Assembly: GCA_003164045.1 (NCBI GenBank)
Contig: PLRU01000073.1
Location: 115,170-179,169 of the forward strand
Direction: 5' to 3'
Source: Candidatus Lustribacter telmatis
GTDB lineage: Bacteria > Vulcanimicrobiota > Vulcanimicrobiia > Vulcanimicrobiales > Vulcanimicrobiaceae
Length of the DNA stretch: 64,000 nt
The position numbers and the translations under genes were made by a program. Of the stretch, positions 1-64,000 are shown piece after piece (positions within the stretch are counted from its first letter, which is position 1; every line of letters starts with the position of its first letter). The notes below the pieces were generated by a model, which was given only the letters and a program-made list of their open reading frames with translations, was not told the DNA's origin and searched no databases.

Positions 1-43
1 GGCCGCGCGGGACCCTGGACCTGAGCCGCGTAACGTTGCCCGC

Positions 44-1060
44 GTGAGTGCTGCAACCGAAACGAAGACCCTCGAACTGAGCGCGGCGTTGATGCCGAAC
101 GAACGCACCGGGCCGATCCTCTCGGGCCGCGTGCAGCCCGAAGGCATCCGCCTGCTCGCGACACCGTGCCACGCCTCGGAAATGTTCTGGCGCCAGCTGA
201 AGTTTTCCGAGTTCGACGTCTCCGAGATGTCGGTCTCATCGCTCGTCATCGCGACGTCGAACGGCCCCACCGAGTGGGTCGCGCTACCGGTGTTCTCGAT
301 GCGCCACTTCTTCCACACCTCGGTGCTCGTGCGCAAAGATGCCGGCATCGAGAAACCGAGCGATCTGCGCGGGAAGCGCATCGGCGTTCCCGAGTACCAG
401 CAAACGTGGGCCGTCTGGAGCCGCGGCATTTTCGCCGACGAATTCGGCGTGCAGCCCAAGGACAACGTCTGGTACATGGAACGCTCGCCGGAAAAGAGCC
501 ACGGCGGTTCGACCGGCTTCGCGCCGCCGCCCGGCGTCGAACTGCACTACATTCCGCCCACGACGAATATGGGCGAGATGATGGTCAAGGGCGAACTCGA
601 CGCAACGCTGCTCTATCTCTCCGGCAGCAGCAACCTGATCGATCGCAGCAACATCAACCTCGAAGAACGCAGCGACATCCGCACGCTCTTCCCCGATCCG
701 GTGGCCGAGGCGAAGCGCTATTATACCAAGACGGGCATGTTCCCGATCAACCACACCGTCGTCGTGCGCCGCTCGCTGCTCGAACGCGAACCCTGGGTCG
801 CGCGCAGCATCTACGACGCGTTCGTGCGCGCAAAGGCCCTGACCAAAAAAGAGCGCGATGCAAACCTCGAACCGTTCGCCGCAACGGGACTGCTTGATCC
901 GGCCGACCGCGCCGCGCTGGCAACCGATCCGATGCCGTACGGCGTCGTCGCAGCCCGCCGCGAACTCGAGACGATCGCGCGTTACGATTACGAACAGGGC
1001 CTAGCGAAACGGCTCGTCAGCCTCGACGAACTCTTCGCGCCGGAGGCGATGAACTTCTAG
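44..1060 (+). CDS. 4,5-dihydroxyphthalate decarboxylase-like protein with periplasmic-binding fold
   Basis: This 338-residue protein begins at a GTG and has no signal peptide, so it should be cytoplasmic. The segment around residues 100-120 (DLRGKRIGVPEYQQTW) is the hinge motif shared by NMT1/SsuA-type binding proteins and by 4,5-dihydroxyphthalate decarboxylases, which reuse this fold as enzymes. Absence of a signal peptide favours the enzyme over a transport protein. Upstream context is outside the window. Its TAG stop is shared in a CTAG with the convergent gene's stop. The substrate cannot be read from the sequence; the family call is an inference from overall pattern. Confidence 0.7.
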   Translation: MSAATETKTLELSAALMPNERTGPILSGRVQPEGIRLLATPCHASEMFWRQLKFSEFDVSEMSVSSLVIATSNGPTEWVALPVFSMRHFFHTSVLVRKDAGIEKPSDLRGKRIGVPEYQQTWAVWSRGIFADEFGVQPKDNVWYMERSPEKSHGGSTGFAPPPGVELHYIPPTTNMGEMMVKGELDATLLYLSGSSNLIDRSNINLEERSDIRTLFPDPVAEAKRYYTKTGMFPINHTVVVRRSLLEREPWVARSIYDAFVRAKALTKKERDANLEPFAATGLLDPADRAALATDPMPYGVVAARRELETIARYDYEQGLAKRLVSLDELFAPEAMNF

Positions 1061-1524
1061 GATTTATCTTTGATGAACTGCGGGCCGGCGGGCTGAACGT
1101 CCTCGGCCCACGGGTCGATGCCGCGGTCATCGAAGCTCTTGTCGATTTGTGACGACCATTCTTGCGGCGGAATGTCGACCACGACGATGGAGCCCTTCGC
1201 AAGTTTTTCGAGCGCGCGCCAGATGTGACGCACGACGATCGCGCGCGTGAACTCGTTGAGGTGCATCCATGGATCGCCGGAAAACAGTTCCATGCGTGTC
1301 TCTTGATCGCGCTTCCAAATCATGTAGCTGGTGAAGATCTCACCATACTGCGAGTGCGGTTCGCCGAGCGCATCGCGCATGCGGTCTTCGAGCAGCGGCT
1401 GGCGGCGCGCGTGCCGGTGCGCGATCCGTTTCGCCGGGCGCTTGCGGGCCCGCAGGACCGCGATTTCTATGCCGATCATCAGCAGCAACGCGACGAGCGC
1501 GATGGCGGCGATGAAAACCGTCAT
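1057..1524 (-). CDS. Hypothetical membrane-anchored protein
   Basis: I do not recognise this 155-residue protein. It starts with one strongly hydrophobic helix (residues about 2-22, FIAAIALVALLLMIGIEIAV) followed by a basic stretch and a soluble domain rich in charged residues, which predicts an N-terminal membrane anchor. I chose the ATG at 1524 because it lies one base after the stop of the response-regulator gene and directly precedes the hydrophobic helix; the open frame further upstream only shadows that gene. Co-transcription with the HD-GYP-like regulator is likely. Confidence 0.65.
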   Translation of the reverse strand: MTVFIAAIALVALLLMIGIEIAVLRARKRPAKRIAHRHARRQPLLEDRMRDALGEPHSQYGEIFTSYMIWKRDQETRMELFSGDPWMHLNEFTRAIVVRHIWRALEKLAKGSIVVVDIPPQEWSSQIDKSFDDRGIDPWAEDVQPAGPQFIKDKS

Positions 1525-1525
1525 T

Positions 1526-2584
1526 TTACGCTCTAGCCGGTACCGGGGGTTCGCCGATGGGAGATTCGACCATGAGCCGCAGCCCCTCGACGACTTCGGG
1601 ATCGAACGTCGTGCCGGACTGCCGGTCGATATACGCCATAGCGGCGTGTTCCGTAAGCGGGGTTGCGCGACCCGCGCCGGGCGGTCCAACGGTCACCGCA
1701 TCGCTAAACGTTTCTGCAACGAGAACGAGCTGCGCGTAGATCGAGATGTTATGCCGATCGAGACCGTCGGGATAGCCGCGCCCGTCGAAGCGTTCGTGAT
1801 GCTGGCGTGCGATGACGGCCGCCAGCTCGACGATACCGGTGCGCTCCTTGGGGAACACTTCACTCGAGCGTTCGGTATGCGGGCCGAGCAGGCGCGCCAT
1901 GTCGGCCGGCACGATCTCCGCGCGGCGCTCGCGCACCGTGCCCGGCAGCGCCAGCATGCCGATATCGTAGACGCGCGCCGCGATGCCGAAGCGCCGGGCC
2001 TCGTCGTGGCCGATCGCGCTCGCGCGGTGCGCGATCTTTGCCGCGATGCCGGCAACCTTGACCATGCGCCGCGAGAGGTTCGGATCGACCAGGTTCGCCG
2101 TGTGCAGCAAACCGTAGATCAGCTGGATCTCGCGCTCTTCGAGCTGCGTCGCGAGCGTCTTCATCTGTTCGATGACTTGGGTCGTGTTGTTGGCATCGTT
2201 GCGCCGCATGACTTGCAGCGAGAGCGCGTTGCGGGCGATGCACAGGTAGGACGCCGGGTCGATCGGCTTCTCGATCACGTTGTAGACGCCGTACTCGTAT
2301 GCCGCGCGCCGGACGTCTTTGTCGCCGTTGGCGACGAGCAGAATCACGGGCACGTCGCGCCGGCCGGAGAGCAGATGAACCTGCTTGAGGAAGGCCATTC
2401 CGCCGTCGGGGATGCCGTCATCAACGACCAGCACGTCGATTTTCTGGTCGACGTAGACCTTTGATGCCGCTGCGGGGTCGCCGAAGAGGCCCAAGCGTAC
2501 GCCCGGGATCGTCTCAAGGATCCGTTGATGATGTCCTAAATCCGCCTCGGTCTCTTCGAGAACGAGGATGGTCATCACGTCCAT
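1526..2584 (-). CDS. Response regulator with degenerate HD-GYP output domain
   Basis: The 352-residue protein has a receiver domain (residues about 1-120; phosphoacceptor Asp55 in VLVVDD, conserved Lys106 in EKP) and a C-terminal HD-GYP domain, the family that hydrolyses cyclic di-GMP. The GYP part is intact (HHERFDGRGYP, 262-272), but the HD dyad is YD at 206-207 (VYDIGM instead of HDIGK) and the later FDAL-type metal residue is altered (ETFSDAV). Loss of the first metal-binding His suggests a catalytically weak or non-catalytic domain. It is followed by a membrane protein one base away. The 109-bp upstream gap shows no cyclic di-GMP riboswitch consensus. Confidence 0.85.
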   Translation of the reverse strand: MDVMTILVLEETEADLGHHQRILETIPGVRLGLFGDPAAASKVYVDQKIDVLVVDDGIPDGGMAFLKQVHLLSGRRDVPVILLVANGDKDVRRAAYEYGVYNVIEKPIDPASYLCIARNALSLQVMRRNDANNTTQVIEQMKTLATQLEEREIQLIYGLLHTANLVDPNLSRRMVKVAGIAAKIAHRASAIGHDEARRFGIAARVYDIGMLALPGTVRERRAEIVPADMARLLGPHTERSSEVFPKERTGIVELAAVIARQHHERFDGRGYPDGLDRHNISIYAQLVLVAETFSDAVTVGPPGAGRATPLTEHAAMAYIDRQSGTTFDPEVVEGLRLMVESPIGEPPVPARA

Positions 2585-2693
2585 CGGGGCACCTGGTACA
2601 CAACCATTAAAGCGGGCGCATTAGTCGCCTGGTAAGCTCCTCCTCCGGCGATGCGTAAGCAAGCGGCACGGAGGCCGTTAAGAGTTGGTGCCG

Positions 2694-3710
2694 CTACGTT
2701 ACGGCAATGTAACGAATCGGATCGGGTCCGGCTTCGCGCCGCACGCGGCCGATCGCCTCCAGGTGGTGCAAGTGCGCAATCGTCTCCGCCACGGCAAACT
2801 GCTGGTGCCAGTCCCCGAGATCGGTGAACGAGCGATTCCGGCGCGTCCAGGGCAGCCGCATAGCGATCTCTCCGGCACTCGCGGCGCCGCCCTCGAGCGC
2901 TGCGAGCACTTGAGCATCGCGCTGCCCGGTGTGGGCAATCAGCTCGTCAACCCGCCGGTCGAAATCCGGAAACGGCTCGCCGTGCGCTGGGAGCGCTCCG
3001 GCCGGGCCGCGGCCGCGTACTTTCTCGAGCGATGCCAGGTAGTCGCCGAGCGGGTCGCCCTCGTGCCCGCGCCACATGCCGACGTGCGGGGTGATCGGAT
3101 CGAGCACGTGGTCGCCGCTCAATATGCGCGAGCTGCGCGTGTCGACGAAGCACATGTGTCCGGGCGAATGGCCGGGCGTCCAAACCGCCTCTAGGCGTCC
3201 GATCCGGTCTCCGTCGGCAATCGTACGCGTCGGCTCCATCACTTCCCAGCGTCCGGCAAAGCCTTCGTCATCGATCTCGCGGGGCGCGAACCCGTTGCGC
3301 GCGAGCCAGGCATCGGCCGCGCGGTCGTTCGCGACGCGGCTCTGCGCGAAGCCCTCTGCGCGCTTCCAATCGCGCTCGCTCATCAGCAATTCGGGCACGC
3401 CGGCTCGCCGCAGCGTCGCGGCCAACCCATAGTGATCGAAGTGGTGATGGGTGATCACCACGCGCCGCACGTCGGAGAGCGCATGACCCAGCGCGTGCAA
3501 ACCGGCGTGCATCGCGGCCAGAACGTCGTCGGCCTTCCAGCCGCAGTCGACGACCGTGAGGCCGCCGTCATCTTCGAGCACGTACCCGTTGATGTAGCGC
3601 AACGGATTCCCGGCCATCGGTAACCGAATCTGACCGATCCCCTCGCCGAGATTGCTCGCCGCCTGAATCGCTGCCTCGCTGCTGCTCACATCTCTGAGGT
3701 CCGCTGCCAT
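2694..3710 (-). CDS. MBL-fold metallohydrolase (LACTB2-like)
   Basis: The protein has 338 residues. The metal motif H-x-H-x-D-H is clear at 88-93 (HHHFDH), followed by the distal GHSPGH motif and an aspartate in SGDH, all typical of the metallo-beta-lactamase superfamily. The last 90 residues resemble the winged-helix C-terminus of LACTB2-type hydrolases. No signal peptide is seen, so it should act in the cytoplasm. Candidate reactions include thioester, lactone or RNA hydrolysis; the substrate cannot be named. It is monocistronic and divergent from the FAD-domain gene at 3776. Confidence 0.85.
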   Translation of the reverse strand: MAADLRDVSSSEAAIQAASNLGEGIGQIRLPMAGNPLRYINGYVLEDDGGLTVVDCGWKADDVLAAMHAGLHALGHALSDVRRVVITHHHFDHYGLAATLRRAGVPELLMSERDWKRAEGFAQSRVANDRAADAWLARNGFAPREIDDEGFAGRWEVMEPTRTIADGDRIGRLEAVWTPGHSPGHMCFVDTRSSRILSGDHVLDPITPHVGMWRGHEGDPLGDYLASLEKVRGRGPAGALPAHGEPFPDFDRRVDELIAHTGQRDAQVLAALEGGAASAGEIAMRLPWTRRNRSFTDLGDWHQQFAVAETIAHLHHLEAIGRVRREAGPDPIRYIAVT

Positions 3711-3775
3711 GAGGCTTCGTACCTTTCGACGAGCGTGGCTGGGTCAGCGCATCCCCCGCGTTGAACAACGTCGTA

Positions 3776-4573
3776 ATGGAAGCGTCGAAAGTCGCTCGGC
3801 CGCGTCACTTACGCGAAGCCCTCGGTCTTGCATTCGTGCACCGCGGCCGCATTCAATGGCGCGCCGGCCGCAGCGGATTTCTCGGCGTGGAATACGCCGG
3901 CGACGGCGACGGCATCATCGTCGATGTGGGCGACGTGCCGGATTTTCGTGAGATTCAAAGCGATCGGCACGGGCTGAAGATCGGCGCGTTCGCCGATATC
4001 GAAAACGTCGCGCGCGAACCGCTGATCCGCAGCGCGCTGGGCGACGCGCCGTTCGGTCCCGAAGCCGCGCGCTTCCGCCTCGCCGCGCTCGGCGCGCAGT
4101 TGATCGTCGCCGGAATGGGCTCGACGCGCACGACGCGACTCGACACGCTCGGTTCGCGCTCGTTGCCGGACAACGAAATTCCGCTCGCCGTTACGCTCAA
4201 GGCCGATCTTCCGAAAGTGGCGTTTGCCGACCGGCGCATCCGCCGCAAAGACGGCGTGGCCACGTTCGAACTGCGCATTTTTGTCGCGCTCGCGCTCTCG
4301 GGCATGCATCGCGTCGGGACGGCCACGATCGCCTACACGCTCGACGACGGTCCACCGGTCGCGCTCACCGAGGTAGCCGAAGCGCTCACCGGGGCGATGA
4401 TCGCGAAGGGCACCTTTGCCGGGGCCGCGCGCCACGCGGCAGATGCGTTCCGCGGCGACGATGAGAAAACGAGCGTCGTGCGCCGCACGATCATTCCGCT
4501 CGTCCTCTCCGCGCTCAAAGAGGCCTACGATTCCTCGCGCGCGAGCGAGCCGCCGCCGAGGGCGAGACGCTAG
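3776..4573 (+). CDS. FAD-binding subunit-like protein (CoxM/xanthine dehydrogenase FAD-domain family), divergent
   Basis: This 265-residue protein has the length and general layout of the medium, FAD-binding subunit of molybdenum hydroxylases: an N-terminal ARPRHLREAL segment, a mid region with ALGAQLIVAGMGSTRTTRLDTLG, and a C-terminal CO-dehydrogenase-flavoprotein-like domain. The usual glycine-rich FAD loop (AGGTDL type) is poorly preserved, and neither the molybdenum nor the iron-sulfur subunit is next to it. I placed the start at ATG 3776; an in-frame TTG at 3761 is possible. Its stop shares a CTAG with the convergent small gene. Function is uncertain. Confidence 0.5.
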   Translation: MEASKVARPRHLREALGLAFVHRGRIQWRAGRSGFLGVEYAGDGDGIIVDVGDVPDFREIQSDRHGLKIGAFADIENVAREPLIRSALGDAPFGPEAARFRLAALGAQLIVAGMGSTRTTRLDTLGSRSLPDNEIPLAVTLKADLPKVAFADRRIRRKDGVATFELRIFVALALSGMHRVGTATIAYTLDDGPPVALTEVAEALTGAMIAKGTFAGAARHAADAFRGDDEKTSVVRRTIIPLVLSALKEAYDSSRASEPPPRARR

Positions 4574-4785
4574 GCGCTATACTCGGCGTGGATGCCCTTG
4601 CCGGCGGGCTGCAGCGCGCCCGGGGTGAGTGCACCCGATTCCAGCTGTCCGCGCAGGTTGGCGAGTACGGCCGCATCGGTTCCCGGCGTCGCGACGACCT
4701 TGGGCGTGTCTTGGCTCGCGCGCAGCTGGTCCGACGGCGCGCTGAAATTGTAATCCGAGTTGTTGAGGACCAGGTTCTGGACCAT
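4570..4785 (-). CDS. Small hypothetical protein (71 aa)
   Basis: I do not recognise this protein. It is polar and has no membrane segment or cysteine. It follows the other small gene (4789-5010) by three bases, suggesting a two-gene unit, and its stop overlaps the stop of the FAD-domain gene by four bases. The composition (Gly, Ala, Asp, Asn) is that of a real soluble peptide rather than a GC-rich shadow frame. Confidence 0.5.
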   Translation of the reverse strand: MVQNLVLNNSDYNFSAPSDQLRASQDTPKVVATPGTDAAVLANLRGQLESGALTPGALQPAGKGIHAEYSA

Positions 4786-4788
4786 CGG

Positions 4789-5010
4789 CTAGCTGCTCGC
4801 GTCCAGCCCGATTCCGATGCCGAAGCCAACGCCCACGCCGCCCGGATTCCCGGCGACCAGCTGGCTCTTGACCTCATTCAATTGGTGCCCAATGCTCCCC
4901 GGCGGCGCCTTGGGGGCGGGCGTGTTCAGCTCGGAGACGGTCGAATCGCTGAAACTCGCCGTGGCGTATCCGCCGGCGGGCGCGTTGTTGTTCACGGCAT
5001 TGAGCGGCAT
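4789..5010 (-). CDS. Small hypothetical protein (73 aa), glycine-rich tail
   Basis: I do not recognise this protein. It contains PPGSIGHQLNEVKSQLVAGN followed by a GVGVGFGIGIG tail. Starting at ATG 5010 leaves 59 bp for divergent promoters with the small membrane protein at 5070; a longer form from 5055 is possible. It precedes the 71-residue gene by three bases. Confidence 0.45.
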   Translation of the reverse strand: MPLNAVNNNAPAGGYATASFSDSTVSELNTPAPKAPPGSIGHQLNEVKSQLVAGNPGGVGVGFGIGIGLDASS

Positions 5011-5069
5011 GGGGGAGTGTTCGACCCGCCACGCAGGGTTCCGTTTTTGACCCACCGCAACGGTCGGCC

Positions 5070-5249
5070 ATGGAAGAATTCCTCGGGCACCTGATCCACT
5101 TCGCGCTGTGGGCTTTCTTCGTCATCTTCGCCTTCGCGATCGTGGGCGTGGTCGCCGTGATCCGCTGGATCGCCGGCCTCATCAATCGCACCGAAACGGC
5201 CGTCGGCACCGGCATCCACAACGCCGAAAACGTCCTACATAAGCACTAA
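5070..5249 (+). CDS. Small single-pass membrane protein (59 aa)
   Basis: This 59-codon gene encodes a hydrophobic protein with one long transmembrane helix, roughly residues 8-36 ([20 protein letters not shown]), then a polar tail ending in HKH. The continuous apolar helix and acidic N-terminus argue for a real membrane peptide. No family is recognised. Its TAA stop overlaps the stop of the convergent cysN-cysC gene. Confidence 0.5.
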
Positions 5250-7084
5250 ATAGAGTAACTCAGCAGCGCTTCTTTTGCCGTAGCGGCATGGACGAGGTAC
5301 TCCACGACCGCCGAGACGCTGGTGTCGACGGGGGATGCGTTCGTATCCACGAGGAGCTCGGGATGCTCGGGCTCTTCGTAGGGGGCCGAGACGCCGGTGA
5401 AATCGGGCAGGTCACCGGCTCGCGCTTTCGCGTAGTGGCCTTTGACGTCGCGCGATTCGCACGTCTCGACGCTCGCGCGGACGTAGATCTCGTGGAACGC
5501 GCCGTGTGCGGCCGCGCGTGCCGCGGCGCGATCGGAGGCGTGCGGTGAGATCGTGCTGGCGATGACGATCGCGCCGGCATCGGCGAAGAGCGCGGCGACC
5601 TCGCCCACGCGGCGGATGTTCTCTTGCCGATCTTCGCGCGAAAAACGCAGATCGCGGTTGAGTCCGGAGCGGACGTTGTCGCCGTCGAGCACGTACACGA
5701 AATATCCGCGCGCGAAGAGTTCGCGTTCCACCGCCATCGCGATCGTCGACTTGCCGCTCCCCGGCAAGCCCGTGAACCAGGCAACGAGTCCGCGGTAGCC
5801 GTTGCGATGCGCGCGGGCTCCGCTCGAGATGAGATGCCCGGCCAGCACGAGGTTATCGGCACGCTGGCCGCTCGCGGGTTCGACGTGCGCCAGCTTTCCG
5901 CCGCCGACGACTTCGCCGGCACGCAGCAGCACGCAGCGCGCGTCGGCCTCCGCCGCAACGCTGCGCGCGGCGCGCAGCCGTAACGCGAACGCCGTGTGGC
6001 GCGACGACTCGTCGGGCTGTACTTTATCGAGGATGCCGAGATCGATCGTCTCGTCGATGCCCGCGATCGTCACCGCGACTTCCGCGCGGCCGACTTTGAG
6101 CTGCAGCGTCTCGCCGACGCGGGGGGGCGACGCGGAGAGCCAGAAAAACACGCCGTCGAAGGCGGACGTCGCCAACATTCCGGGTTGATCCGCATGCGTC
6201 ACCACATCGCCGCGATCGATGAACACCGGATCCTCGAACGTCAGCCCGACGGCCTCACCCGCACGCGCGGGAGAGCCGTCTTCGGGAAACCGTTTGATGC
6301 CGCGCACGCGCGTCGTCGCACCGCTCGGTGCAATGCGCACGCGGTCGCCCGGCGCAATCGTGCCCGCAACGACGTTGCCGACCGAGATGCGCTCGTCGTC
6401 GCTGAACCGGTAGACGTCGGCAATGTCGAAGCGCAGCGCGCGATCCGCGAGCGGCGCGGCCGGGTGCAGCGCAACGAGCACGTCGATCAGCGTCGGGCCG
6501 GCGTACCAGGCGGTGCGTTCCGAGCGATTGACGACGTTGTCGCCATCGCGCGCGGAGACCGGCACGATCGCGCGCAGCGGCTTACCGGCTGTTTCGAGCA
6601 CGGAGCGAATATCGCGGCTGATCTGCGCGAAGCGCTGCTCCGCGTCGGGCACGGAATCGATCTTGTTGACGACGACGATGATCTCGGGGACGTCCAGCAG
6701 CCGCAGCAGATACGCGTGGCGGTAGGTCTGATCGGCGATGCCCTCGAGCGCGTCGATGACGAGGATTCCGACGTCGGCGTCGGCCGCGCCGCTCATCATG
6801 TTCTTGATGAATTCGCGATGACCGGGCGTGTCGATGATGACGATGCGCCGGCCGCCGTAGTGCATCCATACGCGCGTGGTTTCGATCGTGATCGCTTGAT
6901 CGCGTTCTTCTTGCGCCGCATCGACGGCGAACGACCATTCGACGGCGAGACCGCGGCGTTCGCTCGAGGCAAGGATCTCTTCCGCCTTGCCTTCGGCGAG
7001 GCTGCCGGTATCGTATAAAAGGCGACCGATAAGCGTGGATTTGCCGTGGTCGACGTGACCGGTAATTGCAACGCGAAGGTCCAT
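5246..7084 (-). CDS. cysNC: Bifunctional sulfate adenylyltransferase large subunit / APS kinase
   Basis: The 612-residue fusion activates sulfate. The N-terminal GTPase half is CysN: G1 GHVDHGKS near residue 9, G3 DTPGH, G4 NKID and a following VSARDGDN, then two beta-barrel domains. The C-terminal half is adenylylsulfate kinase: P-loop GLPGSGKST at about 439-447, DGDNVR, and the ISPH serine segment. CysN with CysD makes APS; the kinase makes PAPS. This CysNC (NodQ-like) order is well known. The start overlaps the cysD stop by one base (TAATG). It is the last gene of the attenuator-controlled sulfate operon that starts at 12406. Confidence 0.95.
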
Positions 7085-7878
7085 TACATGTACCCCCCCG
7101 CGCGTAGCCGTTCGAACGATGCTTCGCTCTCGTTATCCATCGTGCGGCCGGCCCGTTCGGGGACGCGCGTCGCGCGAAGTTCTTCGATGATCTCCTCGAT
7201 CGTCGAGGCGTTGCTGTCGATCGGAACGGTGATGTTCTTTTCGCCGAGCGAGCGATAGCGCTTACCGTCGCGCGCGAGATAGAGCGGCACGTACGGGATG
7301 TTCTCGCGCAGCGTGTACTCCCAGATATCCAGCTCCGTCCACGACAGCAGCGGATGGACGCGCAGGTGCGCGCCGTCGGGCACGCTCGTCGTGTAATAGC
7401 CCCAGAATTCGGGCGGTTGTTCCTTTACGTCCCAGGTGCCGTCGATGCGGCGCGGGCTGAAGACGCGCTCTTTGGCACGCATCGCCTGTTCGTCGCGGCG
7501 GATGCCCACTATCACGGCGTCGAACTTCTGCTCGCGCAGCATCGTGCGCAGGCCTTCGGTCTTGCGCGCGGCGGCGCGCGTGGCGGGCGGCAGCGTCTGA
7601 TCCACTTCGCTCTCCGGCGGACAGATCTGCGCGAAATAGTCGAGCTGCCACTTTTCGATCAGCTCGTCGCGAAAAGTATAGACTTCCGGCAGTTCCATAT
7701 GCGTTTCGAGGAGCACCATCGGAAACGGAACGCGGCCGAGAAACGCCTTGCGCGCCATCCAGAGCAGTGCGGTCGAATCTTTGCCGATCGACCACAGCAT
7801 GCACGGCTTCGTGCTTGCGCGATATGCCTCGCGCAAGATGGTGATGGTCTCAGCCTCCAGGCGGTCCAGGGAATCCAA
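7084..7878 (-). CDS. cysD: Sulfate adenylyltransferase subunit 2 (ATP sulfurylase small subunit)
   Basis: The 264-residue protein has the PP-loop motif SIGKDST near residue 30 used to adenylate sulfate with ATP, and the CysD signatures [16 protein letters not shown] and [14 protein letters not shown]. It pairs with the downstream cysNC product to form APS in the cytoplasm. It is shorter than the usual CysD (about 300 residues). It lies two bases after the permease gene cysW, so it belongs to the same transcript. Confidence 0.95.
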
Positions 7879-7880
7879 GG

Positions 7881-8765
7881 TTAGCGTCTCGTTTCGATGA
7901 TGTGATTCGGTTGGTGGCGCGCTTCGATGACCGAGCGCGCTAGGGTGAGGCCGATGACGAGGAGCGCGAGGGCTCCGGCCAGCGTGAACGCCCCGACGAG
8001 ATTATCTTCGTTATACAGGATATCGATGTGCAGCGGAAGCGTGCTGGTCAATCCGCGGATATTCCCAGAAATGACCGACACGGCGCCGAATTCGCCCAGC
8101 GCGCGGGCGTTGCAGAGCAGCAGACCGTTGAGGATCGCCCAGCGCGCGCGCGGGAACGTGACGAGCGCGAACGTCTGCCAGAGCGTCGCCCCGAGGCCGA
8201 GCGCCGCTTCTTCTAGTTCGGGGCCGGTTTCACTCATCAACGCGATCGTTTCGCGCGCGACATATGGGAACGTCACGAAAATCGTAGCGAGAATGATGCC
8301 GGGCGGCGCGAACGCGATCTTCCAGCCGTGGGCCGCGAACCAAGCGCCCAGCGGCGCGTTGGTCCCGAAGCATAACAGCAATGCGAGGCCGGCGACGACC
8401 GGCGAAACGGTCAGCGGCAAATCGATGATCGCAAGGAGCAGCGCTTTGCCGGGGAAGCGGTACTTGGTCAGCGTCCAGCCGGCCAGCACGCCGAACGTGC
8501 CGTTTACCGCGACGGTGACGAGCGCCGTCAGGCCGGTCAGCGCGATTGCCGCCCGCGCGTACGGATCGGCAAAGGTTGCCGCCGCCGCAGGCCAGCCGGC
8601 GCGCAGCGCTTCGTAGGCGATCGAGACGAGCGGCAAGAGCACGAAGAACCCGAGCAGCAGCGCGACGCCCCCGATCGCCAAGCGGTCCACCGCCCGCAAC
8701 CCTTCGCGCTGCGGCGCGTCGCGCGCGATGGCCGCATCCAGGCCGCGCAGTTCGAAGGCCGTCAT
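7881..8765 (-). CDS. cysW: Sulfate ABC transporter permease
   Basis: The 294-residue membrane protein has six predicted helices and the CysW/ModB-type EAA loop (ELEEAALGLGATLWQTF, then PRARWAILNG). It pairs with CysT to form the inner-membrane channel of the sulfate/thiosulfate importer. Its ATG overlaps the cysT stop in ATGA. Sulfate enters through it to CysD/CysNC encoded next on the same transcript. Confidence 0.93.
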   Translation of the reverse strand: MTAFELRGLDAAIARDAPQREGLRAVDRLAIGGVALLLGFFVLLPLVSIAYEALRAGWPAAAATFADPYARAAIALTGLTALVTVAVNGTFGVLAGWTLTKYRFPGKALLLAIIDLPLTVSPVVAGLALLLCFGTNAPLGAWFAAHGWKIAFAPPGIILATIFVTFPYVARETIALMSETGPELEEAALGLGATLWQTFALVTFPRARWAILNGLLLCNARALGEFGAVSVISGNIRGLTSTLPLHIDILYNEDNLVGAFTLAGALALLVIGLTLARSVIEARHQPNHIIETRR

Positions 8766-9571
8766 GCAGCGGTCCGTGCGGCGAGCATGCGTCGCTGGAG
8801 CGCGTTGATCGTCAGCAGCATGAGGAACGAAACGACCAGGGACACGAGCGCCACCGCAGCGGCACCCGAGAAATCATACTGCTCGAGCCGCGTAACGATG
8901 ATCAGCGGCACGATCTCGGTTTTACCCGGCATGTTGCCGGCGATGAAGATGACCGATCCATATTCGCCCAGCGTGCGCGCGAGCGCCAGCGCAAAACCGG
9001 TAAGGAACGCAGGCGCGACCAGCGGCAACGTGATGCGCCGCAGAATCGTAAACGGCGTTGCGCCGAGCGACGCTGCGGCCTGCGCGTATTCGCGCGGCAG
9101 CGCGGCAATGACCGGCTGCACGGTGCGCACGACGAACGGCATCCCGACGAACGCGAGCGCCAGCACGATGCCGGCCGGGGTATACGCCACCGCGATGCCG
9201 TGCTGCGCGAGCCACGCACCGATCCATCCGTGCGGTCCGTAGAGCGTGGCTAGCGTGATCCCGGTGACGGCCGGCGGTAACGCGAACGGTACGTCGACCA
9301 GCGCGTCGAGGATGCGCATTCCGGGCGACGGATAACGCACGAGCACCACGGCGATCGCGGCTCCGGCAACGACGTCGATCAGCGAGGCGAGGATCGCCGC
9401 GCCGAAGCTGAGCCGATATGCCGCCAGCGCGCTGTGCGAAAACGCGGTCGCGAGAAAACCCGCCGGCGTGATGCCGTTAAGCGTCAAGACCAGCGCCCCA
9501 AGCGGAACAACGACGACGATCGCGACGATCATCATCGTTATGCCCAGTGCGAGTCCACGCCCCGGAATCAT
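8762..9571 (-). CDS. cysT: Sulfate ABC transporter permease
   Basis: This 269-residue permease has six helices and the EAA motif REYAQAAASLGATPFTILRR. I placed the start at ATG 9571 (MIPGRGLALG), where it overlaps the stop of the binding-protein gene in ATGA; the longer open frame upstream is a shadow of that gene. It forms the sulfate channel with CysW and is energised by CysA. Confidence 0.93.
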   Translation of the reverse strand: MIPGRGLALGITMMIVAIVVVVPLGALVLTLNGITPAGFLATAFSHSALAAYRLSFGAAILASLIDVVAGAAIAVVLVRYPSPGMRILDALVDVPFALPPAVTGITLATLYGPHGWIGAWLAQHGIAVAYTPAGIVLALAFVGMPFVVRTVQPVIAALPREYAQAAASLGATPFTILRRITLPLVAPAFLTGFALALARTLGEYGSVIFIAGNMPGKTEIVPLIIVTRLEQYDFSGAAAVALVSLVVSFLMLLTINALQRRMLAARTAA

Positions 9572-10566
9572 TTTGCGGAGTAAACCTGATCGAAGATGCC
9601 GCCGTCGGCAAAGAAGCGCTGTGCCGCCGCATTCCAGCCGCCGAAGTTGGCAATGGTCGTGAGATCGCTGCGCGGGAACGACGTGCCGCAGGTGCCCAAG
9701 ACCGACGTCAACCGCGGGCGGTAGCCCCACTTGCAGGCGAGGCGCTGCGCTTGCGGCGTGTAGAGAAATTCGAGATAGGCTTTGGCCAGCGCCTCGGTAT
9801 GGTGTTTGGTGACGTTCGCATCGACCCACGCCACCGGCGGCTCGGCGAGAATGCTGACCGAAGGCACGACGATTTGGTAGTCTTTCGGATGTTGTTTGAC
9901 CACGAGGATCGCTTCGTTTTCCCACGACACGAGCACGTCGCCGATGCCCCGTTCGGTGAACGTCACGGTCGAAGCGCGGGATGCGGAATCGAGAACGACG
10001 GCGTTCTTGTAGATCGCGCCGACCAGCGCGCGCGCTTTGGCTTCATCGTTGTTGTTGCGCTTGAGGCCGTAGGAATACGCCGCGAGCACGTTCCAGCGCG
10101 CGGCTCCGCTGGTCTTCGGGTTCGGGGTAACGATCGCAACGCCGGGCTTCGCAATATCCGGCCAATCGTGGATGTGCTTTGGATTGCCGGCCCGCACGAG
10201 AAACACGATCGAGGACGTATACGGCGAGGAGTTATCGGGCAAGCGCTTCGCCCAGTCCGGCGCGATCGACTTCGACTTCGTGGCGATGGCATCGATGTCG
10301 TAGGCCAGCGCGAGCGTCACCACGTCGGCTTCGAGTCCCTCGATCACCGCGCGCGACTGCCCGCCCGAGCTCCCGTGCGACTGCTCGATCGTCACGTCTT
10401 CGCCGGTCTTCTTCTTCCAATATGCGGCGAACGCGAGATTGTATTCCGCGTAGAATTCGCGCGTCGGATCGTAGGAGACGTTGAGCAACGTTGCGGCCGA
10501 GGCGCAGTGCAGGGTGATCGCCCCCACGAACGCGGCGGCAATAAGGGAACGGAGGGCGCGGAGCAT
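9568..10566 (-). CDS. Sulfate ABC transporter periplasmic binding protein
   Basis: The 332-residue protein starts with a Sec signal peptide (LIAAAFVGAITLHCASA) and then LLNVSYDPTREFY, the hallmark start of Sbp/CysP binding proteins. Later motifs DVVTLALAYDID, NPKTSGAARWN and WENEAI are also typical. It captures sulfate (possibly thiosulfate) in the periplasm for CysTW. The ATG overlaps the cysA stop by one base. Sbp and CysP cannot be separated by eye, so no symbol is given. Confidence 0.93.
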   Translation of the reverse strand: MLRALRSLIAAAFVGAITLHCASAATLLNVSYDPTREFYAEYNLAFAAYWKKKTGEDVTIEQSHGSSGGQSRAVIEGLEADVVTLALAYDIDAIATKSKSIAPDWAKRLPDNSSPYTSSIVFLVRAGNPKHIHDWPDIAKPGVAIVTPNPKTSGAARWNVLAAYSYGLKRNNNDEAKARALVGAIYKNAVVLDSASRASTVTFTERGIGDVLVSWENEAILVVKQHPKDYQIVVPSVSILAEPPVAWVDANVTKHHTEALAKAYLEFLYTPQAQRLACKWGYRPRLTSVLGTCGTSFPRSDLTTIANFGGWNAAAQRFFADGGIFDQVYSAK

Positions 10567-11561
10567 TAGGGCCTCTCGGGAGTCGTCGGGTTGAACGATC
10601 GTTGATGAACGAGCGCGAAGTGCACGAGGTCGCCGCCGCGCACGGCACTCAAGCCGTTATAGGGCGCGCGAACTTCAGCGCTCACCGGATCGCCGCCGGG
10701 CAGCACCAGATCGACTCGCCGGCGCGAGCCGAGATCGACGATGCGCGCAACGCGCGCGGGCTGCGAGCCCTCGAAGGCGTGCGAATCGACGCGCAGTTCG
10801 TGCGGCCGCACGTATCGCAGGTCGCCGTCGGAGGCGATGATGCTCGCCGGTCCGAGAAAGTGCAGCGCGAACGGCGACACCGGCCGCTCGTAGAGCTCCA
10901 GCGGCGTGCCGGTTTGTTCGACGCGCCCATCTTGCATGAGCACGAGCGCGTCGGCGATCTCCATCGCCTCGTCGGCATCGTGGGTGACGAGCAGTGTCGT
11001 CACGTGCATTTCGTCGTGCAAGCGGCGCAGCCACGCGCGCAGATCGCGGCGCACGTGCACGTCGAGGGCGGCGAACGGTTCGTCGAGCAGCAAGATCGCG
11101 GGTTGCGCGGCGAGCGCCCGCGCCAGCGCCACGCGTTGGCGTTGGCCGCCGGAGAGTTCATGCGGAAGGCGCGCTTCGTGACCCGGAAGCTGGACGAGGT
11201 CGAGCAGTTCGCGAACGCGCTCCCGCGTCTGCGCCCGATCGGCTTTGCGCACGTCGAGCGGAAACGCGATGTTCTGCGCGACGCTCAGGTGCGGAAAGAG
11301 CGCGTAGCCTTGAAACACGAAGCCGATGTTGCGCTCCCGCAGCGGCAGGTTCGTGACGTTGCGCCCGGCGAGCGTCACGCTGCCGGCGTCGATGCGCTCA
11401 AAGCCGGCGATCAGCCGCAAGAGCGTCGACTTTCCGCAACCCGACGGACCGAGAATCGCCGTGAGCGAGCCCGGCGCGACGTCGAACGAAACGTCCTCGA
11501 CGGCGCGAACGCTGCCGAACCACTTGCTCACGCCCGCGAGGGTGATCCCGTTAGGCGACAT
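10566..11561 (-). CDS. cysA: Sulfate ABC transporter ATP-binding protein
   Basis: The 331-residue ATPase has Walker A GPSGCGKST, Q-loop FVFQGYALFPHL, signature LSGGQRQR, Walker B LLLDEPFAALD and a switch His in VTHDADEA, followed by a C-terminal regulatory (TOBE-like) domain. It powers CysT/CysW. Its ATG lies inside the end of cysH (11-base overlap), so translation is coupled to the APS reductase. Confidence 0.95.
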   Translation of the reverse strand: MSPNGITLAGVSKWFGSVRAVEDVSFDVAPGSLTAILGPSGCGKSTLLRLIAGFERIDAGSVTLAGRNVTNLPLRERNIGFVFQGYALFPHLSVAQNIAFPLDVRKADRAQTRERVRELLDLVQLPGHEARLPHELSGGQRQRVALARALAAQPAILLLDEPFAALDVHVRRDLRAWLRRLHDEMHVTTLLVTHDADEAMEIADALVLMQDGRVEQTGTPLELYERPVSPFALHFLGPASIIASDGDLRYVRPHELRVDSHAFEGSQPARVARIVDLGSRRRVDLVLPGGDPVSAEVRAPYNGLSAVRGGDLVHFALVHQRSFNPTTPERP

Positions 11562-12222
11562 GGATGCCGCACTCCACTTTGTCGAAGCCCGACCAGCGGC
11601 CGGCGCGCGCGTGTTCGCCCGCCGCGACTCGGCGCGTGCAGTGCGTGCAGCCGATGCTCGGGTAGCCGTCGTAGTGCAGCGTGTTCACCGGCACGTCATT
11701 TTCCCGCACGTACGACCACACGTCGTCTTCCGTCCAATTCGCGAGCGGCGCGATTTTGACGACTTGCGTCGATTCGTCCCACGCGCGCACGGGGATCTCG
11801 ATGCGCGTGCCGCTTTGATCGCGGCGCAGCGCGGTCATCCAGGCGTCGAATCCGCGCAAGTAGTCTCGCAGCGGCGCGACTTTGCGCAAGTCGCAGCAGG
11901 CATCTGGGTCGCTCTTCCACAGCGCGTCACCGTGCGTCGCGTTCTGCTCCGCAACGCTTTGGGCCGGATGAACGCGCTGGACCGTGATGCCGTATTTCCG
12001 TTCCACGCGGTCGATCAGGGCGTACGTTTCGGGAAACAACAGGTCCGTATCGACCACGAAGACGTTGAGCCGCGGCTCGAGCAGCAGCGCCAAGTTGAGC
12101 AAAACCATCCCCGAGGGACCCCCGAACGAGCACGAGAGCGTCGTGCGGCCGGGAAAGTCATCGAGGGTCGCCTGGATCGTGGTGTTGGCGTGGCCGACGG
12201 CGGCGGCGAGGGCGGTAGAAAT
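11551..12222 (-). CDS. cysH: APS reductase, iron-sulfur type, with an apparent AUU start codon
   Basis: This 223-residue assimilatory reductase converts APS to sulfite. It has the modified PP-loop SCSFGGPSGMVLLN, DTDLLFPETYALID, and the paired cysteines ACCDLRK and GCTHCTRR that ligate a [4Fe-4S] cluster, which marks the APS-using branch; the catalytic Cys is in ECGIH. No ATG, GTG or TTG lies in frame between the transcriptional terminator and the PP-loop. The best start is ATT at 12222, preceded by AGGAG with 8 nt spacing. An in-frame GTG near 12340 would require translation through the terminator. It is the first structural gene behind the polycysteine attenuator. Confidence 0.88.
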   Translation of the reverse strand: MSTALAAAVGHANTTIQATLDDFPGRTTLSCSFGGPSGMVLLNLALLLEPRLNVFVVDTDLLFPETYALIDRVERKYGITVQRVHPAQSVAEQNATHGDALWKSDPDACCDLRKVAPLRDYLRGFDAWMTALRRDQSGTRIEIPVRAWDESTQVVKIAPLANWTEDDVWSYVRENDVPVNTLHYDGYPSIGCTHCTRRVAAGEHARAGRWSGFDKVECGIHVA

Positions 12223-12272
12223 GGGTGGAACTCCTGGCGCCCTGCGTTTGGGCGCCGATCTTGAGCGGGAAC

Positions 12273-12296
12273 AAAAAACCCTCGCCGAGGCGAGGG
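12273..12296 (-). terminator. Attenuator terminator of the sulfate operon (leader 1)
   Basis: On the minus strand CCCTCGCC and GGCGAGGG form an 8-bp GC stem, followed by six Ts. It lies 29 nt after the leader peptide's stop and about 50 nt before cysH, with no gene ending here, so it must act by attenuation. The 5' arm can instead pair with GGCGGGG at 12318-12324, just after the leader stop. Confidence 0.9.
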
Positions 12297-12325
12297 TCGC
12301 AACGTGTGGTGAACGGTCCCCGCCG

Positions 12326-12406
12326 TCAGTCCAGTGCAACACCGCGCCCGGTTGCCATTCGGCAACAGGCGAAGTCGGGGGCCGGACAACAACAGGGACA
12401 TAGCAT
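12326..12406 (-). CDS. Polycysteine leader peptide 1 (26 aa), sulfate operon
   Basis: This 26-codon ORF has cysteine at codons 3, 5, 6, 7, 14 and 15 (MLCPCCCP, then ACC), followed by TGA. The ATG is 8 nt after a -10 box, so the transcript probably starts at or next to it and is translated leaderless. Ribosome stalling on Cys codons when Cys-tRNA is scarce would leave the segment after the stop free to form an antiterminator. It controls cysH-cysA-binding protein-cysT-cysW-cysD-cysNC. A hairpin (GTTGCC/GGCAAC) overlaps Cys codons 14-15. Confidence 0.88.
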   Translation of the reverse strand: MLCPCCCPAPDFACCRMATGRGVALD

Positions 12407-12414
12407 CGCGCCCG

Positions 12415-12444
12415 AGCATACCACATGCCAAGTGGACCGGTCAA
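12415..12444 (-). promoter_or_regulatory. Promoter of leader 1 / sulfate operon
   Basis: Minus strand: -35 TTGACC (12439-12444), 18-nt spacer, -10 TATGCT (12415-12420), then 8 nt to the leader ATG. The -35 lies 10 bp from the divergent dioxygenase start codon at 12454. Confidence 0.8.
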
Positions 12445-12453
12445 CCTGAAAGT

Positions 12454-13239
12454 ATGATGAGCAACACAAGCAACCGAATGCCGGTTGTGTTCTTCGGGCA
12501 CGGTAGCCCCATGAACGCCCTCGGCGGCAACCGCTACACCGACGCGTGGCGCGACTTCGGCGCGCAAGTCCGGCCACGCGCAATCCTGATGATCTCCGCC
12601 CACTGGTACGCCGCCGGCACGCGTGTGACCGCATCGGCCCGGCCGCGCACGAACCACGACTTCGTCAGTTTCAAGGGACCGGTTTCGTCGTTCGACTATC
12701 CCGCGCCGGGTGACATCGCGCTCGCGCGACGGGTGCAAACGCTGCTCGCACCGACTCCGGTGACGCTCGACGACCGTTGGGGCTACGATCACGGTGCGTG
12801 GAACGTGCTCGCCAACGCGTATCCGAAGGCCGACGTGCCGGTCGTCGAGCTCAGCCTCGACCGCACGCAAGCGCCGCAATTCCACTATGACCTCGCGGCG
12901 CGACTCGCACCGCTGCGCGATGAGGGCGTGCTGATTGTGGGCAGCGGCAACGTGATTCACAATATCGAGATCATGCGCACGCCGTGGCCCGCGGAGCCCG
13001 ACGGCTGGGAAGGGCGCTTCAACGACGATCTACGCGCGAGGCTCGAACGCGGCGATCACGCCGGCTTGATCGCCTACGAAAAACTCGGCCCGGATGCGCA
13101 ACTCGCCATCCCCACCCCCGACCACTATTTACCGTTCCTCTCAGTGCTCGGGCTGCAGCGCAGCGACGAGCGGCCGGAGATCCTCATCGACGGCGATCGC
13201 AGCGGCGGTCTCGGCATGCTCTCCGTCGCGATGCGATGA
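12454..13239 (+). CDS. DODA-type extradiol dioxygenase (YgiD-like)
   Basis: The 261-residue protein belongs to the class III extradiol ring-cleavage family that includes 4,5-DOPA dioxygenase and E. coli YgiD. It begins with VVFFGHGSPMNAL; other family residues are ISAHW and WGYDHGAWNVL, whose histidines bind the metal. No signal peptide is present. Two adjacent ATGs (12454, 12457) are possible starts. It is divergent from the sulfate attenuator and begins a plus-strand operon with the gene at 13236 (ATGA overlap). Confidence 0.85.
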   Translation: MMSNTSNRMPVVFFGHGSPMNALGGNRYTDAWRDFGAQVRPRAILMISAHWYAAGTRVTASARPRTNHDFVSFKGPVSSFDYPAPGDIALARRVQTLLAPTPVTLDDRWGYDHGAWNVLANAYPKADVPVVELSLDRTQAPQFHYDLAARLAPLRDEGVLIVGSGNVIHNIEIMRTPWPAEPDGWEGRFNDDLRARLERGDHAGLIAYEKLGPDAQLAIPTPDHYLPFLSVLGLQRSDERPEILIDGDRSGGLGMLSVAMR

Positions 13240-13721
13240 CGCCGCTCGCCGCCGTCGAGCGCGGCCTCGAGGAGTTGGAACTGCGTTTCAACGACGCGCT
13301 CGATGCGGGGCTGCCGAACCCGGTCGCGCTGATCTTCAGCGACTTGCCGCTCGTATATCAGGGTAAGCGCGACTTGGTCTTCGCGCTGGATCTCCTCAAC
13401 GAGGGCGAGAACGAGTGCGCGCTCATCGCCGGCTTCGTGCGCGACCGCTTGCGCGAAGAGCCCGACGCCGATGTCGCGCACATGACGCGCGAGGCCTGGT
13501 ATTATCTGCGCACCTCGATCGATCCGACCTGGCAGTTCGACGACGGCGAACCCTCACTCAGCGCGGCGCTCGCCTACCTCGCGCGCGTGCTGCGCGAGCG
13601 AACGGATGCCGTGCGCGCCGCGCCGCGGCCGGCAAACGTCGATGCGACGCCGAGTGGGGAGCGCGCGGCGCTGCTGCGGGACCTGCGCTCGGACGCGGGG
13701 ACAATGACCGGGCGTTTGTGA
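13236..13721 (+). CDS. Hypothetical acidic protein (161 aa)
   Basis: I do not recognise this protein. It is acidic, soluble and predicted helical (for example ERGLEELELRFNDALDAG and LREEPDADVAHMTREAWYY). The ATG overlaps the dioxygenase stop in ATGA, so the two are translationally coupled. The disordered C-terminus is rich in Arg and Ala. Context links it to the dioxygenase and the flavin monooxygenase that follows 10 bp later. Confidence 0.65.
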   Translation: MTPLAAVERGLEELELRFNDALDAGLPNPVALIFSDLPLVYQGKRDLVFALDLLNEGENECALIAGFVRDRLREEPDADVAHMTREAWYYLRTSIDPTWQFDDGEPSLSAALAYLARVLRERTDAVRAAPRPANVDATPSGERAALLRDLRSDAGTMTGRL

Positions 13722-13731
13722 AGTCTCCCGC

Positions 13732-14904
13732 ATGCTGAGCGAGTCCCGGACGAACCAACTCCACCAAGCGCCATCGCCCCTATCGTTTCCCGATAGCCCG
13801 CTCTCGCGCGCCGTGAAACAGCCGATGATGCTCGGGCTCTTTTTGCCGACGCAAACCGGCGGCTTCTCCCAATCGACCCTACCGCGCAGCACGAAGTGGG
13901 AGTTCGACTACAACCGCGACTTGACGCTGGCGGCCGAGCGCTACGGCTTCGACTTCGTGTTCGGGCTGCAGCAGTGGGTCGGCAAAGGCGGCTTCGGCGG
14001 CGAGATGCACTACCGCGAGAACTTTCTCGATCCGTTTATCTCGACGGTGGCGATCGGCGCGCTTACCACGAAGATCATCACGATCTCGACCGTGCACGTG
14101 CTCTACGGTCACTGGCATCCGCTGCATCTGGCGCGCTTCGCCGCGACGGCCGATCACATCTCGCAGGGCCGCTTCGGCCTCAACATCGTCACCGGTTACG
14201 ATCAGCGCGAGCCGCTGATGTTCGGCATGACGCGCATCCAGCATGACGAGCGCTACGAACGGGCCGACGAGTTCTCATCGATCATGGAAGACCTGTGGGC
14301 GGGCGAAGAAAACCTCACCTACGACGGCCGCTTCTACCAGCTCGAGGGCGCCTACGTGTCGCCTCGCCCGGCATTCGGCCGGCCAATCCTCGTTTCGGCA
14401 AGCGCCTCGCCGACCGGGTTCGACTACGCCGCCAAACATTCGGATATCGTGTTCACGTCGAGCCCCGCCGGCGCCGATTTCGACGGCGCGATCGACGCGC
14501 TGCCCGCGCACACCGCGCAAATTCGCGAAGCGTACGCGAAGGTGGGACGCACACCGAAAGTGATCATCTTCCCGCTGATCGTGTGCAAGAAGACGCGCGC
14601 CGAAGCGCTCGCGTATCGCGAAGCGATCGTGAGCCATCCCGATTCCGGTTCGATCGAAAAATACTTCGCGCGGCACAAAGCCGGCGACGCGCACGGCTGG
14701 AAGCAGCACGACGCCTCCGATCGCATCCTCGGCGGCCACTTGCAAATCACCGGCAGTCCCGAAGACGTCGCCGATGCCATCGAACGCCTCAAAGAAGCGG
14801 GCTTCGACGGCATCCAAATCGGCTTCTACGATTACGGCCCCGATCTCGACTTCTTCGCCGAACACGTGCAACCGCTACTCGCCGCGCGTGGTTTGCGCGC
14901 ATAA
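13732..14904 (+). CDS. LLM-class flavin-dependent monooxygenase (SfnG/RutA-like)
   Basis: The 390-residue protein has the bacterial-luciferase TIM-barrel fold: LGLFLPTQTGGF at the start, YNRDLTLAAERYGFDF, LDPFISTVAIGALTTKI, then HISQGRFGLNIVTG and HDERYERADEF in the flavin pocket. It most resembles the SfnG (dimethylsulfone) and RutA (pyrimidine) group that uses FMNH2 and oxygen. A sulfone or sulfonate substrate fits the neighbourhood but is inference. The real start may be the tandem ATG at 13825, which directly precedes the first beta-strand. It is not preceded by a polycysteine leader. Confidence 0.85.
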   Translation: MLSESRTNQLHQAPSPLSFPDSPLSRAVKQPMMLGLFLPTQTGGFSQSTLPRSTKWEFDYNRDLTLAAERYGFDFVFGLQQWVGKGGFGGEMHYRENFLDPFISTVAIGALTTKIITISTVHVLYGHWHPLHLARFAATADHISQGRFGLNIVTGYDQREPLMFGMTRIQHDERYERADEFSSIMEDLWAGEENLTYDGRFYQLEGAYVSPRPAFGRPILVSASASPTGFDYAAKHSDIVFTSSPAGADFDGAIDALPAHTAQIREAYAKVGRTPKVIIFPLIVCKKTRAEALAYREAIVSHPDSGSIEKYFARHKAGDAHGWKQHDASDRILGGHLQITGSPEDVADAIERLKEAGFDGIQIGFYDYGPDLDFFAEHVQPLLAARGLRA

Positions 14905-14932
14905 TATTACCGTACCGAGGGAGGTTCCGCAG

Positions 14933-15373
14933 ATGGTGAAGATGCCGCCGTTGATCGGCGAATTGCTCGACAAAGCGCTGGCCGACGGCGCGGCATGTCT
15001 CATCGGGACGGCGACCAAGGACGGTCATCCGCAAATTAGCCCGCGCGGTAGCGTGGCGCTCTTCGACGAGCAAACGTTATGTTATTGGGAGCGTGGCGGC
15101 CGCAGCAGTCGCGCACATATCGCAGAAAACCCGCGGGTCGTCGTCTACTACCGCAACCCGGCACGTGCGGCCGAAATTCCGTTTCCCGGCGCGGGCCTGC
15201 GCTTTCACGGCAGCGCGCGCATCGTCGAGAGCGGCGAACTGCGCGACCAAGTGTGGGATCGCACGATCGCGGCCGAACAGGCGCGCGACCCGGAGCGTAA
15301 GGGTGTCGCCGTCATCATCGACGTCGACTTGATCGAAGAGTTCTCCGGCAAGAGTATCCTGACGGCAGACTGA
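14933..15373 (+). CDS. Pyridoxamine-phosphate-oxidase-like FMN-binding split-barrel protein
   Basis: The 146-residue protein has the split-barrel pattern of the PNPOx family: CLIGTATKDGHPQISPRGSV, then WERGGRSSRAHIAENPRV. The start at 14933 is chosen because GGGAGG precedes it at good distance. It closes the operon begun at 12454. Such proteins can be flavin reductases or F420/FMN-dependent enzymes, so it might supply reduced flavin to the adjacent monooxygenase, but this is inference. The sulfur attenuator leader 2 starts just downstream. Confidence 0.75.
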   Translation: MVKMPPLIGELLDKALADGAACLIGTATKDGHPQISPRGSVALFDEQTLCYWERGGRSSRAHIAENPRVVVYYRNPARAAEIPFPGAGLRFHGSARIVESGELRDQVWDRTIAAEQARDPERKGVAVIIDVDLIEEFSGKSILTAD

Positions 15374-15397
15374 TGTCGCGCAGTGCTTCAACGATGC

Positions 15398-15427
15398 TTG
15401 ACAGTATCCGACGCACGGTGCTACAGT
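15398..15427 (+). promoter_or_regulatory. Promoter of leader 2
   Basis: Consensus -35 TTGACA (15398-15403), 18-nt spacer, -10 TACAGT (15422-15427), then 8 nt to the leader ATG at 15436. No room is left for a Shine-Dalgarno sequence. Confidence 0.82.
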
Positions 15428-15435
15428 CGCTTGCA

Positions 15436-15510
15436 ATGAGTTCCGCCGTCAAGCCCATCCGCGCATGTTGTATCGGTTTCGAACGCCGGCGGGATCCGCT
15501 TTTGACGTAG
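15436..15510 (+). CDS. Cysteine leader peptide 2 (24 aa)
   Basis: This 24-codon ORF has a Cys-Cys pair at codons 11-12 (RACCIG) and stops at TAG 15508-15510. It is the least cysteine-rich of the seven, but promoter geometry and terminator spacing match the others. It lies upstream of the gene pair 15609 and 16073. The segment GGCGGG at 15488-15493, inside the ORF, can pair with the terminator's 5' arm and is a candidate antiterminator. Confidence 0.8.
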   Translation: MSSAVKPIRACCIGFERRRDPLLT

Positions 15511-15533
15511 CGCGCGAACGCGCCCGATCGTTG

Positions 15534-15571
15534 AAGCCCCGCCGTTTGGCGTGGCTTTTTTTGTTTTTTTT
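15534..15571 (+). terminator. Attenuator terminator of leader 2
   Basis: AAGCCCCGCC and GGCGTGGCTT form a 10-bp stem with one mismatch and a GTTT loop, then a T-rich tract (TTTTTTTGTTTTTTTT). It lies 23 nt after the leader stop and about 40 nt before the structural gene. Confidence 0.9.
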
Positions 15572-15608
15572 CTCTAGCAACATCGCTCCGAAAGGTCGCC
15601 AACCTACG

Positions 15609-16076
15609 ATGAGTGAGCTCCGTGTAGCCTTACTGCTTGCCGATCCCGGTCGCGCCGACGAGGCGCGCGCGATCCGCGACGTCCTCGCCGAGGTCGCACC
15701 CTATTGCGGTGTCCAGACGCATGCCTTCGATTCCGTTCCCCAGCTCAACGAGGAGTCGCCGCGCTTTGCACGCAGTGTTGCCGCCGCGTTATGGTCGGAC
15801 GTCGTGCTGTTTCTCGCGCCCGAACGGAATGCGCGTACGAACGCCGCGCTCATTGCGCTGCGCGAGCGCAGCGGCTTCACGGAGCGCTTTCACGAGCCCG
15901 AGTTTGCGCGCGCGTGGTTCACGGCGAACGGCCGGCGCTCGCTCTACGTCCTCGGCGCGCTCCCGGGCGCATTCGGCGCACTGGCACTGGCACTGGAATA
16001 CGGCTGCTCGGATCCCGACGGCGCACGGCGGTTGCGCATTCTGCATCGCGAAAAGGCGGAGTTGATCGTCGCATGA
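15609..16076 (+). CDS. Conserved small protein of unknown family, sulfur-cluster paralogue A
   Basis: The 155-residue protein has no recognised domain. It is clearly paralogous to the protein at 41977-42423: both share a VAPYC segment, a SDVVL strand, NA-LIALRERSGF, EPEFARAWFTANGRRSL, VLGALPGAF and a terminal GC-DP motif. Alternating beta-alpha patterning suggests a flavodoxin-like fold, which makes a flavin reductase (SsuE substitute) possible, but no FMN motif proves this. It is the first gene behind leader 2 and overlaps the next gene in ATGA. Both paralogues sit next to a binding protein. Confidence 0.7.
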   Translation: MSELRVALLLADPGRADEARAIRDVLAEVAPYCGVQTHAFDSVPQLNEESPRFARSVAAALWSDVVLFLAPERNARTNAALIALRERSGFTERFHEPEFARAWFTANGRRSLYVLGALPGAFGALALALEYGCSDPDGARRLRILHREKAELIVA

Positions 16077-17128
16077 ATCCCATCGGACGCCGGGCGAGCC
16101 TCGGGGCCATCGCCGGACTCGTACTCTCCGGCACGTCCGCGTTCGCAGCCGAGACGCCGCCATCCACGATACGTCTCGCGGCCGTCAGCGCGGGTTACGG
16201 GAAGCCGTTCGGCCTTGCCGTCATCGGGATCGTCCAAGCACGCAAGCTGATCGAGGCCGAACTCAAGGCGGCCAACGTTCGCGTCGCATGGACGTTTCCG
16301 GACGGCGCGGGCCCGGCAATCAACGAGGGCATCGCGAGCGGTCAAATCGATTTTGCGGCGTACGGCGACTTGCCGAACATTATCGGGCGGGCGGGTGGGC
16401 TGCCGACGCGCGTCATCGCTTCGCGCGGCGCCGAAATCATCTACGTCGCCGTGCGCAACGGCGTGCGCGCGCAGACGATCGCCGATCTCAAGGGCTTGCG
16501 CGTAACGTTGCAGCGCGGCACGATCTTGCATCAGGCCTTCGATCGTCTGCTCGGCGAAAGCGGCCTCACGGAGAGCGATATTCAGCTCTTCGACCTCAAG
16601 ACGCAAGATCAGAATCCGGCGATCGCCGCCGGCGACGTCGACGCGGTTGTGGGAACCGTTACGTTGCTGAATCTGCGCGATCAAGGCCTGGTGCGCATCA
16701 TCTACACCACCCGCGGCAAAGTCACGCCGGACGGGTTCGGCGCGTTCGTCGTCGCCGAAGATTTCGCACGGCGGTATCCGGCCACGACACAGGCCGTCGT
16801 GCGTGCGTACGTCAAGGCCGCCAGGTGGGCCGGCGACGAACGGAATCGGGCCGCGGCGCTCGCCATCTGGGGTCTGGCGGGTACGCCGCAAGCGGTGCTG
16901 GCGGAAAGCTTTCGCGGCGTCAACCTGCGCAACCAGCTCGACCCCCGGCTCGACGCCTTCTATCTTGCAACGCTCAAGAGCGAGGTGGCGTTCGCGCAAG
17001 CCAACAAGCTGATCCGTTCCCCCGTCGACGTCGATGCCTGGATCGACCGTTCGTACGTCACGGCAGCAATTCGAGACCTCGATCTGGCTTCGTTTTGGCC
17101 GCCGCGCACATCGAGCGCTCACGCCTAG
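16073..17128 (+). CDS. SsuA/NrtA-family ABC substrate-binding protein
   Basis: The 351-residue protein starts with a twin-arginine-like signal (RRASLGAIAGLVLSGTSAFA) and has the aliphatic-sulfonate binding layout: INEGIASGQIDFAAYGDLPNI, IADLKGLRVTLQRGTILHQ, and the late DVDAWIDRSYV. It closely resembles the binding protein at 22308, including the LQRGTILHQ segment. It probably delivers an organosulfur compound to a permease encoded elsewhere, since none adjoins it on this strand. Its stop shares CTAG with the convergent oxygenase. Confidence 0.88.
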   Translation: MNPIGRRASLGAIAGLVLSGTSAFAAETPPSTIRLAAVSAGYGKPFGLAVIGIVQARKLIEAELKAANVRVAWTFPDGAGPAINEGIASGQIDFAAYGDLPNIIGRAGGLPTRVIASRGAEIIYVAVRNGVRAQTIADLKGLRVTLQRGTILHQAFDRLLGESGLTESDIQLFDLKTQDQNPAIAAGDVDAVVGTVTLLNLRDQGLVRIIYTTRGKVTPDGFGAFVVAEDFARRYPATTQAVVRAYVKAARWAGDERNRAAALAIWGLAGTPQAVLAESFRGVNLRNQLDPRLDAFYLATLKSEVAFAQANKLIRSPVDVDAWIDRSYVTAAIRDLDLASFWPPRTSSAHA

Positions 17129-18027
17129 AGCAGATCGGCAAAGAAGCGGCGCGCCGTTTGCGGATGCGAGCGCAGCACAACGCTCAGCGCCTCCTCACCA
17201 TAGCCCGCATGATCGAGCCGCGGGTTCAAGAAATACGCCACGCTGATGCGCTCGCTGCCGGCGGGCGGACTCGTTACGCGGTGTCGCGCGGCAACGGCCG
17301 CACCGGCGGTCGCTCCGTGTAGCGCGCGGCCCAACACGACGATCATCTCGCCGGGCGCGGCGATTACGTCGATGAATGCGGTTCCGTCGTGGACTTGCAA
17401 GCCGCGCGTGCCGTCTTGCACGATCAGTGCGAGAAACCCGGAGTCGCTGTGCTCGCCGACGCCCTGCTGCGCGATCGCCGGAGCCGCTTGCGGATACTTG
17501 ATGATCTTCAATCGCTCGTGCGGCTGTCCCGAAAAACCGGCGGCAAGGGCGTTGCGAGGCAAGCCGATCGACTCGACGATCGAAGCCATGAGGCGCGTTG
17601 AGATACCGCGCAGGAGATGCATCCAATCGAGAACCGCCGGGCGCAACGTGGGCAGCGACGCCGGCCAGAGATTCGGCCCGTGCAGCCGGAGAAACGGCGG
17701 GTCACCGGCGACTAGCCGGACCGGTGCTTCTTCCGGTCCGACGTCGAGTTGTTCGCGCAGATCCGGCTCGCCCAGCGTACGTTCGCTCCCGGCCGCGGAG
17801 TAGCCGCGAAAATACGGCGAATGGATCATGTCGATCGCATTCCGTTCCGGTTGCGGCAACTCGAAAAACCGGCGGCTCTCCGCAAGCAGCCCGTCCGATA
17901 CGCGCACGTCGACGCCGTGTCCGGTCAACCGAAATGCGCCGAGTTCGCGCACGACTGCGCCGAGGCGCATCTGCTCGCTGCCGCCCGCGCGTTCGAGCCT
18001 TGTGAGATCGATCGCTGGAAGCTCCAC
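17125..18027 (-). CDS. Isopenicillin-N-synthase-like 2-oxoglutarate/Fe(II) oxygenase
   Basis: The 300-residue protein has the two iron ligands HxD in GEHSDSGFLAL, the distal His in AARHRVTSP and the R-x-S pair RISVAYFLNP that binds 2-oxoglutarate. N-terminal DLTRLERAGG and HGVDVRV match the DIOX_N region. This is not a TauD-type sequence, yet it ends an operon of an SsuABC-like transporter, where TauD usually stands, so an oxygenolytic C-S cleavage role is inferred. I chose GTG 18027; a CTG overlapping the ATPase stop is an alternative. It is the last gene behind leader 4. Confidence 0.82.
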   Translation of the reverse strand: MELPAIDLTRLERAGGSEQMRLGAVVRELGAFRLTGHGVDVRVSDGLLAESRRFFELPQPERNAIDMIHSPYFRGYSAAGSERTLGEPDLREQLDVGPEEAPVRLVAGDPPFLRLHGPNLWPASLPTLRPAVLDWMHLLRGISTRLMASIVESIGLPRNALAAGFSGQPHERLKIIKYPQAAPAIAQQGVGEHSDSGFLALIVQDGTRGLQVHDGTAFIDVIAAPGEMIVVLGRALHGATAGAAVAARHRVTSPPAGSERISVAYFLNPRLDHAGYGEEALSVVLRSHPQTARRFFADLL

Positions 18028-18041
18028 CGATCGTGCTTTCG

Positions 18042-18818
18042 TCAGGGAACCGCCGTTTCCAAGCGGCCGACGAGCGTTTCCGTGAGAGCCAGCACGCCGG
18101 GATCGTGCCGATTGCGCGGTTTCGGCAAAGGCACGTCGACGACGCCGCGAATGCGGCCCGGATTGCGGTCCATGACGACGATGCGGTCCGAAAGGAACAC
18201 GGCTTCCGCGACGTCGTGCGTCACCATGAGCATCGTGACGCGCTCGTGCTGCCAGATGCGCAAGAGCTCCGCTTGCATCTGACTGCGCGTGAGGGAATCG
18301 AGCGCGCCGAGTGGCTCGTCCAGCAAGAGAATCTGCGGCTGCGCGGAGAGACTTCGGGCGATCGACGCGCGTTGTGCCATGCCGCCGGAGAGTTGATGCG
18401 GGTACGCTTTCTCGAAACCGTCGAGGCCGACGAGCGCTAAGAAGCGGCGTGCCGTCTTCCGCTTCTGCGCGTCCGATCCACCCGTCTTCAGCAGTCCTAA
18501 CGCAACGTTCGCTTCGACCGTGAGCCACGGAAAAAGACGATGGTCTTGAAAGACGATCCCCCGCCGCAGGCTCGGACCGTCGACGCGCTCCCGATCGAAG
18601 ACCACCTCACCCGCATCGGGAGAATCGAGGCCGGCGACGAGCCGCAGCAATGTTGACTTCCCGCAGCCGCTCGGTCCGACGATGCTGACGAATTCGCCCG
18701 GTTCGACGGAAAATGAGACGTTCGAGAGCGCGTGCACATCGGAATCGTCGACGACAAACGATTTGGACACGCCACGGATTTCCAACGAAGCGTGCGCAGT
18801 TGAAGCGTACTCAGTCAT
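18042..18818 (-). CDS. SsuB/TauB-type ABC transporter ATPase
   Basis: The 258-residue ATPase has Walker A GPSGCGKST, FQDHRLFPWLTV at the Q-loop (SsuB/TauB form), signature LSGGMAQR and Walker B LLLDEPLGALD. It energises the two permeases encoded just upstream (18811, 19593). The start at 18818 overlaps the permease stop by 8 bases. The substrate is probably a sulfonate or related organosulfur compound, inferred from the family and the cysteine attenuator. Confidence 0.9.
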   Translation of the reverse strand: MTEYASTAHASLEIRGVSKSFVVDDSDVHALSNVSFSVEPGEFVSIVGPSGCGKSTLLRLVAGLDSPDAGEVVFDRERVDGPSLRRGIVFQDHRLFPWLTVEANVALGLLKTGGSDAQKRKTARRFLALVGLDGFEKAYPHQLSGGMAQRASIARSLSAQPQILLLDEPLGALDSLTRSQMQAELLRIWQHERVTMLMVTHDVAEAVFLSDRIVVMDRNPGRIRGVVDVPLPKPRNRHDPGVLALTETLVGRLETAVP

Positions 18819-19596
18819 CGGCCAACACCGCATCGCGAACGAATGCCCCCCTCACAAAACTCAGACGCAGCAGCGTGCTGAGAACAAATCCGATAAGGCC
18901 CAGTGCGACGATGCACACCAGCACGACGTCCATACGATTGTCCATCCTCGCCGATGCGAGAAACACGCCGAGGCCGGCGCCTTGATCGATCAGATACTCC
19001 GCGCCGATCGTGCCGATCCAGGCCGACGTCAGCGCGATTTGCAGCCCGGCTACGATGGACGGCCGGGCGCTTGGAAGAATGATGCGCCGGATCCGAGCCC
19101 AATAGCCGAATTCGAACACCCGCCCAACCTCGATCAAGGAGGCAGGTGCTTCGCGGCAGCCGATCTCGGTGTTGAGTGCCGCCGGAAAAAATGCCGCCAG
19201 CGCGATGAGGATCGTCTTGGCGGTATCTCCGTCGCCGAACCATGCCGTCAACAGCGGAATCCAGGCGAAGAGCGCTACTTGGCGCACGCTGTTGAGCGAT
19301 GGAGCGGCAAAGCGCTCGGCCAGCCGCGAGGCGCCGATTGCAATTCCCAGCAGGACACCGGCAAGCGAACCGATCGTCCAGCCCACAGCGAGGCGCAGAA
19401 GACTCGAGCTCACCGCCAACCAGAAATCGGCGTTCTTCGCCGACTCAACGAACGCACCGGCGAGTTGCCTCGGAGGAACGAGCAGATGCGGATTCCAACG
19501 GCCGCTTGCCGATGCAGCAACCCAGATCGCGGCGCAGATTACCGGTACGACGACGCCCCGCCAGTCGCTGCGCGGACGCGCGGTGCCGCGAATCAC
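18811..19596 (-). CDS. SsuC/TauC-type ABC permease 2
   Basis: The 261-residue protein has six helices and an EAA loop (APASLIEVGRVFEFGYWARI, then RIILPSARPSIVAGLQIAL). The GTG start at 19596 overlaps the preceding permease's stop in GTGA. With the gene at 19593 it makes two non-identical permeases for one ATPase, so the channel is probably a heterodimer, whereas SsuC and TauC channels are homodimers. Confidence 0.88.
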   Translation of the reverse strand: MIRGTARPRSDWRGVVVPVICAAIWVAASASGRWNPHLLVPPRQLAGAFVESAKNADFWLAVSSSLLRLAVGWTIGSLAGVLLGIAIGASRLAERFAAPSLNSVRQVALFAWIPLLTAWFGDGDTAKTILIALAAFFPAALNTEIGCREAPASLIEVGRVFEFGYWARIRRIILPSARPSIVAGLQIALTSAWIGTIGAEYLIDQGAGLGVFLASARMDNRMDVVLVCIVALGLIGFVLSTLLRLSFVRGAFVRDAVLADD

Positions 19597-20435
19597 GCCT
19601 CGACGCTCCAGGGCGTAAGCTGCCGCTCGATCCAGCGCATCGCTGCGTCCATGGACCAGCCCGTCACACCGATTACGGCGATCGTCACGAAGACGACGTC
19701 GAGTTGGAACAGCGTGCGGCTCCACGCCATGAGATGCCCTATTCCGGCAGCCGACGCCAGCATTTCGACGACGATCAACACGTGCCACGCATTGCTGAGC
19801 GCGAGACGCAGACCGGCAATGATGAGCGGCAGCGCCGCGGGTATCGTTACCAGCCGCAGGCGTTGCCAGGCGTCCAGTTCGAGAACGTCGGCCACCTCGT
19901 GAAAGCGCTGCGGCGCGGTGCGCATGCCGGCGAAACTGTTCAGCAGCAGCGGCAGAAACGTCGCCTTCGCGATGATCGCCAACTTGAGTTCTTCGCCGAT
20001 CCCGAAGATCAGCATGAACACCGGCAACCATGCGATCGTCGGTATTTGGCAGATCGTACGCACCGTCGGCCCGAGATAGGCGTCGATCGTTCGCGACCGC
20101 CCCATTGCGATGCCGGCGATCATACCGAGCGATCCGCCGATGAGCAGCCCCAACACCACGCGCTGGAGACTCACCGCGAGCGCTGCGAGGAGATCGCCGC
20201 CGCGCAACAGATCGATTCCGGCCTGCCACACGGCGATCGGGCTCGGCAAGATTTGCGGACGCATGAGGTGCAGCGCAACGGCCAGGGACCAGAGAGCGAG
20301 CACGCCGAGCGGAATCACCGCGCCGATAGCGATCGATTGAAATCGCCGGAAGATGCGATGCTGCGGCGCCGGAACGCGTTGCGCGACGATCCCGGGTGAG
20401 ATGAGAGCGTGGATGAACGGGACGGAGCGTATCAT
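19593..20435 (-). CDS. SsuC/TauC-type ABC permease 1
   Basis: The 280-residue permease has six helices and the EAA loop APQRFHEVADVLELDAWQRL followed by IPAALPLIIAGLRLALSNAW. The start at 20435 overlaps the ferredoxin stop in ATGA. It lies between the AprAB-like pair and the second permease, coupling transport and redox genes in one leader-4 transcript. Confidence 0.88.
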   Translation of the reverse strand: MIRSVPFIHALISPGIVAQRVPAPQHRIFRRFQSIAIGAVIPLGVLALWSLAVALHLMRPQILPSPIAVWQAGIDLLRGGDLLAALAVSLQRVVLGLLIGGSLGMIAGIAMGRSRTIDAYLGPTVRTICQIPTIAWLPVFMLIFGIGEELKLAIIAKATFLPLLLNSFAGMRTAPQRFHEVADVLELDAWQRLRLVTIPAALPLIIAGLRLALSNAWHVLIVVEMLASAAGIGHLMAWSRTLFQLDVVFVTIAVIGVTGWSMDAAMRWIERQLTPWSVEA

Positions 20436-20764
20436 CCCGGCATCGCCGCCCGAATGTTGAACGTCGGATCGCGATCGGCACCGCCCGGTTTGCCGCGATT
20501 CCAACCCATTGCGCGCGCGTAACTGCCGAATAGGCCCGCCGCCTCGATGTCGGCCTCACGCACGTGCGGAGCACGTTCGGCCTGGGCGTCGACGAACAGT
20601 GCATCCGCCGGGCAGTAAAGTTCGCATAAAAAACAGGTTTGACAATCATCTTGCCGCGCGATGAGCGGCGCGCCGGCCGGCGCGGCGTCGAAGACGTCCG
20701 CCGGGCAGACTTTTACGCAGATATTGCACTCCACGCAGCGTGTTTCCGACACGATCTCGATCAC
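20432..20764 (-). CDS. AprB-like ferredoxin with two [4Fe-4S] clusters (copy 1)
   Basis: The 110-residue protein has two CxxCxxCxxxCP motifs (CVECNICVKVCP and CQTCFLCELYCP), each binding a [4Fe-4S] cluster with crossed ligation. The start MIEIV and overall layout resemble the beta subunit of adenylylsulfate reductase. It should pass electrons to or from the flavoprotein at 20761, whose stop it overlaps in ATGA. Two further copies lie at 25421 and 27449, each beside its own flavoprotein. Confidence 0.85.
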   Translation of the reverse strand: MIEIVSETRCVECNICVKVCPADVFDAAPAGAPLIARQDDCQTCFLCELYCPADALFVDAQAERAPHVREADIEAAGLFGSYARAMGWNRGKPGGADRDPTFNIRAAMPG

Positions 20765-22305
20765 GAAGCCAGCGCCTCCGCTAGGGGCGCCTCATCGCGT
20801 ACGATGCGCATCGCATCGAGTCCCGAGATGCCGACTGGCCGCGCAAACGCCGGGTCCATTGCCGGCGCATCGAGCCGGCGGTGCATTCCGCGGCTCTCCG
20901 TACGATGCAAAGCAGCCGCATACGACCAGCGTGCCGTCGCCGTCATCGCAGCGGCTTCGCGAGAACGCAGCGCCGCCACACCGGCGAGCCCGCCGGCGCT
21001 ACGCAAATTCGCCCAAGCATCGCCTAAATTCGCAAGCGACCGCACGAGCGTTCGGCCGGTGCGGAAAAAATTGCGATCGAGCGGAAGCATTTCGGCCTTG
21101 ACGACGCCGACGGCAGCGGGATCGAGGCGGGTCCGGCCGGCCGGCTGCGCGACGCGCGTCTCGTGGTGGCGCCCGACGTATCGCGCGAACGCGCCGGCGG
21201 ATCTTCCGGCCCACACACCGGAAGCGATGGCCCAGGCGGAATTCGGACCGCCGCCGCCGCTGATTGCCCCGGTAAGGCGCTCGCGGCTGGCCGCATCTCC
21301 GGCGGCGAAGAGGCCCGGCACACCGGTGGCGCACGAATCTCCGTCAAGCCGGATCCCGCCGACACCGCGAACGGTCCCCTCGCAACGCAGCATTACCGGA
21401 AAGCGCTCTTCGAACGGATTGATGCCGGCGCGGTCGAACGGCAGCAAAATGTTCGGCTGCCCGACGCGCAAATCGTTTTGCAGCGCGGCCGGCACGTTAT
21501 CGAAACGCGCATAGACGGGGCCATCGCTCAGAGCGCGCGCGACCAGCACTTGACGGTCCTCACCGTTGTCATCGATCGGCGTGCCGTCTTCGCGTGAGAA
21601 CGTCGCCCAAGAGTAGATGAGCCCCTTGTTCGATGCAGTCTGAAACGGCACGATCCCATACTGTGCGCTGAACTCCATCCCCGAGAGCGTCGCTCCGGCC
21701 TCGACCGCCATGAGATAGCCGTCGCCGGTTAACCCGGCGGCGCCATGAACGCGCTCGCCGAAAACGCAGCCGCCGGTGGCCAAGACGATGGCCGCCGCAC
21801 GAATCTGCCACGTCTCGTCGTTCTGTCGCGCGATGCCGGAGGCTCCCGAAACGACACCGTCCGCCACGATGAGTTCCAGTGCCGGATGATGGTCGTAGAC
21901 GCGCACGCCCGCCGCGCGCACGCGCCGCCGCATGAAATGCATGTAGTCCGCAGTTCGCAAATTTGGAATATACCGCTCACCGGCGTCGTCGGTCGGAAAC
22001 GGATATCCCCAGGCCGCAAGTTGCGTGAGTCCGTTGTGCGCCTCGTCGAGTGTGTGCACGGCCCACGGCACGTCGGCCACGCCGAAGGAACGGGCGACAC
22101 GCCGTTCGGCCGTCGCTCGTCGCCCGTCTTTGGTCGGAGCCCACCACGTTCCGAGCCCGGTCGGCGCGGCCGCGCCGCTCGTGCCAAGGTACCCCTTGTC
22201 GACCAACGTAACGCGAACGCCGGTTCGCGCGGCCTCGATCGCCGCCCATGAGGCGGCCGGGCCGCCGCCGATAACCAAGACGTCGGTGACGAGGTCGAGG
22301 GGCAT
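20761..22305 (-). CDS. AprA/fumarate-reductase-like FAD flavoprotein (copy 1)
   Basis: The 514-residue protein opens with a Rossmann FAD motif (DVLVIGGGPAASWAAIEAA), continues with VDKGYLGTSGAAAP, SGMEFSAQYG, and the C-terminal GLFAAGD typical of succinate dehydrogenase/fumarate reductase and adenylylsulfate reductase alpha subunits. It is shorter than dissimilatory AprA. Paired with a ferredoxin inside an organosulfur transporter operon, it more likely reduces or oxidises an imported sulfur compound than APS; the substrate is unknown. The start at 22305 lies two bases after the binding-protein gene. Confidence 0.8.
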   Translation of the reverse strand: MPLDLVTDVLVIGGGPAASWAAIEAARTGVRVTLVDKGYLGTSGAAAPTGLGTWWAPTKDGRRATAERRVARSFGVADVPWAVHTLDEAHNGLTQLAAWGYPFPTDDAGERYIPNLRTADYMHFMRRRVRAAGVRVYDHHPALELIVADGVVSGASGIARQNDETWQIRAAAIVLATGGCVFGERVHGAAGLTGDGYLMAVEAGATLSGMEFSAQYGIVPFQTASNKGLIYSWATFSREDGTPIDDNGEDRQVLVARALSDGPVYARFDNVPAALQNDLRVGQPNILLPFDRAGINPFEERFPVMLRCEGTVRGVGGIRLDGDSCATGVPGLFAAGDAASRERLTGAISGGGGPNSAWAIASGVWAGRSAGAFARYVGRHHETRVAQPAGRTRLDPAAVGVVKAEMLPLDRNFFRTGRTLVRSLANLGDAWANLRSAGGLAGVAALRSREAAAMTATARWSYAAALHRTESRGMHRRLDAPAMDPAFARPVGISGLDAMRIVRDEAPLAEALAS

Positions 22306-22307
22306 CG

Positions 22308-23366
22308 CTATTGCTTCGCCAGGGTCGGCGGCGCGTGACGCGGCTGCCAATAGCTGACGAGGTTGAGATCGCGCAAGGCAGCATCGAGATACCGGCGGTC
22401 GATCCACGCGTCGACGTCGAACGGCTGACGGATCAGCTTGTTGCGCAACGAGAAATCGACACCGACCTTCAGTCCGGCGACGAATAAGTCGTCGATTAAC
22501 GGGATCTGCGCGGTTTTGAGCGGGCCGGCGAAATCTTCGGCGAGCACTTTGCGCGGCGTCCCGGAACGCGCCCAGATGTCGAGCGCAGCTTCGCGATTGC
22601 GCGGAAACGACGTCCAATAGGCGGCCTTGACGAACGCGCGCACGACGCCCGCCGTCGCGGTCGGATATTTGCTCGCGAAGTCGCTGGTCACGCTGAACGC
22701 GTTGATGCCGTCGGGCGTCGTCTTGCCCGCGGTCGAGTAGATGACGCGCACGATTCCCTGGTCGCGGAGAGTGAGAATCGAGGCAACCCCGACGCTGGCA
22801 TCGGCTTCGCCGTTGCTCAACGCGGCGAGTTGATCGGCAGTCGGCAGATCGTAGAGCTGAATGTCCTTTTCGGACAGGCCCGCTTCTTCCAGCAACCGGT
22901 CAAGTGCCTGATGGAGGATCGTACCACGCTGCAGCGTGACGCGCAGCCCCTTGAGATCGGCAATGGAATTCGCCTTGACGCCTTGCCGTACGGCGACGTA
23001 GACGGTGCTCACGCCGCCGTTTGCAATGACGCGCGTTGCCAGCCCGTTCGCCTTCCCGATGATCTGCGGCAACTCGCCGTACGCCGCAAAATCGAGCTGA
23101 CCGGCTGCGAGGGCTTCGTTAATCGCCGGCCCGGTGTGATCGTAGTAGTGAAACTCGACCTGGGCACCCTTGAGTTCGTTCTCGATCAGGCGGTTGGCTT
23201 GAGCGACGGCAATCGCGTTTTGCCCGAACTGCTTGCCGTAGCCGTAACCAACGCCGCCGATGCGAATCACCGGCGGCAACGGCTCCGCGGCCAGAGCGCG
23301 CGCGCCGGTCGTCAGGAGTGCGCCCATCGCGGCGAGACTGGCGCGGCGCGTGAATTGTGGATTCAT
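22308..23366 (-). CDS. SsuA/NrtA-family ABC substrate-binding protein
   Basis: The 352-residue protein has a twin-arginine-like signal (TRRASLAAMGALLTTGARAL), then INEALAAGQLDFAAYGELPQI and SIADLKGLRVTLQRG. It is a close relative of the protein at 16073. As the first structural gene behind leader 4 it should supply the permease pair at 19593/18811. An AAGGAAG sequence lies about 13 nt before the ATG. The encoded protein would fold in the periplasm. Confidence 0.9.
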   Translation of the reverse strand: MNPQFTRRASLAAMGALLTTGARALAAEPLPPVIRIGGVGYGYGKQFGQNAIAVAQANRLIENELKGAQVEFHYYDHTGPAINEALAAGQLDFAAYGELPQIIGKANGLATRVIANGGVSTVYVAVRQGVKANSIADLKGLRVTLQRGTILHQALDRLLEEAGLSEKDIQLYDLPTADQLAALSNGEADASVGVASILTLRDQGIVRVIYSTAGKTTPDGINAFSVTSDFASKYPTATAGVVRAFVKAAYWTSFPRNREAALDIWARSGTPRKVLAEDFAGPLKTAQIPLIDDLFVAGLKVGVDFSLRNKLIRQPFDVDAWIDRRYLDAALRDLNLVSYWQPRHAPPTLAKQ

Positions 23367-23408
23367 ACTTCGGTGGTGACTTCCTTAAGGGACCTGAGAA
23401 AAATGCAA

Positions 23409-23438
23409 ATAAAAAAGCCCTCGCGACAGCGAGGGCTT
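23409..23438 (-). terminator. Attenuator terminator of leader 4
   Basis: Minus strand: AAGCCCTCGC and GCGAGGGCTT make a perfect 10-bp stem with a 4-nt loop, then six Ts. It starts 23 nt after the leader stop. The leader's AGCGAG (in codons 17-19) can pair with CTCGCT of the terminator, a competing fold. Confidence 0.92.
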
Positions 23439-23461
23439 GAAACGATAAGGCGGCGGAACGC

Positions 23462-23533
23462 CTACATCACGCCAAGGCTCGCTCTGCGAATCGGACGACA
23501 GCAACAAACACACGCGTTCAAGCGAACCAACAT
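23462..23533 (-). CDS. Polycysteine leader peptide 4 (23 aa)
   Basis: This 23-codon ORF has Cys at codons 8, 10, 11 and 12 (ACVCCCRP), with TAG at 23462-23464. The ATG is 6 nt after the -10 box, so it is probably leaderless. It heads the seven-gene minus operon 22308 to 17125 and is divergent from leader 3. Confidence 0.9.
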   Translation of the reverse strand: MLVRLNACVCCCRPIRRASLGVM

Positions 23534-23539
23534 GGGCGG

Positions 23540-23568
23540 AAGGTAACACGGTTGCCGCACGGTGTCAA
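23540..23568 (-). promoter_or_regulatory. Promoter of leader 4
   Basis: Minus strand: -35 TTGACA (23563-23568), 17-nt spacer, -10 TACCTT (23540-23545), 6 nt to the leader ATG. Its -35 is only 5 bp from the divergent -35 of leader 3; together they form TGTCAA-N5-TTGACA. Confidence 0.85.
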
Positions 23569-23573
23569 CTTGT

Positions 23574-23603
23574 TTGACAACTCGCGGGAGCATATGGTAC
23601 GGT
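23574..23603 (+). promoter_or_regulatory. Promoter of leader 3
   Basis: Plus strand: -35 TTGACA (23574-23579), 18-nt spacer, -10 TACGGT (23598-23603), 7 nt to the leader ATG. It is back to back with the leader 4 promoter. Confidence 0.83.
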
Positions 23604-23610
23604 CGCTTCG

Positions 23611-23679
23611 ATGTCGAGCCGCCCGCTGGTCTGTTGTAGTGCTTGTCCCATGCATCGATTTGGTGTGAGGCCGATTTAG
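23611..23679 (+). CDS. Polycysteine leader peptide 3 (22 aa)
   Basis: This 22-codon ORF has Cys at codons 8, 9 and 12 (VCCSACP) and stops at TAG 23677-23679. The stop sits inside TTAGCG, which can pair with CGCTAA at 23700-23705 at the foot of the terminator; a ribosome that reaches the stop would block this. It heads the five-gene plus operon 23778 to 28796. Confidence 0.88.
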   Translation: MSSRPLVCCSACPMHRFGVRPI

Positions 23680-23703
23680 CGTTCGCAGATCCACGTTTGC
23701 GCT

Positions 23704-23740
23704 AAAGCCCTCCGCCAATCGGCGGGGGGCTTTTTCTTTT
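23704..23740 (+). terminator. Attenuator terminator of leader 3
   Basis: AAAGCCCTCCGCC and GGCGGGGGGCTTT form a 13-bp stem (one G-U) with an AATC loop, followed by a T-rich tract. It starts 24 nt after the leader stop, before the flavoprotein start at 23778. Confidence 0.92.
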
Positions 23741-23777
23741 GCATGTGAGCGCACGCTCATGGAGTTTATTTTCACCT

Positions 23778-25424
23778 ATGGCAGCAACTCAGGATCCCGC
23801 AGCGCGGCTCGCGCAGGGCTCGTACGATACGCAGTTAGCGGCGGACGTGTTGGTCATTGGCGGCGGGCCCGCTGGTGCATGGGCCGCGCTGGCGGCCGCC
23901 GAGTGCGGCGCGAGCGTCGTCGTCGCCGAGAAGGGCTATACCGGGACCGCCGGACCGCTCAGCAGCGCCAACACGGGAATCTATTACATCAAGCCCGACG
24001 ATCCGATCCATCGGCACGGCATGGTGACGGCGCGCATGCCGCTCGCATTCGGTCTAGCCGACGAGCGTTGGCTCGAACGCACGCTCGATCAAAGCTATGC
24101 GAACCTCGACGCGATGGCACGCTGGGGTTACAAGTGGCCGAAAAACGAAGCGGGGCAAGAATATCGCGCCCGTTTGCGCGGACCCGACACGCTGATCTTT
24201 CTGCGCCGCCAGCTGCTGAAGTCGCGCGTCCGGTTGCTCGACCACAGCCCGGTCATGGAGCTGCTCGTTAGCGACGGCTCCGCTGCCGGGGCTGCCGGCG
24301 TCAACCGGCAAACCGGCGACACGTGGTCCGTGCGCGCCGGCGCCGTGGTTCTAGCGACCGGCGGCACGGCTTTTCTTTCGGGCGTTGCCGGCACGCGCGG
24401 GAATACCGGCGACGGATATTTGTTTGCGGCTGAAGCCGGCGCGGAGTTCTCGGGAATGGAGTTTTCGAGCCAATATGCGCCTGCGCCGCACGGCGGCGTG
24501 CTCTCGCGCGGCGCGCATCTCGAATATGCGACGCTCTTCGACAACGCCGGGAACGAGATCACGCGCGGGCGCAAGACGGTCGAAGCGATCGAGCACACCG
24601 GCGCAGCTTGGGCGATCCTCGACAAGGCCAAAGACGAAGCGACGCGCGCGATGCTGCGCGCGACCCACGCGCACATCTTCTTGCACCTCGACCGCCTCGG
24701 CATCGACCCGTTCACCGAGCAGTATCGCATCGACTTTCGCCTCGAAGGCACGATCCGCGCGGTCGGCGGTTTGGCAATCGACGATGAGCTCTCGACAACC
24801 GTCCCGGGCTTGTTCGCGGCCGGGGACATCACGACGAAGGAAAAAGTCGTCGGTGCGGGACCGCCCGGGGGCGGCCCCGCCGCCGCTTGGGCGATCGCAT
24901 CCGGTTCGTGGTCGGGTTCGTCGGCTGCCCGGTTCGCTCAACGCCTCGGACCGTCGGCGAACACGCGCGCCGTTGTGTCGATCGGAGGCACGGGATTGCA
25001 CGCGGCCGGTTCGCACCGGAGCGACTTAACCGTTGCGGACGTCACCGCTAGCGTGCAGGCCGAGATGATCCCTTTCGATCGGAACTATTGGCGCAGCGGC
25101 GTGCACTTGGAAGCGTCGCTCAATCGATTCGCCGGTGAATGGGCGCAAATTCGCGACGGCTCGCTGACGCCATCGGGAGCCGCAACGGCGCGCGACGCCG
25201 CGCGCGATCTGTTGCGTGGACGCGAAGCCGCAGCGATGCTCGCAACGGCACGCTGGATCAACGCATCGGCGCTGGCGCGCACCGAAACGCGCGGCCTTCA
25301 TCGCCGCAGCGACTTTCCCGATCTCGATCCGGCGCAAGAACACCATCTCATTTCCGGCGGGCTCGACCGCGTGTGGGTCCAGCGCCGGCCCGTCGGCACT
25401 CCCGAAGAGGCGCTGGCTTCGTGA
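23778..25424 (+). CDS. AprA/fumarate-reductase-like FAD flavoprotein (copy 2)
   Basis: The 548-residue protein carries DVLVIGGGPAGAWAALAAA near residue 23, VAEKGYTGTAGP, SGMEFSSQYA and GLFAAGD, so it is an FAD-dependent member of the fumarate reductase/AprA family. The start at 23778 fits the beginning of homology. It is the first structural gene behind leader 3 and overlaps its ferredoxin partner in GTGA. It lacks any membrane segment and should be cytoplasmic. The reaction is unknown; cysteine control points to sulfur release. Confidence 0.8.
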   Translation: MAATQDPAARLAQGSYDTQLAADVLVIGGGPAGAWAALAAAECGASVVVAEKGYTGTAGPLSSANTGIYYIKPDDPIHRHGMVTARMPLAFGLADERWLERTLDQSYANLDAMARWGYKWPKNEAGQEYRARLRGPDTLIFLRRQLLKSRVRLLDHSPVMELLVSDGSAAGAAGVNRQTGDTWSVRAGAVVLATGGTAFLSGVAGTRGNTGDGYLFAAEAGAEFSGMEFSSQYAPAPHGGVLSRGAHLEYATLFDNAGNEITRGRKTVEAIEHTGAAWAILDKAKDEATRAMLRATHAHIFLHLDRLGIDPFTEQYRIDFRLEGTIRAVGGLAIDDELSTTVPGLFAAGDITTKEKVVGAGPPGGGPAAAWAIASGSWSGSSAARFAQRLGPSANTRAVVSIGGTGLHAAGSHRSDLTVADVTASVQAEMIPFDRNYWRSGVHLEASLNRFAGEWAQIRDGSLTPSGAATARDAARDLLRGREAAAMLATARWINASALARTETRGLHRRSDFPDLDPAQEHHLISGGLDRVWVQRRPVGTPEEALAS

Positions 25425-25837
25425 TCGAACTCGTCGTCGAAGGCGCGTGCATCGGCTGCGATATCTGCGTGCGCGTTTGCCCGACCGATGTGTTCGATGC
25501 GGTCGATGGCCGTGCGCCGGTCATCGCGCGCAAAGATGATTGTCACACCTGCATGGCGTGCGAGTTACACTGCCCCGCTGACGCGCTCTACGTCTCGCCG
25601 CGCAGCGACCCCGATCCGGCTGCCGATCTCGAGACGATCGTCGGTTCCGGGGTGCTCGGCAGTTATGCGCGCTCGCTCGGCTGGAAGCGCGGCGCTCCCG
25701 GCGGTACCGACGACGATCCCGGCGTGCTCACCGCGTTCAATCGCGCACCCAATCCCAACGACAAGGTACGAATGCAGCTCTTCAACATTTCGCTCCGCAA
25801 TTACATCGACGTCGAATCGCCGGTGCGCGATGCATAG
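25421..25837 (+). CDS. AprB-like ferredoxin with two [4Fe-4S] clusters (copy 2)
   Basis: The 138-residue protein has CIGCDICVRVCP and CHTCMACELHCP, binding two [4Fe-4S] clusters. Its C-terminal tail is longer than in the other two copies (extra segment ending NISLRNYIDVESPVRDA). GTG start at 25421 overlaps the flavoprotein stop; its own stop overlaps the next flavoprotein by 8 bases. It is the presumed electron-transfer partner of copy 2. Confidence 0.85.
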   Translation: MIELVVEGACIGCDICVRVCPTDVFDAVDGRAPVIARKDDCHTCMACELHCPADALYVSPRSDPDPAADLETIVGSGVLGSYARSLGWKRGAPGGTDDDPGVLTAFNRAPNPNDKVRMQLFNISLRNYIDVESPVRDA

Positions 25838-27452
25838 CGACGCGCTCGACCTCGACACCGACGTCCTCGTCATCGGCGGTGGGCCGGCCGGAACGTGGGC
25901 CGCGTGGGCCGCTGCAAAGCGCGGCGCGGACGTCATCCTCGTCGACAAAGGCTACTGCGGAAGCAGCGGCGCGACCGCGCCGAGCGGTACGGGCGTCTGG
26001 ATGGTTCCCCCGGTGAAGGATGACCGCGAAAAAGCGAAGGCGCAACGCGAAGCGCTCGGCGGTTATCTCTCGGATCACGATTGGATGGACCGCGTCCTCG
26101 ATCGTACTTGGCGGAACATGGATCTCGTCGAGTCGTGGGGCTATCCGTTCCCGCGCGAAGACGGCGCGGCCCTGCGCCGCGGTCTCCAGGGCCCGGAATA
26201 CATGAAGCTCATGCGCAAAGTCGTGAACCGCGCGGGCGTCGAGATCCTCGATCACAGTCCGGCACTCGAATTACTCGTCGATCGCGACGGCGCGGTGGCC
26301 GGCGCGCGCGGCGTGCAACGCCAAGCCGATCGTCCGTGGACGATTCGCGCCGGCGCCGTCGTCATCGCGACCGGCGGTTGCGCTTTTCTCAGCAAGGCGC
26401 TCGGGTGCAACAACAACACCGGTGACGGCTACCTCTTCGCTGCCGAAGCCGGCGGCGAACTCTCCGGCATGGAATTCTCGAGTCAATTCGCCGTGTCGAC
26501 CGCCTTCGGGTCGGTTACCAAAACCGCGCACTATAGCTGGGCCGTGTTCACCAACGAGGCCGGCGAGGATCTCAACGCGGTCAAGGACGGGCACTACTCC
26601 GCCTCGACGATCGGCCGAGCACTCTTGAGCGGACCCGTCTACGCGCAGCTGAGCAAAGCGCGCGAACGCCCCGAAGTCCAAGCGTTCCTGCGCTACGCCC
26701 AACCCAACTTCTTCCTACCGCTCGACCGCAGCGGCATCAATCCGTTCACGCAGCGTTTCCCCGTCACGCTAACGCTCGAAGGCACGGTGCGCGGAACGGG
26801 CGGCATCCGCATTGCCGACGGCAGTTGCGCATCCACGGTTCCGGGACTCTACGCGGCCGGTGATGCGGCAACGCGCGAGCTGATCTGCGGCGCCTTTACC
26901 GGCGGCGGCAGCCACAACGCGGCTTGGGCAATGTCGTCCGGTTCGTGGGCCGGCGAAGGTGCCGCCGAGCACGCGCTCGAGCTTGGAGCCGGCTCGAACG
27001 CGCGCCATGTGAGCGGAGCCGGCGGCGCCGGCTACCACGATAGCTGGGCATCCGCATCGGCATCGGACCCCGGTGCGGATGCCGTCATCGCCGGAGTCCA
27101 AGACGAGATGCTGCCCTTGGACAAGAACCTCTTTCGCACGGAGCTCGGTTTGCGCTCGTCACTCGGCAAGCTCGATGCCTTGTGGGAATCGCTGCGAACG
27201 GCGCACGGCGCAAGCGCACGCGACCAGCAACGGTCCCGCGAGTCGGCAGCGCTCGTGGCGACGGCGCGTTGGGCGTACACAAGCGCCCTCGAACGCCGCG
27301 AAACGCGCGGGATGCATCGGCGCGCAGACTTCCCCGCGCTCGATCCGCAGCAGCAGCACTACCAGATTGTCAGCGGGCTAGAGCGCGTGCGCCTGCGAAA
27401 CGAAAAGCATGCGCCGTCCATCGAGACACGCGTGTCGGCGGCGGTTCGATGA
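25830..27452 (+). CDS. AprA/fumarate-reductase-like FAD flavoprotein (copy 3)
   Basis: The 540-residue protein has DVLVIGGGPAGTWAAWAAA, VDKGYCGSSGATAPSG, SGMEFSSQFA and GLYAAGD. It is a second flavoprotein in the same operon as copy 2, sharing the order FAD protein then ferredoxin, which indicates module duplication followed by divergence toward different substrates. The ATG at 25830 overlaps the preceding ferredoxin. Confidence 0.8.
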   Translation: MHSDALDLDTDVLVIGGGPAGTWAAWAAAKRGADVILVDKGYCGSSGATAPSGTGVWMVPPVKDDREKAKAQREALGGYLSDHDWMDRVLDRTWRNMDLVESWGYPFPREDGAALRRGLQGPEYMKLMRKVVNRAGVEILDHSPALELLVDRDGAVAGARGVQRQADRPWTIRAGAVVIATGGCAFLSKALGCNNNTGDGYLFAAEAGGELSGMEFSSQFAVSTAFGSVTKTAHYSWAVFTNEAGEDLNAVKDGHYSASTIGRALLSGPVYAQLSKARERPEVQAFLRYAQPNFFLPLDRSGINPFTQRFPVTLTLEGTVRGTGGIRIADGSCASTVPGLYAAGDAATRELICGAFTGGGSHNAAWAMSSGSWAGEGAAEHALELGAGSNARHVSGAGGAGYHDSWASASASDPGADAVIAGVQDEMLPLDKNLFRTELGLRSSLGKLDALWESLRTAHGASARDQQRSRESAALVATARWAYTSALERRETRGMHRRADFPALDPQQQHYQIVSGLERVRLRNEKHAPSIETRVSAAVR

Positions 27453-27793
27453 TCGAACTCGTCTCCGCGTCACGCTGCATCGAATGCAACATCTGCGTGC
27501 GGGTGTGCCCGACCAACGTTTTCGACGTGGTGGCGGACGCAGCTCCCACGATCGCGCGGCAGAGCGACTGCCAGACGTGCTTTCTGTGCGAAGCCTACTG
27601 CCCGGCCGACGCGCTCTTCGTTGCGGCCGACGCACATCGGCATGTAGAAGTGAGCGAGCAGCAACTCGCCGCCGACGGAATTCTCGGAAGTTACCGGCGG
27701 TCGCTGGGCTGGTCGCCCGGCGGCGATCCGGCGGCGTTGCACGAAACGGCGCACGTTCTGCGCCGCATGGCGGGTCCCGGCACGATCGGCTGA
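27449..27793 (+). CDS. AprB-like ferredoxin with two [4Fe-4S] clusters (copy 3)
   Basis: The 114-residue protein has CIECNICVRVCP and CQTCFLCEAYCP. It is closest to copy 1 at 20432 (shared LGSYRRSLGW-like tail). The ATG overlaps the flavoprotein stop in ATGA. It should serve flavoprotein copy 3 as a two-cluster electron carrier in the cytoplasm. Confidence 0.85.
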   Translation: MIELVSASRCIECNICVRVCPTNVFDVVADAAPTIARQSDCQTCFLCEAYCPADALFVAADAHRHVEVSEQQLAADGILGSYRRSLGWSPGGDPAALHETAHVLRRMAGPGTIG

Positions 27794-27800
27794 CGCGGCG

Positions 27801-28796
27801 GTGAGCCTCCGGCTCGGGATCCTCGACCAGTCACCGGTTGTGGCGGGCAGCGATCCGGAACGCGCGATTGCCGCCACCATCGCTCTCGTGCGTCGAGCCG
27901 AGGTGCTAGGCTACCACCGGTATTGGTTCGCCGAGCATCACGGGCGCGAACACGCCTTCGCGAGCGGTGCGCCGGAATTGATGATCGCGCGTCTCGCCGC
28001 AGAAACGTCGCGCATCCGGCTCGGCAGCGGCGGCGTGCTGCTTTCGCACTACAGTCCGCTCAAAGTCGCCGAAAGTTTCCGGCTGCTCGAAGCGTTCGCG
28101 CCGAACCGCATCGATCTCGGCATCGGCGGTGGTACGGGGGCCGATGAGGAAACGGAGCGCGCGCTGGCGGGCGCAACCACGCACGCCGTTTCCTACCCGC
28201 AACGCGTGGGCGAACTGCTCACGTTTCTCGGCGACGGCTTTCCCACCGGACATCCATTCCGGCACGTCGCCGTCACGCCGGTGATCGGACGCATGCCGGA
28301 GCCTTGGATGCTCGGTTCGACTCGAAGGGGTGCTGCGCTCGCGGCAGAGTTCGGCATTCCGTTCGCCTACGCGCACTTCATCAAAGGTGACGGCACCGAT
28401 GTGACGTCGCTCTACCGCAGCACGTATCGGCCATCGGCGCGCTTTCCGCAACCGCGCGTGCTGCTTACGGTCGCCGCGTATTGTTCGCCCGACGCCGAAG
28501 AGCGCGACGATTTCATAACCACGCTTCGCGTGCGCCGCGCCCGGATGTACCTCGAGCGCGATCCGCGGCCTCCGACTCCGGAGGAAGCGCGCCATTACAG
28601 CGCCGGTGCCGAGGCACGGCGCCACATGCAAGACACCACCCGCATCGCTATCCTGGGCTCACCGTCCGACATGCGGGCGCGGCTGCACGACGTCGCGGAC
28701 CGGCACGGCGCCGAAGACGTCCTCATCATTACGGTGGCGCCGGACTACGCTAGCCGCTCGCGATCGTACGAGGCGATCGCGAGCGCTTGCGCCTAA
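27801..28796 (+). CDS. LLM-class flavin monooxygenase, single-subunit luciferase-like
   Basis: The 331-residue protein starts at GTG 27801 with LGILDQSPV and contains VLGYHRYWFAEHHG and IRLGSGGVLLSHYSPLKVAE, the marks of the short luciferase-like (YwcH/MsnO8-like) branch. It probably uses reduced FMN and oxygen. It ends the leader 3 operon after the two flavoprotein/ferredoxin modules, so a monooxygenase step in organosulfur breakdown is likely. The stop is 7 bp from the convergent sorB stop. Confidence 0.85.
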   Translation: MSLRLGILDQSPVVAGSDPERAIAATIALVRRAEVLGYHRYWFAEHHGREHAFASGAPELMIARLAAETSRIRLGSGGVLLSHYSPLKVAESFRLLEAFAPNRIDLGIGGGTGADEETERALAGATTHAVSYPQRVGELLTFLGDGFPTGHPFRHVAVTPVIGRMPEPWMLGSTRRGAALAAEFGIPFAYAHFIKGDGTDVTSLYRSTYRPSARFPQPRVLLTVAAYCSPDAEERDDFITTLRVRRARMYLERDPRPPTPEEARHYSAGAEARRHMQDTTRIAILGSPSDMRARLHDVADRHGAEDVLIITVAPDYASRSRSYEAIASACA

Positions 28797-28803
28797 AAAG
28801 CGC

Positions 28804-29148
28804 CTACTTCGGAACGGGGTTCTGCGCGACGAGATACGCGACGAGCGCGTCGGTATCGGCATCCGGAATCGGCGCACCGTAGGCCGTTCGCATTTTGACG
28901 ATCTCGTTTGTCCAGGCCGTCTTACTCAGCGTCGGCTGCTGCGTCACGTATTCCGCCGAATGACACGCAAGGCAATCCTTACGCGCAACTTCGACGCCGG
29001 GCGCCTCACGGAAGGCAGTATTTTGTGCCGGCAACGTTATCGCGACGGGAGCCTGCGCCGCAGGCACCGGCCTATCCGCCGTCCAGATGACCATCACCGC
29101 GCCGGCGGTGGCGGCCAGAACCGTGGCTGCGATTCGGCGCGCATTCAT
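28804..29148 (-). CDS. Cytochrome c subunit of sulfite dehydrogenase (SorB-like)
   Basis: The 114-residue protein has an N-terminal export helix and one heme c site CLACH, with a downstream Met (VKMRTAY) as likely sixth ligand. It follows the molybdopterin sulfite-oxidase-like gene in ATGA overlap, the SorA-SorB order. It would accept electrons from sulfite oxidation in the periplasm. Last gene behind leader 5. Confidence 0.82.
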   Translation of the reverse strand: MNARRIAATVLAATAGAVMVIWTADRPVPAAQAPVAITLPAQNTAFREAPGVEVARKDCLACHSAEYVTQQPTLSKTAWTNEIVKMRTAYGAPIPDADTDALVAYLVAQNPVPK

Positions 29149-30332
29149 GACTTCACCGTAACCGTGACGTTCTCGACCGCGTTGCGCGCGTAACCGCTTG
29201 GATTCCAGCGGTTCACTTGCTGCTCGCCGCCGTTACTCGTGGCGCGCGAGGCCAGAACATAGCGTCCGCCCGAGCGCGCATCGAACGTCGCCGTCCAGCG
29301 CCGGAAGCTGAACTTTCCGAGATCTTCGCCCAGATCCGCGTCGCGCCACGTCGTGCCGCCGTCGGTTGAAATGCCGACGCTGCGAATCCCCGTGCCGCCG
29401 TCGAAGGCGATGCCGCGAATCGTGGTGCGACCCGCGCCGATCGACCCGCCGTCCGTGAGGTTGGTGATAAACGAACGCACCGTGAGGTTGGTGATCGGCA
29501 CGGTTGCGAAGCCCGTATCCGTCGGCGCGACGCTGTTGTTCGGCGTAGCGGGAACCCGGTAGGCGGTCTTCATCCAATAGTTCTGATCGGGTTCGGTCAA
29601 GACTTCGATGTCGTTCAGCGCTTTGACCCAGTAGGTGCCGAAGTAGCCGGGCACGACCAATCGCACGGGGAAGCCGTTGAGGACCGGCAGATCGGCACCG
29701 TTCATCTCGTACGCGACGATGACGTTCGGATCGTTCACAACGGCGACATCGAGCGACTTGAGAAACTCCGGCGTCGTCGGCAACGCCGGACGCTCGGCGC
29801 CTTGAAAGCGCACTTGAGCGGCATCGGCTCGCGGATACGAACGCGCCAAGATGTCGCGCAACCGCGCGCCGCGCCACCGCGCATTACCCATCGCTCCGTT
29901 CGCCCACTGTCCGCCCGGGACACGGGGAGCGGAGAAGCCGCGGCTATTGCCGGCGCACTCGAGAACGGCGTTCACTTCGACCGCTTCGAATTTCGTGCGC
30001 AGATCGTCGAGCCCGAGCGTCAGCGGAGACGTCACGGCGCCGCGCACCTTCAATCGAAATGCCGCGGGATCGATGTGGGTCGGAACTTCCGGCAGATGCC
30101 AGCGCACGAAGAACGCGTCGTTCGGCGTAAACTCACCGGCGTCAAAAATCGCGGCCGGTGTTTCGAGTTGAACCGGACGCGAGGTCAAAACGATCAGTTG
30201 CCGCTTTTGCGGGTAGGCCGCCAGGGTTCGTTCGCCGCTCGCAAATGGGAGACTGACGCCCGCGGCGAGTGCCGGGCTCGCTGCCGTTCCTACAAGTGCC
30301 GCCGTTGCGGCAAGAAAACGCTTTCGCTTCAT
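29145..30332 (-). CDS. Periplasmic molybdopterin sulfite dehydrogenase (SorA-like)
   Basis: The 395-residue protein has a Tat-like signal (KRKRFLAATAALVG) and the sulfite oxidase core, with the molybdenum-ligating Cys in ECAGNSRGF, then NGFPVRLVVPGYFG and the C-terminal dimerisation domain (RTTIRGIAFDGGTGI). It should oxidise sulfite to sulfate and pass electrons to the adjacent cytochrome. AAGGA precedes the ATG. It sits 21 bp after ssuD, so sulfite released from sulfonates is the apparent substrate. Confidence 0.85.
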   Translation of the reverse strand: MKRKRFLAATAALVGTAASPALAAGVSLPFASGERTLAAYPQKRQLIVLTSRPVQLETPAAIFDAGEFTPNDAFFVRWHLPEVPTHIDPAAFRLKVRGAVTSPLTLGLDDLRTKFEAVEVNAVLECAGNSRGFSAPRVPGGQWANGAMGNARWRGARLRDILARSYPRADAAQVRFQGAERPALPTTPEFLKSLDVAVVNDPNVIVAYEMNGADLPVLNGFPVRLVVPGYFGTYWVKALNDIEVLTEPDQNYWMKTAYRVPATPNNSVAPTDTGFATVPITNLTVRSFITNLTDGGSIGAGRTTIRGIAFDGGTGIRSVGISTDGGTTWRDADLGEDLGKFSFRRWTATFDARSGGRYVLASRATSNGGEQQVNRWNPSGYARNAVENVTVTVKS

Positions 30333-30353
30333 CGGATCGTTCCTTTCTTCACG

Positions 30354-31508
30354 TTAACCGGCGACCGCCGGAACGCCCGAGAGCGAACCGCCGCCGAAGT
30401 ATGGACCGACGGGAATTGGAGCCCGCGTCGCCTCTCGTCCTCTTCCGAGAACGGGAAAGAGCAATTCGGCAACGCGATACGCTTCTTCCAGATGCGGAAA
30501 GCCCGAACCGATGACGGTATCGATGCCGAGGGCTGCGTATTCGTTCAGCCGCTGGGCAACCGTTTCGGGATCGCCCACGAGCGCCGTGCCGGCACCTCCA
30601 CGAACCAGTCCCACGCCGGCCCACAAATTCGGACTGACTTCGAGCTTGCGCCGGTCCCCGTTGTGGAGCGCCGTCATGCGGCGCTGACCCTCGGAATCCG
30701 ACTCCAGCGTCTGCGCGCGATGTGCGTCGGCGATCACGTCGTCGGGTAACTTGCTGATGAGACGCTCAGCCGCTGCCCAAGCCTCGGCAGCCGTTTCGCG
30801 CACGATGAGATGCAGACGAATGCCGAATCGGACGGTTCGCCCGCGCCGCGCCGCACGCGCGCGTACGGCGGCAATCTTCTCGGCGACACCGGCGGGCGTT
30901 TCACCCCAGGTCAGGTACATCTCCACGTGTTCCGCCGCAAGCTCTTGCGCCGCCGGCGAGGATCCGCCCAGAAACAGCGGCGGGTGCGGGCGCTGCACCG
31001 GTACGAACGGTACCCGGCCGCCCGTGACCTGCAGATGCTTGCCGGTGAAATCAACGTTGCCGCCTTCGAGCAGCGCGCGCCAGATGCGCAGAAATTCGTT
31101 CGCCTGCACGTAGCGCTCGTCGTGATCGAGGAAAATGCCGTCGCCCGCCAATTCAAAGGGCCGTCCACCGACGACCACATTGACGGCGAGGCGGCCCTCA
31201 CTCAGGCGGTCGAACGCCGAGGCTTGCCGTGCCGCCTCCGACGGCAGTATGGTACCGGGACGCACGGCCACGAGATAGCGCAACCGCTCGGTGTGCGTGA
31301 CGATCGAGGACGCGACGGTCCACGCGTCTTCGCAGCCGCGTCCGGTTGGCAAGAGCACGCCGTCGTAGCCCAGGCGATCCGTCGCTTCCGCGATCTCACG
31401 CAGATAGCGGTTCGTCGCCGGACGTTGCCCATGGGTCGCGCCGAGGTACGCGCCATCACCGCCGGTTGGTAAGAACCAGTAGAAGTTCTCGATCGCCGCC
31501 GCACTCAT
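30354..31508 (-). CDS. ssuD: Alkanesulfonate monooxygenase
   Basis: The 384-residue FMNH2-dependent enzyme cleaves alkanesulfonates to sulfite and aldehyde. It matches SsuD closely: [15 protein letters not shown] at the start, [12 protein letters not shown] with the active-site-region Cys at 59 (Cys54 in E. coli), [12 protein letters not shown] and [15 protein letters not shown]. It overlaps the binding-protein stop in ATGA. No classical SsuE flavin reductase is visible anywhere in the window. Confidence 0.93.
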
Positions 31509-32485
31509 CGGTTGATCTGTGCGAGCGCTGCCCGCGCCTTCGCGCTCGGCACGTACGCTATCGCGTGGACGTCGACCGCATGCGGAATGAGGCCGAGCTG
31601 CTGGAACGCGTCGGCGATTCCCTGTTGCTGATGAACGATCTTGCTATCGAGATAGTCGATCGTGTAGATGTCGCGCGCGGCGACGATCTTTTCGACATCC
31701 GGGTCGACGCCGGTAGCGGCCGAGAACAGGGCTGCCAGCTCGGCCGGATGGGCCGTCGCCCAGCGCGACGCACGATCGAGCTCTTCAACGAAAGCGGCAA
31801 CGGTGTCCGGGTTTTGCTCCGCGTAGTCGGCACCGGCGAGGAAGAACCGGTTGCTCGTCGCCTTCTGCGCGTCGGTGAGCGTGCGCGCGTTCGGGAAGCG
31901 CTGGCCGAGCGCAAAGAACGGATCCCAGATCGCCCACGCATCGATGCCGCCGTTACGAAACGCCGCCGCTGCGTCGGCGGGCTGCAGGTTCACAGGCTGA
32001 ATGTCGGCGTACGTCAGGCCGGCCGTCGCGAGCAATCGCACGACGATGTTGTGAGCGCTCGAGCCGCGCGTGAAAGCGACGCGCTTGCCTTTGAGATCGG
32101 CGATCGTGGTGATCCCCGCGTCGGCACGCACGAGAATGCCGCTGCGTTTGCCGGCGTCGGGAGCGGCCGCCAGATACACCAGCCGCGAGCCCGCCGCTTG
32201 CGCGTAGATAGGCGGCGTATCGCCGGTCTGGCCGAAGTCGATCGCGCCGCTGTTGAGCGCTTCGAGAAGCGGCGGTCCGGATTGAAACTCCACCCACGAT
32301 AGCTTGATCCCCGATTGCGCGAGGCGCTTCTCGAGCAAGCCTTGTTGTTTGACGATCAGCAAAACGCCGTCTTTTTGGTAGCCGATGCGCAGTTCTTTCG
32401 CTGGGTCGGCCGAGGTCGGCGCCGCTGTCGAAGCGACGAGTGCCGCGAGCGCGAGCCCGAACGTAAAACGCGTGAAGATAGTCAT
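31505..32485 (-). CDS. ssuA: Aliphatic sulfonate ABC transporter binding protein
   Basis: The 326-residue protein has a Sec signal peptide ([20 protein letters not shown]) and the SsuA motifs [40 protein letters not shown] and [13 protein letters not shown]. The ATG at 32485 follows AAAGGA. It captures alkanesulfonates for SsuC/SsuB encoded upstream in the same transcript. A close paralogue is at 34649. Confidence 0.93.
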
Positions 32486-32522
32486 CGAAGATCCTTTTGT
32501 TAAATACGCGTGCTGTAACAAC

Positions 32523-33257
32523 TTAGATACCGGCGGCGAACGCTTCGAGCGGCGCGTCGTCGTGTGCCTCGACGCCGAGGGCGGCGAGCAGCGCGCGCCG
32601 CAAATCGTAGAACCCGGCGAATGCCGGCGAGCGCGGACGCGAAAGGCCAACGTGGAGATCGAGCGCGATGCAGCCCTCGTCGAGAACGAGCACGCGGTCG
32701 GCAAGCGAAATCGCCTCGTCGACGTCGTGCGTTACCAGCAGGACGGCGGGGCGATGCTTCCGCCACAGCGCCTCGACGAGAACGTGCATGCGCATGCGCG
32801 TGAGCGCATCGAGCGACGCGAACGGTTCGTCGAGCAACAGCAGCGCCGGTTCGCGCACGAGCGCTCGCGCGAGCGCCGCGCGCTGTGCCTCGCCGCCGGA
32901 GAGCGTGAGGGGCCACGCATCGGTGCGGTGGTCCAAGGCCACCTCGGCCAGCGCCGCCGCGGCACGTTCTCGCGCGCCCTGCGGCGGCAACCCCAGCACG
33001 ACGTTCTCCCACGTCCGCTTCCACGGCAGCAACCGCGGATCTTGAAAGACGACCGTTCGCGGTTGCGCGACGACGAGGTTGCCGCCGGACGGCTCATCCA
33101 AGCCGGCCAAGAGCCGCAACAGCGTCGTTTTGCCGGAGCCGCTTCGTCCCAGCAATGCGACGAATTCGCCGGGCGCGATATCGAGATCGAGCCCGGCGAG
33201 GATGCGATTCGCACCAAATGTTTGCGTAAGGCCGCGTGCGCGAATGCTCTCGGTCAC
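32523..33257 (-). CDS. ssuB: Aliphatic sulfonate ABC transporter ATPase
   Basis: The 244-residue ATPase has Walker A GRSGSGKTT, FQDPRLLPWK, signature LSGGEAQR and Walker B LLLDEPFASLD. The GTG start at 33257 overlaps the permease stop in GTGA and is preferred to the upstream ATG at 33287. It energises SsuC. Confidence 0.92.
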   Translation of the reverse strand: MTESIRARGLTQTFGANRILAGLDLDIAPGEFVALLGRSGSGKTTLLRLLAGLDEPSGGNLVVAQPRTVVFQDPRLLPWKRTWENVVLGLPPQGARERAAAALAEVALDHRTDAWPLTLSGGEAQRAALARALVREPALLLLDEPFASLDALTRMRMHVLVEALWRKHRPAVLLVTHDVDEAISLADRVLVLDEGCIALDLHVGLSRPRSPAFAGFYDLRRALLAALGVEAHDDAPLEAFAAGI

Positions 33258-34081
33258 GTCGTCGCCTTGAGGATCGAGGGACGCCATCGCAATGTCCGAT
33301 GTTCGATCGCCCGTACGATCGCATCGGTGCCGAGCCCGAGCAATGCGTAGACCGCGAGCCCTACCACGATCACGTCCGTACGCAAGAAGTCGCGCGCGTT
33401 CATGATGAGGTAGCCGATGCCGTGGTCGGCATTGATCTGCTCAGCGACGACGAGACTAAGCCACGCGATGCCGAGGGCTTGCCGTACGCCGACGAGCGCC
33501 GATGGAAGCGAGCCGGGCAAGATGACCTCGCGGATGACGCCCCAGCGGTCGAGCCCGAACACGCGCCCAGCCTCGATCAGCTTACGATCCACGCCCCGGA
33601 TACCCGCAAAGAGCGTGATGTAGACAGGAAAGAACGATGCCAGCGCAATGAGCGTGATCTTCGGGACTTCGCTGATGCCGAACCAAAGGATCAAGAGCGG
33701 CGTCAGCCCCAAGAGCGGAACGGCGCGCAGCATCTGCATCGGCGGATCGATCGCGTCCTCGCCCGTGCGCGATAAACCGGCTATCAATGCGAGAATGGCA
33801 CCCGCCGTGATGCCGATTGCGAGACCCACCACGGCGCGTGCCAGCGAAACGAGCAGATCGGGGATCAGTTCGCCGCTCGCAACGAGCGTAAACGCCGTCG
33901 CGACGATCGCCGACGGCGCCGCGATGATGCGAGCCGGAATGAGCCCGGCCATCGATCCGGCCTGCCACAGCGCGAGAATCGCGAGCGGCGAGATGAAACG
34001 CCGATAGGCGGCCGGGACGGACGTCCGGGCAGCCTTCGGCTTGCGCGACGGTAACGGTAGAGGAACCGTGCGCCCATACAC
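33254..34081 (-). CDS. ssuC: Aliphatic sulfonate ABC transporter permease
   Basis: The 275-residue permease has six helices and the SsuC EAA loop (VDRKLIEAGRVFGLDRWGVI, then PGSLPSALVGVRQALGIAW). The start is the GTG at 34081, only 4 nt after the tRNA-Cys gene; extending the frame would run into the tRNA. No Shine-Dalgarno is available there, so translation may be leaderless after tRNA 3' processing. First protein gene behind leader 5. Confidence 0.85.
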   Translation of the reverse strand: MYGRTVPLPLPSRKPKAARTSVPAAYRRFISPLAILALWQAGSMAGLIPARIIAAPSAIVATAFTLVASGELIPDLLVSLARAVVGLAIGITAGAILALIAGLSRTGEDAIDPPMQMLRAVPLLGLTPLLILWFGISEVPKITLIALASFFPVYITLFAGIRGVDRKLIEAGRVFGLDRWGVIREVILPGSLPSALVGVRQALGIAWLSLVVAEQINADHGIGYLIMNARDFLRTDVIVVGLAVYALLGLGTDAIVRAIEHRTLRWRPSILKATT

Positions 34082-34085
34082 ATTG

Positions 34086-34156
34086 AGGCAGCGGCGGGAA
34101 TCGAACCCGCGGTCAGAGATTTGCAATCTCACGCCTTACCACTTGGCCACGCTGCC
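34086..34156 (-). tRNA. tRNA-Cys (anticodon GCA)
   Basis: The 71-nt gene folds as a cloverleaf: acceptor GGCAGCG/CGCTGCC, D stem GCC/GGC, anticodon GCA at 34122-34124 in loop TTGCAAA, and T arm GCGGG-TTCGAAT-CCCGC. The discriminator is U73, the identity base of tRNA-Cys. CCA is not encoded. It lies 40 nt downstream of the leader 5 terminator, in the same direction, so its expression from this promoter needs read-through of a cysteine attenuator. Confidence 0.97.
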
Positions 34157-34196
34157 AACAAAAATCACCGGTATCTCCTTAGAACAAACGAGCAAT

Positions 34197-34226
34197 AAAA
34201 AAACCTCCCGCCGTATCGGCGAGAGG
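34197..34226 (-). terminator. Attenuator terminator of leader 5
   Basis: Minus strand: CCTCTCGCCG and CGGCGGGAGG form a 10-bp stem with one mismatch and a 3-nt loop, then seven Ts. It lies 28 nt after the leader stop and 40 nt before tRNA-Cys. A further hairpin GCGCAC/GTGCGC lies between stop and terminator. Confidence 0.92.
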
Positions 34227-34254
34227 CTTCGTGTTCGCGCACACCGCGGTGCGC

Positions 34255-34335
34255 TTACGCCGAAGTAGCTCCCAGCCGACACGGTAATGCCGGGGAGATA
34301 CAACATGCGCAGCAGCAGACGCCGACGTGTTTCAT
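34255..34335 (-). CDS. Polycysteine leader peptide 5 (26 aa), upstream of tRNA-Cys
   Basis: This 26-codon ORF has Cys at codons 7, 8, 9, 11, 12 and 19 (VCCCACCI), ending TAA at 34255-34257. The ATG is 7 nt after the -10 box. It precedes a terminator, tRNA-Cys and ssuCBA-ssuD-sorAB. Its last codons contain CGGCG, complementary to CGCCG in the terminator's 5' arm, a possible antiterminator that a ribosome at the stop would cover. Confidence 0.9.
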   Translation of the reverse strand: MKHVGVCCCACCISPALPCRLGATSA

Positions 34336-34342
34336 CGAGCGG

Positions 34343-34372
34343 ACCATACCACACCGGTCCACTCGAACGCAA
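34343..34372 (-). promoter_or_regulatory. Promoter of leader 5
   Basis: Minus strand: -35 TTGCGT (34367-34372), 18-nt spacer, -10 TATGGT (34343-34348), 7 nt to the leader ATG. It is divergent from the leader 6 promoter, with 60 bp between the two -35 boxes. Confidence 0.72.
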
Positions 34373-34432
34373 GCCCCCACCCGCACATCGCAGTCGCCGG
34401 AGGCGGCGCGAGCAGCCAATACTTCGGCATGC

Positions 34433-34460
34433 TTGCTTTTTGAAGCAGTAGTGCTACAAT
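34433..34460 (+). promoter_or_regulatory. Promoter of leader 6
   Basis: Plus strand: -35 TTGCTT (34433-34438), 16-nt spacer, -10 TACAAT (34455-34460), 7 nt to the leader ATG. Confidence 0.75.
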
Positions 34461-34467
34461 CCCCGGC

Positions 34468-34542
34468 ATGATCGACGTCGCCGTTGCCGCGCGCTGTTGT
34501 TTCGTCCGACCGGAAATTCGGATGAGGCGCTGCTGCGCGTAA
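34468..34542 (+). CDS. Polycysteine leader peptide 6 (24 aa)
   Basis: This 24-codon ORF has two Cys pairs at codons 10-11 and 22-23 (ARCCFV and RRCCA), stopping at TAA 34540-34542. The second pair lies at the very end of the ORF. It precedes a single transport gene at 34649. The antiterminator partner is not obvious by eye. Confidence 0.87.
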   Translation: MIDVAVAARCCFVRPEIRMRRCCA

Positions 34543-34568
34543 GCCACCGCATTGCGGTCACGACGCAC

Positions 34569-34602
34569 AACCCTCTGCCGAAGCGGCAGAGGGTTTTTTT
34601 CT
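34569..34602 (+). terminator. Attenuator terminator of leader 6
   Basis: AACCCTCTGCCG and CGGCAGAGGGTT form a perfect 12-bp stem with loop AAG, then TTTTTTT. It starts 26 nt after the leader stop and 46 nt before the binding-protein gene. Confidence 0.93.
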
Positions 34603-34648
34603 TGCTGACGCTTCGGTCGTCTCCGCCTCGCGCGGAAGGAACCTTTTC

Positions 34649-35623
34649 ATGCATATCACGACACGTTGGCGAGCGCTGCTGACGCTGGCTCTCGTTCTTG
34701 CCGCCGGCGCGCACGCGACGGCCGCGGATTCCGCCAAAGAAGTGCGGATCGGCTACCAGAAAATCGGCACGCTGCTCGTGCTCAAAGGACGCGGCACACT
34801 GGAGAAGCGCTTCGCGGCGCGCGGTGTGACGGTGAAATGGATCGAATTTCAGTCGGGGCCGCCGTTGCTCGAAGCGCTCAACGCGCGTTCGATCGACATC
34901 GGCTACACCGGCGACACCCCGCCGATTTTCGCTCAGGCCGCGGGCGTGGATTTCGTTTACGTGGCCGCGCTTCCGCAGCCCGGACACAGTAGTGCGATCG
35001 TCGTAACGGACGCCTCGGGTATCAAGACGCTGGCCGATCTGCGCGGCAAGCGAATCGCCGTCACGAAGGGTTCGAGCGCGCAAAACGTGCTCGTCCACGT
35101 CCTCGAAAAAGCCCACATTCCCTATACCGGCGTCACCCCGGTCTACTTGCAGCCGGCCGATGCCGCCGCCGCGCTGAAGGGCGGGAGCGTCGACGCGTGG
35201 TCGATCTGGGATCCGTTCTATGCACTGGCTGTAAAGGATCCCGGCGTTCACAAACTCACCGACGCCTACGGCATCGCTCCCTCGAACGCGTTCTTCCTCG
35301 CGACGCGTTCGTTCGCGACGGGAAACCCCGATCTCGTCACCGCGATCATCGAGGAGGCGACGGACGTCGTCAAGTGGACCGCAACGCATCAGAACGAGGT
35401 TGCCGGCGTGCTCGCCGACGCGTCCGGCGTCGACCTCGGCGCTGAGAAGATCATCGCCGCCCGGGGTAGCTACGCCATCGGCTACCTAACCCCGGACGTG
35501 ATCAAGCAGCAACAAGCCATCGCCGATACGTTTGCGAAACTCGGCTTGCTTCCGCACCCGGTCGTCGTGCAAGCCGCCGTTTGGAACCCGCACGCGAAGG
35601 TTGCGGCCGAGCAACCACGCTAG
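34649..35623 (+). CDS. Aliphatic sulfonate ABC transporter binding protein, second copy
   Basis: The 324-residue protein has a Sec signal (ALLTLALVLAAGAHATA) and the SsuA motifs [38 protein letters not shown] and TGDTPPIFAQAAG. It is a close paralogue of the protein at 31505. GGAAGGA lies before the ATG. It is the only gene behind leader 6, so its dose can be set independently while sharing a permease, perhaps SsuBC at 32523-34081. Confidence 0.92.
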   Translation: MHITTRWRALLTLALVLAAGAHATAADSAKEVRIGYQKIGTLLVLKGRGTLEKRFAARGVTVKWIEFQSGPPLLEALNARSIDIGYTGDTPPIFAQAAGVDFVYVAALPQPGHSSAIVVTDASGIKTLADLRGKRIAVTKGSSAQNVLVHVLEKAHIPYTGVTPVYLQPADAAAALKGGSVDAWSIWDPFYALAVKDPGVHKLTDAYGIAPSNAFFLATRSFATGNPDLVTAIIEEATDVVKWTATHQNEVAGVLADASGVDLGAEKIIAARGSYAIGYLTPDVIKQQQAIADTFAKLGLLPHPVVVQAAVWNPHAKVAAEQPR

Positions 35624-35627
35624 ATCT

Positions 35628-35656
35628 TTCGGCGGCGAGCATCGCTCGCCGCCGAA
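35628..35656. repeat. Inverted repeat between convergent operons (possible bidirectional terminator)
   Basis: TTCGGCGGCGAGC and GCTCGCCGCCGAA form a perfect 13-bp stem with a 3-nt loop between the convergent stops at 35623 and 35667. No T-run follows on either strand, so termination would be stem-driven. Confidence 0.6.
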
Positions 35657-35666
35657 ATGCAACCCG

Positions 35667-36305
35667 TCAGCTCGCGACAGGCTGCTTGGTAATCCGCAGG
35701 TACGGCTTGAGCGTTTTCCAGCCTTGCGGAAAGCGCGTCTTGGCCTCCTCGTCGCTGACGGCGGTCGTGATGATCACGTCTCCGCCGGCTTTCCAATTCA
35801 CGGGCGTCGCGACTTTGAATTTATCGGTCAGCTGTAACGAATCGATCGTCCGCAGCAACTCGACGAAGTTGCGGCCGGTCGACGCGGGATATGTCAGCTC
35901 GAGCCGGATTTTCTTAGCCGGATCGATTACGAACACCGAACGGACCGTAGCGGTCGTGTCGGCGTTCGGATGGATCAGATCGTAGAGCGTCGCGACCGAA
36001 CGATCGGCGTCGGCAATCAAAGGGAAGTTCAGCGCCGTTCCCTGCGTCTCCGCGATGTCCGCGGCCCACGACGTATGCTTCTCGAGCGGGTCGACCGAGA
36101 GGCCGATGATCTTGACGTTCCGCTTCTCGAATTCGGGCTTCAGCCGCGCAGCTTCACCGAGTTCGGTCGTGCACACGGGCGTGAAGTCCGCCGGATGCGA
36201 GAAGAGAACGGCCCAGCTATCGCCGATCCAATCGTGAAACGTAATTGGACCGACGGTCGACTGTTGGGTAAAATTGGGTGCGATATCACCGAGGCGTAGA
36301 GACAT
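35667..36305 (-). CDS. 1-Cys peroxiredoxin (Prx6/AhpC family)
   Basis: The 212-residue protein has the peroxidatic Cys45 in FTPVCTTE and no other cysteine, so it is a 1-Cys type; length and C-terminal domain (KVATPVNWKAGGDVIITTAV) match the Prx6 group. It reduces hydroperoxides in the cytoplasm. The ATG at 36305 follows AAAGGA. It lies 38 nt after the last binding-protein gene and probably ends the leader 7 operon. Sulfur-starvation operons in other bacteria also often carry a peroxiredoxin. Confidence 0.9.
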   Translation of the reverse strand: MSLRLGDIAPNFTQQSTVGPITFHDWIGDSWAVLFSHPADFTPVCTTELGEAARLKPEFEKRNVKIIGLSVDPLEKHTSWAADIAETQGTALNFPLIADADRSVATLYDLIHPNADTTATVRSVFVIDPAKKIRLELTYPASTGRNFVELLRTIDSLQLTDKFKVATPVNWKAGGDVIITTAVSDEEAKTRFPQGWKTLKPYLRITKQPVAS

Positions 36306-36343
36306 ATATGTAGTTCCTTTCGAATCGAGCAAGATTTAGGAAA

Positions 36344-37225
36344 TCAGACAACGCCGATACCAATTTGAAGCGGCGGATTCAGCCGCGCATCGCGAACGTC
36401 GATCTGCCGCGCGAGCAGGCCGTTCTTCAGAAAGAGATCTGCCGTGCGCTGCTGTTCAGCGAGAAAGCCGTCGCTGACGGTCTGCAGGCCCCACGGTCGG
36501 GCGCGAATGAACGGCTCCCAAGCAACGCGATCGCCGCCGAACTCCACGTCGGCGGCCAGCAGCTCCGCCGCCTCGGCCGGATGCGCGGCCGTCCACTCAT
36601 CCGCCTCGTCTAACGCCGCAACGACCCGCTCCAGGACGTCGCGATGTTCATCCGCGAAGCGGCGCGCGGCGAAGAACACGGAGGGGTTGCTGATCAACTC
36701 TTCCGTGCGGGCGAGGAAGCGGATCGACGGATCGTCGATGACGGCGCCGGTCGCCCACGCATCGATTTCGCCGTTGCGTAACGCCGTGTCGGCCGCGGCA
36801 TCGCTGCGGATATCGACCGGCACAATATCGCGCCAGCCGACATCCGCAAGCGCGAGCCCGAAGATCAGCAACTGCTGCAGCCACGAACCGACCGCCAGAC
36901 CGACGCGCTTACCGCGCAAATCGGCAAGGTCCCGAATCGGAGACGTCTGCGCAACGACGATCCCGCCGACGGGGCGTCCGGCCGACGTGGCGACATAGAC
37001 GAGCGGGATCCCGTCAGCTTGGCCGGTAATCGGCGGCGTTGCGCCCGTTCCGCCGAGGTCGATGGTGCCGGCTGCGATGTAGTCCACCGTGCGCGGACCG
37101 ACCTGAAAACGCACGAACTCGACGGACTCAACTTCCGATCCGGCGAGGTGCCGTTCGAGAATCGGCGTCCGGCTGAGGATGCGCAGGGACAAATTGTTGG
37201 GGTGGAGACCGAGACGCAGTTTCAT
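36344..37225 (-). CDS. SsuA-like binding-fold protein without signal peptide (A)
   Basis: The 293-residue protein has the SsuA-type core (FVRFQVGPRTVDYIAAGTID, GGTGATPPITGQADG, DLADLRGKRVGLAVG) but begins directly with MKLRLGLHPNN, without an export signal. A binding protein without a signal should stay in the cytoplasm, so it could be an enzyme (as DszB is), a chaperone-like carrier or a protein exported in complex with another. It lacks the YTRCPVP cysteine motif of the DszB-like proteins. It overlaps the next gene in ATGA. Confidence 0.75.
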   Translation of the reverse strand: MKLRLGLHPNNLSLRILSRTPILERHLAGSEVESVEFVRFQVGPRTVDYIAAGTIDLGGTGATPPITGQADGIPLVYVATSAGRPVGGIVVAQTSPIRDLADLRGKRVGLAVGSWLQQLLIFGLALADVGWRDIVPVDIRSDAAADTALRNGEIDAWATGAVIDDPSIRFLARTEELISNPSVFFAARRFADEHRDVLERVVAALDEADEWTAAHPAEAAELLAADVEFGGDRVAWEPFIRARPWGLQTVSDGFLAEQQRTADLFLKNGLLARQIDVRDARLNPPLQIGIGVV

Positions 37226-38145
37226 GATGTACTCGCGCGCGCGAGCGCAGCTCGACGGCGTTCGTGCATAAACCGCAGATCGACGACATCCTCGAGGTCC
37301 AACGATGACGGTACGGCAGCGAGCTTTGCCTGCAGCTCGATAAGTTCACGTAAGCCGACGAGGTCGAGCTCGCCGTCGAGACACACGGCATCCCGCTCGC
37401 GCGCAACCGCGCGCTGCGCGATTCGCGCAGCGATCTGCAAGTGATCGGCCAAGAACGCCGCGTAGTCGTCCGGATCAGCGTAGGCGGCCTGCGTCGCCGT
37501 CTTCACCGAATCGAGCACCCGTTGCACGAGTTCGGGATCGCGCTCGATCGCATCGAGACCCGCGACCTGCACGCTCCATTGCAGCCGCGGTAAGTAATCC
37601 CGGTCGGCGACGCTGCCCCAATTGCGCAATACGCCCGCATCCTCACCGATCGACACGGACGGTTCGACGAGCAACGCTCCCTCGATCTCGCGCCGCTCGA
37701 TCAGTTCGATCGCTTCGGGATAACGCGGGCCGAGGCCGACAATTTCCACGTCGCGATCGGGATCGAGGCCGTGATGCGTTAGGATCTCGCGCAGAAACCA
37801 ATAGCCGCAGCTCCCGATCGTGAGCGCGCCGAGACGGCGCCCCCGCAGTTCAGACCAGGCCTCGATTTCCTGGTGCAACGTCAGATACATCAGCGCCGGC
37901 CGCTTCTCGCCGCTCGCGACGATACGAAATCGCGCGCCGGCCGCAATCGCCGTTACGCTCGGCGGCGAACCGATGTCGCCGATCCAGAGGTCGCCTCGAT
38001 CGTAGGCCGCTGCGAGCTCCGGACCGCCGAAGATCGTCCGGACCGACAGATCGAGACCGGCGCGTGCGAAGATGCCGCGTGCCACGCCGTAGCGCACCGT
38101 GAATGCCGAGAGGTGCGTCGGCGACCCGTATTCGATCGCCGTCAC
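37222..38145 (-). CDS. SsuA-like binding-fold protein without signal peptide (B)
   Basis: The 307-residue protein starts at GTG 38145, overlapping the previous stop in GTGA. It contains FTVRYGVARGIFARAGLDLS, GGPELAAAYDRGDLWIGDIG and ELRGRRLGALTIGSCGYWF, a divergent NMT1/SsuA fold. No signal peptide precedes the fold. Together with the protein at 36344 it makes two successive cytoplasm-predicted binding folds. Confidence 0.72.
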   Translation of the reverse strand: MTAIEYGSPTHLSAFTVRYGVARGIFARAGLDLSVRTIFGGPELAAAYDRGDLWIGDIGSPPSVTAIAAGARFRIVASGEKRPALMYLTLHQEIEAWSELRGRRLGALTIGSCGYWFLREILTHHGLDPDRDVEIVGLGPRYPEAIELIERREIEGALLVEPSVSIGEDAGVLRNWGSVADRDYLPRLQWSVQVAGLDAIERDPELVQRVLDSVKTATQAAYADPDDYAAFLADHLQIAARIAQRAVARERDAVCLDGELDLVGLRELIELQAKLAAVPSSLDLEDVVDLRFMHERRRAALARASTS

Positions 38146-39146
38146 GCCGGCAGCGCCTTCGCGGCGGCGGCCTTGGCATAGACGGAGGGTGCCAGCAAGT
38201 CCCTCGTCGTTCTCACCAAGTCGACATCGCTCGGCACCGCACCAGACGATTTGAGAATCGGTCCCGCGCCGGCAATCCGTTCGTAGTCCGCGCGCTCGAT
38301 CGCCGGATGATCGATGTCGCCGCGAGCGAGAATTGCTTTCGCGATCGCGGGGTCGAGATCGGAGGCTTTGGCGTAGAGCGCATTCGTCTCGTCCGGATGC
38401 TCGTGGATGTACTTGCGGGCGCGGTCGAATTCGAGCAGGACCAGTTGCGTGAGGTCCGGATTTTCGTTGATGAACTCCTCGCGACCGAAGAGCGCACCGC
38501 CCGTGATCAGGCTTTGATCGCGGTAGAGGAAGCGCGCACGCTTCTCGACGAGCACGATCGAGAGATCCGGGTCGAGACCCGCCCACGCATCGACGCGCCC
38601 GCTTTCGAGTGCGGCGCGGCCGTCGGGATGCTGGAGCGGAACGATCTCAACGTCGTTCTCGCTGATGCCGGCCTTCTGCAGCGCGCGTAAGGTGAAAATG
38701 TACGGCTCCGTGCCGCGCGTCGCCGCGATCTTCTTCCCTTTGAGATCGGCAATCGACTTCAGCGGTGAATTGATCAACGTGAGCAGTCCGGTCGATTCGC
38801 CGCGCAGGTTGAAGTACAAGAGCTTCACCGGCGTCCCGTTCGCACGGCCGAGCAGGCCGGCTGAGGCCGCCGCGCTGCCGAAGTCCGCGCTGCGAGAACG
38901 CAGAAATTCCAGCGTCTTGTTGCTGCCGAGCGAGAGGATCCAATTGACATTGATTCCCCGCGGCTTGAGCGCTTCTTCGAGCCAGCCTTTTTCTTTCACG
39001 ATCAACGTCGTCGGAACGGTATACGCGAACGCAATATTGAGCACGGTCGGAGCCGCGGCGCGGGCTCGGTGAGGCGTCGCGAGCGCGGCGCCCGCCGCCA
39101 AAGCGGAGATCGAGCGCACGAACTGCGCGCGGTGTAGCGAAGACAT
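38142..39146 (-). CDS. Sulfonate-type ABC transporter binding protein
   Basis: The 334-residue protein has an export signal (RSISALAAGAALATPHRARA) and the SsuA fold: IAFAYTVPTTLIVKEKGWL, TLEFLRSRSADFGSAAASAG, SIADLKGKKIAATRGTEPYI. It probably feeds the transporter encoded by 40261 and 41007. It sits between two proteins with the same fold but no signal and a DszB-like enzyme. Confidence 0.88.
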   Translation of the reverse strand: MSSLHRAQFVRSISALAAGAALATPHRARAAAPTVLNIAFAYTVPTTLIVKEKGWLEEALKPRGINVNWILSLGSNKTLEFLRSRSADFGSAAASAGLLGRANGTPVKLLYFNLRGESTGLLTLINSPLKSIADLKGKKIAATRGTEPYIFTLRALQKAGISENDVEIVPLQHPDGRAALESGRVDAWAGLDPDLSIVLVEKRARFLYRDQSLITGGALFGREEFINENPDLTQLVLLEFDRARKYIHEHPDETNALYAKASDLDPAIAKAILARGDIDHPAIERADYERIAGAGPILKSSGAVPSDVDLVRTTRDLLAPSVYAKAAAAKALPA

Positions 39147-39170
39147 GACGAATGATTCCTTTTCGGTTCG

Positions 39171-40250
39171 TTAGGATGTAAGTGAAGGAACTCGGCCGCC
39201 GGCGCGCTCCTCGACGATGCGATGGGCCTGCGCGAGCGGAGATGGATCGATGAAGTCATCGAAGTTCACAGGATGATCGATGAAGCCGTACTCGAGCAGC
39301 AGATCGTGCTGACGCTGGAGCGCGGCAACGCGCTCCTCGGAGAGATCGGGGGTCAGCGTGCTAGTCACGTCGGGCCGGTAGGCAGCAATCACAACGTCTT
39401 CGCCGCTGCCGACTTCCTGGGCGATGATGCGCCGCGCCGCATCCGGCGTCGCGCGAGCCCACGCCGCCGACTCGAGGACGCGCGCTACGACGCGCGCCAC
39501 CCAGCCGGGCTGCTGGCCGAGGAGCGCGCCGTCGACCGTCAGCGCGAGCAGGGTTGCGTTGTTCAGGCGCTGGTACGGATCCGGTGACGCATCGAGATCC
39601 ACGACGACGTGCCCGCCGAGCAACGCAGCAGTCTCGACGCCGACGGAGCCGGGCGCGAAGATCGCATCCACTTCGCCGCGGATCAGCGCGAACGTCTCGG
39701 CGCGCTGCAGCGCGCGCATCGTGCCGAAGCCCCACAGCGAACCGGCGTGCGAAGCACTGCTCTGCGCCTCATCCACGTAGCGGCTCTCGACCGGCAGATC
39801 GACGAACTCGACGTCGTCTTCGGTGAGACCGGCCGTCGCTAGCGCCGAAAGGAAACCGCGAACTCCGCTCGCGCGCCAGAAATCGATCGGATCGTTGACG
39901 CGTCGCGGCAGACCCAAGCGCTTTCCGCGCAAGTCGGCGGCGTTGCGAATGCCGCTCTCCGGCAGCGCGATCACCGCCTGCACTTCGTCGTTCCAGCTCA
40001 AACCGATGAGCCGCACGTCATGCCCGCTCGAGCGCGCCCAGAGCGGCGGAATGTGGCCGCCGTGACGAAACGAGTGCGGCTGCGTGTGCGAAAAATGCGA
40101 TTGCCGCACGGCGGGATCGTTCGAAACACGCAGCGACTGAATGCGCACGCCGTCGGCGGCGAACTCCTCGTCGAGCAAGCCGCGTTGAACCGCAATGCTG
40201 AACGCCGTGGGGACCGGGCAGCGGGTGTACCAGAGCGTATCGATCGGCAT
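39171..40250 (-). CDS. DszB-like sulfinate desulfinase (copy 1)
   Basis: The 359-residue cytoplasmic protein resembles 2'-hydroxybiphenyl-2-sulfinate desulfinase DszB. The catalytic triad of DszB (Cys27, His60, Arg70) is matched by Cys11 in YTRCPVPTA, His52 in SHFSHTQ and Arg62 in FRHGGHIPPL, with the same 10-residue His-Arg spacing. This predicts release of sulfite from a sulfinate. ATG 40250, preceded by GAAAGA, is preferred to TTG 40268. Length fits DszB (365). Confidence 0.82.
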   Translation of the reverse strand: MPIDTLWYTRCPVPTAFSIAVQRGLLDEEFAADGVRIQSLRVSNDPAVRQSHFSHTQPHSFRHGGHIPPLWARSSGHDVRLIGLSWNDEVQAVIALPESGIRNAADLRGKRLGLPRRVNDPIDFWRASGVRGFLSALATAGLTEDDVEFVDLPVESRYVDEAQSSASHAGSLWGFGTMRALQRAETFALIRGEVDAIFAPGSVGVETAALLGGHVVVDLDASPDPYQRLNNATLLALTVDGALLGQQPGWVARVVARVLESAAWARATPDAARRIIAQEVGSGEDVVIAAYRPDVTSTLTPDLSEERVAALQRQHDLLLEYGFIDHPVNFDDFIDPSPLAQAHRIVEERAGGRVPSLTS

Positions 40251-40260
40251 CACATGTCTT

Positions 40261-41010
40261 TCATGCAAGAACGGGGGCGCTGGAAGATGTGCGAACGATC
40301 AGCTCGTCGAGCAGCAGCGCTTTGAGCGCGCCGAATTCGGGCGACGTCCGCGTTCGGGGGCGTGGCAAATCGACGTCGATCGCGCGCGCGATGCGCGCCG
40401 GTGGCCCTTTGAGCACGATGACGCGGTCGCTGAGCACGAGCGCTTCGTCGATATCGTGCGTAATCACGATCGTCGTCGGGACGGTCGTACCGACAATGGC
40501 GAGCAAGTGTTCCTGCATTGCTACGCGCGTGAGCGGATCGAGCGCAGCGAACGGCTCGTCGAGCAGCAGCAGGCGCGGGCCGCCGACGAGCGCGCGCGCG
40601 ATGCCGACGCGCTGCGCCATGCCGCCCGAAAGTTGGCGCGGAAGGGCATCAGCGAAGGCGGTGAGCCCGACCCGCTCGATGGCGGCATCGACCGCCGGGC
40701 CGCGGTCACGCTGCAAGACATCCCAAATGCCGAACTCGACGTTTTTACGCACCGTCAGCCACGGCATCAGGCGCGGCTCTTGGAACACCACACCGATATC
40801 GGAACGCGGCCCCGCCAGGCGATCGCCGTCGATGAAAACGCTCCCCGAGGTGGAAGTCTCCAATCCCGCAAGGAGGCGCAAGAGCGTCGTCTTGCCCGAT
40901 CCGCTCGGGCCGATGATTCCGATGACACGCTCGTCTCCGATGCTCAGGTCGAGCGGACCCAGCGCGCGGAATGCGTCATACGACTTGACGAGCGCAGCAA
41001 GTTCGATCAT
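40261..41010 (-). CDS. SsuB-type ABC transporter ATPase
   Basis: The 249-residue ATPase has Walker A GPSGSGKTT, FQEPRLMPWLTV, signature LSGGMAQR and Walker B LLLDEPFAALD. The ATG at 41010 overlaps the permease stop in ATGA. It belongs to the leader 7 operon and powers uptake of an organosulfur substrate through the permease at 41007. Confidence 0.9.
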   Translation of the reverse strand: MIELAALVKSYDAFRALGPLDLSIGDERVIGIIGPSGSGKTTLLRLLAGLETSTSGSVFIDGDRLAGPRSDIGVVFQEPRLMPWLTVRKNVEFGIWDVLQRDRGPAVDAAIERVGLTAFADALPRQLSGGMAQRVGIARALVGGPRLLLLDEPFAALDPLTRVAMQEHLLAIVGTTVPTTIVITHDIDEALVLSDRVIVLKGPPARIARAIDVDLPRPRTRTSPEFGALKALLLDELIVRTSSSAPVLA

Positions 41011-41861
41011 CGGTTGCCGACGGTATCTTCCCAGCGCAAAGCGCGCCGGGCAATCGCAACCAGAACGAGATCGGTCGCCTTTCCGGCGAGTGCGAAGATC
41101 AGCATGGCGGCGAGGATCAGCGCGGGCTGACCGTTGTTCTCGCCCTCGAGCAGCAGATAGCCGATGCCCTGGCTTGCGCCCATCAACTCCGCGGCGACGA
41201 CGAACATCCAGGCCAGCGCGAAGCCCGTGCGCAGGCCGGTAACGTACGACGGCAGACTCGCCGGTAACAGGACTGCTCGTACGAGCCGTACGCCGTGCAT
41301 GCGATACACGCGACCGACTTCGATCAGCTTGCGGTCCACGCTCGCGATGCCGCTCATCAAGTTGAGATAGACCGGAAAAAAGACGCCCAGCGCAATCAGG
41401 GCAATTTTCGACTGCTCGGCGATACCGAGCCAGAGAATGAAGATCGGCACCCAAGCGATCGCCGGAATACTGCGCAGCGATTGCAGCGTCGGATCGAGTA
41501 TCCGCCGCCACAGTTGCGAGTACCCCGTCAGTGCTCCCATGACCGTCGCCGCGCTCGCACCGAGGATGAAGCCCGACGCGACCCGTTCGAACGAGCGCCA
41601 CAAATGATAGGTCAACTTCCCGCTGAGTGCGAGCCCGCGCAATTCAGCCAGCACCGCCGACGGAGGCGGGAACAGATAGGCGGGAATGAGGTGCAGTCGC
41701 GCGACGAACTCCCACGCGGCGAGCAGCGCGACGGGGACGATGATCGGTAGCGCCCAGGCCGCCCGTGCGCCTGCCGAACCGCGTATCTGCGCACCGGCAT
41801 CGGCCCCAAGAAACGGCTCGGCTTGCGGGACGGTTAGTGCGTTAAGAGTACGCACGCCCAC
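41007..41861 (-). CDS. SsuC-type ABC transporter permease
   Basis: The 284-residue permease has six helices and an EAA loop (VDRKLIEVGRVYRMHGVRLV, then LPASLPSYVTGLRTGFALAW). The start is GTG 41861, with another GTG six bases on; both lie within the end of a small upstream ORF. It makes up the third SsuBC-type channel of the island. Confidence 0.88.
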   Translation of the reverse strand: MGVRTLNALTVPQAEPFLGADAGAQIRGSAGARAAWALPIIVPVALLAAWEFVARLHLIPAYLFPPPSAVLAELRGLALSGKLTYHLWRSFERVASGFILGASAATVMGALTGYSQLWRRILDPTLQSLRSIPAIAWVPIFILWLGIAEQSKIALIALGVFFPVYLNLMSGIASVDRKLIEVGRVYRMHGVRLVRAVLLPASLPSYVTGLRTGFALAWMFVVAAELMGASQGIGYLLLEGENNGQPALILAAMLIFALAGKATDLVLVAIARRALRWEDTVGNR

Positions 41862-41959
41862 CCGACGATCAGTGCGACGGGGATGAGCGTGAGGATGACG
41901 GACGGCTTAGCCGCCGGTCCCGGACCCTGGCGCTCATCGCAGATCGAGAGTTCATGCAT
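41834..41959 (-). CDS. Possible small membrane peptide (41 aa)
   Basis: A 41-codon ORF starts at ATG 41959, 17 nt after the upstream gene's stop, and overlaps the permease start by 28 nt. It has a polar head (MHELSICDERQGPGP) and one transmembrane helix (VILTLIPVALIVGWACVLL). It fills a 115-bp gap in an otherwise tight operon. It might be a real subunit or just the translated lead-in of the permease gene. Confidence 0.4.
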   Translation of the reverse strand: MHELSICDERQGPGPAAKPSVILTLIPVALIVGWACVLLTH

Positions 41960-41976
41960 GATGCGGTTGCGCACGA

Positions 41977-42423
41977 TTACACGGCCGCGAGCATCGGATG
42001 TTGCAGATCCTCACGCACGCGCCGGGCCGCTGCGGGGTCGGCGCAGCCCACATCGAGCGCGTGCGCGAGTGAGGTGAACGCTCCGGGGAGTTCTCCGAGC
42101 ACGAAGAGCGACCGCTTCCGGTTCGCGGTGAACCACGCGCGGCCGAATTCGGGCTCGGTCAACCGCAACGTGAAGCCCGCGCGTTCGCGCAACGCGATGA
42201 GGCCGGCATTCGAACGATCGGTGTTCTTGGTGAGGTAGAGCACGACGTCCGACTGCATCACCGCGCCGACGATTCGCGCGCGGTGCGCGAAATCGTCGGC
42301 AAACTCGATCGCCGGATCGATTGCGTGGGCGCGGATGCGGCAGTACGGTGCGACGGTCCGCAATACCCGGCAGATCGCTTCCGCATCGTCGGTGCGCGTC
42401 GAGTCGGGGATTAGGACCGTCAC
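41977..42423 (-). CDS. Conserved small protein of unknown family, sulfur-cluster paralogue B
   Basis: The 148-residue protein starts at GTG 42423 (TVLIPDSTRTDDAEAI) and is a paralogue of the protein at 15609, sharing VAPYC, SDVVLYL, NAGLIALRERAGFT, EPEFGRAWFTANRKRSL, VLGELPGAF and GCADP. No known motif is recognised. In both places it is next to a binding protein behind a cysteine attenuator, which ties it to sulfur acquisition. A flavin-reductase role is only a hypothesis. Confidence 0.7.
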   Translation of the reverse strand: MTVLIPDSTRTDDAEAICRVLRTVAPYCRIRAHAIDPAIEFADDFAHRARIVGAVMQSDVVLYLTKNTDRSNAGLIALRERAGFTLRLTEPEFGRAWFTANRKRSLFVLGELPGAFTSLAHALDVGCADPAAARRVREDLQHPMLAAV

Positions 42424-42430
42424 CCGCGTT

Positions 42431-43402
42431 TCAGCCGACACGGTAAACGAAGTTCTGGACGTCGGGAACGCTCGGAATGATCTTCTCGTCCGCGAACCAC
42501 CGCGCAACGCGGAGGAGCGAAGCGGCGACATTCGCGTTCACTGCCGTGTACGTCACCGGTGCGCGGTGCGCGAGCAAGTCCGCCGTCGTCTGATCGACTT
42601 TGGCATCGTCTGCCCACAGCCGGGCCGCTGCAGCCGGATTCGCCGTCGTCCACTTGTTCTCGGCGATCAGCGCATCGTACACGATGTGCACCGCCTCGGG
42701 CTGTTGCGCGATCAGGCTGTTGCGCGCGACCACGATCGTTGCATTCTCGTCGTCGATCGCGTGCGACACCGCAATGACCCGTGCTTTGTCGCGAATCTGC
42801 GCGATGGCGAGGTACGGATCCCAGACCGACCACCCGACGACGGCACCGGTGGAGAACGCGTACGCGCCGTCCGCCGGTCCAAGGTACACGCGGTCGACTT
42901 TGTCGTAGGGGATGCCGTGTTTTGAGAGTGCGAGCGCGAGGAGATATTCGCCGCTCCCGCCGCGGTTCACCGCGACGCGCTTTCCGATGAGTTGCGGCAC
43001 GGCCGTGATGCCGCTGTCGGGCCGCACGATCACGCCTTCACCGTCCGCGCTGGGCAGCGCGTACGCGAAGATCTTGAACGGCGCGCCCGCGACCATCGCG
43101 GAGGAAGCCGACGTGGCGCTTCCTTCGGTGATGTCGAGGCTGCCCGGCGTCAGGGCTTCGACCGCCGGCGCGAAGGCCGGGAACGGACCGTCCCATTCCA
43201 CCGTGTAGCCGCGCGCCGCAAGGGCCGTTGCGATCGTGCCGCGCAGCCGGCCGATGTTAAGCGGCGTCAGGCTCTTGAGATACCCGATGCGCACGACTTT
43301 CGAATCGGCCGCGCGGACGCGGCTACCGAGCAGCGTCGCGGCCGCTAAACCGCCGGCTCCGGCGAGCAGTTGCCGGCGCGATGGCGAGGTATATGCGCTC
43401 AT
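42431..43402 (-). CDS. ABC transporter binding protein, sulfonate/nitrate family, Tat-exported
   Basis: The 323-residue protein has a clear twin-arginine signal (SRRQLLAGAGGLAAATLLG) and the binding fold (VRIGYLKSLTPLNIGRLRGT, ALTPGSLDITEGSATSA, QLIGKRVAVNRGGSGEYLL). The ATG at 43402 overlaps the aldolase stop in ATGA. It probably binds an organosulfur compound for the permease at 41007. Confidence 0.87.
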   Translation of the reverse strand: MSAYTSPSRRQLLAGAGGLAAATLLGSRVRAADSKVVRIGYLKSLTPLNIGRLRGTIATALAARGYTVEWDGPFPAFAPAVEALTPGSLDITEGSATSASSAMVAGAPFKIFAYALPSADGEGVIVRPDSGITAVPQLIGKRVAVNRGGSGEYLLALALSKHGIPYDKVDRVYLGPADGAYAFSTGAVVGWSVWDPYLAIAQIRDKARVIAVSHAIDDENATIVVARNSLIAQQPEAVHIVYDALIAENKWTTANPAAAARLWADDAKVDQTTADLLAHRAPVTYTAVNANVAASLLRVARWFADEKIIPSVPDVQNFVYRVG

Positions 43403-44109
43403 CGGAGCCGCCCCGCCGCGCGTGCTTGCTCGGTGAGACCCGAGAGCGCGAATTGCTGTTCCAAAACGCCCGGACCGAACGGCTTCGATCCACCGAGCGC
43501 TTCCGCGAGCAGTTGGAACTGCGCGCCCTCTTCGAGCAACTGCGCATATTCGATCGTCTTCACGAAGCCGCGCGTTCCCCACACGGTCGCCCCGCCGTTC
43601 GCCTCGAGCACCGCCGGCGTCGATGCGTTCTCCGCCAACCGCTCGAGGATGAAGTCGACCTGCGCTTGACGGCGATCGATGTACACCGGAATCTCGCTCG
43701 CGAGCGTCCAGCGCTGAACGGGAACATAGCGAATGGGCAACGGCCGGTGCGTTTGCGACCACGCTCCGAGATGCGTCGAGTGGATGTGCACCGCGGTTGT
43801 GATCTCGGGCCGCTGCGCGAGCAGTGCGGCGAAACCGTGCGGATCGCCGACGATCTTCGGACCGGCGACGATCGTTCCGTCGAAGGTCAGCACGACCGGC
43901 GCGATCGATTGATCGCGGGCGAACGGGCCCGGTTGCACGAGGCCCACGAGCAGATCTTCGCCCGGAATGCGCTCGACGGCTTGAATCGTGCCGTTAATCG
44001 CGAGCGTTCCGGTCTCACGGAGAACGCGAAACGCATGCTCGGCATCGGCTTTCGTTTGTTCGACGAATTGTTGAATTTTGGGACTGATGGCATGGTCGAT
44101 GAGGGTCAT
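43399..44109 (-). CDS. Class II aldolase/adducin-family protein
   Basis: The 236-residue protein contains the zinc motif HIHSTHLGAW and the family segments GPKIVGDPHGF and LLEEGAQFQLLAEALGG. The ATG at 44109 follows GGAG. In an organosulfur operon it could process a carbonyl fragment left after C-S cleavage, or act like methylthioribulose-phosphate dehydratase (MtnB, same fold), but neither is shown by the sequence. Confidence 0.8.
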   Translation of the reverse strand: MTLIDHAISPKIQQFVEQTKADAEHAFRVLRETGTLAINGTIQAVERIPGEDLLVGLVQPGPFARDQSIAPVVLTFDGTIVAGPKIVGDPHGFAALLAQRPEITTAVHIHSTHLGAWSQTHRPLPIRYVPVQRWTLASEIPVYIDRRQAQVDFILERLAENASTPAVLEANGGATVWGTRGFVKTIEYAQLLEEGAQFQLLAEALGGSKPFGPGVLEQQFALSGLTEQARAAGRLR

Positions 44110-44170
44110 TAGAACTCCTGAAAAAAGTGAATGAGTGCAAGGCGGAACATGCGCTCGCAACATCGCCGCG

Positions 44171-45370
44171 TCAACGCGCTGCTCCGGCGACGCTTGCGGC
44201 AACGCGCGGCGGCTCGACGTCAAGCGCGGCGCGGCCGAGAAACAGCGGCAAGACCTCTTCGCCGACGCGGTAGGCTTCTTCGAGATGCGGCAGACCGGCG
44301 AGGACGAGCGCGTCGGCGCCGATACGCACGAGATCGTCCAACCGCTCAGCCACTTGTTCGTAACTGCCTACGATGCCGATCGTCGGGAAGTCGCCAAGCA
44401 ACGCGATCCCGCTCCAGAGATTGGGGGCGATGATCAAGTCTTCGTACCCCGTCGGCACGCCCGGCTGATACGCCGCGAGCCGCCGGCTGCCGACCGACTC
44501 GGCCTTGCGATTGCGCAACATCTCGATCTGATCGGGCCGCACGCGTTCCCACCCAAGGCGCACTTCGCGCCAGGCTTCTTCTTCGGTCGGACGTGCGATG
44601 ACGTGGGCGCGAACCGCAAAGCGCGCCTCGCGGCCAAGCAGCGCCGTTCGCTCGCGCACGCGGTCGAACTTGCGCTCGAGATCGTGCGGATGTTCCAGCC
44701 ACGAGAGGTAGTAGTCGGCGTGCGCGCTTGCCGCATCGATCGCCGCGTCCGACGAACCGGAAAAGTAGACGTCCGGCACGGGCAGCCCAGCGAGCGCGCC
44801 ACGGAGACCGCCGTTGGTTACCTGATAGAAGTCGCCGGCGTAGTCGAACGGTGCGCCCGACCAGACGCCTTTGAGCACGTCGAGGAACTCGGCCGTCCGC
44901 GCGTATCGATCGTCGTGTCCGACAAAGTCACCCCACCAGTGCTGCTGCGGTCCGCCGCCGCCCGTGATGATATTGTAGACGACTCGTCCGTGCGAGAGCC
45001 GCTGCAGCGTTGCCGACATGCGCGCGGTTTGCACCGGATCGAGAAATCCCGGCTGGAACGCGATCATGAAGCGGAACGTCGTCGTCGCGCGCGCCATCGC
45101 CGCCGACGCGATCCACGGATCGTCCGTCTCCGGGAACGACGGCAGCAATCCGCCGTAGAAACCGGCAGCTTCCGCGGCGCGCGCGACCTCCGTCATGTAA
45201 TCGAGATACGTGTACCCGCCGGGTCCGTCGTCGCGCCGGCCGGGAGCCAGACTACCGGCGGATCGCGGCGTCCAATCGCCGCGCGTCTTCGGCGCGTTTC
45301 GCCACGACGACATATCGCCGGTCATCGGAATCCGCCAATAGACCGGAAGCCGTTCGCTGCGCAGCGCCAT
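44171..45370 (-). CDS. SsuD-like LLM flavin monooxygenase (B)
   Basis: The 399-residue protein has the luciferase-like fold with SsuD traits: LPVYWRIPMTGD, YTYLDYMTEVARAAEAAGF, RLSHGRVVYNIITGGGGP, HDDRYARTAEFLDVL and [17 protein letters not shown]. The SsuD active-site Cys region (TGRxCED) is replaced by SFPETDDPW, so the substrate or chemistry probably differs from simple alkanesulfonates. Its start overlaps the previous gene by one base. Confidence 0.88.
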   Translation of the reverse strand: MALRSERLPVYWRIPMTGDMSSWRNAPKTRGDWTPRSAGSLAPGRRDDGPGGYTYLDYMTEVARAAEAAGFYGGLLPSFPETDDPWIASAAMARATTTFRFMIAFQPGFLDPVQTARMSATLQRLSHGRVVYNIITGGGGPQQHWWGDFVGHDDRYARTAEFLDVLKGVWSGAPFDYAGDFYQVTNGGLRGALAGLPVPDVYFSGSSDAAIDAASAHADYYLSWLEHPHDLERKFDRVRERTALLGREARFAVRAHVIARPTEEEAWREVRLGWERVRPDQIEMLRNRKAESVGSRRLAAYQPGVPTGYEDLIIAPNLWSGIALLGDFPTIGIVGSYEQVAERLDDLVRIGADALVLAGLPHLEEAYRVGEEVLPLFLGRAALDVEPPRVAASVAGAAR

Positions 45371-46308
45371 CAGCCGGCCCGCTCGAGCAACGGCGCGTGG
45401 AGCAACGGCAACAAGTATTCTCCGAGCCGATACGCTTCTTCGAGCCGCGGCACGGCATCAATGACGAACGAGGTGATCCCGATTTCCGCGTAGGCGTGCA
45501 GGCGCTCTGCGATGTCGGCATACGATCCGGTCAGGGCGCCGGCGAACGGGTAGCCGGCAGCGATTAGCCGGTCGCGCTCGGTGCGCGCCTCCGTCGCGTA
45601 CTCGCGCGCGACGATCGGCACGCGCAAGCCGTAGCGAACGGCACGGCCGGCATCGTCGGCCAACCTGCGATGCCGCCCGAGCAGAACGGTCAGCGTTTGG
45701 GGTTCGAGCGCCGCGAAGACGTGTACGTCGGCGTGCCGCGCGGAAAATGCCAGCAGCCCTTCGTCATCACCGCTCGCGTACACCGCGGGGAAACGCCGTA
45801 TGCCGGCGCGCACGTTCTGCGTGCGGTGCAACGCAAAGAGCGCGCCGCCCGCGACCGAGAAAAACCGGCCGGTGAAATCGAACGGCGCTTCGCCCCAGAC
45901 GCCTTCGGCGACGACGAGCAGTTCCTGCGCGCGCAGAAAACGATCTTCATCGGCTGCGTCATCAAGTTGCAGCATCCAGCCCAGCCGGTCGTTGAAGAAG
46001 CGTTGAAATGTGAACGCCAATTTCGCGGCATACACCGCCGAGGCGAATCGGGGCTCGAACTCGGGCACGATCTTCACGTGCCGCGTCTCGCGCGCCAGCG
46101 CCGAACCCAGCACCCACGGCTCGTCGCCGTCCGGATCGTTCGGCAAGAGCAAACCGTCGAAGCCGGCCAGATCCGCCGCGCGCGCGACCTGCACCGCATA
46201 ATCGGCGTACGTGAAGCGGCCGGGCCGTTCGTCGCGCACCGACTGATGAAAGCGCACCTGACGCCGCGTTTCGCGTGCCGGCAGCGCCCACAGCGTCTCG
46301 ACGCTCAT
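45370..46308 (-). CDS. SsuD-like LLM flavin monooxygenase (C), shortened
   Basis: The 312-residue protein keeps the SsuD-type start (VETLWALPARETRRQ), FTYADYAVQVARAADLAGF and end (PRLEEAYRLGEYLLPLL) but is about 70 residues shorter than SsuD and lacks the usual insertion and active-site Cys. The flavin pocket motif is diverged (FNDRLGWMLQLD). It could be a partner subunit of the adjacent monooxygenase at 44171. The ATG overlaps the desulfinase stop in ATGA. Confidence 0.82.
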   Translation of the reverse strand: MSVETLWALPARETRRQVRFHQSVRDERPGRFTYADYAVQVARAADLAGFDGLLLPNDPDGDEPWVLGSALARETRHVKIVPEFEPRFASAVYAAKLAFTFQRFFNDRLGWMLQLDDAADEDRFLRAQELLVVAEGVWGEAPFDFTGRFFSVAGGALFALHRTQNVRAGIRRFPAVYASGDDEGLLAFSARHADVHVFAALEPQTLTVLLGRHRRLADDAGRAVRYGLRVPIVAREYATEARTERDRLIAAGYPFAGALTGSYADIAERLHAYAEIGITSFVIDAVPRLEEAYRLGEYLLPLLHAPLLERAG

Positions 46309-47354
46309 ACGGCCGCCACTCTGGATTGAGCCAAGGTTTCGCGCGCCGCGCGCAACGGCTCGTGGCTCGCCCACGCGCGCACGTCGACGGGCCGCTCGAG
46401 AAAACCATGGGCGTAGAGAAAGTCCGCTTGCCGCGCCAATAAGTCGAGCCGGTCGTCAGACAAACTCGGATGGAGCGATTTGTGAAAATCGTTCCGGTAC
46501 GCGGCGACGACGCCTTCGGGTCCCGAACGCGTCTCGCGCTGCAACACCGCACGCACCTCATCGAGGTTATCCGCGGCCCAGTCGGCCGCGCGCAGCGACT
46601 GCGCGAGAAACTTCACCACGAGCTCCGGATATTCGGCGAGAATGCGCTCGTGCACCGTGATCGGCCGCGGCGTGCCGTTGTTGACGCGGTAGCGACGGTC
46701 GGGATACGTGTCCAAGTCGATCCCGACGACGACGCCCGCGCGCAGTGCGTCTTCAGCGGCCGCCGCGCCCTTCACGTAGACCGCGTCGACTTCACCCCGA
46801 GCAAGATAGTCGATGCCGTGCCACCACGAACGCCCATCGGGCGAGGCGTAATCGCTCCGCACGGCTTCGCCCGTCTCCGCCGGAACCTCGACGAAGCGCA
46901 CATCATGGTATGTCAAACCAACGCGCGCGAGCGTCTCAACGATGCCGTGCAGCGACATCGCGCGCGGAAAACTCAGTCCGCGCGTGGCGCCCCACACCGG
47001 CATCGCGACGCGCTTGCCCTTGAGATGCTCGGGCCGGGTGATTCCCGAATCCGGACGCACCAGAATCGCTTGCAACTCATCGATCCACGTGAGACCGATC
47101 AAGCGCGTCGGTGCACCTTCGGCATAGGCGGCAAGCGCCGGGACGTTTCCGCCCTCGCGGAAGAGTCCGATCAGTTGGTGATCGTAGTGATGCCGGATCA
47201 GTTCGCGCGGACCGTCCTGCAAGATCCCGACCTGCAGTCCGCCCGAGCCGAGTTCTTCCGTCAGCCAACCCAGCGAGTAGGCGAGACCGCTCGCCGTCGG
47301 CACGGGGCAACGCGTGTACCACACGTGGGTCAGCGTCTCGTCCGGTGCGCTCAT
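46305..47354 (-). CDS. DszB-like sulfinate desulfinase (copy 2)
   Basis: The 349-residue protein matches DszB at the catalytic positions: Cys16 in YTRCPVPTA, His56 in RHHYDHQ and Arg66 in FREGGNVPAL, again with His and Arg 10 residues apart. It has no signal peptide. It lies between SsuD-like monooxygenases, the same partnership as DszA/DszC with DszB in the 4S desulfurisation pathway, so sulfone or sulfonate to sulfinate to sulfite is a plausible route. It overlaps both neighbours. Confidence 0.82.
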   Translation of the reverse strand: MSAPDETLTHVWYTRCPVPTASGLAYSLGWLTEELGSGGLQVGILQDGPRELIRHHYDHQLIGLFREGGNVPALAAYAEGAPTRLIGLTWIDELQAILVRPDSGITRPEHLKGKRVAMPVWGATRGLSFPRAMSLHGIVETLARVGLTYHDVRFVEVPAETGEAVRSDYASPDGRSWWHGIDYLARGEVDAVYVKGAAAAEDALRAGVVVGIDLDTYPDRRYRVNNGTPRPITVHERILAEYPELVVKFLAQSLRAADWAADNLDEVRAVLQRETRSGPEGVVAAYRNDFHKSLHPSLSDDRLDLLARQADFLYAHGFLERPVDVRAWASHEPLRAARETLAQSRVAAV

Positions 47355-48475
47355 CGTGCGGCAAACCCCGTCGCGTGCATGAGTTCCCGTTGACGCGGGT
47401 CCTCCGGACGCTCGATCTTCGTGCGTAGCGGCAAGAGGGGAAAGAGCAGATCCGCCACGCGATACGCTTCTTCAAGCAGCGGTTGACCCGAGAGGATGAA
47501 CGTATCGAAGCCGGCGTCTTGGTATTCGCGCAAGCGAGCTGCGACCGTCTCGGGATCGCCGACGAGCGCCGTTCCCGGACCCGTGCGAATCAGTCCGAAA
47601 CCCGCCCACAAGTCAGGCGCGATCTCCCAGTCCTGCGCGCGCCGCGAGGAGCCGCTGCCGATCAACGCGTTCATCCGCTTCTGACCGTGCGAATCGGAGC
47701 CCAGGGCGTTCGCGCGGTTGAACGCGACCGCATCGGGGTCCATGTGGTCCATCAGCCACTGTGCAGCGGCCCACGCCTCGGCTTTCGTCTCGCGCACGAT
47801 GACGTTCAAGCGGATGCCGAATTTTACGTTCCGCCCGCGCGCCGCCGCGAGGGCGCGCACCTTGGCGATCTTTTCAGCCGCGATATCGACCGGTTCACCC
47901 CAGGTAAGATACGTGTCGGCGTGCTTGGCCGCAACGGCCAGCGCCGCCGGCGACGATCCGGCGTAGAAGAGCGGCGGGTATTTTTGGGTGGGCTCGAGCG
48001 AGAGTTCCGCACCGCGCAATGAGAAGAATTCGCCCTTGAAATCGACGCGTTCGGCCGCGATGAGCCGGCGGTAGAGCGTCCAGTATTCGTCGGTCATCCG
48101 GTAGCGGTCGTCGTGCTCTTCGTAGATGCCGTACGGCGGCATCTGGTGCGATTCGCCGGTAATGATGTTCAGGATCAGCCGGCCATCGGAAAACTGATCG
48201 AACGTCGCGGCCTTCTGCGCGAGCATCAACGGCGCGACGATTCCGGGATGAACGGCGATGATGAACTTCATCTGCTTGGTCAGCGGAATCAGCGCGGCGC
48301 CCATAACCCACGCATCATGCGCGCCGCCGCCGGTCGCGAGCAGCGCGCCGGTGAAGCCGAGGTAGTCGACCGCGGTCGCGAGCTGGCGGATGTAGCCGAA
48401 ATCGATTTTTCGCGCGCCCGCTGCGCTCCAAGGGTAGTAACCATCGCGTGGGACCAGGTACCAATAGACGTCCAT
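47351..48475 (-). CDS. SsuD-like LLM flavin monooxygenase (A)
   Basis: The 374-residue protein is close to SsuD along its length ([60 protein letters not shown]). The TGRxCEDAW motif reads TGGGAHDAW, so the reactive-site Cys is an alanine. It is the first gene behind leader 7 and should use FMNH2 and oxygen on a sulfonate or sulfone. The flavin reductase partner is not evident. Confidence 0.9.
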   Translation of the reverse strand: MDVYWYLVPRDGYYPWSAAGARKIDFGYIRQLATAVDYLGFTGALLATGGGAHDAWVMGAALIPLTKQMKFIIAVHPGIVAPLMLAQKAATFDQFSDGRLILNIITGESHQMPPYGIYEEHDDRYRMTDEYWTLYRRLIAAERVDFKGEFFSLRGAELSLEPTQKYPPLFYAGSSPAALAVAAKHADTYLTWGEPVDIAAEKIAKVRALAAARGRNVKFGIRLNVIVRETKAEAWAAAQWLMDHMDPDAVAFNRANALGSDSHGQKRMNALIGSGSSRRAQDWEIAPDLWAGFGLIRTGPGTALVGDPETVAARLREYQDAGFDTFILSGQPLLEEAYRVADLLFPLLPLRTKIERPEDPRQRELMHATGFAAR

Positions 48476-48504
48476 ACCGCACTTACATCGGAGACGAGGG
48501 AAAA

Positions 48505-48535
48505 TGAAAAAACCCCGGGCCTGCGGCTCGGGGTT
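48505..48535 (-). terminator. Attenuator terminator of leader 7
   Basis: Minus strand: AACCCCGAGCC and GGCCCGGGGTT form an 11-bp stem with one mismatch and a 3-nt loop, then six Ts. It lies 48 nt after the leader stop. A second hairpin GTCGC/GCGAC (48540-48553) precedes it directly. Confidence 0.9.
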
Positions 48536-48583
48536 CGTGGTCGCTCTCGCGACTAGACCAACGTAGTGGCTAGCGCGAAGATG

Positions 48584-48655
48584 TTACGACATAACGAAAC
48601 TCGGCCGACATTCCGACGGACACAGACAACACGGACACGAGAACGATTGCGTCAT
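48584..48655 (-). CDS. Polycysteine leader peptide 7 (23 aa)
   Basis: This 23-codon ORF has Cys at codons 7, 9, 10, 12 and 16 (SCPCCLCPSEC), ending TAA at 48584-48586. The ATG is 7 nt after the -10 box. It heads the longest operon of the window, 48475 down to about 35667. Confidence 0.9.
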   Translation of the reverse strand: MTQSFSCPCCLCPSECRPSFVMS

Positions 48656-48662
48656 TGCGGCG

Positions 48663-48692
48663 ATAGTAGCATGGCCAGCATGCACTTGTCTA
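48663..48692 (-). promoter_or_regulatory. Promoter of leader 7
   Basis: Minus strand: -35 TAGACA (48687-48692), 18-nt spacer, -10 TACTAT (48663-48668), 7 nt to the leader ATG. The -35 overlaps the last codon of the upstream gene (stop at 48690). Confidence 0.75.
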
Positions 48693-49037
48693 GCGGCTTC
48701 TAAGTAGCCGCCGGACGGCGATGAGGATGTAGGCGTAGACGAGTAGCGCGAAACCATCGACGGCCGCCGTCGCCACCGTCGCGAGATGCGGATTCGGATT
48801 TTGGAATGGCGAGAACGGCGCGGTGGAAATCGCTGAGCCGACCGCCAGTGCAAGCACCGTCGAGTTCAGCCGGCGCAGCAGCGCTGCGCCGGCGTCCGGC
48901 GTCATCGTTCCGGCCCGGATTTGCCGCGCGACGGCCGCCCGCATGAGCAAGAGCCACGCCGCGTAAAGCGCCGTGCCCGCAAGGAGCGCGACGATCACGT
49001 AAACCCCGAGCCTGTCGACCACGTTCGGATCAGGCAT
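48690..49037 (-). CDS. Hypothetical membrane protein (115 aa)
   Basis: The protein has three hydrophobic stretches (YVIVALLAGTALYAAWLLL, VLALAVGSAISTAP and FALLVYAYILIAV) and no recognised family. It overlaps the hydrolase gene at 49030 by 8 bases, so it is translationally coupled and ends the operon begun by the SIS gene. Its 3' end contains the leader 7 promoter -35. Confidence 0.65.
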   Translation of the reverse strand: MPDPNVVDRLGVYVIVALLAGTALYAAWLLLMRAAVARQIRAGTMTPDAGAALLRRLNSTVLALAVGSAISTAPFSPFQNPNPHLATVATAAVDGFALLVYAYILIAVRRLLRSR

Positions 49038-49875
49038 CGAGCGCCAGCAAATCCTTCCCCAGCGTGAGCGTGCCGGAATAATGCAGGCGAACGGGATCGC
49101 TCCAATCGGCGTCGGTAAGCGTCGGATCGTACGACGGCACGAAATGCGAGAGCACCAAATGCTTCACGTCCGCCAGCGCCGCAATGCGGCCGACATCGAC
49201 CGCTTCGGTATGGCCGGCAACGATGTGTTCGCGCAGGCGCGTCGCGTTGGGGACGAGCTTCAGGAGCCGGTCGAGCGCCGATTCCAGGACCACTTCGTGG
49301 ATCAGCATGTCGGCGCCGCGCGCGAAATCCGCCAGCGCTTCGCTGTACGCCGTATCACCGGAGAACACGACGACGCGGTCGCGTGAGGTGAATTTGAACG
49401 CATAGGCCGGCACGACGGGCGGGTGCGGAACGAGCAGCGCTTCAACGCGTACGCGCTCGTCTTGGTAAACCAGTCCAGGAGCCGCGATTTCGTGCGCCGC
49501 GAACAGCGTGCGCGGATCGGGCCGGCCTTCATCGGGAATGCGAATCGCGATGTCGTAGGCGTGGTAACGCAGCGCCAGTTCGACCAAATCGGTCACGAGC
49601 GGCGGTCCGTAGGCGTCGACCGGCGTGCGCAACCCGCTCGCCCAGGCGAGCACGAGCAGGTTGCCGAGATCGGCGTTGTGATCGCTGTGATGATGCGTGA
49701 TGAAGATCGCGCGCAGCGTCGCTACCCCGATCTTCGCATCGACGAGTTGCCGGCCCACGCCGTAGCCGCAGTCGACCAGATAGGGAACGTCGTCCACGAT
49801 CACCGCGGCCGCCGGTGACGAACGGCCGGGCCGCAATGCCGGTCCGCCGGCGGTACCGAGGAGGACGACGCGCAC
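49030..49875 (-). CDS. MBL-fold hydrolase, RNase Z/AtsA-like
   Basis: The 281-residue protein has the metal motif HHHSDH at 61-66, an early LGTAGGPALRPGRSS and the distal FSGDTAYSE and LSHF segments that mark the RNase Z/arylsulfatase (AtsA) branch. It has no tRNA-binding exosite arm, so tRNA maturation is less likely than small-molecule hydrolysis; an arylsulfatase role would fit the location next to the sulfur island. GTG start. Confidence 0.8.
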   Translation of the reverse strand: MRVVLLGTAGGPALRPGRSSPAAAVIVDDVPYLVDCGYGVGRQLVDAKIGVATLRAIFITHHHSDHNADLGNLLVLAWASGLRTPVDAYGPPLVTDLVELALRYHAYDIAIRIPDEGRPDPRTLFAAHEIAAPGLVYQDERVRVEALLVPHPPVVPAYAFKFTSRDRVVVFSGDTAYSEALADFARGADMLIHEVVLESALDRLLKLVPNATRLREHIVAGHTEAVDVGRIAALADVKHLVLSHFVPSYDPTLTDADWSDPVRLHYSGTLTLGKDLLALDA

Positions 49876-49879
49876 GCTG

Positions 49880-50500
49880 CTAGGCGCCGCGCAGCGCGGC
49901 GCGATTGTTCGCGAGCACGGCGGCGTAACGCGCGAGCCGCACGCCTTGATAGCGCGCCGCAGCGAGCACCTCGGGCGGAAGCTCGCCGCCGCGCGGATCG
50001 GTGTAGCTGGTACCGTACGGGTTGCCGCCCGCTTTGCCGATCGACGGATCGGTGTAGCTCGGCGGCACGATGATCGCGCCCCAATGATACATCATGTTGT
50101 AGATCGTCATCAGCGTCGTTTCTTGGCCGCCGTGCGCGTATGACGCACCGACGAACGCGGTCGCAGCTTTGTCGGCAAGGAGGCCCTTCATCCAGAGCGG
50201 TCCGCTGGTGTCGAGAAACTGCTTGAGCTGCGCCGACATCGCGCCGAAACGCGTCGGCGTCCCGAATGCGAAGCCGTCGGCCCATTCGAGATCGGCCAGC
50301 GTCGCTTCGGCCACATGCTGGGTCGCGACGCGATGCTGCTCCCAGCCCTTGTTCGACGCGATCGCCTCGTCGGGCGCGAGTTCGCGCACTTTGCGCAGGC
50401 GCACGTCGGCGCCGATCGACCGCGCTCCCGCTTCAATCGCTTGCGCGATCGTATACGCGTTGCCGGTCGAACTGTAGTAGATTACCGCGATGTTTGCCAT
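49880..50500 (-). CDS. wrbA: NAD(P)H:quinone oxidoreductase, WrbA family
   Basis: The 206-residue flavodoxin-fold protein has the FMN loop YYSSTGNAYTIA at its start, GTPTRFGAMSAQLKQFLD and GASYAHGGQETTL, all typical of type IV WrbA quinone reductases, which carry out two-electron reduction of quinones in the cytoplasm. It lies 4 bp before the MBL hydrolase and 28 bp after the SIS gene. Confidence 0.92.
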   Translation of the reverse strand: MANIAVIYYSSTGNAYTIAQAIEAGARSIGADVRLRKVRELAPDEAIASNKGWEQHRVATQHVAEATLADLEWADGFAFGTPTRFGAMSAQLKQFLDTSGPLWMKGLLADKAATAFVGASYAHGGQETTLMTIYNMMYHWGAIIVPPSYTDPSIGKAGGNPYGTSYTDPRGGELPPEVLAAARYQGVRLARYAAVLANNRAALRGA

Positions 50501-50528
50501 TGTGTCATTCTTGCGCACATTGCGCAGG

Positions 50529-51524
50529 TCAGCCGAGGAATTTCCGCAAGCCGCGCGGTGCGTCGCTATCGATGCCCGAGCGGCGCGCGAGCGCGAGCGC
50601 GAGTACTTGACCGCCGACGATCCACGCAAGCGGGGCGAACCGTCCGGCGGCGGGCGGACCGAATACCGGCGCGTTGCCACACGCATCGCCGAGTGCGGCG
50701 ACGACGGCGTGCGCGGCGCGCGCGACATCGAGTACCGCGCACACCGCTGCGCTCGATGATGCGTCAACGATGCCGACCAGACCGCGTGCCGGCTCGAGGA
50801 TCGCCGTGCTGCCGTGATGGAATTCGCCGGCGCCGAAGCCCTCGGCGTGACGATACGATGCTTCCTTGATCTTCAGTGCGATCTCCGCTGCAACCGGCAC
50901 GCCGTACCCGGCACCGATCACGACGATGCTCTGGGCCGCTTCGAGCGACGCCGCCGCACGGTCCATTTCGGAAAACGCATCGCCCTCAAGCCATGCAGCG
51001 ATCGTACTCGCCGCACGTTCGAGCGCGGCGGCCGCCGCCGTATCGCCGTCCACGCCGCGCCCGGCCGCCCACAACAGGATTGCCGCCATCGCCGTGACGC
51101 TTTTGCTCGCCGGGACGGCGGTCTCCGCACCCGCGAGGATGTCGATCGTGACATCGGCGCGCGCTGCGAGCGGCGACTTCGCATCGTTGGTCAGCGCGAT
51201 CGTGCGCACCGGGCCGAGGGCATCCAGCGCGTCGAGAACATCCGCCGTGCGCCCGCTCTGCGAGAGCGCAACGGCACAGCAGCCGCGGTGCGCGTCCGCT
51301 CGGAAGCGCGCCTCCGACGCGGCGAGCGATTCCGCGCGGCGTCCGAAGCGCCGCCACGCGAGCGTCGCAAGTTGCGCCACGAACAGGCTGCTGCCGCTGC
51401 CGATGAAGAGCGGTTCCCGATCGCCGATGGCCGCATCGAGAGATTTCGCCGTCCGCGATACCGCGAGCCGCGCAAGCACCGCCGGCTGCTCCCGGATCTC
51501 CGCCTCGAACTGCTGTCCAGCCAT
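50529..51524 (-). CDS. Double-SIS-domain sugar isomerase/deaminase (GlmS C-domain-like)
   Basis: The 331-residue protein has two SIS domains: IGSGSSLFVAQLATLAWRRF and SQSGRTADVLDALDAL in the first, VVIGAGYGVPVAAEIALKIKE in the second, with the GlmS/AgaS signature EASYRHAEGFGAGEFHHG and a C-terminal loop. It lacks a glutaminase domain, so it is probably an aldose-ketose isomerase or deaminase for amino-sugar phosphates. ATG 51524 is preferred. It is divergent from the oxidoreductase at 51578. Confidence 0.85.
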   Translation of the reverse strand: MAGQQFEAEIREQPAVLARLAVSRTAKSLDAAIGDREPLFIGSGSSLFVAQLATLAWRRFGRRAESLAASEARFRADAHRGCCAVALSQSGRTADVLDALDALGPVRTIALTNDAKSPLAARADVTIDILAGAETAVPASKSVTAMAAILLWAAGRGVDGDTAAAAALERAASTIAAWLEGDAFSEMDRAAASLEAAQSIVVIGAGYGVPVAAEIALKIKEASYRHAEGFGAGEFHHGSTAILEPARGLVGIVDASSSAAVCAVLDVARAAHAVVAALGDACGNAPVFGPPAAGRFAPLAWIVGGQVLALALARRSGIDSDAPRGLRKFLG

Positions 51525-51577
51525 CGTCCTGGCCTTTCGCCGCAACTCGCCCGAACACTCGATGAGTCCCGCGGGGC

Positions 51578-52546
51578 ATGAAAGCGATTCGCATCACCGC
51601 CTTTGGCGGACCTGAAGTCCTCACCGTCTCCGACGTCGAGCGCCCCACACCCAAAGCCGGCGAAGCCCTCGTCCGCATTGCCGCGGCCGGCGTAAATTAT
51701 ATGGATATCGGCATGCGCGCCGGCCGGCGTCCCGGCATGACCGTGCCGTTGACGCTGGGCGGCGAAGCATCGGGTACGGTGGAGAGCGTCGGTGAAGGCG
51801 TCACCGACGTGAAGCCCGGCGATCGCGTGATGTACGCCATGGTCATGGGGTCCTATGCGGAATTCGCGGTCGTACCGGTGGCCTCGCTCGTGCTCGTGCC
51901 GCCCGACATGGATCTCGTGCAAGCCGCCGCGCTTCCGCTGCAAGGCTTCACCGCGCACTATCTCGTGCACGACTTCCGCAAGATCGGCCCCGGTTCGACC
52001 GTGCTCGTGCATGCGGTTGCCGGCGGCGTCGGGCTGCTGCTTACGCAGTATGCGACGCACCTCGGCGCGCACGTGATCGGTACGACGTCGACTGAAGAGA
52101 AAGCGGCCAAGGCCAAAGCGATGGGCGCGAAAGACGTGATCATCTATACCAAGACGAACTTCGCCGATGAAGTCAAGCGGATCACCGGTGGTAAGGGCGT
52201 CGACCTTATCCTCGACGCGGTTGGGAAAACGACGTTTCCCGGCGACTTGGAAGCGGCCGGAGTGCGCGGCAACATCGTGGTCTACGGCGCATCGAGCGGC
52301 CAAGCTGACCCCGTCAGCCCGAACTCGTTTAGCGCCAAAGCGCTGACCGTCAGCGGCGCCGGTCTCGCCGCCTTCATCCCGACGCGCGCCGACATCGTGC
52401 GCCGCGCCGACGATCTGCTCGCCGGTTTGAAGGCCGGTTGGCTCAAACTCTCGATCGAGCACGTGTTTCCGCTCGAGAAAGCGCCGGAAGCCCACACGCT
52501 GCTCGAATCGCGCGCTACGTCGGGGAAATTGCTGCTGACCCTTTGA
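51578..52546 (+). CDS. Zeta-crystallin-type NADPH:quinone oxidoreductase
   Basis: The 322-residue protein is a zinc-free member of the medium-chain dehydrogenase family: MKAIRITAFGGPEVL, AAGVNYMDIGMRAG, LGGEASGTVESVGEGV and the Rossmann segment HAVAGGVGLLLTQYA. It probably reduces quinones or enones with NADPH. Its last 32 bases overlap the 3' end of the convergent tctA gene, leaving no room for a separate terminator. Confidence 0.92.
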   Translation: MKAIRITAFGGPEVLTVSDVERPTPKAGEALVRIAAAGVNYMDIGMRAGRRPGMTVPLTLGGEASGTVESVGEGVTDVKPGDRVMYAMVMGSYAEFAVVPVASLVLVPPDMDLVQAAALPLQGFTAHYLVHDFRKIGPGSTVLVHAVAGGVGLLLTQYATHLGAHVIGTTSTEEKAAKAKAMGAKDVIIYTKTNFADEVKRITGGKGVDLILDAVGKTTFPGDLEAAGVRGNIVVYGASSGQADPVSPNSFSAKALTVSGAGLAAFIPTRADIVRRADDLLAGLKAGWLKLSIEHVFPLEKAPEAHTLLESRATSGKLLLTL

Positions 52547-54026
52547 GCCCGCGTAACGCAACGTAGATTTGTACGCCGACCACGAGCACCGATACACCGA
52601 TAAACGCCGCACTGATGGGATGCTGGACGAGCACGATCGGATCGCCTTGCGAGAGAAACATCGCACGGCGAAAATTCTCCTCGACCAGCGGCCCCAGCAC
52701 GTAGCCGAGCAAAATCGGCGCAACCGGAAATTTCAACGCGACGAACACCGCGCCGATCACGCCGAACACCAGCACTTCGCCGACTTCGAAGAGGCTGTTG
52801 TTCGTGCTGTAGACGCCGACGGCGATGAAGAACAACGCGGCCGGATAGAGATACCGGTACGGCACCTGCAGCACTTTGACCCACAGGCCGATCAGCGGCA
52901 CGTTGAGGAGCACGAGCAGCACGTTGCCGATCCAGAAGCTCGCGATCAAGCCCCAGAAGATATCCGCGTGCTGCGTGATCAACGCGGGGCCCGGCTGGAT
53001 CCCGTGAATCAGCAGCGCACCGAGTAAGAGCGCCATGACGGGGTCACCCGGAATGCCCAAACTCATCGTCGGAATGAAGTCGACTTGCGTCTTCGAGTGC
53101 GATGATGCTTCAGGCGCGGCGACGCCCGCAATTTCTCCGTGGCCGAACAACTCCGGATTTTTCGAGATACGCTTCTCGAAGGCGTAGGCGATGAAGGTGG
53201 TGATCGTGGGGCCGGTGCCGGGCATCGCACCGAAGAGCGTGCCGATCGACGTTCCGCGAACGATCGGCCAGAACGCGCGCTTGAGTTCGGCCCGAGTCGG
53301 CAGCATGTCGCGCACGCCGATCGACGCGTTGCCGCTGACCTTGAGGCGGTTCACGTTGCGCAGGAATTCGGTGACGCCGAAGAGTCCGAGCGCGAGCGCT
53401 ACCAGTTGCACGCCGTCGGCGAGCGTCGTCATTCCGTACGTGAAGCGGCTCACGCCGGTGTTCGGGTCCGTGCCGACCACGCCGAGCAGCATTCCGACGA
53501 CCGCCATCGCGACGCCCTTGACGGGCGAGCCGCTCGACATCGTGCCGCCGGCGATCAGGCCCAGCAGCATGATCGAGAACAACTCGGCGGGACCGAACTT
53601 GAACGCGATCTGCACGAGCAAGGGCGAGGCGAAAATCATGACGATGATACCGACGGACGCGGCAAAGAACGACGCGATCATCGTCACGCCGAGCGCCGTT
53701 CCGCCTTTGCCCTTCAGCGTGAGCGGATAGCCGTCGAGGCACGTCACCGCATGCGGCGGATGGCATGGTAAGTTCAGCAAGATCGCGCCGATCGCGCCGC
53801 CGTATTGCGAACCGTAGAAAATGCCGGCGAGCATCAAGATCGCGGGCACCGGCGCCATCGCGTACGTGAGCGGCAAGAGGATCGAGATCGCGGAGAGCGG
53901 CCCCATCCCCGGCAGCACGCCGATCAGGTTGCCGACGAACACGCCGAAGAGCACCCACAGCAGGTTATGCGGTTCGACCGCGACGCCGAAGCCCTGCCAC
54001 AGCGCGTGCAGCGATTGCTCGATCAT
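52515..54026 (-). CDS. tctA: Tripartite tricarboxylate transporter large membrane subunit
   Basis: The 503-residue protein has about 12 helices and TctA signatures GVLPGMGPLSAISILLPLTY, YGGAIGAILLNLPCHP and GAMPGTGPTITTFIAYAFEK. It forms the channel of a secondary carboxylate importer with TctB and the binding protein at 55371. The ATG overlaps the tctB stop. The natural substrate is not readable. Confidence 0.92.
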   Translation of the reverse strand: MIEQSLHALWQGFGVAVEPHNLLWVLFGVFVGNLIGVLPGMGPLSAISILLPLTYAMAPVPAILMLAGIFYGSQYGGAIGAILLNLPCHPPHAVTCLDGYPLTLKGKGGTALGVTMIASFFAASVGIIVMIFASPLLVQIAFKFGPAELFSIMLLGLIAGGTMSSGSPVKGVAMAVVGMLLGVVGTDPNTGVSRFTYGMTTLADGVQLVALALGLFGVTEFLRNVNRLKVSGNASIGVRDMLPTRAELKRAFWPIVRGTSIGTLFGAMPGTGPTITTFIAYAFEKRISKNPELFGHGEIAGVAAPEASSHSKTQVDFIPTMSLGIPGDPVMALLLGALLIHGIQPGPALITQHADIFWGLIASFWIGNVLLVLLNVPLIGLWVKVLQVPYRYLYPAALFFIAVGVYSTNNSLFEVGEVLVFGVIGAVFVALKFPVAPILLGYVLGPLVEENFRRAMFLSQGDPIVLVQHPISAAFIGVSVLVVGVQIYVALRGLKGSAAISPT

Positions 54027-54496
54027 CCCCAACCCACCAGCGGCAGGCGAACCTGCAGCAGCCACCAGAACACGACGACGGCCACGATGCACATCGCGAC
54101 GGCGAGCACGAACGCGCTGCGCACGGTATTGTCCCGGTCGCCCAGCGCCGAGATGAAGACGATCGCGAACGTCGCCGGCACCAGGCCGCCGTACTTTCCG
54201 AGCACGACGAACGCAGCAACACCGATAAGGATGCACGCCCACGCGCGCCACTCGGCCGGGGCGGCCACTGCAGTCTCAACTCCGCTACGCTTGCGCACCG
54301 CGCCGATCGCGATCGCGATCCCGAGCAGCGCGAGCAGCACCCCGAGTGCGACCGGGAAGAATCCCGGTCCCATGCGGGTCAGCGAACCGAAGCGATAACC
54401 GGCGCCTTGCCACACCGTGACGGCGCCGATGACGAGCATCAACGAACCGGCGTAATAATCCCGATTGGCCTCGGTGAGAAACGGCCGCGCCTGCAT
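54023..54496 (-). CDS. tctB: Tripartite tricarboxylate transporter small membrane subunit
   Basis: The 157-residue protein has four helices, beginning DYYAGSLMLVIGAVTVW and including GPGFFPVALGVLLALLGIAIA, the TctB pattern. It lies between a TauD-family oxygenase (4 bp gap) and tctA (ATGA overlap). Confidence 0.88.
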   Translation of the reverse strand: MQARPFLTEANRDYYAGSLMLVIGAVTVWQGAGYRFGSLTRMGPGFFPVALGVLLALLGIAIAIGAVRKRSGVETAVAAPAEWRAWACILIGVAAFVVLGKYGGLVPATFAIVFISALGDRDNTVRSAFVLAVAMCIVAVVVFWWLLQVRLPLVGWG

Positions 54497-54500
54497 ACCC

Positions 54501-55355
54501 TCAGTCGGTATACGGAGCTTCGAAGGGCACTTCGCCTTCCGTCGTGACGCGATTCATGTCGCGCGTCGCAGTTCCGTAGTCGTGCACCGCGAAGTGCAGC
54601 GTGCTGCGGTTATCCCACATGATCACATCGCCGGGCTGCCAGGTGTGGCGATACGTGCGATCCGGCTGGATCGAATGTTCGAGCAGAAACTGCTGGATCG
54701 GATGGCTCTCGGCCTCCGACATCCCCTCGAAATGCGGGCGCGCGTTGTTCGGCCGCCCGCCGATGAACAGCGCACGGCGGCCGGATTCGCCGTGCGAGCG
54801 CACGACCGGGTGAAACTGGAACGGTGCTTCCGACGCTGGGCCGGTGCGATACGCAATTTGGCGCGCGCCGGTGTGCTTGAGCCGCATTCCGCGCAGCATC
54901 GTTTTGTAGCGGTCCGAAAGCGTTTCGTAGGCGACGAACTGGTTGGTGAACAGCGTGTCGCCGCCGTATTCCGGAATCGCTTGCGCCGCGAGAATCGAGA
55001 ACGCCGTCGGGCGCGGCACGTGGACGTTGTCGGAATGCCAGTTCTCGGTGAAGCCTTTTCCGACGTTCGAAACGCGCAGAATCTCGGGATGCGTCTCGAG
55101 CGCCTCGTGCGCGTTCTTGACGTTGTGGTTGACGCTGCCTTCGGTATGCACGATCGTGCCCAGCCGCTTCGCGAAGGCGATCTGCGGCTCGGGTTCGAGG
55201 TGCTGAGAACGCAACACGACGACGACGTTCTCGACCAGCGCGCGCCGGATGGCCGTGACTTCGGCATCGTCGACGCGACGCAGATCGATGCCGTCGATCT
55301 GCACGCCGATCGCGCCGGTGAGACGTTTGAGGCGGAGGTCGGAGGTCGTGGCCAT
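54501..55355 (-). CDS. TauD/TfdA-family 2-oxoglutarate dioxygenase
   Basis: The 284-residue enzyme has the iron ligands His107 and Asp109 in WHSDN, the later His in STLHFAVHDY and an Arg near the end (ATRDMNRVT). It hydroxylates its substrate with 2-oxoglutarate and oxygen; taurine and 2,4-D type substrates are known for the family. It sits between the binding protein and TctB of a tripartite transporter, an unusual place, which suggests it acts on the imported compound. It has no polycysteine leader. Confidence 0.88.
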   Translation of the reverse strand: MATTSDLRLKRLTGAIGVQIDGIDLRRVDDAEVTAIRRALVENVVVVLRSQHLEPEPQIAFAKRLGTIVHTEGSVNHNVKNAHEALETHPEILRVSNVGKGFTENWHSDNVHVPRPTAFSILAAQAIPEYGGDTLFTNQFVAYETLSDRYKTMLRGMRLKHTGARQIAYRTGPASEAPFQFHPVVRSHGESGRRALFIGGRPNNARPHFEGMSEAESHPIQQFLLEHSIQPDRTYRHTWQPGDVIMWDNRSTLHFAVHDYGTATRDMNRVTTEGEVPFEAPYTD

Positions 55356-55370
55356 GTGCAGTTGCTCCGC

Positions 55371-56363
55371 TTAATCTTCGGCGACGAAGCCGGTTTGTTT
55401 GACGAGCGTCTGATAGCGCAGCCAATCCGACTTGACGTTCGCGCCGAACGTCTGCGGCGACATCGCGGCGACGAGCGGGTTGGAACCGAGCACCAGCATT
55501 TCGTCGTGGATCTTCTTCGTCAGCACCGCGCGATTCGTCGCGACGTTCGCCGCCGCGATGAGGTCCTTCGGTGTCTTAGCGGCGGAAAAGAAGCCGCTGA
55601 AGTTTTGGATCACGCAGTCTTTGTACGTTTCGGCCATCGTCGGCAGCTTCGGCACGACCGGCGATCGCTCGGCGCCCGAACTCGCGAGAATGCGCATCCG
55701 CGGATCGTTTAGATACGGCGTCACTTCGGAGAGTGCGGTGATCGTCGATGAGATCTGGCCGCCCAGCGTGTCGACGATCGACGGCGCGCCGCCCTTGTAG
55801 TCGACCAGCTGGAAGTTGATGCCGGCCGCCTTCGCGAGCAGCACGCCGGTGAAGTGCTGCGATGAGCCGGCCGGGGCCCCGAAAAAATTCACCCGGCTCG
55901 GCGTTGCCTTGCACCAAGCAACGAAGTCGCGCAGCGTCTTCACGTTGGACGGCACGGCCGGACCGATCGAGAGCGCCATCACGCCGCGATGCGTCATTGC
56001 AACCGGATCGAAGTCGGTCAGCGTATCGTAGCGCATGTCCTTGTAGATGTGCGGATAGATCACCATCGGGAACGACGGCGTGTAGAGGAACGTGCTGCCG
56101 TCGGGCTTGCTGTTCTTCACGTATTCCGCCGCGATGCGACCGCCCGCGCCGGCGCGATTCTCGACGATCACGCTGTCGGCATACGTGCCCTGCATCCCCG
56201 CCCCGACGAGGCGTGCGAGCACGTCGGTGCCCCCACCCGGCGGATACCCGACGACGATCGTGAGCAGCTTGACCGAGGTCGCGGCGGCCGCGGGCAATGC
56301 GGTAAGCGCCGGGGCTGCGGCAGCGGCCGCCATCGTGCCTAAGAAACGTCTGCGTGAGTTCAT
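55371..56363 (-). CDS. Tripartite tricarboxylate transporter binding protein (Bug family)
   Basis: The 330-residue protein has a Tat-like signal (SRRRFLGTMAAAAAAPALTA) and the Bug motifs IVVGYPPGGGTDVLARLVG, VIVENRAGAGG and GSTFLYTPSFP. It captures a carboxylate in the periplasm for TctAB. The ATG overlaps the dehydrogenase stop in ATGA. Confidence 0.92.
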   Translation of the reverse strand: MNSRRRFLGTMAAAAAAPALTALPAAAATSVKLLTIVVGYPPGGGTDVLARLVGAGMQGTYADSVIVENRAGAGGRIAAEYVKNSKPDGSTFLYTPSFPMVIYPHIYKDMRYDTLTDFDPVAMTHRGVMALSIGPAVPSNVKTLRDFVAWCKATPSRVNFFGAPAGSSQHFTGVLLAKAAGINFQLVDYKGGAPSIVDTLGGQISSTITALSEVTPYLNDPRMRILASSGAERSPVVPKLPTMAETYKDCVIQNFSGFFSAAKTPKDLIAAANVATNRAVLTKKIHDEMLVLGSNPLVAAMSPQTFGANVKSDWLRYQTLVKQTGFVAED

Positions 56364-57298
56364 GCCGGGGTCCTCGCTAGCTCTAGGTTGTCGATCACGC
56401 TGGCCGCAATGCGCTCGATGCTCTTCGGGCTGCCGGCGCCGGCGTAGTGTGGTGAGATGAGGATGTTGGGCGCATGCCAGAGCGGGTCGCCGTCGGGCAA
56501 CGGCTCGGGGTCGGTCACGTCGAGTCCGGCCGCGCCAAGTTGGCCCGAAGCGAGTGCTTCGCACAACGCGGCTTGATCGATCACGCCGCCGCGCGCGATG
56601 TTTACCAGCAACGAGCCGCGCTTGCACGCCGCGAACGCGCGCGCATCGAACAGATGCCGGGTTTGCGGCGTCAGCGCGATCGCGATGGCGACGGCATCCG
56701 CCGTCCCGAGGACCTGGTGCAGTTCGCCGAGCGGATGGAATTCATCGATGAGCGCATCGCTTACGGGCGTGCGCGAAACGGCAACGATGCGCGGTCCGAA
56801 CGGCTTCGCGCGCTGCGCGATCTCCTTGCCGATGCGGCCGTAGCCGACGATGGCCAGCGTCGCGCCTTCGAGCGACGACGCGCGCGGCGCCATGCTACGA
56901 TCCCACTTCGCCGCGCTGTTCGTCGCGACGCTCTCCGGCAACCGCCGGCCGATCGCAAGCAGCAGCGCGAGCGCGTGTTCCGCTACGGCCGGCGCAGTTG
57001 CACCGGCCGCCGACGTCACGGCGAGATGTTCGGGAATGCCGGCGGCATCGAGGCCTTCGCGTCCGGCAGTGAGCACATGCAGCCAGCGTACGCGGCTCGG
57101 CGCTGCGAGCGCGGCAACGAGCGTCCGCGCTTGCGCAACGGGCGCGTCGTAGAGCACGAGGCCGTCCGCGGTGGGCAGCGCCGCGAGCACTTCGTCGAGC
57201 GTTGCGGCGACCGTGAGCGCTACGTCGGCACGTACCTCCAGACGCGCGATGATCGCCGCCTTGCCGAGCGCGGCGTTCGTCCAGTACACGATGTTCAT
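56360..57298 (-). CDS. D-isomer-specific 2-hydroxyacid dehydrogenase
   Basis: The 312-residue protein has the NAD-binding segment GYGRIGKEIAQRAKPFG, the catalytic Arg in VNIARGGVIDQ, Glu in DPEPLP and His in SPHYAG. It oxidises or reduces a 2-hydroxy/2-oxo acid. With the enolase-superfamily gene upstream it suggests sugar-acid or hydroxyacid catabolism of the compound imported by the tripartite transporter. Confidence 0.9.
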   Translation of the reverse strand: MNIVYWTNAALGKAAIIARLEVRADVALTVAATLDEVLAALPTADGLVLYDAPVAQARTLVAALAAPSRVRWLHVLTAGREGLDAAGIPEHLAVTSAAGATAPAVAEHALALLLAIGRRLPESVATNSAAKWDRSMAPRASSLEGATLAIVGYGRIGKEIAQRAKPFGPRIVAVSRTPVSDALIDEFHPLGELHQVLGTADAVAIAIALTPQTRHLFDARAFAACKRGSLLVNIARGGVIDQAALCEALASGQLGAAGLDVTDPEPLPDGDPLWHAPNILISPHYAGAGSPKSIERIAASVIDNLELARTPA

Positions 57299-58479
57299 CC
57301 GGGCACCGGGTGCGCGCGCAGCGCATCCTCGTCGATATCGCTACCCCAGCCGGGACGGTCGGGCACGACGATCGCGCCGTCTTGCATCATCGGCGGATGC
57401 GTGAGGAATTCGTGCGTCCAGGGCGCTTCGTCGGCACGATACTCCATGATGCGCACGTTTGTGACCGCCGCGCAGAAGTGGGCGCTCATCAGCGTCGCTA
57501 AGTCGCCGGCCGGGTTGTGCGGCGCGATGTGCGTCTCGAACGCTTCGGCAACCGTGGCGATGCGAACAGATTGCCACACGCCGTTCCATACCGGATCGAT
57601 AATCGCAATATCGGCGGCGCGCTCGGCCAAAAACGGCCGGTACTGCGCGAGACCGTAAAGCGACTCGAGCGAAGCGATCGGCACGTTTGACTTCTGCCGG
57701 ATGAGCGCGAGTGCGCCGGCGTCGGGCGTATCGATTTCGAGCCAATACATGTTCAACGGTTCGAGCCGTCGCGCCAAGCGCAGAAAGCCTTCAGTGCGCT
57801 GGCTGAACCCGACGTCGAGCATCAGTCCGAAATCCGGCCCGACGCCGGCGCGAAACGCTTCGAGTTGCGCGACGATCGCCGAAATCTGGGGTTCGGTGAT
57901 ACTGCGATCGAGAAAACCGGGCGCGATGCGAAAGCCGCCGCTCATCATCACCGGGCCGCCCGGCTCGAAAAACACGGCATTCGTTTTCAGCGCGGTGAAG
58001 CCGAGATCGACGGCTTCGCGCCCGAGGCGCGTGAAATCGGCGAGTGTCCGCACGGGTTCGTAGCCGAGCGATGCGTAGAACGCGGCATGCCGAACGCGAA
58101 AACTGCCGCAGTGCGTCCAGTACACCGGAACGCTGCGGCGGAATGGGCCGCCGAAGAGCTGATACACGGGCACGCCGAGCGCTTTGCCATGCACGTCGAG
58201 ACACGCATTTTCGATCGCGGCGACTGCCTGGTGTGCGAGACCGCCGGCGGCGAGCCGCGCGGTGGCGAGCAGCGACTCGCTGATCAGTCCTACGTTGCGC
58301 GGATCCATGCCGGTGGCCGTGCGAGCGAAGCCGGCGATCAGCGGCGCGAGTTCGGCGCCGCCTAGCCCGTCGTAGTATTCCGACCAGCCGGTCAAGCCGT
58401 CGTCGGTCGTCAGCTTGACGTAGCAGGCTGTGCGATAGCCGGCCTCGGCTTGGAGCGTCTCGATGCGGGCGATCTTCAT
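57295..58479 (-). CDS. Mandelate racemase/galactonate dehydratase-like enolase-superfamily enzyme
   Basis: The 394-residue protein has the enolase-superfamily capping domain (TTDDGLTGWSEYY, AIENACLDVHGKALGVPVY), the KTNA segment where the first catalytic Lys usually lies, and metal ligands in LMLDVGF, YWLEIDTP and SLESLYG. It probably dehydrates or racemises a hydroxyacid. It overlaps both neighbours in ATGA. Confidence 0.85.
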   Translation of the reverse strand: MKIARIETLQAEAGYRTACYVKLTTDDGLTGWSEYYDGLGGAELAPLIAGFARTATGMDPRNVGLISESLLATARLAAGGLAHQAVAAIENACLDVHGKALGVPVYQLFGGPFRRSVPVYWTHCGSFRVRHAAFYASLGYEPVRTLADFTRLGREAVDLGFTALKTNAVFFEPGGPVMMSGGFRIAPGFLDRSITEPQISAIVAQLEAFRAGVGPDFGLMLDVGFSQRTEGFLRLARRLEPLNMYWLEIDTPDAGALALIRQKSNVPIASLESLYGLAQYRPFLAERAADIAIIDPVWNGVWQSVRIATVAEAFETHIAPHNPAGDLATLMSAHFCAAVTNVRIMEYRADEAPWTHEFLTHPPMMQDGAIVVPDRPGWGSDIDEDALRAHPVPG

Positions 58480-59843
58480 GCGAACGTATCCGCCACGTCG
58501 TCGAGCCGCGAATCGAGCGCCGTGCGCACTTCATCGCGCAGCGCATCGCCGGGAAATCGGGAGATCGCTGCTTCAAAAAACGCCATCGCCATCATGCGTT
58601 CGGCGATCCCACGGGTGATCCCGCGGCTCTGCACGTAGAACAGCTCCTCCTCATCGAGTGACCCGATGCTCGTCGCGTGCGAGGCGGAAACGTGATGCGC
58701 CGGCACCGCCAGTACCGGAGCGGCGTCGAGATACGCGTCGCGCGAAAGGATTAACCCGTCGTCGCGCATCGTCGCGACGCAGCGCGTGGCGTTCGCCCCG
58801 AAGCGGAGCGCACCCGAGAAGCGGCCGCGGCCACGATCGCCGGCCGCACTTCTCACCGTCGCATGCGATTCGGTGCGCGATACCTCGTGATCGGCGTCCA
58901 CAATACAGTCGACGTGCGCGAAGCCGCGCGCGAAAAAGAACGCATTGGTTTCCGCCGTCGCCTTCGCGCCCGCGAGCTGCGCTCCGCACGCGCTGCGCAC
59001 GAGTGCGCCGCCGAGGTCGGCAACGTGCCAGCCGATACTCGCGCCCGCAGCGCAGCGCGCGCGCCGCCGCATGAAGACGCGCGAGCCCTCATCGCTTTGC
59101 TGGATCGCGACGTAGTCCAAGCGCGCACCCGGCGCGAGGTCGGCCTCTACGATCCCCGCGACGAACGCTTCGGTGCTGCCGATGTGCCGCTCGACGATCG
59201 TCGCGCGCGCTCCCGCGCCTAGCCGAATGACGGTGTGCGGAAACACCGCGCTCGGCGCGCCCGGGCGCGTCATCCAGATCAGTTGCAGCGGCAACTCGAC
59301 GTTGACTCCGTCCGGCACGTCGACGTACGCGCCGCAATTTTGAAACGCCGTTGCGAGTGCCGTGAAGCGATCGGTTTCCGGCGCGACGATGCGTCCGTGC
59401 ACCGCGGCAACCCGTTCGCGCGAGCTGCGGCGCGCATCGGCGAGCGAGGTCAATGCGACGCGCGTGTCGCCCGCCGTTTGCAGCGGCTCGAGGTAGGTGC
59501 TCCCCAGGTGCACGAGCCCGCCGGCATTTTCGACCGCTAGCGCGGGCAGGTCGGTTTCACCCTCGCCGCCTGGTATTGCTCGCGGGAGCACCGGAACGCG
59601 CACGCGGCCGCTCGTCCAAACCAGACCCTCGAAGACGAGTTTGGCGTAGTCATGCCGCCACTGCGCCGGCACGGCAATCCGCTCGCGCGCAGCCGCCAGA
59701 TAGGCCTGCAATGCCCGTTCGCGCACGGCCGCATCAACGGCGCCGCCGCCGCGTTCGCCGAGATCTTCGAGTTCTTCGATCGCCGCCGCCAGCATCGCGC
59801 CGGCAGGCTGAAAATCGAGCGGTTCGGAGATCGTGCCGGGCAT
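58476..59843 (-). CDS. SufD-like iron-sulfur cluster assembly protein (SufBD family), orphan
   Basis: The 455-residue protein has the SufB/SufD beta-helix pattern: VPDGVNVELPLQLIW, HTVIRLGAGARATIVERHIG, then the C-terminal SHATSIGSLDEEELFYVQSR and SRGITRGIAERMMAMAFFEA, which are diagnostic. SufD helps build Fe-S clusters with SufB and SufC, but neither is nearby. It overlaps an enolase-superfamily gene in ATGA. The many Fe-S proteins of the island may create the demand. Confidence 0.87.
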   Translation of the reverse strand: MPGTISEPLDFQPAGAMLAAAIEELEDLGERGGGAVDAAVRERALQAYLAAARERIAVPAQWRHDYAKLVFEGLVWTSGRVRVPVLPRAIPGGEGETDLPALAVENAGGLVHLGSTYLEPLQTAGDTRVALTSLADARRSSRERVAAVHGRIVAPETDRFTALATAFQNCGAYVDVPDGVNVELPLQLIWMTRPGAPSAVFPHTVIRLGAGARATIVERHIGSTEAFVAGIVEADLAPGARLDYVAIQQSDEGSRVFMRRRARCAAGASIGWHVADLGGALVRSACGAQLAGAKATAETNAFFFARGFAHVDCIVDADHEVSRTESHATVRSAAGDRGRGRFSGALRFGANATRCVATMRDDGLILSRDAYLDAAPVLAVPAHHVSASHATSIGSLDEEELFYVQSRGITRGIAERMMAMAFFEAAISRFPGDALRDEVRTALDSRLDDVADTFA

Positions 59844-59859
59844 TGCATCTCTGTACCGT

Positions 59860-60666
59860 CTACTGGGCGCTCCAGCCTCCGTCGATCGGGATCGCCGTCC
59901 CGGTGATGGAACGCGCGAGATCGCTGCACAGGTACGCGCACAAGGCGCCGACCTCGGCCGGATCGATGAACCGCCCGGTCGGCATCTTTTCAAGAAACGC
60001 GCGTTTGAGCGCATCCTCATCGGAGATGCCGCCGCCGTACGACGTCGCGAGATCCCGCGCTTGGCCCGCGATGAGTTCGGTGTAGACGGCACCCGGGCAG
60101 ATCGCGTTCGCCGTGATACCGGCTGCCGCGCCCTCGAGCGCGGTCGCTTTGGTAAAGCCGACTACGCCGTGCTTCGAGGCGATATATGCCGCCTTGAACG
60201 ACGACGCGACGAGGCCATGAACGCTCGCGATGTTGACGATGCGGCCGCGGCCGCGTGCGGCGAGATGCGGCCAGACGGCCTTCGTCAGGTAGAAGACGGA
60301 ATCGAGATCGACGCCGCGCACGCGGTCCCAATCGGCTTCCGGGAATTCGGCGATGGGGGCAACGAACTGCACGCCGGCATTATTGACCAGATGATCGATC
60401 GCGCCGAAGTCCGCGACGATGCGCTCGATGCCGGCACGAATCGCAGCGGGCACCGTAACGTCGATCGCATATCCATGGGCTCTCACGCCCGTCTCTTGTG
60501 CAAGTTTCGCAGCGGCGGCCGCCGCCGTGCCGGCATCGAGGTCGCACAGCGCAACATCGGATCCGGCTTGCGCAAGCGCCTCCGCGCAGGCGTACCCGAT
60601 ACCGCGCGCGGCACCCGTCACGACGCTGATGCGTCCCGCGAGACGCAAGCCCGCCAGCTCGCTCAT
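59860..60666 (-). CDS. Short-chain dehydrogenase, 3-hydroxybutyrate dehydrogenase-like
   Basis: The 268-residue SDR has TGAARGIGYACAEAL for cofactor binding, NNAG, and the catalytic triad Ser in NIASVHG with YIASKHG (Tyr-x-x-x-Lys). NAD preference is suggested by the Asp after the second strand (CDLDAG). The closest pattern is D-3-hydroxybutyrate dehydrogenase. ATG 60666 overlaps the previous stop by one base. Confidence 0.9.
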   Translation of the reverse strand: MSELAGLRLAGRISVVTGAARGIGYACAEALAQAGSDVALCDLDAGTAAAAAAKLAQETGVRAHGYAIDVTVPAAIRAGIERIVADFGAIDHLVNNAGVQFVAPIAEFPEADWDRVRGVDLDSVFYLTKAVWPHLAARGRGRIVNIASVHGLVASSFKAAYIASKHGVVGFTKATALEGAAAGITANAICPGAVYTELIAGQARDLATSYGGGISDEDALKRAFLEKMPTGRFIDPAEVGALCAYLCSDLARSITGTAIPIDGGWSAQ

Positions 60667-61472
60667 CAAAGGTGTAGGTTGAACCCGGATGCGAGGTAAT
60701 GCGCCTTCGCATTGGAGACCGGGTTGAACGTCGTGCCGAGTCCCACATCAAAGGTGAGGTTCCTGCGCAAGCGCTCGTTGACCGCAACGTCGCCATAATT
60801 TTGCGCGGCGCCGTGCCGCACGAGGATGCGCGCGCCGAGGTCGGCCGAAATCTGTGTCCGGGCGCTGGTATCGTAGGCGAGACGCAGAGCCGCGGCCGGA
60901 TTGACGCGCTCGAAGCCGACGTTACTCGACGACGTTCCGGTGGCAATCGCCGAGAGCGTCACCCCCCGCATGAGGTGAAAGCCCGCCGTCATATCGATGA
61001 CGTAGCGCGGTTGCGATTCGTTGACGTTGAAACGCGAGCTCGGAGGCACGAGTTCGAAGCCGATTGCCGACGCGAGGCGCGCATCCGCGACGAACGTGTA
61101 GTTCAAGCCGTATCCGAGATGCGTCGTCGGATAGAGACCCAGCCCGTGCAATCCCGATTCCGCCACTTGCGAGGGAGTATCGATCACGGCTTCGAGCCGG
61201 TGGACGATGCCGGTACGCAAGCGAAAGAGCGGGTACGCCGCGAGCGCCGTGCCGCCCACGCGCGATGCGTTTTGAAAGTAGAGCATCTCGACGAGGAGCG
61301 TTCCGGGCGCGGCCGCACAGGGCGCCTGAATGCCGCTCAAGTCGTCCGTGACGAACGCGGGATTCTCCGTCGTGCATGCGTTGAGCGGCGTTTCCGATGA
61401 CGCCGAAGCCGGTACGCGCGCTGCGGAGACGACGACGGCAATAGAAAGAAGCAGCAACACTAAACGGCGCAT
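60666..61472 (-). CDS. Secreted protein, possible outer-membrane beta-barrel
   Basis: The 268-residue protein has a Sec signal (LVLLLLSIAVVVSAARVPASA) and then alternating amphipathic strands with aromatic residues (for example HLGYGLNYTFVADARLASAIGF has such a pattern in part, and the C-terminus ends ASGFNLHL). This fits an outer-membrane barrel that would support a diderm envelope. No family is recognised. It is coupled to the SDR gene. Confidence 0.6.
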   Translation of the reverse strand: MRRLVLLLLSIAVVVSAARVPASASSETPLNACTTENPAFVTDDLSGIQAPCAAAPGTLLVEMLYFQNASRVGGTALAAYPLFRLRTGIVHRLEAVIDTPSQVAESGLHGLGLYPTTHLGYGLNYTFVADARLASAIGFELVPPSSRFNVNESQPRYVIDMTAGFHLMRGVTLSAIATGTSSSNVGFERVNPAAALRLAYDTSARTQISADLGARILVRHGAAQNYGDVAVNERLRRNLTFDVGLGTTFNPVSNAKAHYLASGFNLHL

Positions 61473-61527
61473 CGGTGCGAGATTATTTGCAAGCGCAAGC
61501 GACGCGCACCTGTTCCGCCCGTACGGA

Positions 61528-62787
61528 TCAGGAAAGCTTTACACGCCTGCGCGGACGTACGGTCCCCGTCGGCATCGGCCATGGCCGCAGAATGAATCCG
61601 AACAGCGCCATGCCGAGCGCGGCGATGCCGCCTGCAAGAAACGCAAGCGGTGCGCCGCGCTCGGCAAGCCAGCCGGCCAAGAGCGAGCCGAGCGGTCCCG
61701 ACGACAGGAAGACGTAGTTGTAGAGTCCGGCGATGCGGCCTTGCATGTGCGCCGGCACCGCGAGCTGCACGATCGTATTCGAACTCGCCGTATAGAGCGT
61801 ATAGCAGACGCCCGTTGCAAAGAGCGAGAGCGATACGCCGAGCAGCGATTGCTGCGTCGCAACGATCACCTGCGCGGCACCGAAGCCGGCGGCCGCGCCC
61901 AATAGCAGCCCGCGCGAGACGCGTTTGCGCGAAGCGGCGACGATGGCTCCCGCAAATGCGCCCAGCCCGAACATCGCGGCGATGAAGCCATATGTCTGCG
62001 CGCCGCCGTGCATCGTGTTGCGCGCCAGCACCGGCAACACGACGTTGAAGTTGATGCTGACCGTCGAAACGACGAAGAGCATGGCCAGCACGACCGCCAC
62101 CGTCTTGGTCCGGCGCGCGTAGGCGAGTCCGTCGCGGATCGATTGCAGGAGCGGAGTGCGCGCGCGGTTGCCGGTGGCAAAGAATTCCGCCGGCCGCATG
62201 ATCGCAAGCGCGAAGATGACCGGAACGAAACTCAACGCGTTTAGCGCGAAACATGCACCGACGCCGACCGTCGCGATCAGGACACCCGCGATCGCCGGTC
62301 CGACGATGCGGGTCGCGTTGTTCAAGCTGGCGTTGAGCGCGATCGCGTTGGGCAACTCGGAGCGGCCGACGAGTTGGATCATCATCGCTTGACGCGTCGG
62401 GTTATTGAACGCCATGATCGTGCCACGCACGAGCGCGATGCCGTCGATGACCACAACGCTGTCGACGTGAAGATACGCCACGAGCGCCAGCGCCGCCGCG
62501 CAAATGGCCATCAGGGTTTGGGTGATGACCATGATGCGCTGACGATCCCAGCGATCGGCCAGCGCGCCCCCAAGCAACCCGAAAATCGCGTAGGGCAGGT
62601 AGAGAAAGAAGCTCAACACGCCGACGGCTTCCGCCGAGTGCGTGAGGTCGAGGATCAGCCACGCTTGGGCGGCGTTTTGCAGCCACGTTCCGATTTGCGA
62701 GACCAACTGGCCGGAAAAGTAGAGCCGGTAGTTGCGATGGCGCCGCAGACTGGCGAACACGTGGGCGTCAAACAGCGAGAATTTCAA
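61528..62787 (-). CDS. MFS exporter, EntS-like (DHA3 family)
   Basis: The 419-residue protein has 12 predicted helices, starting YRLYFSGQLVSQIGTWLQ, with the MFS loop GALADRWDRQRIMV, both typical of EntS/DHA3 exporters. Substrates of this group include siderophores and drugs; none can be named here. It overlaps the protease gene in ATGA. Confidence 0.88.
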   Translation of the reverse strand: MKFSLFDAHVFASLRRHRNYRLYFSGQLVSQIGTWLQNAAQAWLILDLTHSAEAVGVLSFFLYLPYAIFGLLGGALADRWDRQRIMVITQTLMAICAAALALVAYLHVDSVVVIDGIALVRGTIMAFNNPTRQAMMIQLVGRSELPNAIALNASLNNATRIVGPAIAGVLIATVGVGACFALNALSFVPVIFALAIMRPAEFFATGNRARTPLLQSIRDGLAYARRTKTVAVVLAMLFVVSTVSINFNVVLPVLARNTMHGGAQTYGFIAAMFGLGAFAGAIVAASRKRVSRGLLLGAAAGFGAAQVIVATQQSLLGVSLSLFATGVCYTLYTASSNTIVQLAVPAHMQGRIAGLYNYVFLSSGPLGSLLAGWLAERGAPLAFLAGGIAALGMALFGFILRPWPMPTGTVRPRRRVKLS

Positions 62788-63467
62788 CGAAGGGCGGCGA
62801 CCGGCACGACTTGGCCGTAGAGGCCGTCGGGAAGGCGTCCCCCGGCGACGTTCTCAATCTCGGTTACGCCGTACAAGATGCCCACGAGGCGCCCGTCGCC
62901 GTCAAAGACGCCGCTGCCCGAGTCGCCCGGACCGCAACGGCTGCAATAGACGTCATATTGGACCGCGCCCGTCTCGGGATCCGCAGCAGTTTGACCCATA
63001 CGGGCGTACGTCGTCGTCCAGCGGCCTTGGTCGGGTCCGAGAATTGCGGAGACCGGATGGCCGATGATGGTGAGCGTGCTGCCGATCGGCGGCACCTTGG
63101 CACTGCGTATCGCAAGCTGCGCGTTGCGCAGACGTGCCGGATCGACCGGCAGCAGCAGTTCCGCCGCATCGATAGCGTCGCTGATGGCCAGCACGCGCAC
63201 GGTCGAACCGAAAATTTGGTGTCCGTCGAAGAACTGCACGATCGTGAACGGGTGCGTCGCGCAATGCCCCGCCGTCCACGCTACGAGCCCGTCCGGACGT
63301 CGCGCCGTAATGACGGCCGCGCAGCGATCGTAGCCCGCCGGCGTTCTCCAGCGTATCTCAACGATGGACGGGCGCAGGTCACCCTGTGCCCGCGCGGCCA
63401 CCGCAGCCAGCATGACCAGCATGCCGGCCGCGGCGACCCATTTCCCGTATCTTAGAAGTAGAGCCAC
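62784..63467 (-). CDS. Secreted trypsin-like serine protease
   Basis: The protein (227 residues from GTG 63467) has an export helix (WVAAAGMLVMLAAVAARA) and the chymotrypsin-fold triad: His in WTAGHCA, a likely Asp in ISDAIDAAELLL, and Ser in CGPGDSGSGVF. It should be exported and active outside the cytoplasm. A longer start at 63500 would overlap the previous gene by 49 bases; I prefer the shorter one. Confidence 0.8.
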   Translation of the reverse strand: MALLLRYGKWVAAAGMLVMLAAVAARAQGDLRPSIVEIRWRTPAGYDRCAAVITARRPDGLVAWTAGHCATHPFTIVQFFDGHQIFGSTVRVLAISDAIDAAELLLPVDPARLRNAQLAIRSAKVPPIGSTLTIIGHPVSAILGPDQGRWTTTYARMGQTAADPETGAVQYDVYCSRCGPGDSGSGVFDGDGRLVGILYGVTEIENVAGGRLPDGLYGQVVPVAALR

Positions 63468-63775
63468 ACGCCGCCGTTCCAACGGCGGTGATGGTACCAC
63501 CCGCCGTTTGAGTAGTAGCCCTGGAAGCCGCCCGGCGCGAGCCCGAAGTACCCTTCAACGTACGGCTGCGAATACACCGGGCGCGAATAACTCACGCGAT
63601 AATTCGAGTCGCCGCGCCGGAAGTTCCCGCGATTATCGGCGTGACCGCGATCGTCGTTGCGCTGATACGAACCGCGGTCCCCATCGTGATATCCCTGCGC
63701 GCTCGCGGTCAACGGCACACTTACGATCGCGAGTCCCGCGAGTCCGACCAGAAGTTTGTTCACAAGTGATTTCAT
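63452..63775 (-). CDS. Small secreted protein rich in Tyr, Gly, Arg
   Basis: The 107-residue protein has a Sec signal (LLVGLAGLAIVSVPLTASA) and a low-complexity mature part rich in Gly, Tyr, Asp and Arg, ending GGWYHHRRWNGGVWLYF. GGAG precedes ATG 63775. Such Tyr/Gly/His tails occur in envelope-associated proteins; no family is recognised. It begins the long minus-strand run that ends at 52515. Confidence 0.7.
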   Translation of the reverse strand: MKSLVNKLLVGLAGLAIVSVPLTASAQGYHDGDRGSYQRNDDRGHADNRGNFRRGDSNYRVSYSRPVYSQPYVEGYFGLAPGGFQGYYSNGGWYHHRRWNGGVWLYF

Positions 63776-63874
63776 CGAGTTGCTCCTATCCGGCCGATGC
63801 CGGCGCACGTATGCACTCTGAACAACGTGCAGCGGAGTCAAACGTTAGCATTGCCAGGCGCACCTCGGCGCACT

Positions 63875-64000
63875 CTAACGCGCTTCCAATCGAGCCGCTT
63901 CCTCGCGAAAAACCTTATCGGCAATACGAAATCCCTCCGCAGCCACGGGCACGCCTGCATATACGCCGACTTGCCGCAAGATCTCGCTGACCTCGGTCTC
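63875..64000 (-). CDS. Carboxymuconolactone-decarboxylase-like protein, C-terminal end (partial)
   Basis: Only the last 41 residues lie in the window. They read EILRQVGVYAGVPVAAEGFRI in sense, matching the C-terminal helix of the PcaC/carboxymuconolactone decarboxylase family, where a VYAGVPAA segment is common. The start is beyond the right edge. Confidence 0.7.
   Translation of the reverse strand, partial: ETEVSEILRQVGVYAGVPVAAEGFRIADKVFREEAARLEAR

Follow-up and report, generated by a model that had tools for sequence, protein, structure and literature searches.

Seven short open reading frames (ORFs) in the window, i.e., the whole 64-kb stretch of DNA analysed here, very probably encode the leader peptides with which ribosome-mediated transcription attenuation gauges cysteinyl-tRNA. 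This reading had been proposed in the initial annotation, and it gains support from product-specific codons, promoters located at the start of the leaders, strong terminators, the sulfur genes that follow, recurrence in relatives, and a trend toward antiterminator pairing. In addition, an extra tRNA-Cys gene is found directly behind one of these leaders, and we consider it likely that the attenuator governs the very tRNA that its own codons need: a shortage of Cys-tRNA would then lead to more tRNA-Cys along with sulfur scavenging, closing the loop.

All seven ORFs, each of 22–26 codons, are present where the initial annotation had placed them (Table 1), and its figure of 30 Cys in 168 codons is borne out, to be compared with 68 in 13,153 codons (0.5%) for 36 genes of the window. 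Counting TGY codons gives 30 of 161 in frame, while the two remaining frames have 3 and 6, each out of 154; for 19 leaders from outside the window the in-frame count is 66 of 433, with frame +1 also raised (28 of 414). By eye, the Cys runs of the window leaders lie away from the stop codon, except for the second pair in leader 34468. A leader test was then defined as a short ORF with at least two Cys codons, a terminator behind it, and a promoter whose position suits a leaderless start. Applied to the window, it returned these seven ORFs and nothing else, while 60 dinucleotide shuffles gave a mean of 0.03 matches and a maximum of 1. No match was found in 45 loci (741 kb) of other taxa, where a looser promoter cut-off returned three unconvincing ones (L035, L062, and L071). 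Elsewhere in the same genome, 77 loci (221 kb), many of them picked via pattern searches and hence not a random sample, held one further leader, within two overlapping loci.

Table 1. Leaders, terminators, and downstream genes of the window
Feature	Position	Strand	Sequence	Remarks
Cys leader 1	12326..12406	-	MLCPCCCPAPDFACCRMATGRGVALD	before cysH and the sulfate uptake/activation operon; ortholog in G059
Terminator of leader 1	12273..12297	-		intrinsic
Operon 1	5246..12264	-		cysH, ABC ATPase, sulfate-binding protein, two permeases, cysD, cysN/C-like
Cys leader 2	15436..15510	+	MSSAVKPIRACCIGFERRRDPLLT	ortholog L033:2364-2438
Terminator of leader 2	15534..15562	+
Operon 2	15609..17128	+		155-aa protein of no assigned family, SsuA-like binding protein
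Cys leader 3	23462..23533	-	MLVRLNACVCCCRPIRRASLGVM	ortholog L033:7688-7756
Terminator of leader 3	23411..23438	-
Operon 3	17125..23366	-		NMT1-type binding protein, flavoprotein, permease, ATPase, 2OG-Fe(II) dioxygenase
Cys leader 4	23611..23679	+	MSSRPLVCCSACPMHRFGVRPI	ortholog L033:7836-7901
Terminator of leader 4	23705..23735	+
Operon 4	23739..28796	+		two flavoproteins, two 4Fe-4S proteins, luciferase-like monooxygenase
Cys leader 5	34255..34335	-	MKHVGVCCCACCISPALPCRLGATSA	directly ahead of tRNA-Cys
Terminator of leader 5	34197..34228	-
Extra tRNA-Cys (GCA)	34085..34156	-		first gene after attenuator 5; ARAGORN; Rfam tRNA 64.4 bits
Operon 5, after tRNA-Cys	29145..34081	-		permease, ATPase, NMT1-type binding protein, SsuD alkanesulfonate monooxygenase, SorA-like sulfite dehydrogenase
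Cys leader 6	34468..34542	+	MIDVAVAARCCFVRPEIRMRRCCA	ortholog L179:17432-17506
Terminator of leader 6	34569..34600	+
Gene behind leader 6	34649..35623	+		NMT1-type binding protein
Cys leader 7	48584..48655	-	MTQSFSCPCCLCPSECRPSFVMS	ortholog L179:3996-4067
Terminator of leader 7	48507..48535	-
Operon 7	35667..48475	-		SsuD-like and other luciferase-like monooxygenases, several binding proteins, ABC permease and ATPase, aldolase-II-like protein, 155-aa family paralog, 1-Cys peroxiredoxin

Regarding the signals around the leaders, a −10 box ends 6–8 nt upstream of the ATG in all seven, and for this reason the leaders are probably leaderless; a strict promoter filter rejects those at 34255 and 34468, whose −35 boxes are weak. 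Searching the genome by regular expression for a Cys pair and an A-run gave matches at noise level (51, control 45), and this approach was therefore replaced by the leaderless-promoter pattern TTGACN{17,20}TANNNTN{6,9}ATG, which has 30 matches in the genome compared to one for the reversed pattern. This pattern detects TTGAC-bearing leaders only, i.e., four of the seven in the window, and five of its 30 matches are a Cys leader with a terminator: those four and one before an assimilatory sulfite reductase. An intrinsic terminator separates the leader from the structural genes in every case, at the 23–48 nt from the leader stop to the stem that had been claimed. The window holds 13 terminator-like sites, and the strong ones (score of 13 or more, T-run of 5 or more) are exactly seven, one behind each leader, with the other six scoring below 12. 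At gathering scores, the Rfam models matched the tRNA alone in the window, with no T-box and no SAM riboswitch, and control by elements of these kinds was discarded.

Complementarity between the leader region and the terminator, as needed for a putative antiterminator, shows a collective trend that is not evident in every leader. Over 26 leaders, which include orthologs and are thus not independent, the mean z is −1.1 (Stouffer −5.6), and swapping the arms between leaders gives t −3.1. Individually, 11 of the 26, a minority, reach p<0.1, and the pairing was not seen for leader 48584, its ortholog L179:3996, L179:1757, L088, L082, L096, and L180. In the three cases with a tRNA-Cys as the first gene behind leader and terminator, p is 0.144 (window), 0.876 (G091), and 0.02 (G085).

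The genes behind the leaders, which for operon 1 were assigned by Pfam/NCBIfam, are predicted to serve the uptake of sulfate and sulfonates as well as desulfonation and reduction (Table 1). The 155-aa protein behind leader 2 has no Pfam family, and its Foldseek matches are weak, all short of E 0.001, with a MoaB-like fold the best at 1.4e-3. About 43 genes had been attributed to the seven promoters; our count, made by eye from strand continuity only, is about 41 protein genes and one tRNA. The system extends beyond the island to which the initial annotation assigned it, with an eighth Cys leader on a different contig, upstream of an assimilatory sulfite reductase.

The genome belongs to Candidatus Eremiobacterota. 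A search of related genomes for the same architecture, as suggested in the initial annotation, showed that it recurs within the genus and the wider family, in most cases next to sulfur genes. Nine leaders are present in G059, of the same genus, and a Cys leader at cysH or an adjoining locus occurs in 11 of the 20 cysH-bearing genomes of the family; none was found in the other nine, among which the contigs of G043, G078, G088, and G089 end about 1.6 kb or less upstream of cysH. Leaderless-promoter sites were followed in three genomes (14 of 36 in G075, 30 of 30 in G091, and 32 of 32 in G085), and a short ORF with at least two Cys codons and a terminator was present at six of 32 in G085 and four of 30 in G091. 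Two Cys leaders of G091 stand before genes of no evident sulfur role, and two more Cys ORFs without a terminator were seen there, one of them cut by the contig end. Three family leaders found without requiring a terminator (L083, L086, and L090) have none by scan. Conservation of the Cys codons, also anticipated earlier, stands for content but not for position: over six orthologous pairs from the source genome (G000) and G059, Cys positions are no better conserved than others, the identical columns being 19 of 28 for Cys and 60 of 108 for other residues, which is not significant. Sequence, length, and Cys spacing vary in most leaders; leader 48584 and its ortholog are almost identical.

Elsewhere in the family, the leader codons track the predicted pathway product, namely Met/Cys, His, or Thr/Met/Cys. 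The leader before homocysteine synthase carries MMMMCC, that before hisG HHHHH, that before homoserine dehydrogenase TTMM..CC, and that before a cystathionine gamma-synthase-like enzyme MM.MM.

The choice of Cys codon is biased as well. UGU and UGC occur 23 and 7 times in the seven leaders, compared to 8 and 60 times in the window genes (Fisher 5e-10), and 73 and 23 times over 26 leaders. In the same leaders the T:C ratio of Phe, Tyr, His, Asn, and Asp codons is 16:41 (p 1e-8), and the absence of a T-ending preference there makes the bias specific to Cys. This poses a question of its own: UGU and UGC share one anticodon, hence selective charging of isoacceptors does not explain the preference.

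The extra tRNA-Cys behind leader 5 was absent from the initial annotation. The permease start codon lies 4 nt past its discriminator base in both G000 and G059, and 3′ processing of the tRNA would therefore leave the rest of the operon as a nearly leaderless mRNA. The order leader, terminator, tRNA-Cys, with the tRNA directly behind, is found in the source genome and in two other genera (G091 and G085), and the three differ in their leaders and in the downstream genes. In G059 a same-strand Cys leader precedes the tRNA-Cys at a distance of 6.6 kb, and no further terminator intervenes by scan; G063 is a possible case, with tRNA-Cys behind a leader and a peroxiredoxin, again on the same strand and with no further terminator by scan. 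The source genome has 48 tRNA matches, of which 41 were inspected and seven, of 82–89 nt, were excluded as too long for tRNA-Cys; a second tRNA-Cys sits beside a tRNA-Gly (L114), and a third, tRNA-Cys-like gene (contig C33) has no leader within the 14.6 kb scanned. With the G091 tRNA-Cys as query, matches were found in seven of 147 genomes of the phylum. No convincing Cys leader adjoins the copies in G088, G115, and G108 or the tRNA-array copy in G094; two of the first three resemble the housekeeping gene and one is beside a tRNA-Gly. The titles and abstract openings surveyed in the literature describe no tRNA gene under a leader-peptide attenuator.

In the mechanism that we infer, the transcript would start at the leader ATG or within a few nucleotides of it, as judged from promoter position, and such a start would make immediate loading of a 70S ribosome possible. 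With ample Cys-tRNA, the ribosome would pass the Cys codons, mostly UGU, reach the stop codon, and cover the leader tail; the terminator hairpin would form downstream and transcription would end. When Cys-tRNA is scarce, the ribosome would stall at the Cys codons, and the freed leader tail and spacer could form an antiterminator with the 5′ arm of the terminator stem, a step toward which the collective trend points. Polymerase would then enter the sulfur genes. At leader 5 we favor a supply role for the tRNA: starvation would also raise the total tRNA-Cys pool and in this way sustain UGU/UGC decoding while the sulfur genes are induced. With a tRNA-Cys under the attenuator, the sensed molecule would be a product of its own regulon, and the tRNA read by the sensor thus apparently belongs to the cysteine regulon.

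Four other explanations deserve consideration. That Cys-rich frames lie ahead of terminators by chance has a negligible probability: short frames are abundant in general, but nothing else favors this origin, and it is ruled out by the shuffles (seven observed against 0.03 expected), the reading-frame comparison, the empty control of other taxa, and the recurrence in relatives. It is very improbable that the Cys peptides themselves act, for instance as metal-binding or redox-active molecules, with the terminators separating peptide from operon. The high Cys content and the near identity of leader 48584 with its ortholog would suit such a role, but most leaders vary in sequence, length, and Cys spacing, the preference for UGU over UGC is invisible to peptide function, and the codons switch to Met, His, or Thr with the pathway.

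Control of the mycobacterial style, by translational coupling, unmasking of the ribosome site, or Rho, with incidental hairpins, is improbable. The leaderless Cys uORFs described before sulfur genes in mycobacteria, where they are reported without conserved terminators, speak for it, as do the three family leaders lacking one by scan; against it, a strong stem and U-run stands between leader and genes throughout the window, which has no other strong terminators in its 64 kb, and at leader 5 a tRNA gene sits directly behind the terminator, an arrangement that translational control fails to explain since a tRNA gene needs no translation. Finally, the tRNA-Cys might be incidental to leader 5, with a promoter of its own or as an insertion-site marker. 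tRNA genes are frequent integration sites, the neighbours are rearranged in G059, and of the three leaders with tRNA-Cys immediately behind, two show no significant antiterminator; we nevertheless regard this as unlikely, given the same order in three genera with differing leaders and downstream genes, and the same-strand Cys leader kept ahead of the tRNA, with no further terminator by scan, in G059 and possibly G063.

If attenuation by cysteinyl-tRNA is correct, much of the sulfur-starvation response in a little-studied phylum needs no dedicated repressor, one signal being read by many independent leaders, and the adaptor tRNA is itself a member of the regulon. Theories of attenuator sensitivity, such as that of PMC1183508, would then need to count tRNA supply among their variables.

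Among known systems, trp and his attenuation share with the window a leader ORF rich in product codons, an intrinsic terminator, and biosynthetic genes behind; the antiterminator pairing of those systems shows up here as a collective trend. They differ from it in that the system here has a cysteine signal, probably leaderless leaders, a tRNA gene as a target, and control over seven operons within the island and an eighth outside it.

Work by Canestrari in 2020 reportedly dealt with leaderless polycysteine uORFs in mycobacteria. Cys-codon uORFs are described before cysteine genes in mycobacteria (Shell 2015, PMC4633059; PMC1262725), and the likeness extends to leaderless starts, here deduced from promoter position. 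However, these sources report Cys runs near the stop codon and no conserved terminator hairpin, while here terminators follow seven of seven leaders, 23–48 nt past the stop. The mycobacterial mechanism put forward in the initial annotation does not apply as described, because the cys leaders there are reported without terminators (PMC1262725).

LeuL2, TrpL1, and IlvL of Streptomyces lividans resemble the window leaders in that hairpins and a U-rich stretch come after a leaderless leader peptide (PMC8079986). They are Leu, Trp, and Ile/Val leaders, and none of the eight S. lividans leaders listed in that report is named for Cys or targets a tRNA gene, though the metL peptide has three Cys. The uORFC-8-2 motif, before cysS in Rhodobacterales, has tandem Cys codons, two stems, and a U-run, and attenuation through tRNA-Cys charging is proposed for it (PMC8632094). 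It has cysS as its single target and a conserved structure, and belongs to alphaproteobacteria, whereas the window leaders precede many sulfur operons, share no sequence, and include tRNA-Cys among their targets instead of its synthetase.

The initial annotation's seven short ORFs were recovered at exactly the coordinates it gave (Table), with 22–26 codons each and, on recounting, 30 Cys codons in 168. Both strands of the window were scanned for ORFs of 10–45 codons having at least two Cys codons and an intrinsic terminator no more than 90 nt away; this returned the seven loci, two overlapping other-frame reads at the same places (23594–23668 and 23518–23655), and no other Cys ORF with a terminator. 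Adding a promoter requirement at the start codon left seven in the window, while 60 dinucleotide shuffles gave a mean of 0.03 and a maximum of 1. Within the leaders, TGY codons number 30 of 161 in frame versus 3 and 6 of 154 in the other frames. The seven predicted attenuators are also the seven strong sites among 13 terminator-like sites in the window, the remaining six scoring below 12 with T-runs of 4.

In every window leader the TAnnnT box ends 6–8 nt before the ATG, which leaves no space for a ribosome-binding site if the start site is the one usual for such promoters. Four leaders have TTGACA or TTGACC as their -35 box and a fifth has TAGACA; the other two carry the weaker TTGCGT and TTGCTT. 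Genome-wide, the pattern TTGACN{17,20}TANNNTN{6,9}ATG has 30 matches and its reversed form has 1. Because 17 of the ORFs at these 30 matches have at least 80 codons, leaderless starts look usual in this genome, and two of the 17 begin like what we take to be ribosomal protein L21. Another five of the 30 are Cys leaders with terminators, namely four from the window and one on contig C30, MLARACCCPGCPPARSIGTG, which precedes an assimilatory sulfite reductase.

The genes behind the window leaders are a sulfur-acquisition island. Besides operon 1, the operons encode SsuA-like and further NMT1-type binding proteins with ABC permeases and ATPases, SsuD and further luciferase-like monooxygenases, flavoproteins with 4Fe-4S partners, a dioxygenase, a peroxiredoxin, and a SorA-like sulfite dehydrogenase (537 bits, under the curated cut-off of 600). 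The last sits in a sulfonate-scavenging operon, where sulfite would be the wanted product; its role is perhaps detoxification of surplus sulfite. A small protein family recurs near Cys leaders, with two window copies that are paralogs (55% identical), one of them the first gene behind leader 2. It adjoins putatively attenuated tRNA-Cys genes, directly upstream in G059 (a genome of the same genus) and directly behind in the genome G091; its AlphaFold model has a mean pLDDT of 83 and weak fold matches.

Features discussed, by position in the window or in the named contig or locus
Feature	Position	Strand	Remarks
Leader 1	12326–12406	-	operon 1: cysH, sulfate ABC transporter, cysD, cysN/C-like gene
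Leader 2	15436–15510	+	
Leader 3	23462–23533	-	
Leader 4	23611–23679	+	
Leader 5	34255–34335	-	
Leader 6	34468–34542	+	
Leader 7	48584–48655	-	
tRNA-Cys (GCA)	34085–34156		immediately follows leader 5 and its terminator; ARAGORN, Rfam
Flavoprotein	23739–25424		
SorA-like sulfite dehydrogenase	29145–30332	-	
Small family	15609–16076	+	
Small family	41977–42531	-	
Small family	L180:6216–6746		
Small family	L179:10194–10658		
tRNA-Cys-like gene	G000:C33:29732–29803		L118
His leader, G075	L091:6463–6552		
Thr/Met/Cys leader, G075	L091:2215–2301		

The tabulated flavoprotein shares 83% identity with a flavoprotein of MAG bog_1524 (locus L033), which belongs to Candidatus Eremiobacterota, a name now placed under Vulcanimicrobiota in NCBI taxonomy (local copy). 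The genome of L033 (G099) gave the same matches as G059, and its leaders are counted with those of G059. That genome has nine Cys leaders: three in L033, five in locus L179, and one before cysH (L079), recognised by eye on account of its short T-run. Six orthologous leader pairs of G059 and the window genome, G000, were compared; five retain adjacent Cys codons despite divergence and the sixth (48584) is nearly unchanged, with no clear difference between identical Cys columns (19 of 28) and other columns (60 of 108). Across the family, cysH was found at E 1e-20 or better in 20 of 99 genomes, 11 of which have a Cys leader at cysH or an adjoining locus (G000, G059, G058, G074, G075, G083, G085, G086, G091, G092, and G093) while in the other nine none was detected (G032, G034, G035, G036, G038, G043, G078, G088, and G089). 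Among these cysH-locus leaders, promoter matches are weak in G058 and G086, the terminator scan found none in G074, G091, and G093, and the G093 leader lies 1.7 kb ahead of cysH, with other sequence between. Applied to 741 kb from other taxa (45 loci), the promoter-qualified leader test gave no hit.

Leader codons agree with the pathway product, and among arguments for codon sensing that can be drawn purely from sequence this one is the strongest. Met-rich or Met- and Cys-rich leaders with terminators stand before homocysteine synthase in G091 (MDRRPAMMMMCCSPRGTV) and G085 (MNGPAGRCQTMKTSMLCLLREVV; L295), and before a cystathionine gamma-synthase-like enzyme in G091 (MNFSAGLMMRMMRTRESGRRCFRSG; both G091 cases, L286/L313). 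In G075, a His leader containing RHHHHHG and ending in PCCE precedes a hisG-like gene, and the Thr/Met/Cys leader MSSHATTMMYPHCCMHMQSAGEFVRRAR precedes homoserine dehydrogenase. Leaderless attenuators thus seem to serve several amino acids in the bacterial family. Two more G085 Cys leaders stand ahead of genes for an SsuA-like protein and for a dioxygenase like that of the window. Against the match stand two G091 Cys leaders, one before a generic periplasmic binding protein and the other ahead of a small HTH protein of the LuxR type; the latter leader, MLPNLRCCCPCRVSSCSTRWLGLLLL on contig C334 (L322/L335), is Cys-rich, has Leu codons at its end and is followed by a terminator.

Codon choice is skewed as well, with 73 UGU and 23 UGC in 26 leaders versus 8 and 60 in 36 window genes. 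Over the Phe, Tyr, His, Asn, and Asp codons of those leaders the T:C ratio is 16:41, so the UGU bias is specific to Cys. With UGU rare here and wobble-read, a pause would presumably lengthen.

The island tRNA-Cys has 87–93% matches in G059, G091, and G085 among the 99 family genomes, most other matches covering only the 21-nt T-arm. The direct succession of Cys leader, terminator and tRNA-Cys recurs in G091 and G085; the leader peptides differ, as do the genes downstream. As the coding-score pick gave no ORF of at least 80 aa within about 600 nt behind it in G085, the tRNA may be the sole target there. In G059 the tRNA and the 48584-type leader share a strand but are 6.6 kb apart, the tRNA behind the leader, and the scan shows no further terminator between them. 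G063, with the order CCCC leader, peroxiredoxin, tRNA-Cys (83-nt gap), is only a possible further case, since the leader's start codon is uncertain, its own terminator was missed by the scan and read by eye, and a GC hairpin precedes the tRNA. In G000 and G059 a permease start codon lies 4 nt past the tRNA discriminator base, and permease codons 2–9 show synonymous differences only; processing of the tRNA would make the permease mRNA almost leaderless. A second, separate tRNA-Cys of G000 adjoins tRNA-Gly on contig C51. A third, tRNA-Cys-like gene on C33 scores 43.6 bits, the lowest of 48 genome tRNA matches, and received no ARAGORN call; its acceptor and D arms resemble the C51 gene, its T arm resembles the island copy, and by our own reading position 33 is A instead of U.

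Antiterminator formation was assessed under the assumption that the ribosome has stalled at the first Cys pair, which frees the leader tail and spacer to pair with the 5' arm of the terminator. Across 26 leaders, which include orthologs and are not independent, pairing with the own arm beats shuffles (mean z -1.1, Stouffer -5.6) and, in the same set, the arms of other leaders (t -3.1). Individually, 11 of the 26 reach p<0.1, and p<0.05 is reached by 12326, 15436, 23611, L033:2364, L033:7688, L179:19505, L181, and the homoserine dehydrogenase leader. Such pairing was absent in this test for 48584, its ortholog L179:3996, L179:1757, L088, L082, L096, and L180. For leaders directly before tRNA-Cys, p was 0.02 in G085 (the sole significant case), 0.144 in the window, and 0.876 in G091. 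Antiterminator pairing across leaders is supported as a trend.

The predicted mode of action works like the classical type of ribosome-mediated attenuation, two features of which are found here, namely leader codons for the pathway product and an intrinsic terminator ahead of the structural genes. For a third, an antiterminator that excludes the terminator, there is the collective trend with 11 of 26 leaders individually at p<0.1, and a fourth, read-through that rises as the charged tRNA falls, is predicted. In its published description (PMC1262725) the mycobacterial polycysteine class has no conserved terminators, and on that description the present system is not a member. Leaderless leaders with terminators are known in Streptomyces for other amino acids (PMC8079986), and in Rhodobacterales a terminator-bearing Cys uORF precedes cysS (PMC8632094). 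No description of a tRNA gene as an attenuator target was found in the open-licence papers searched. Relative to these systems, what is new is the scale, the combination of features, and a tRNA gene as a probable target.
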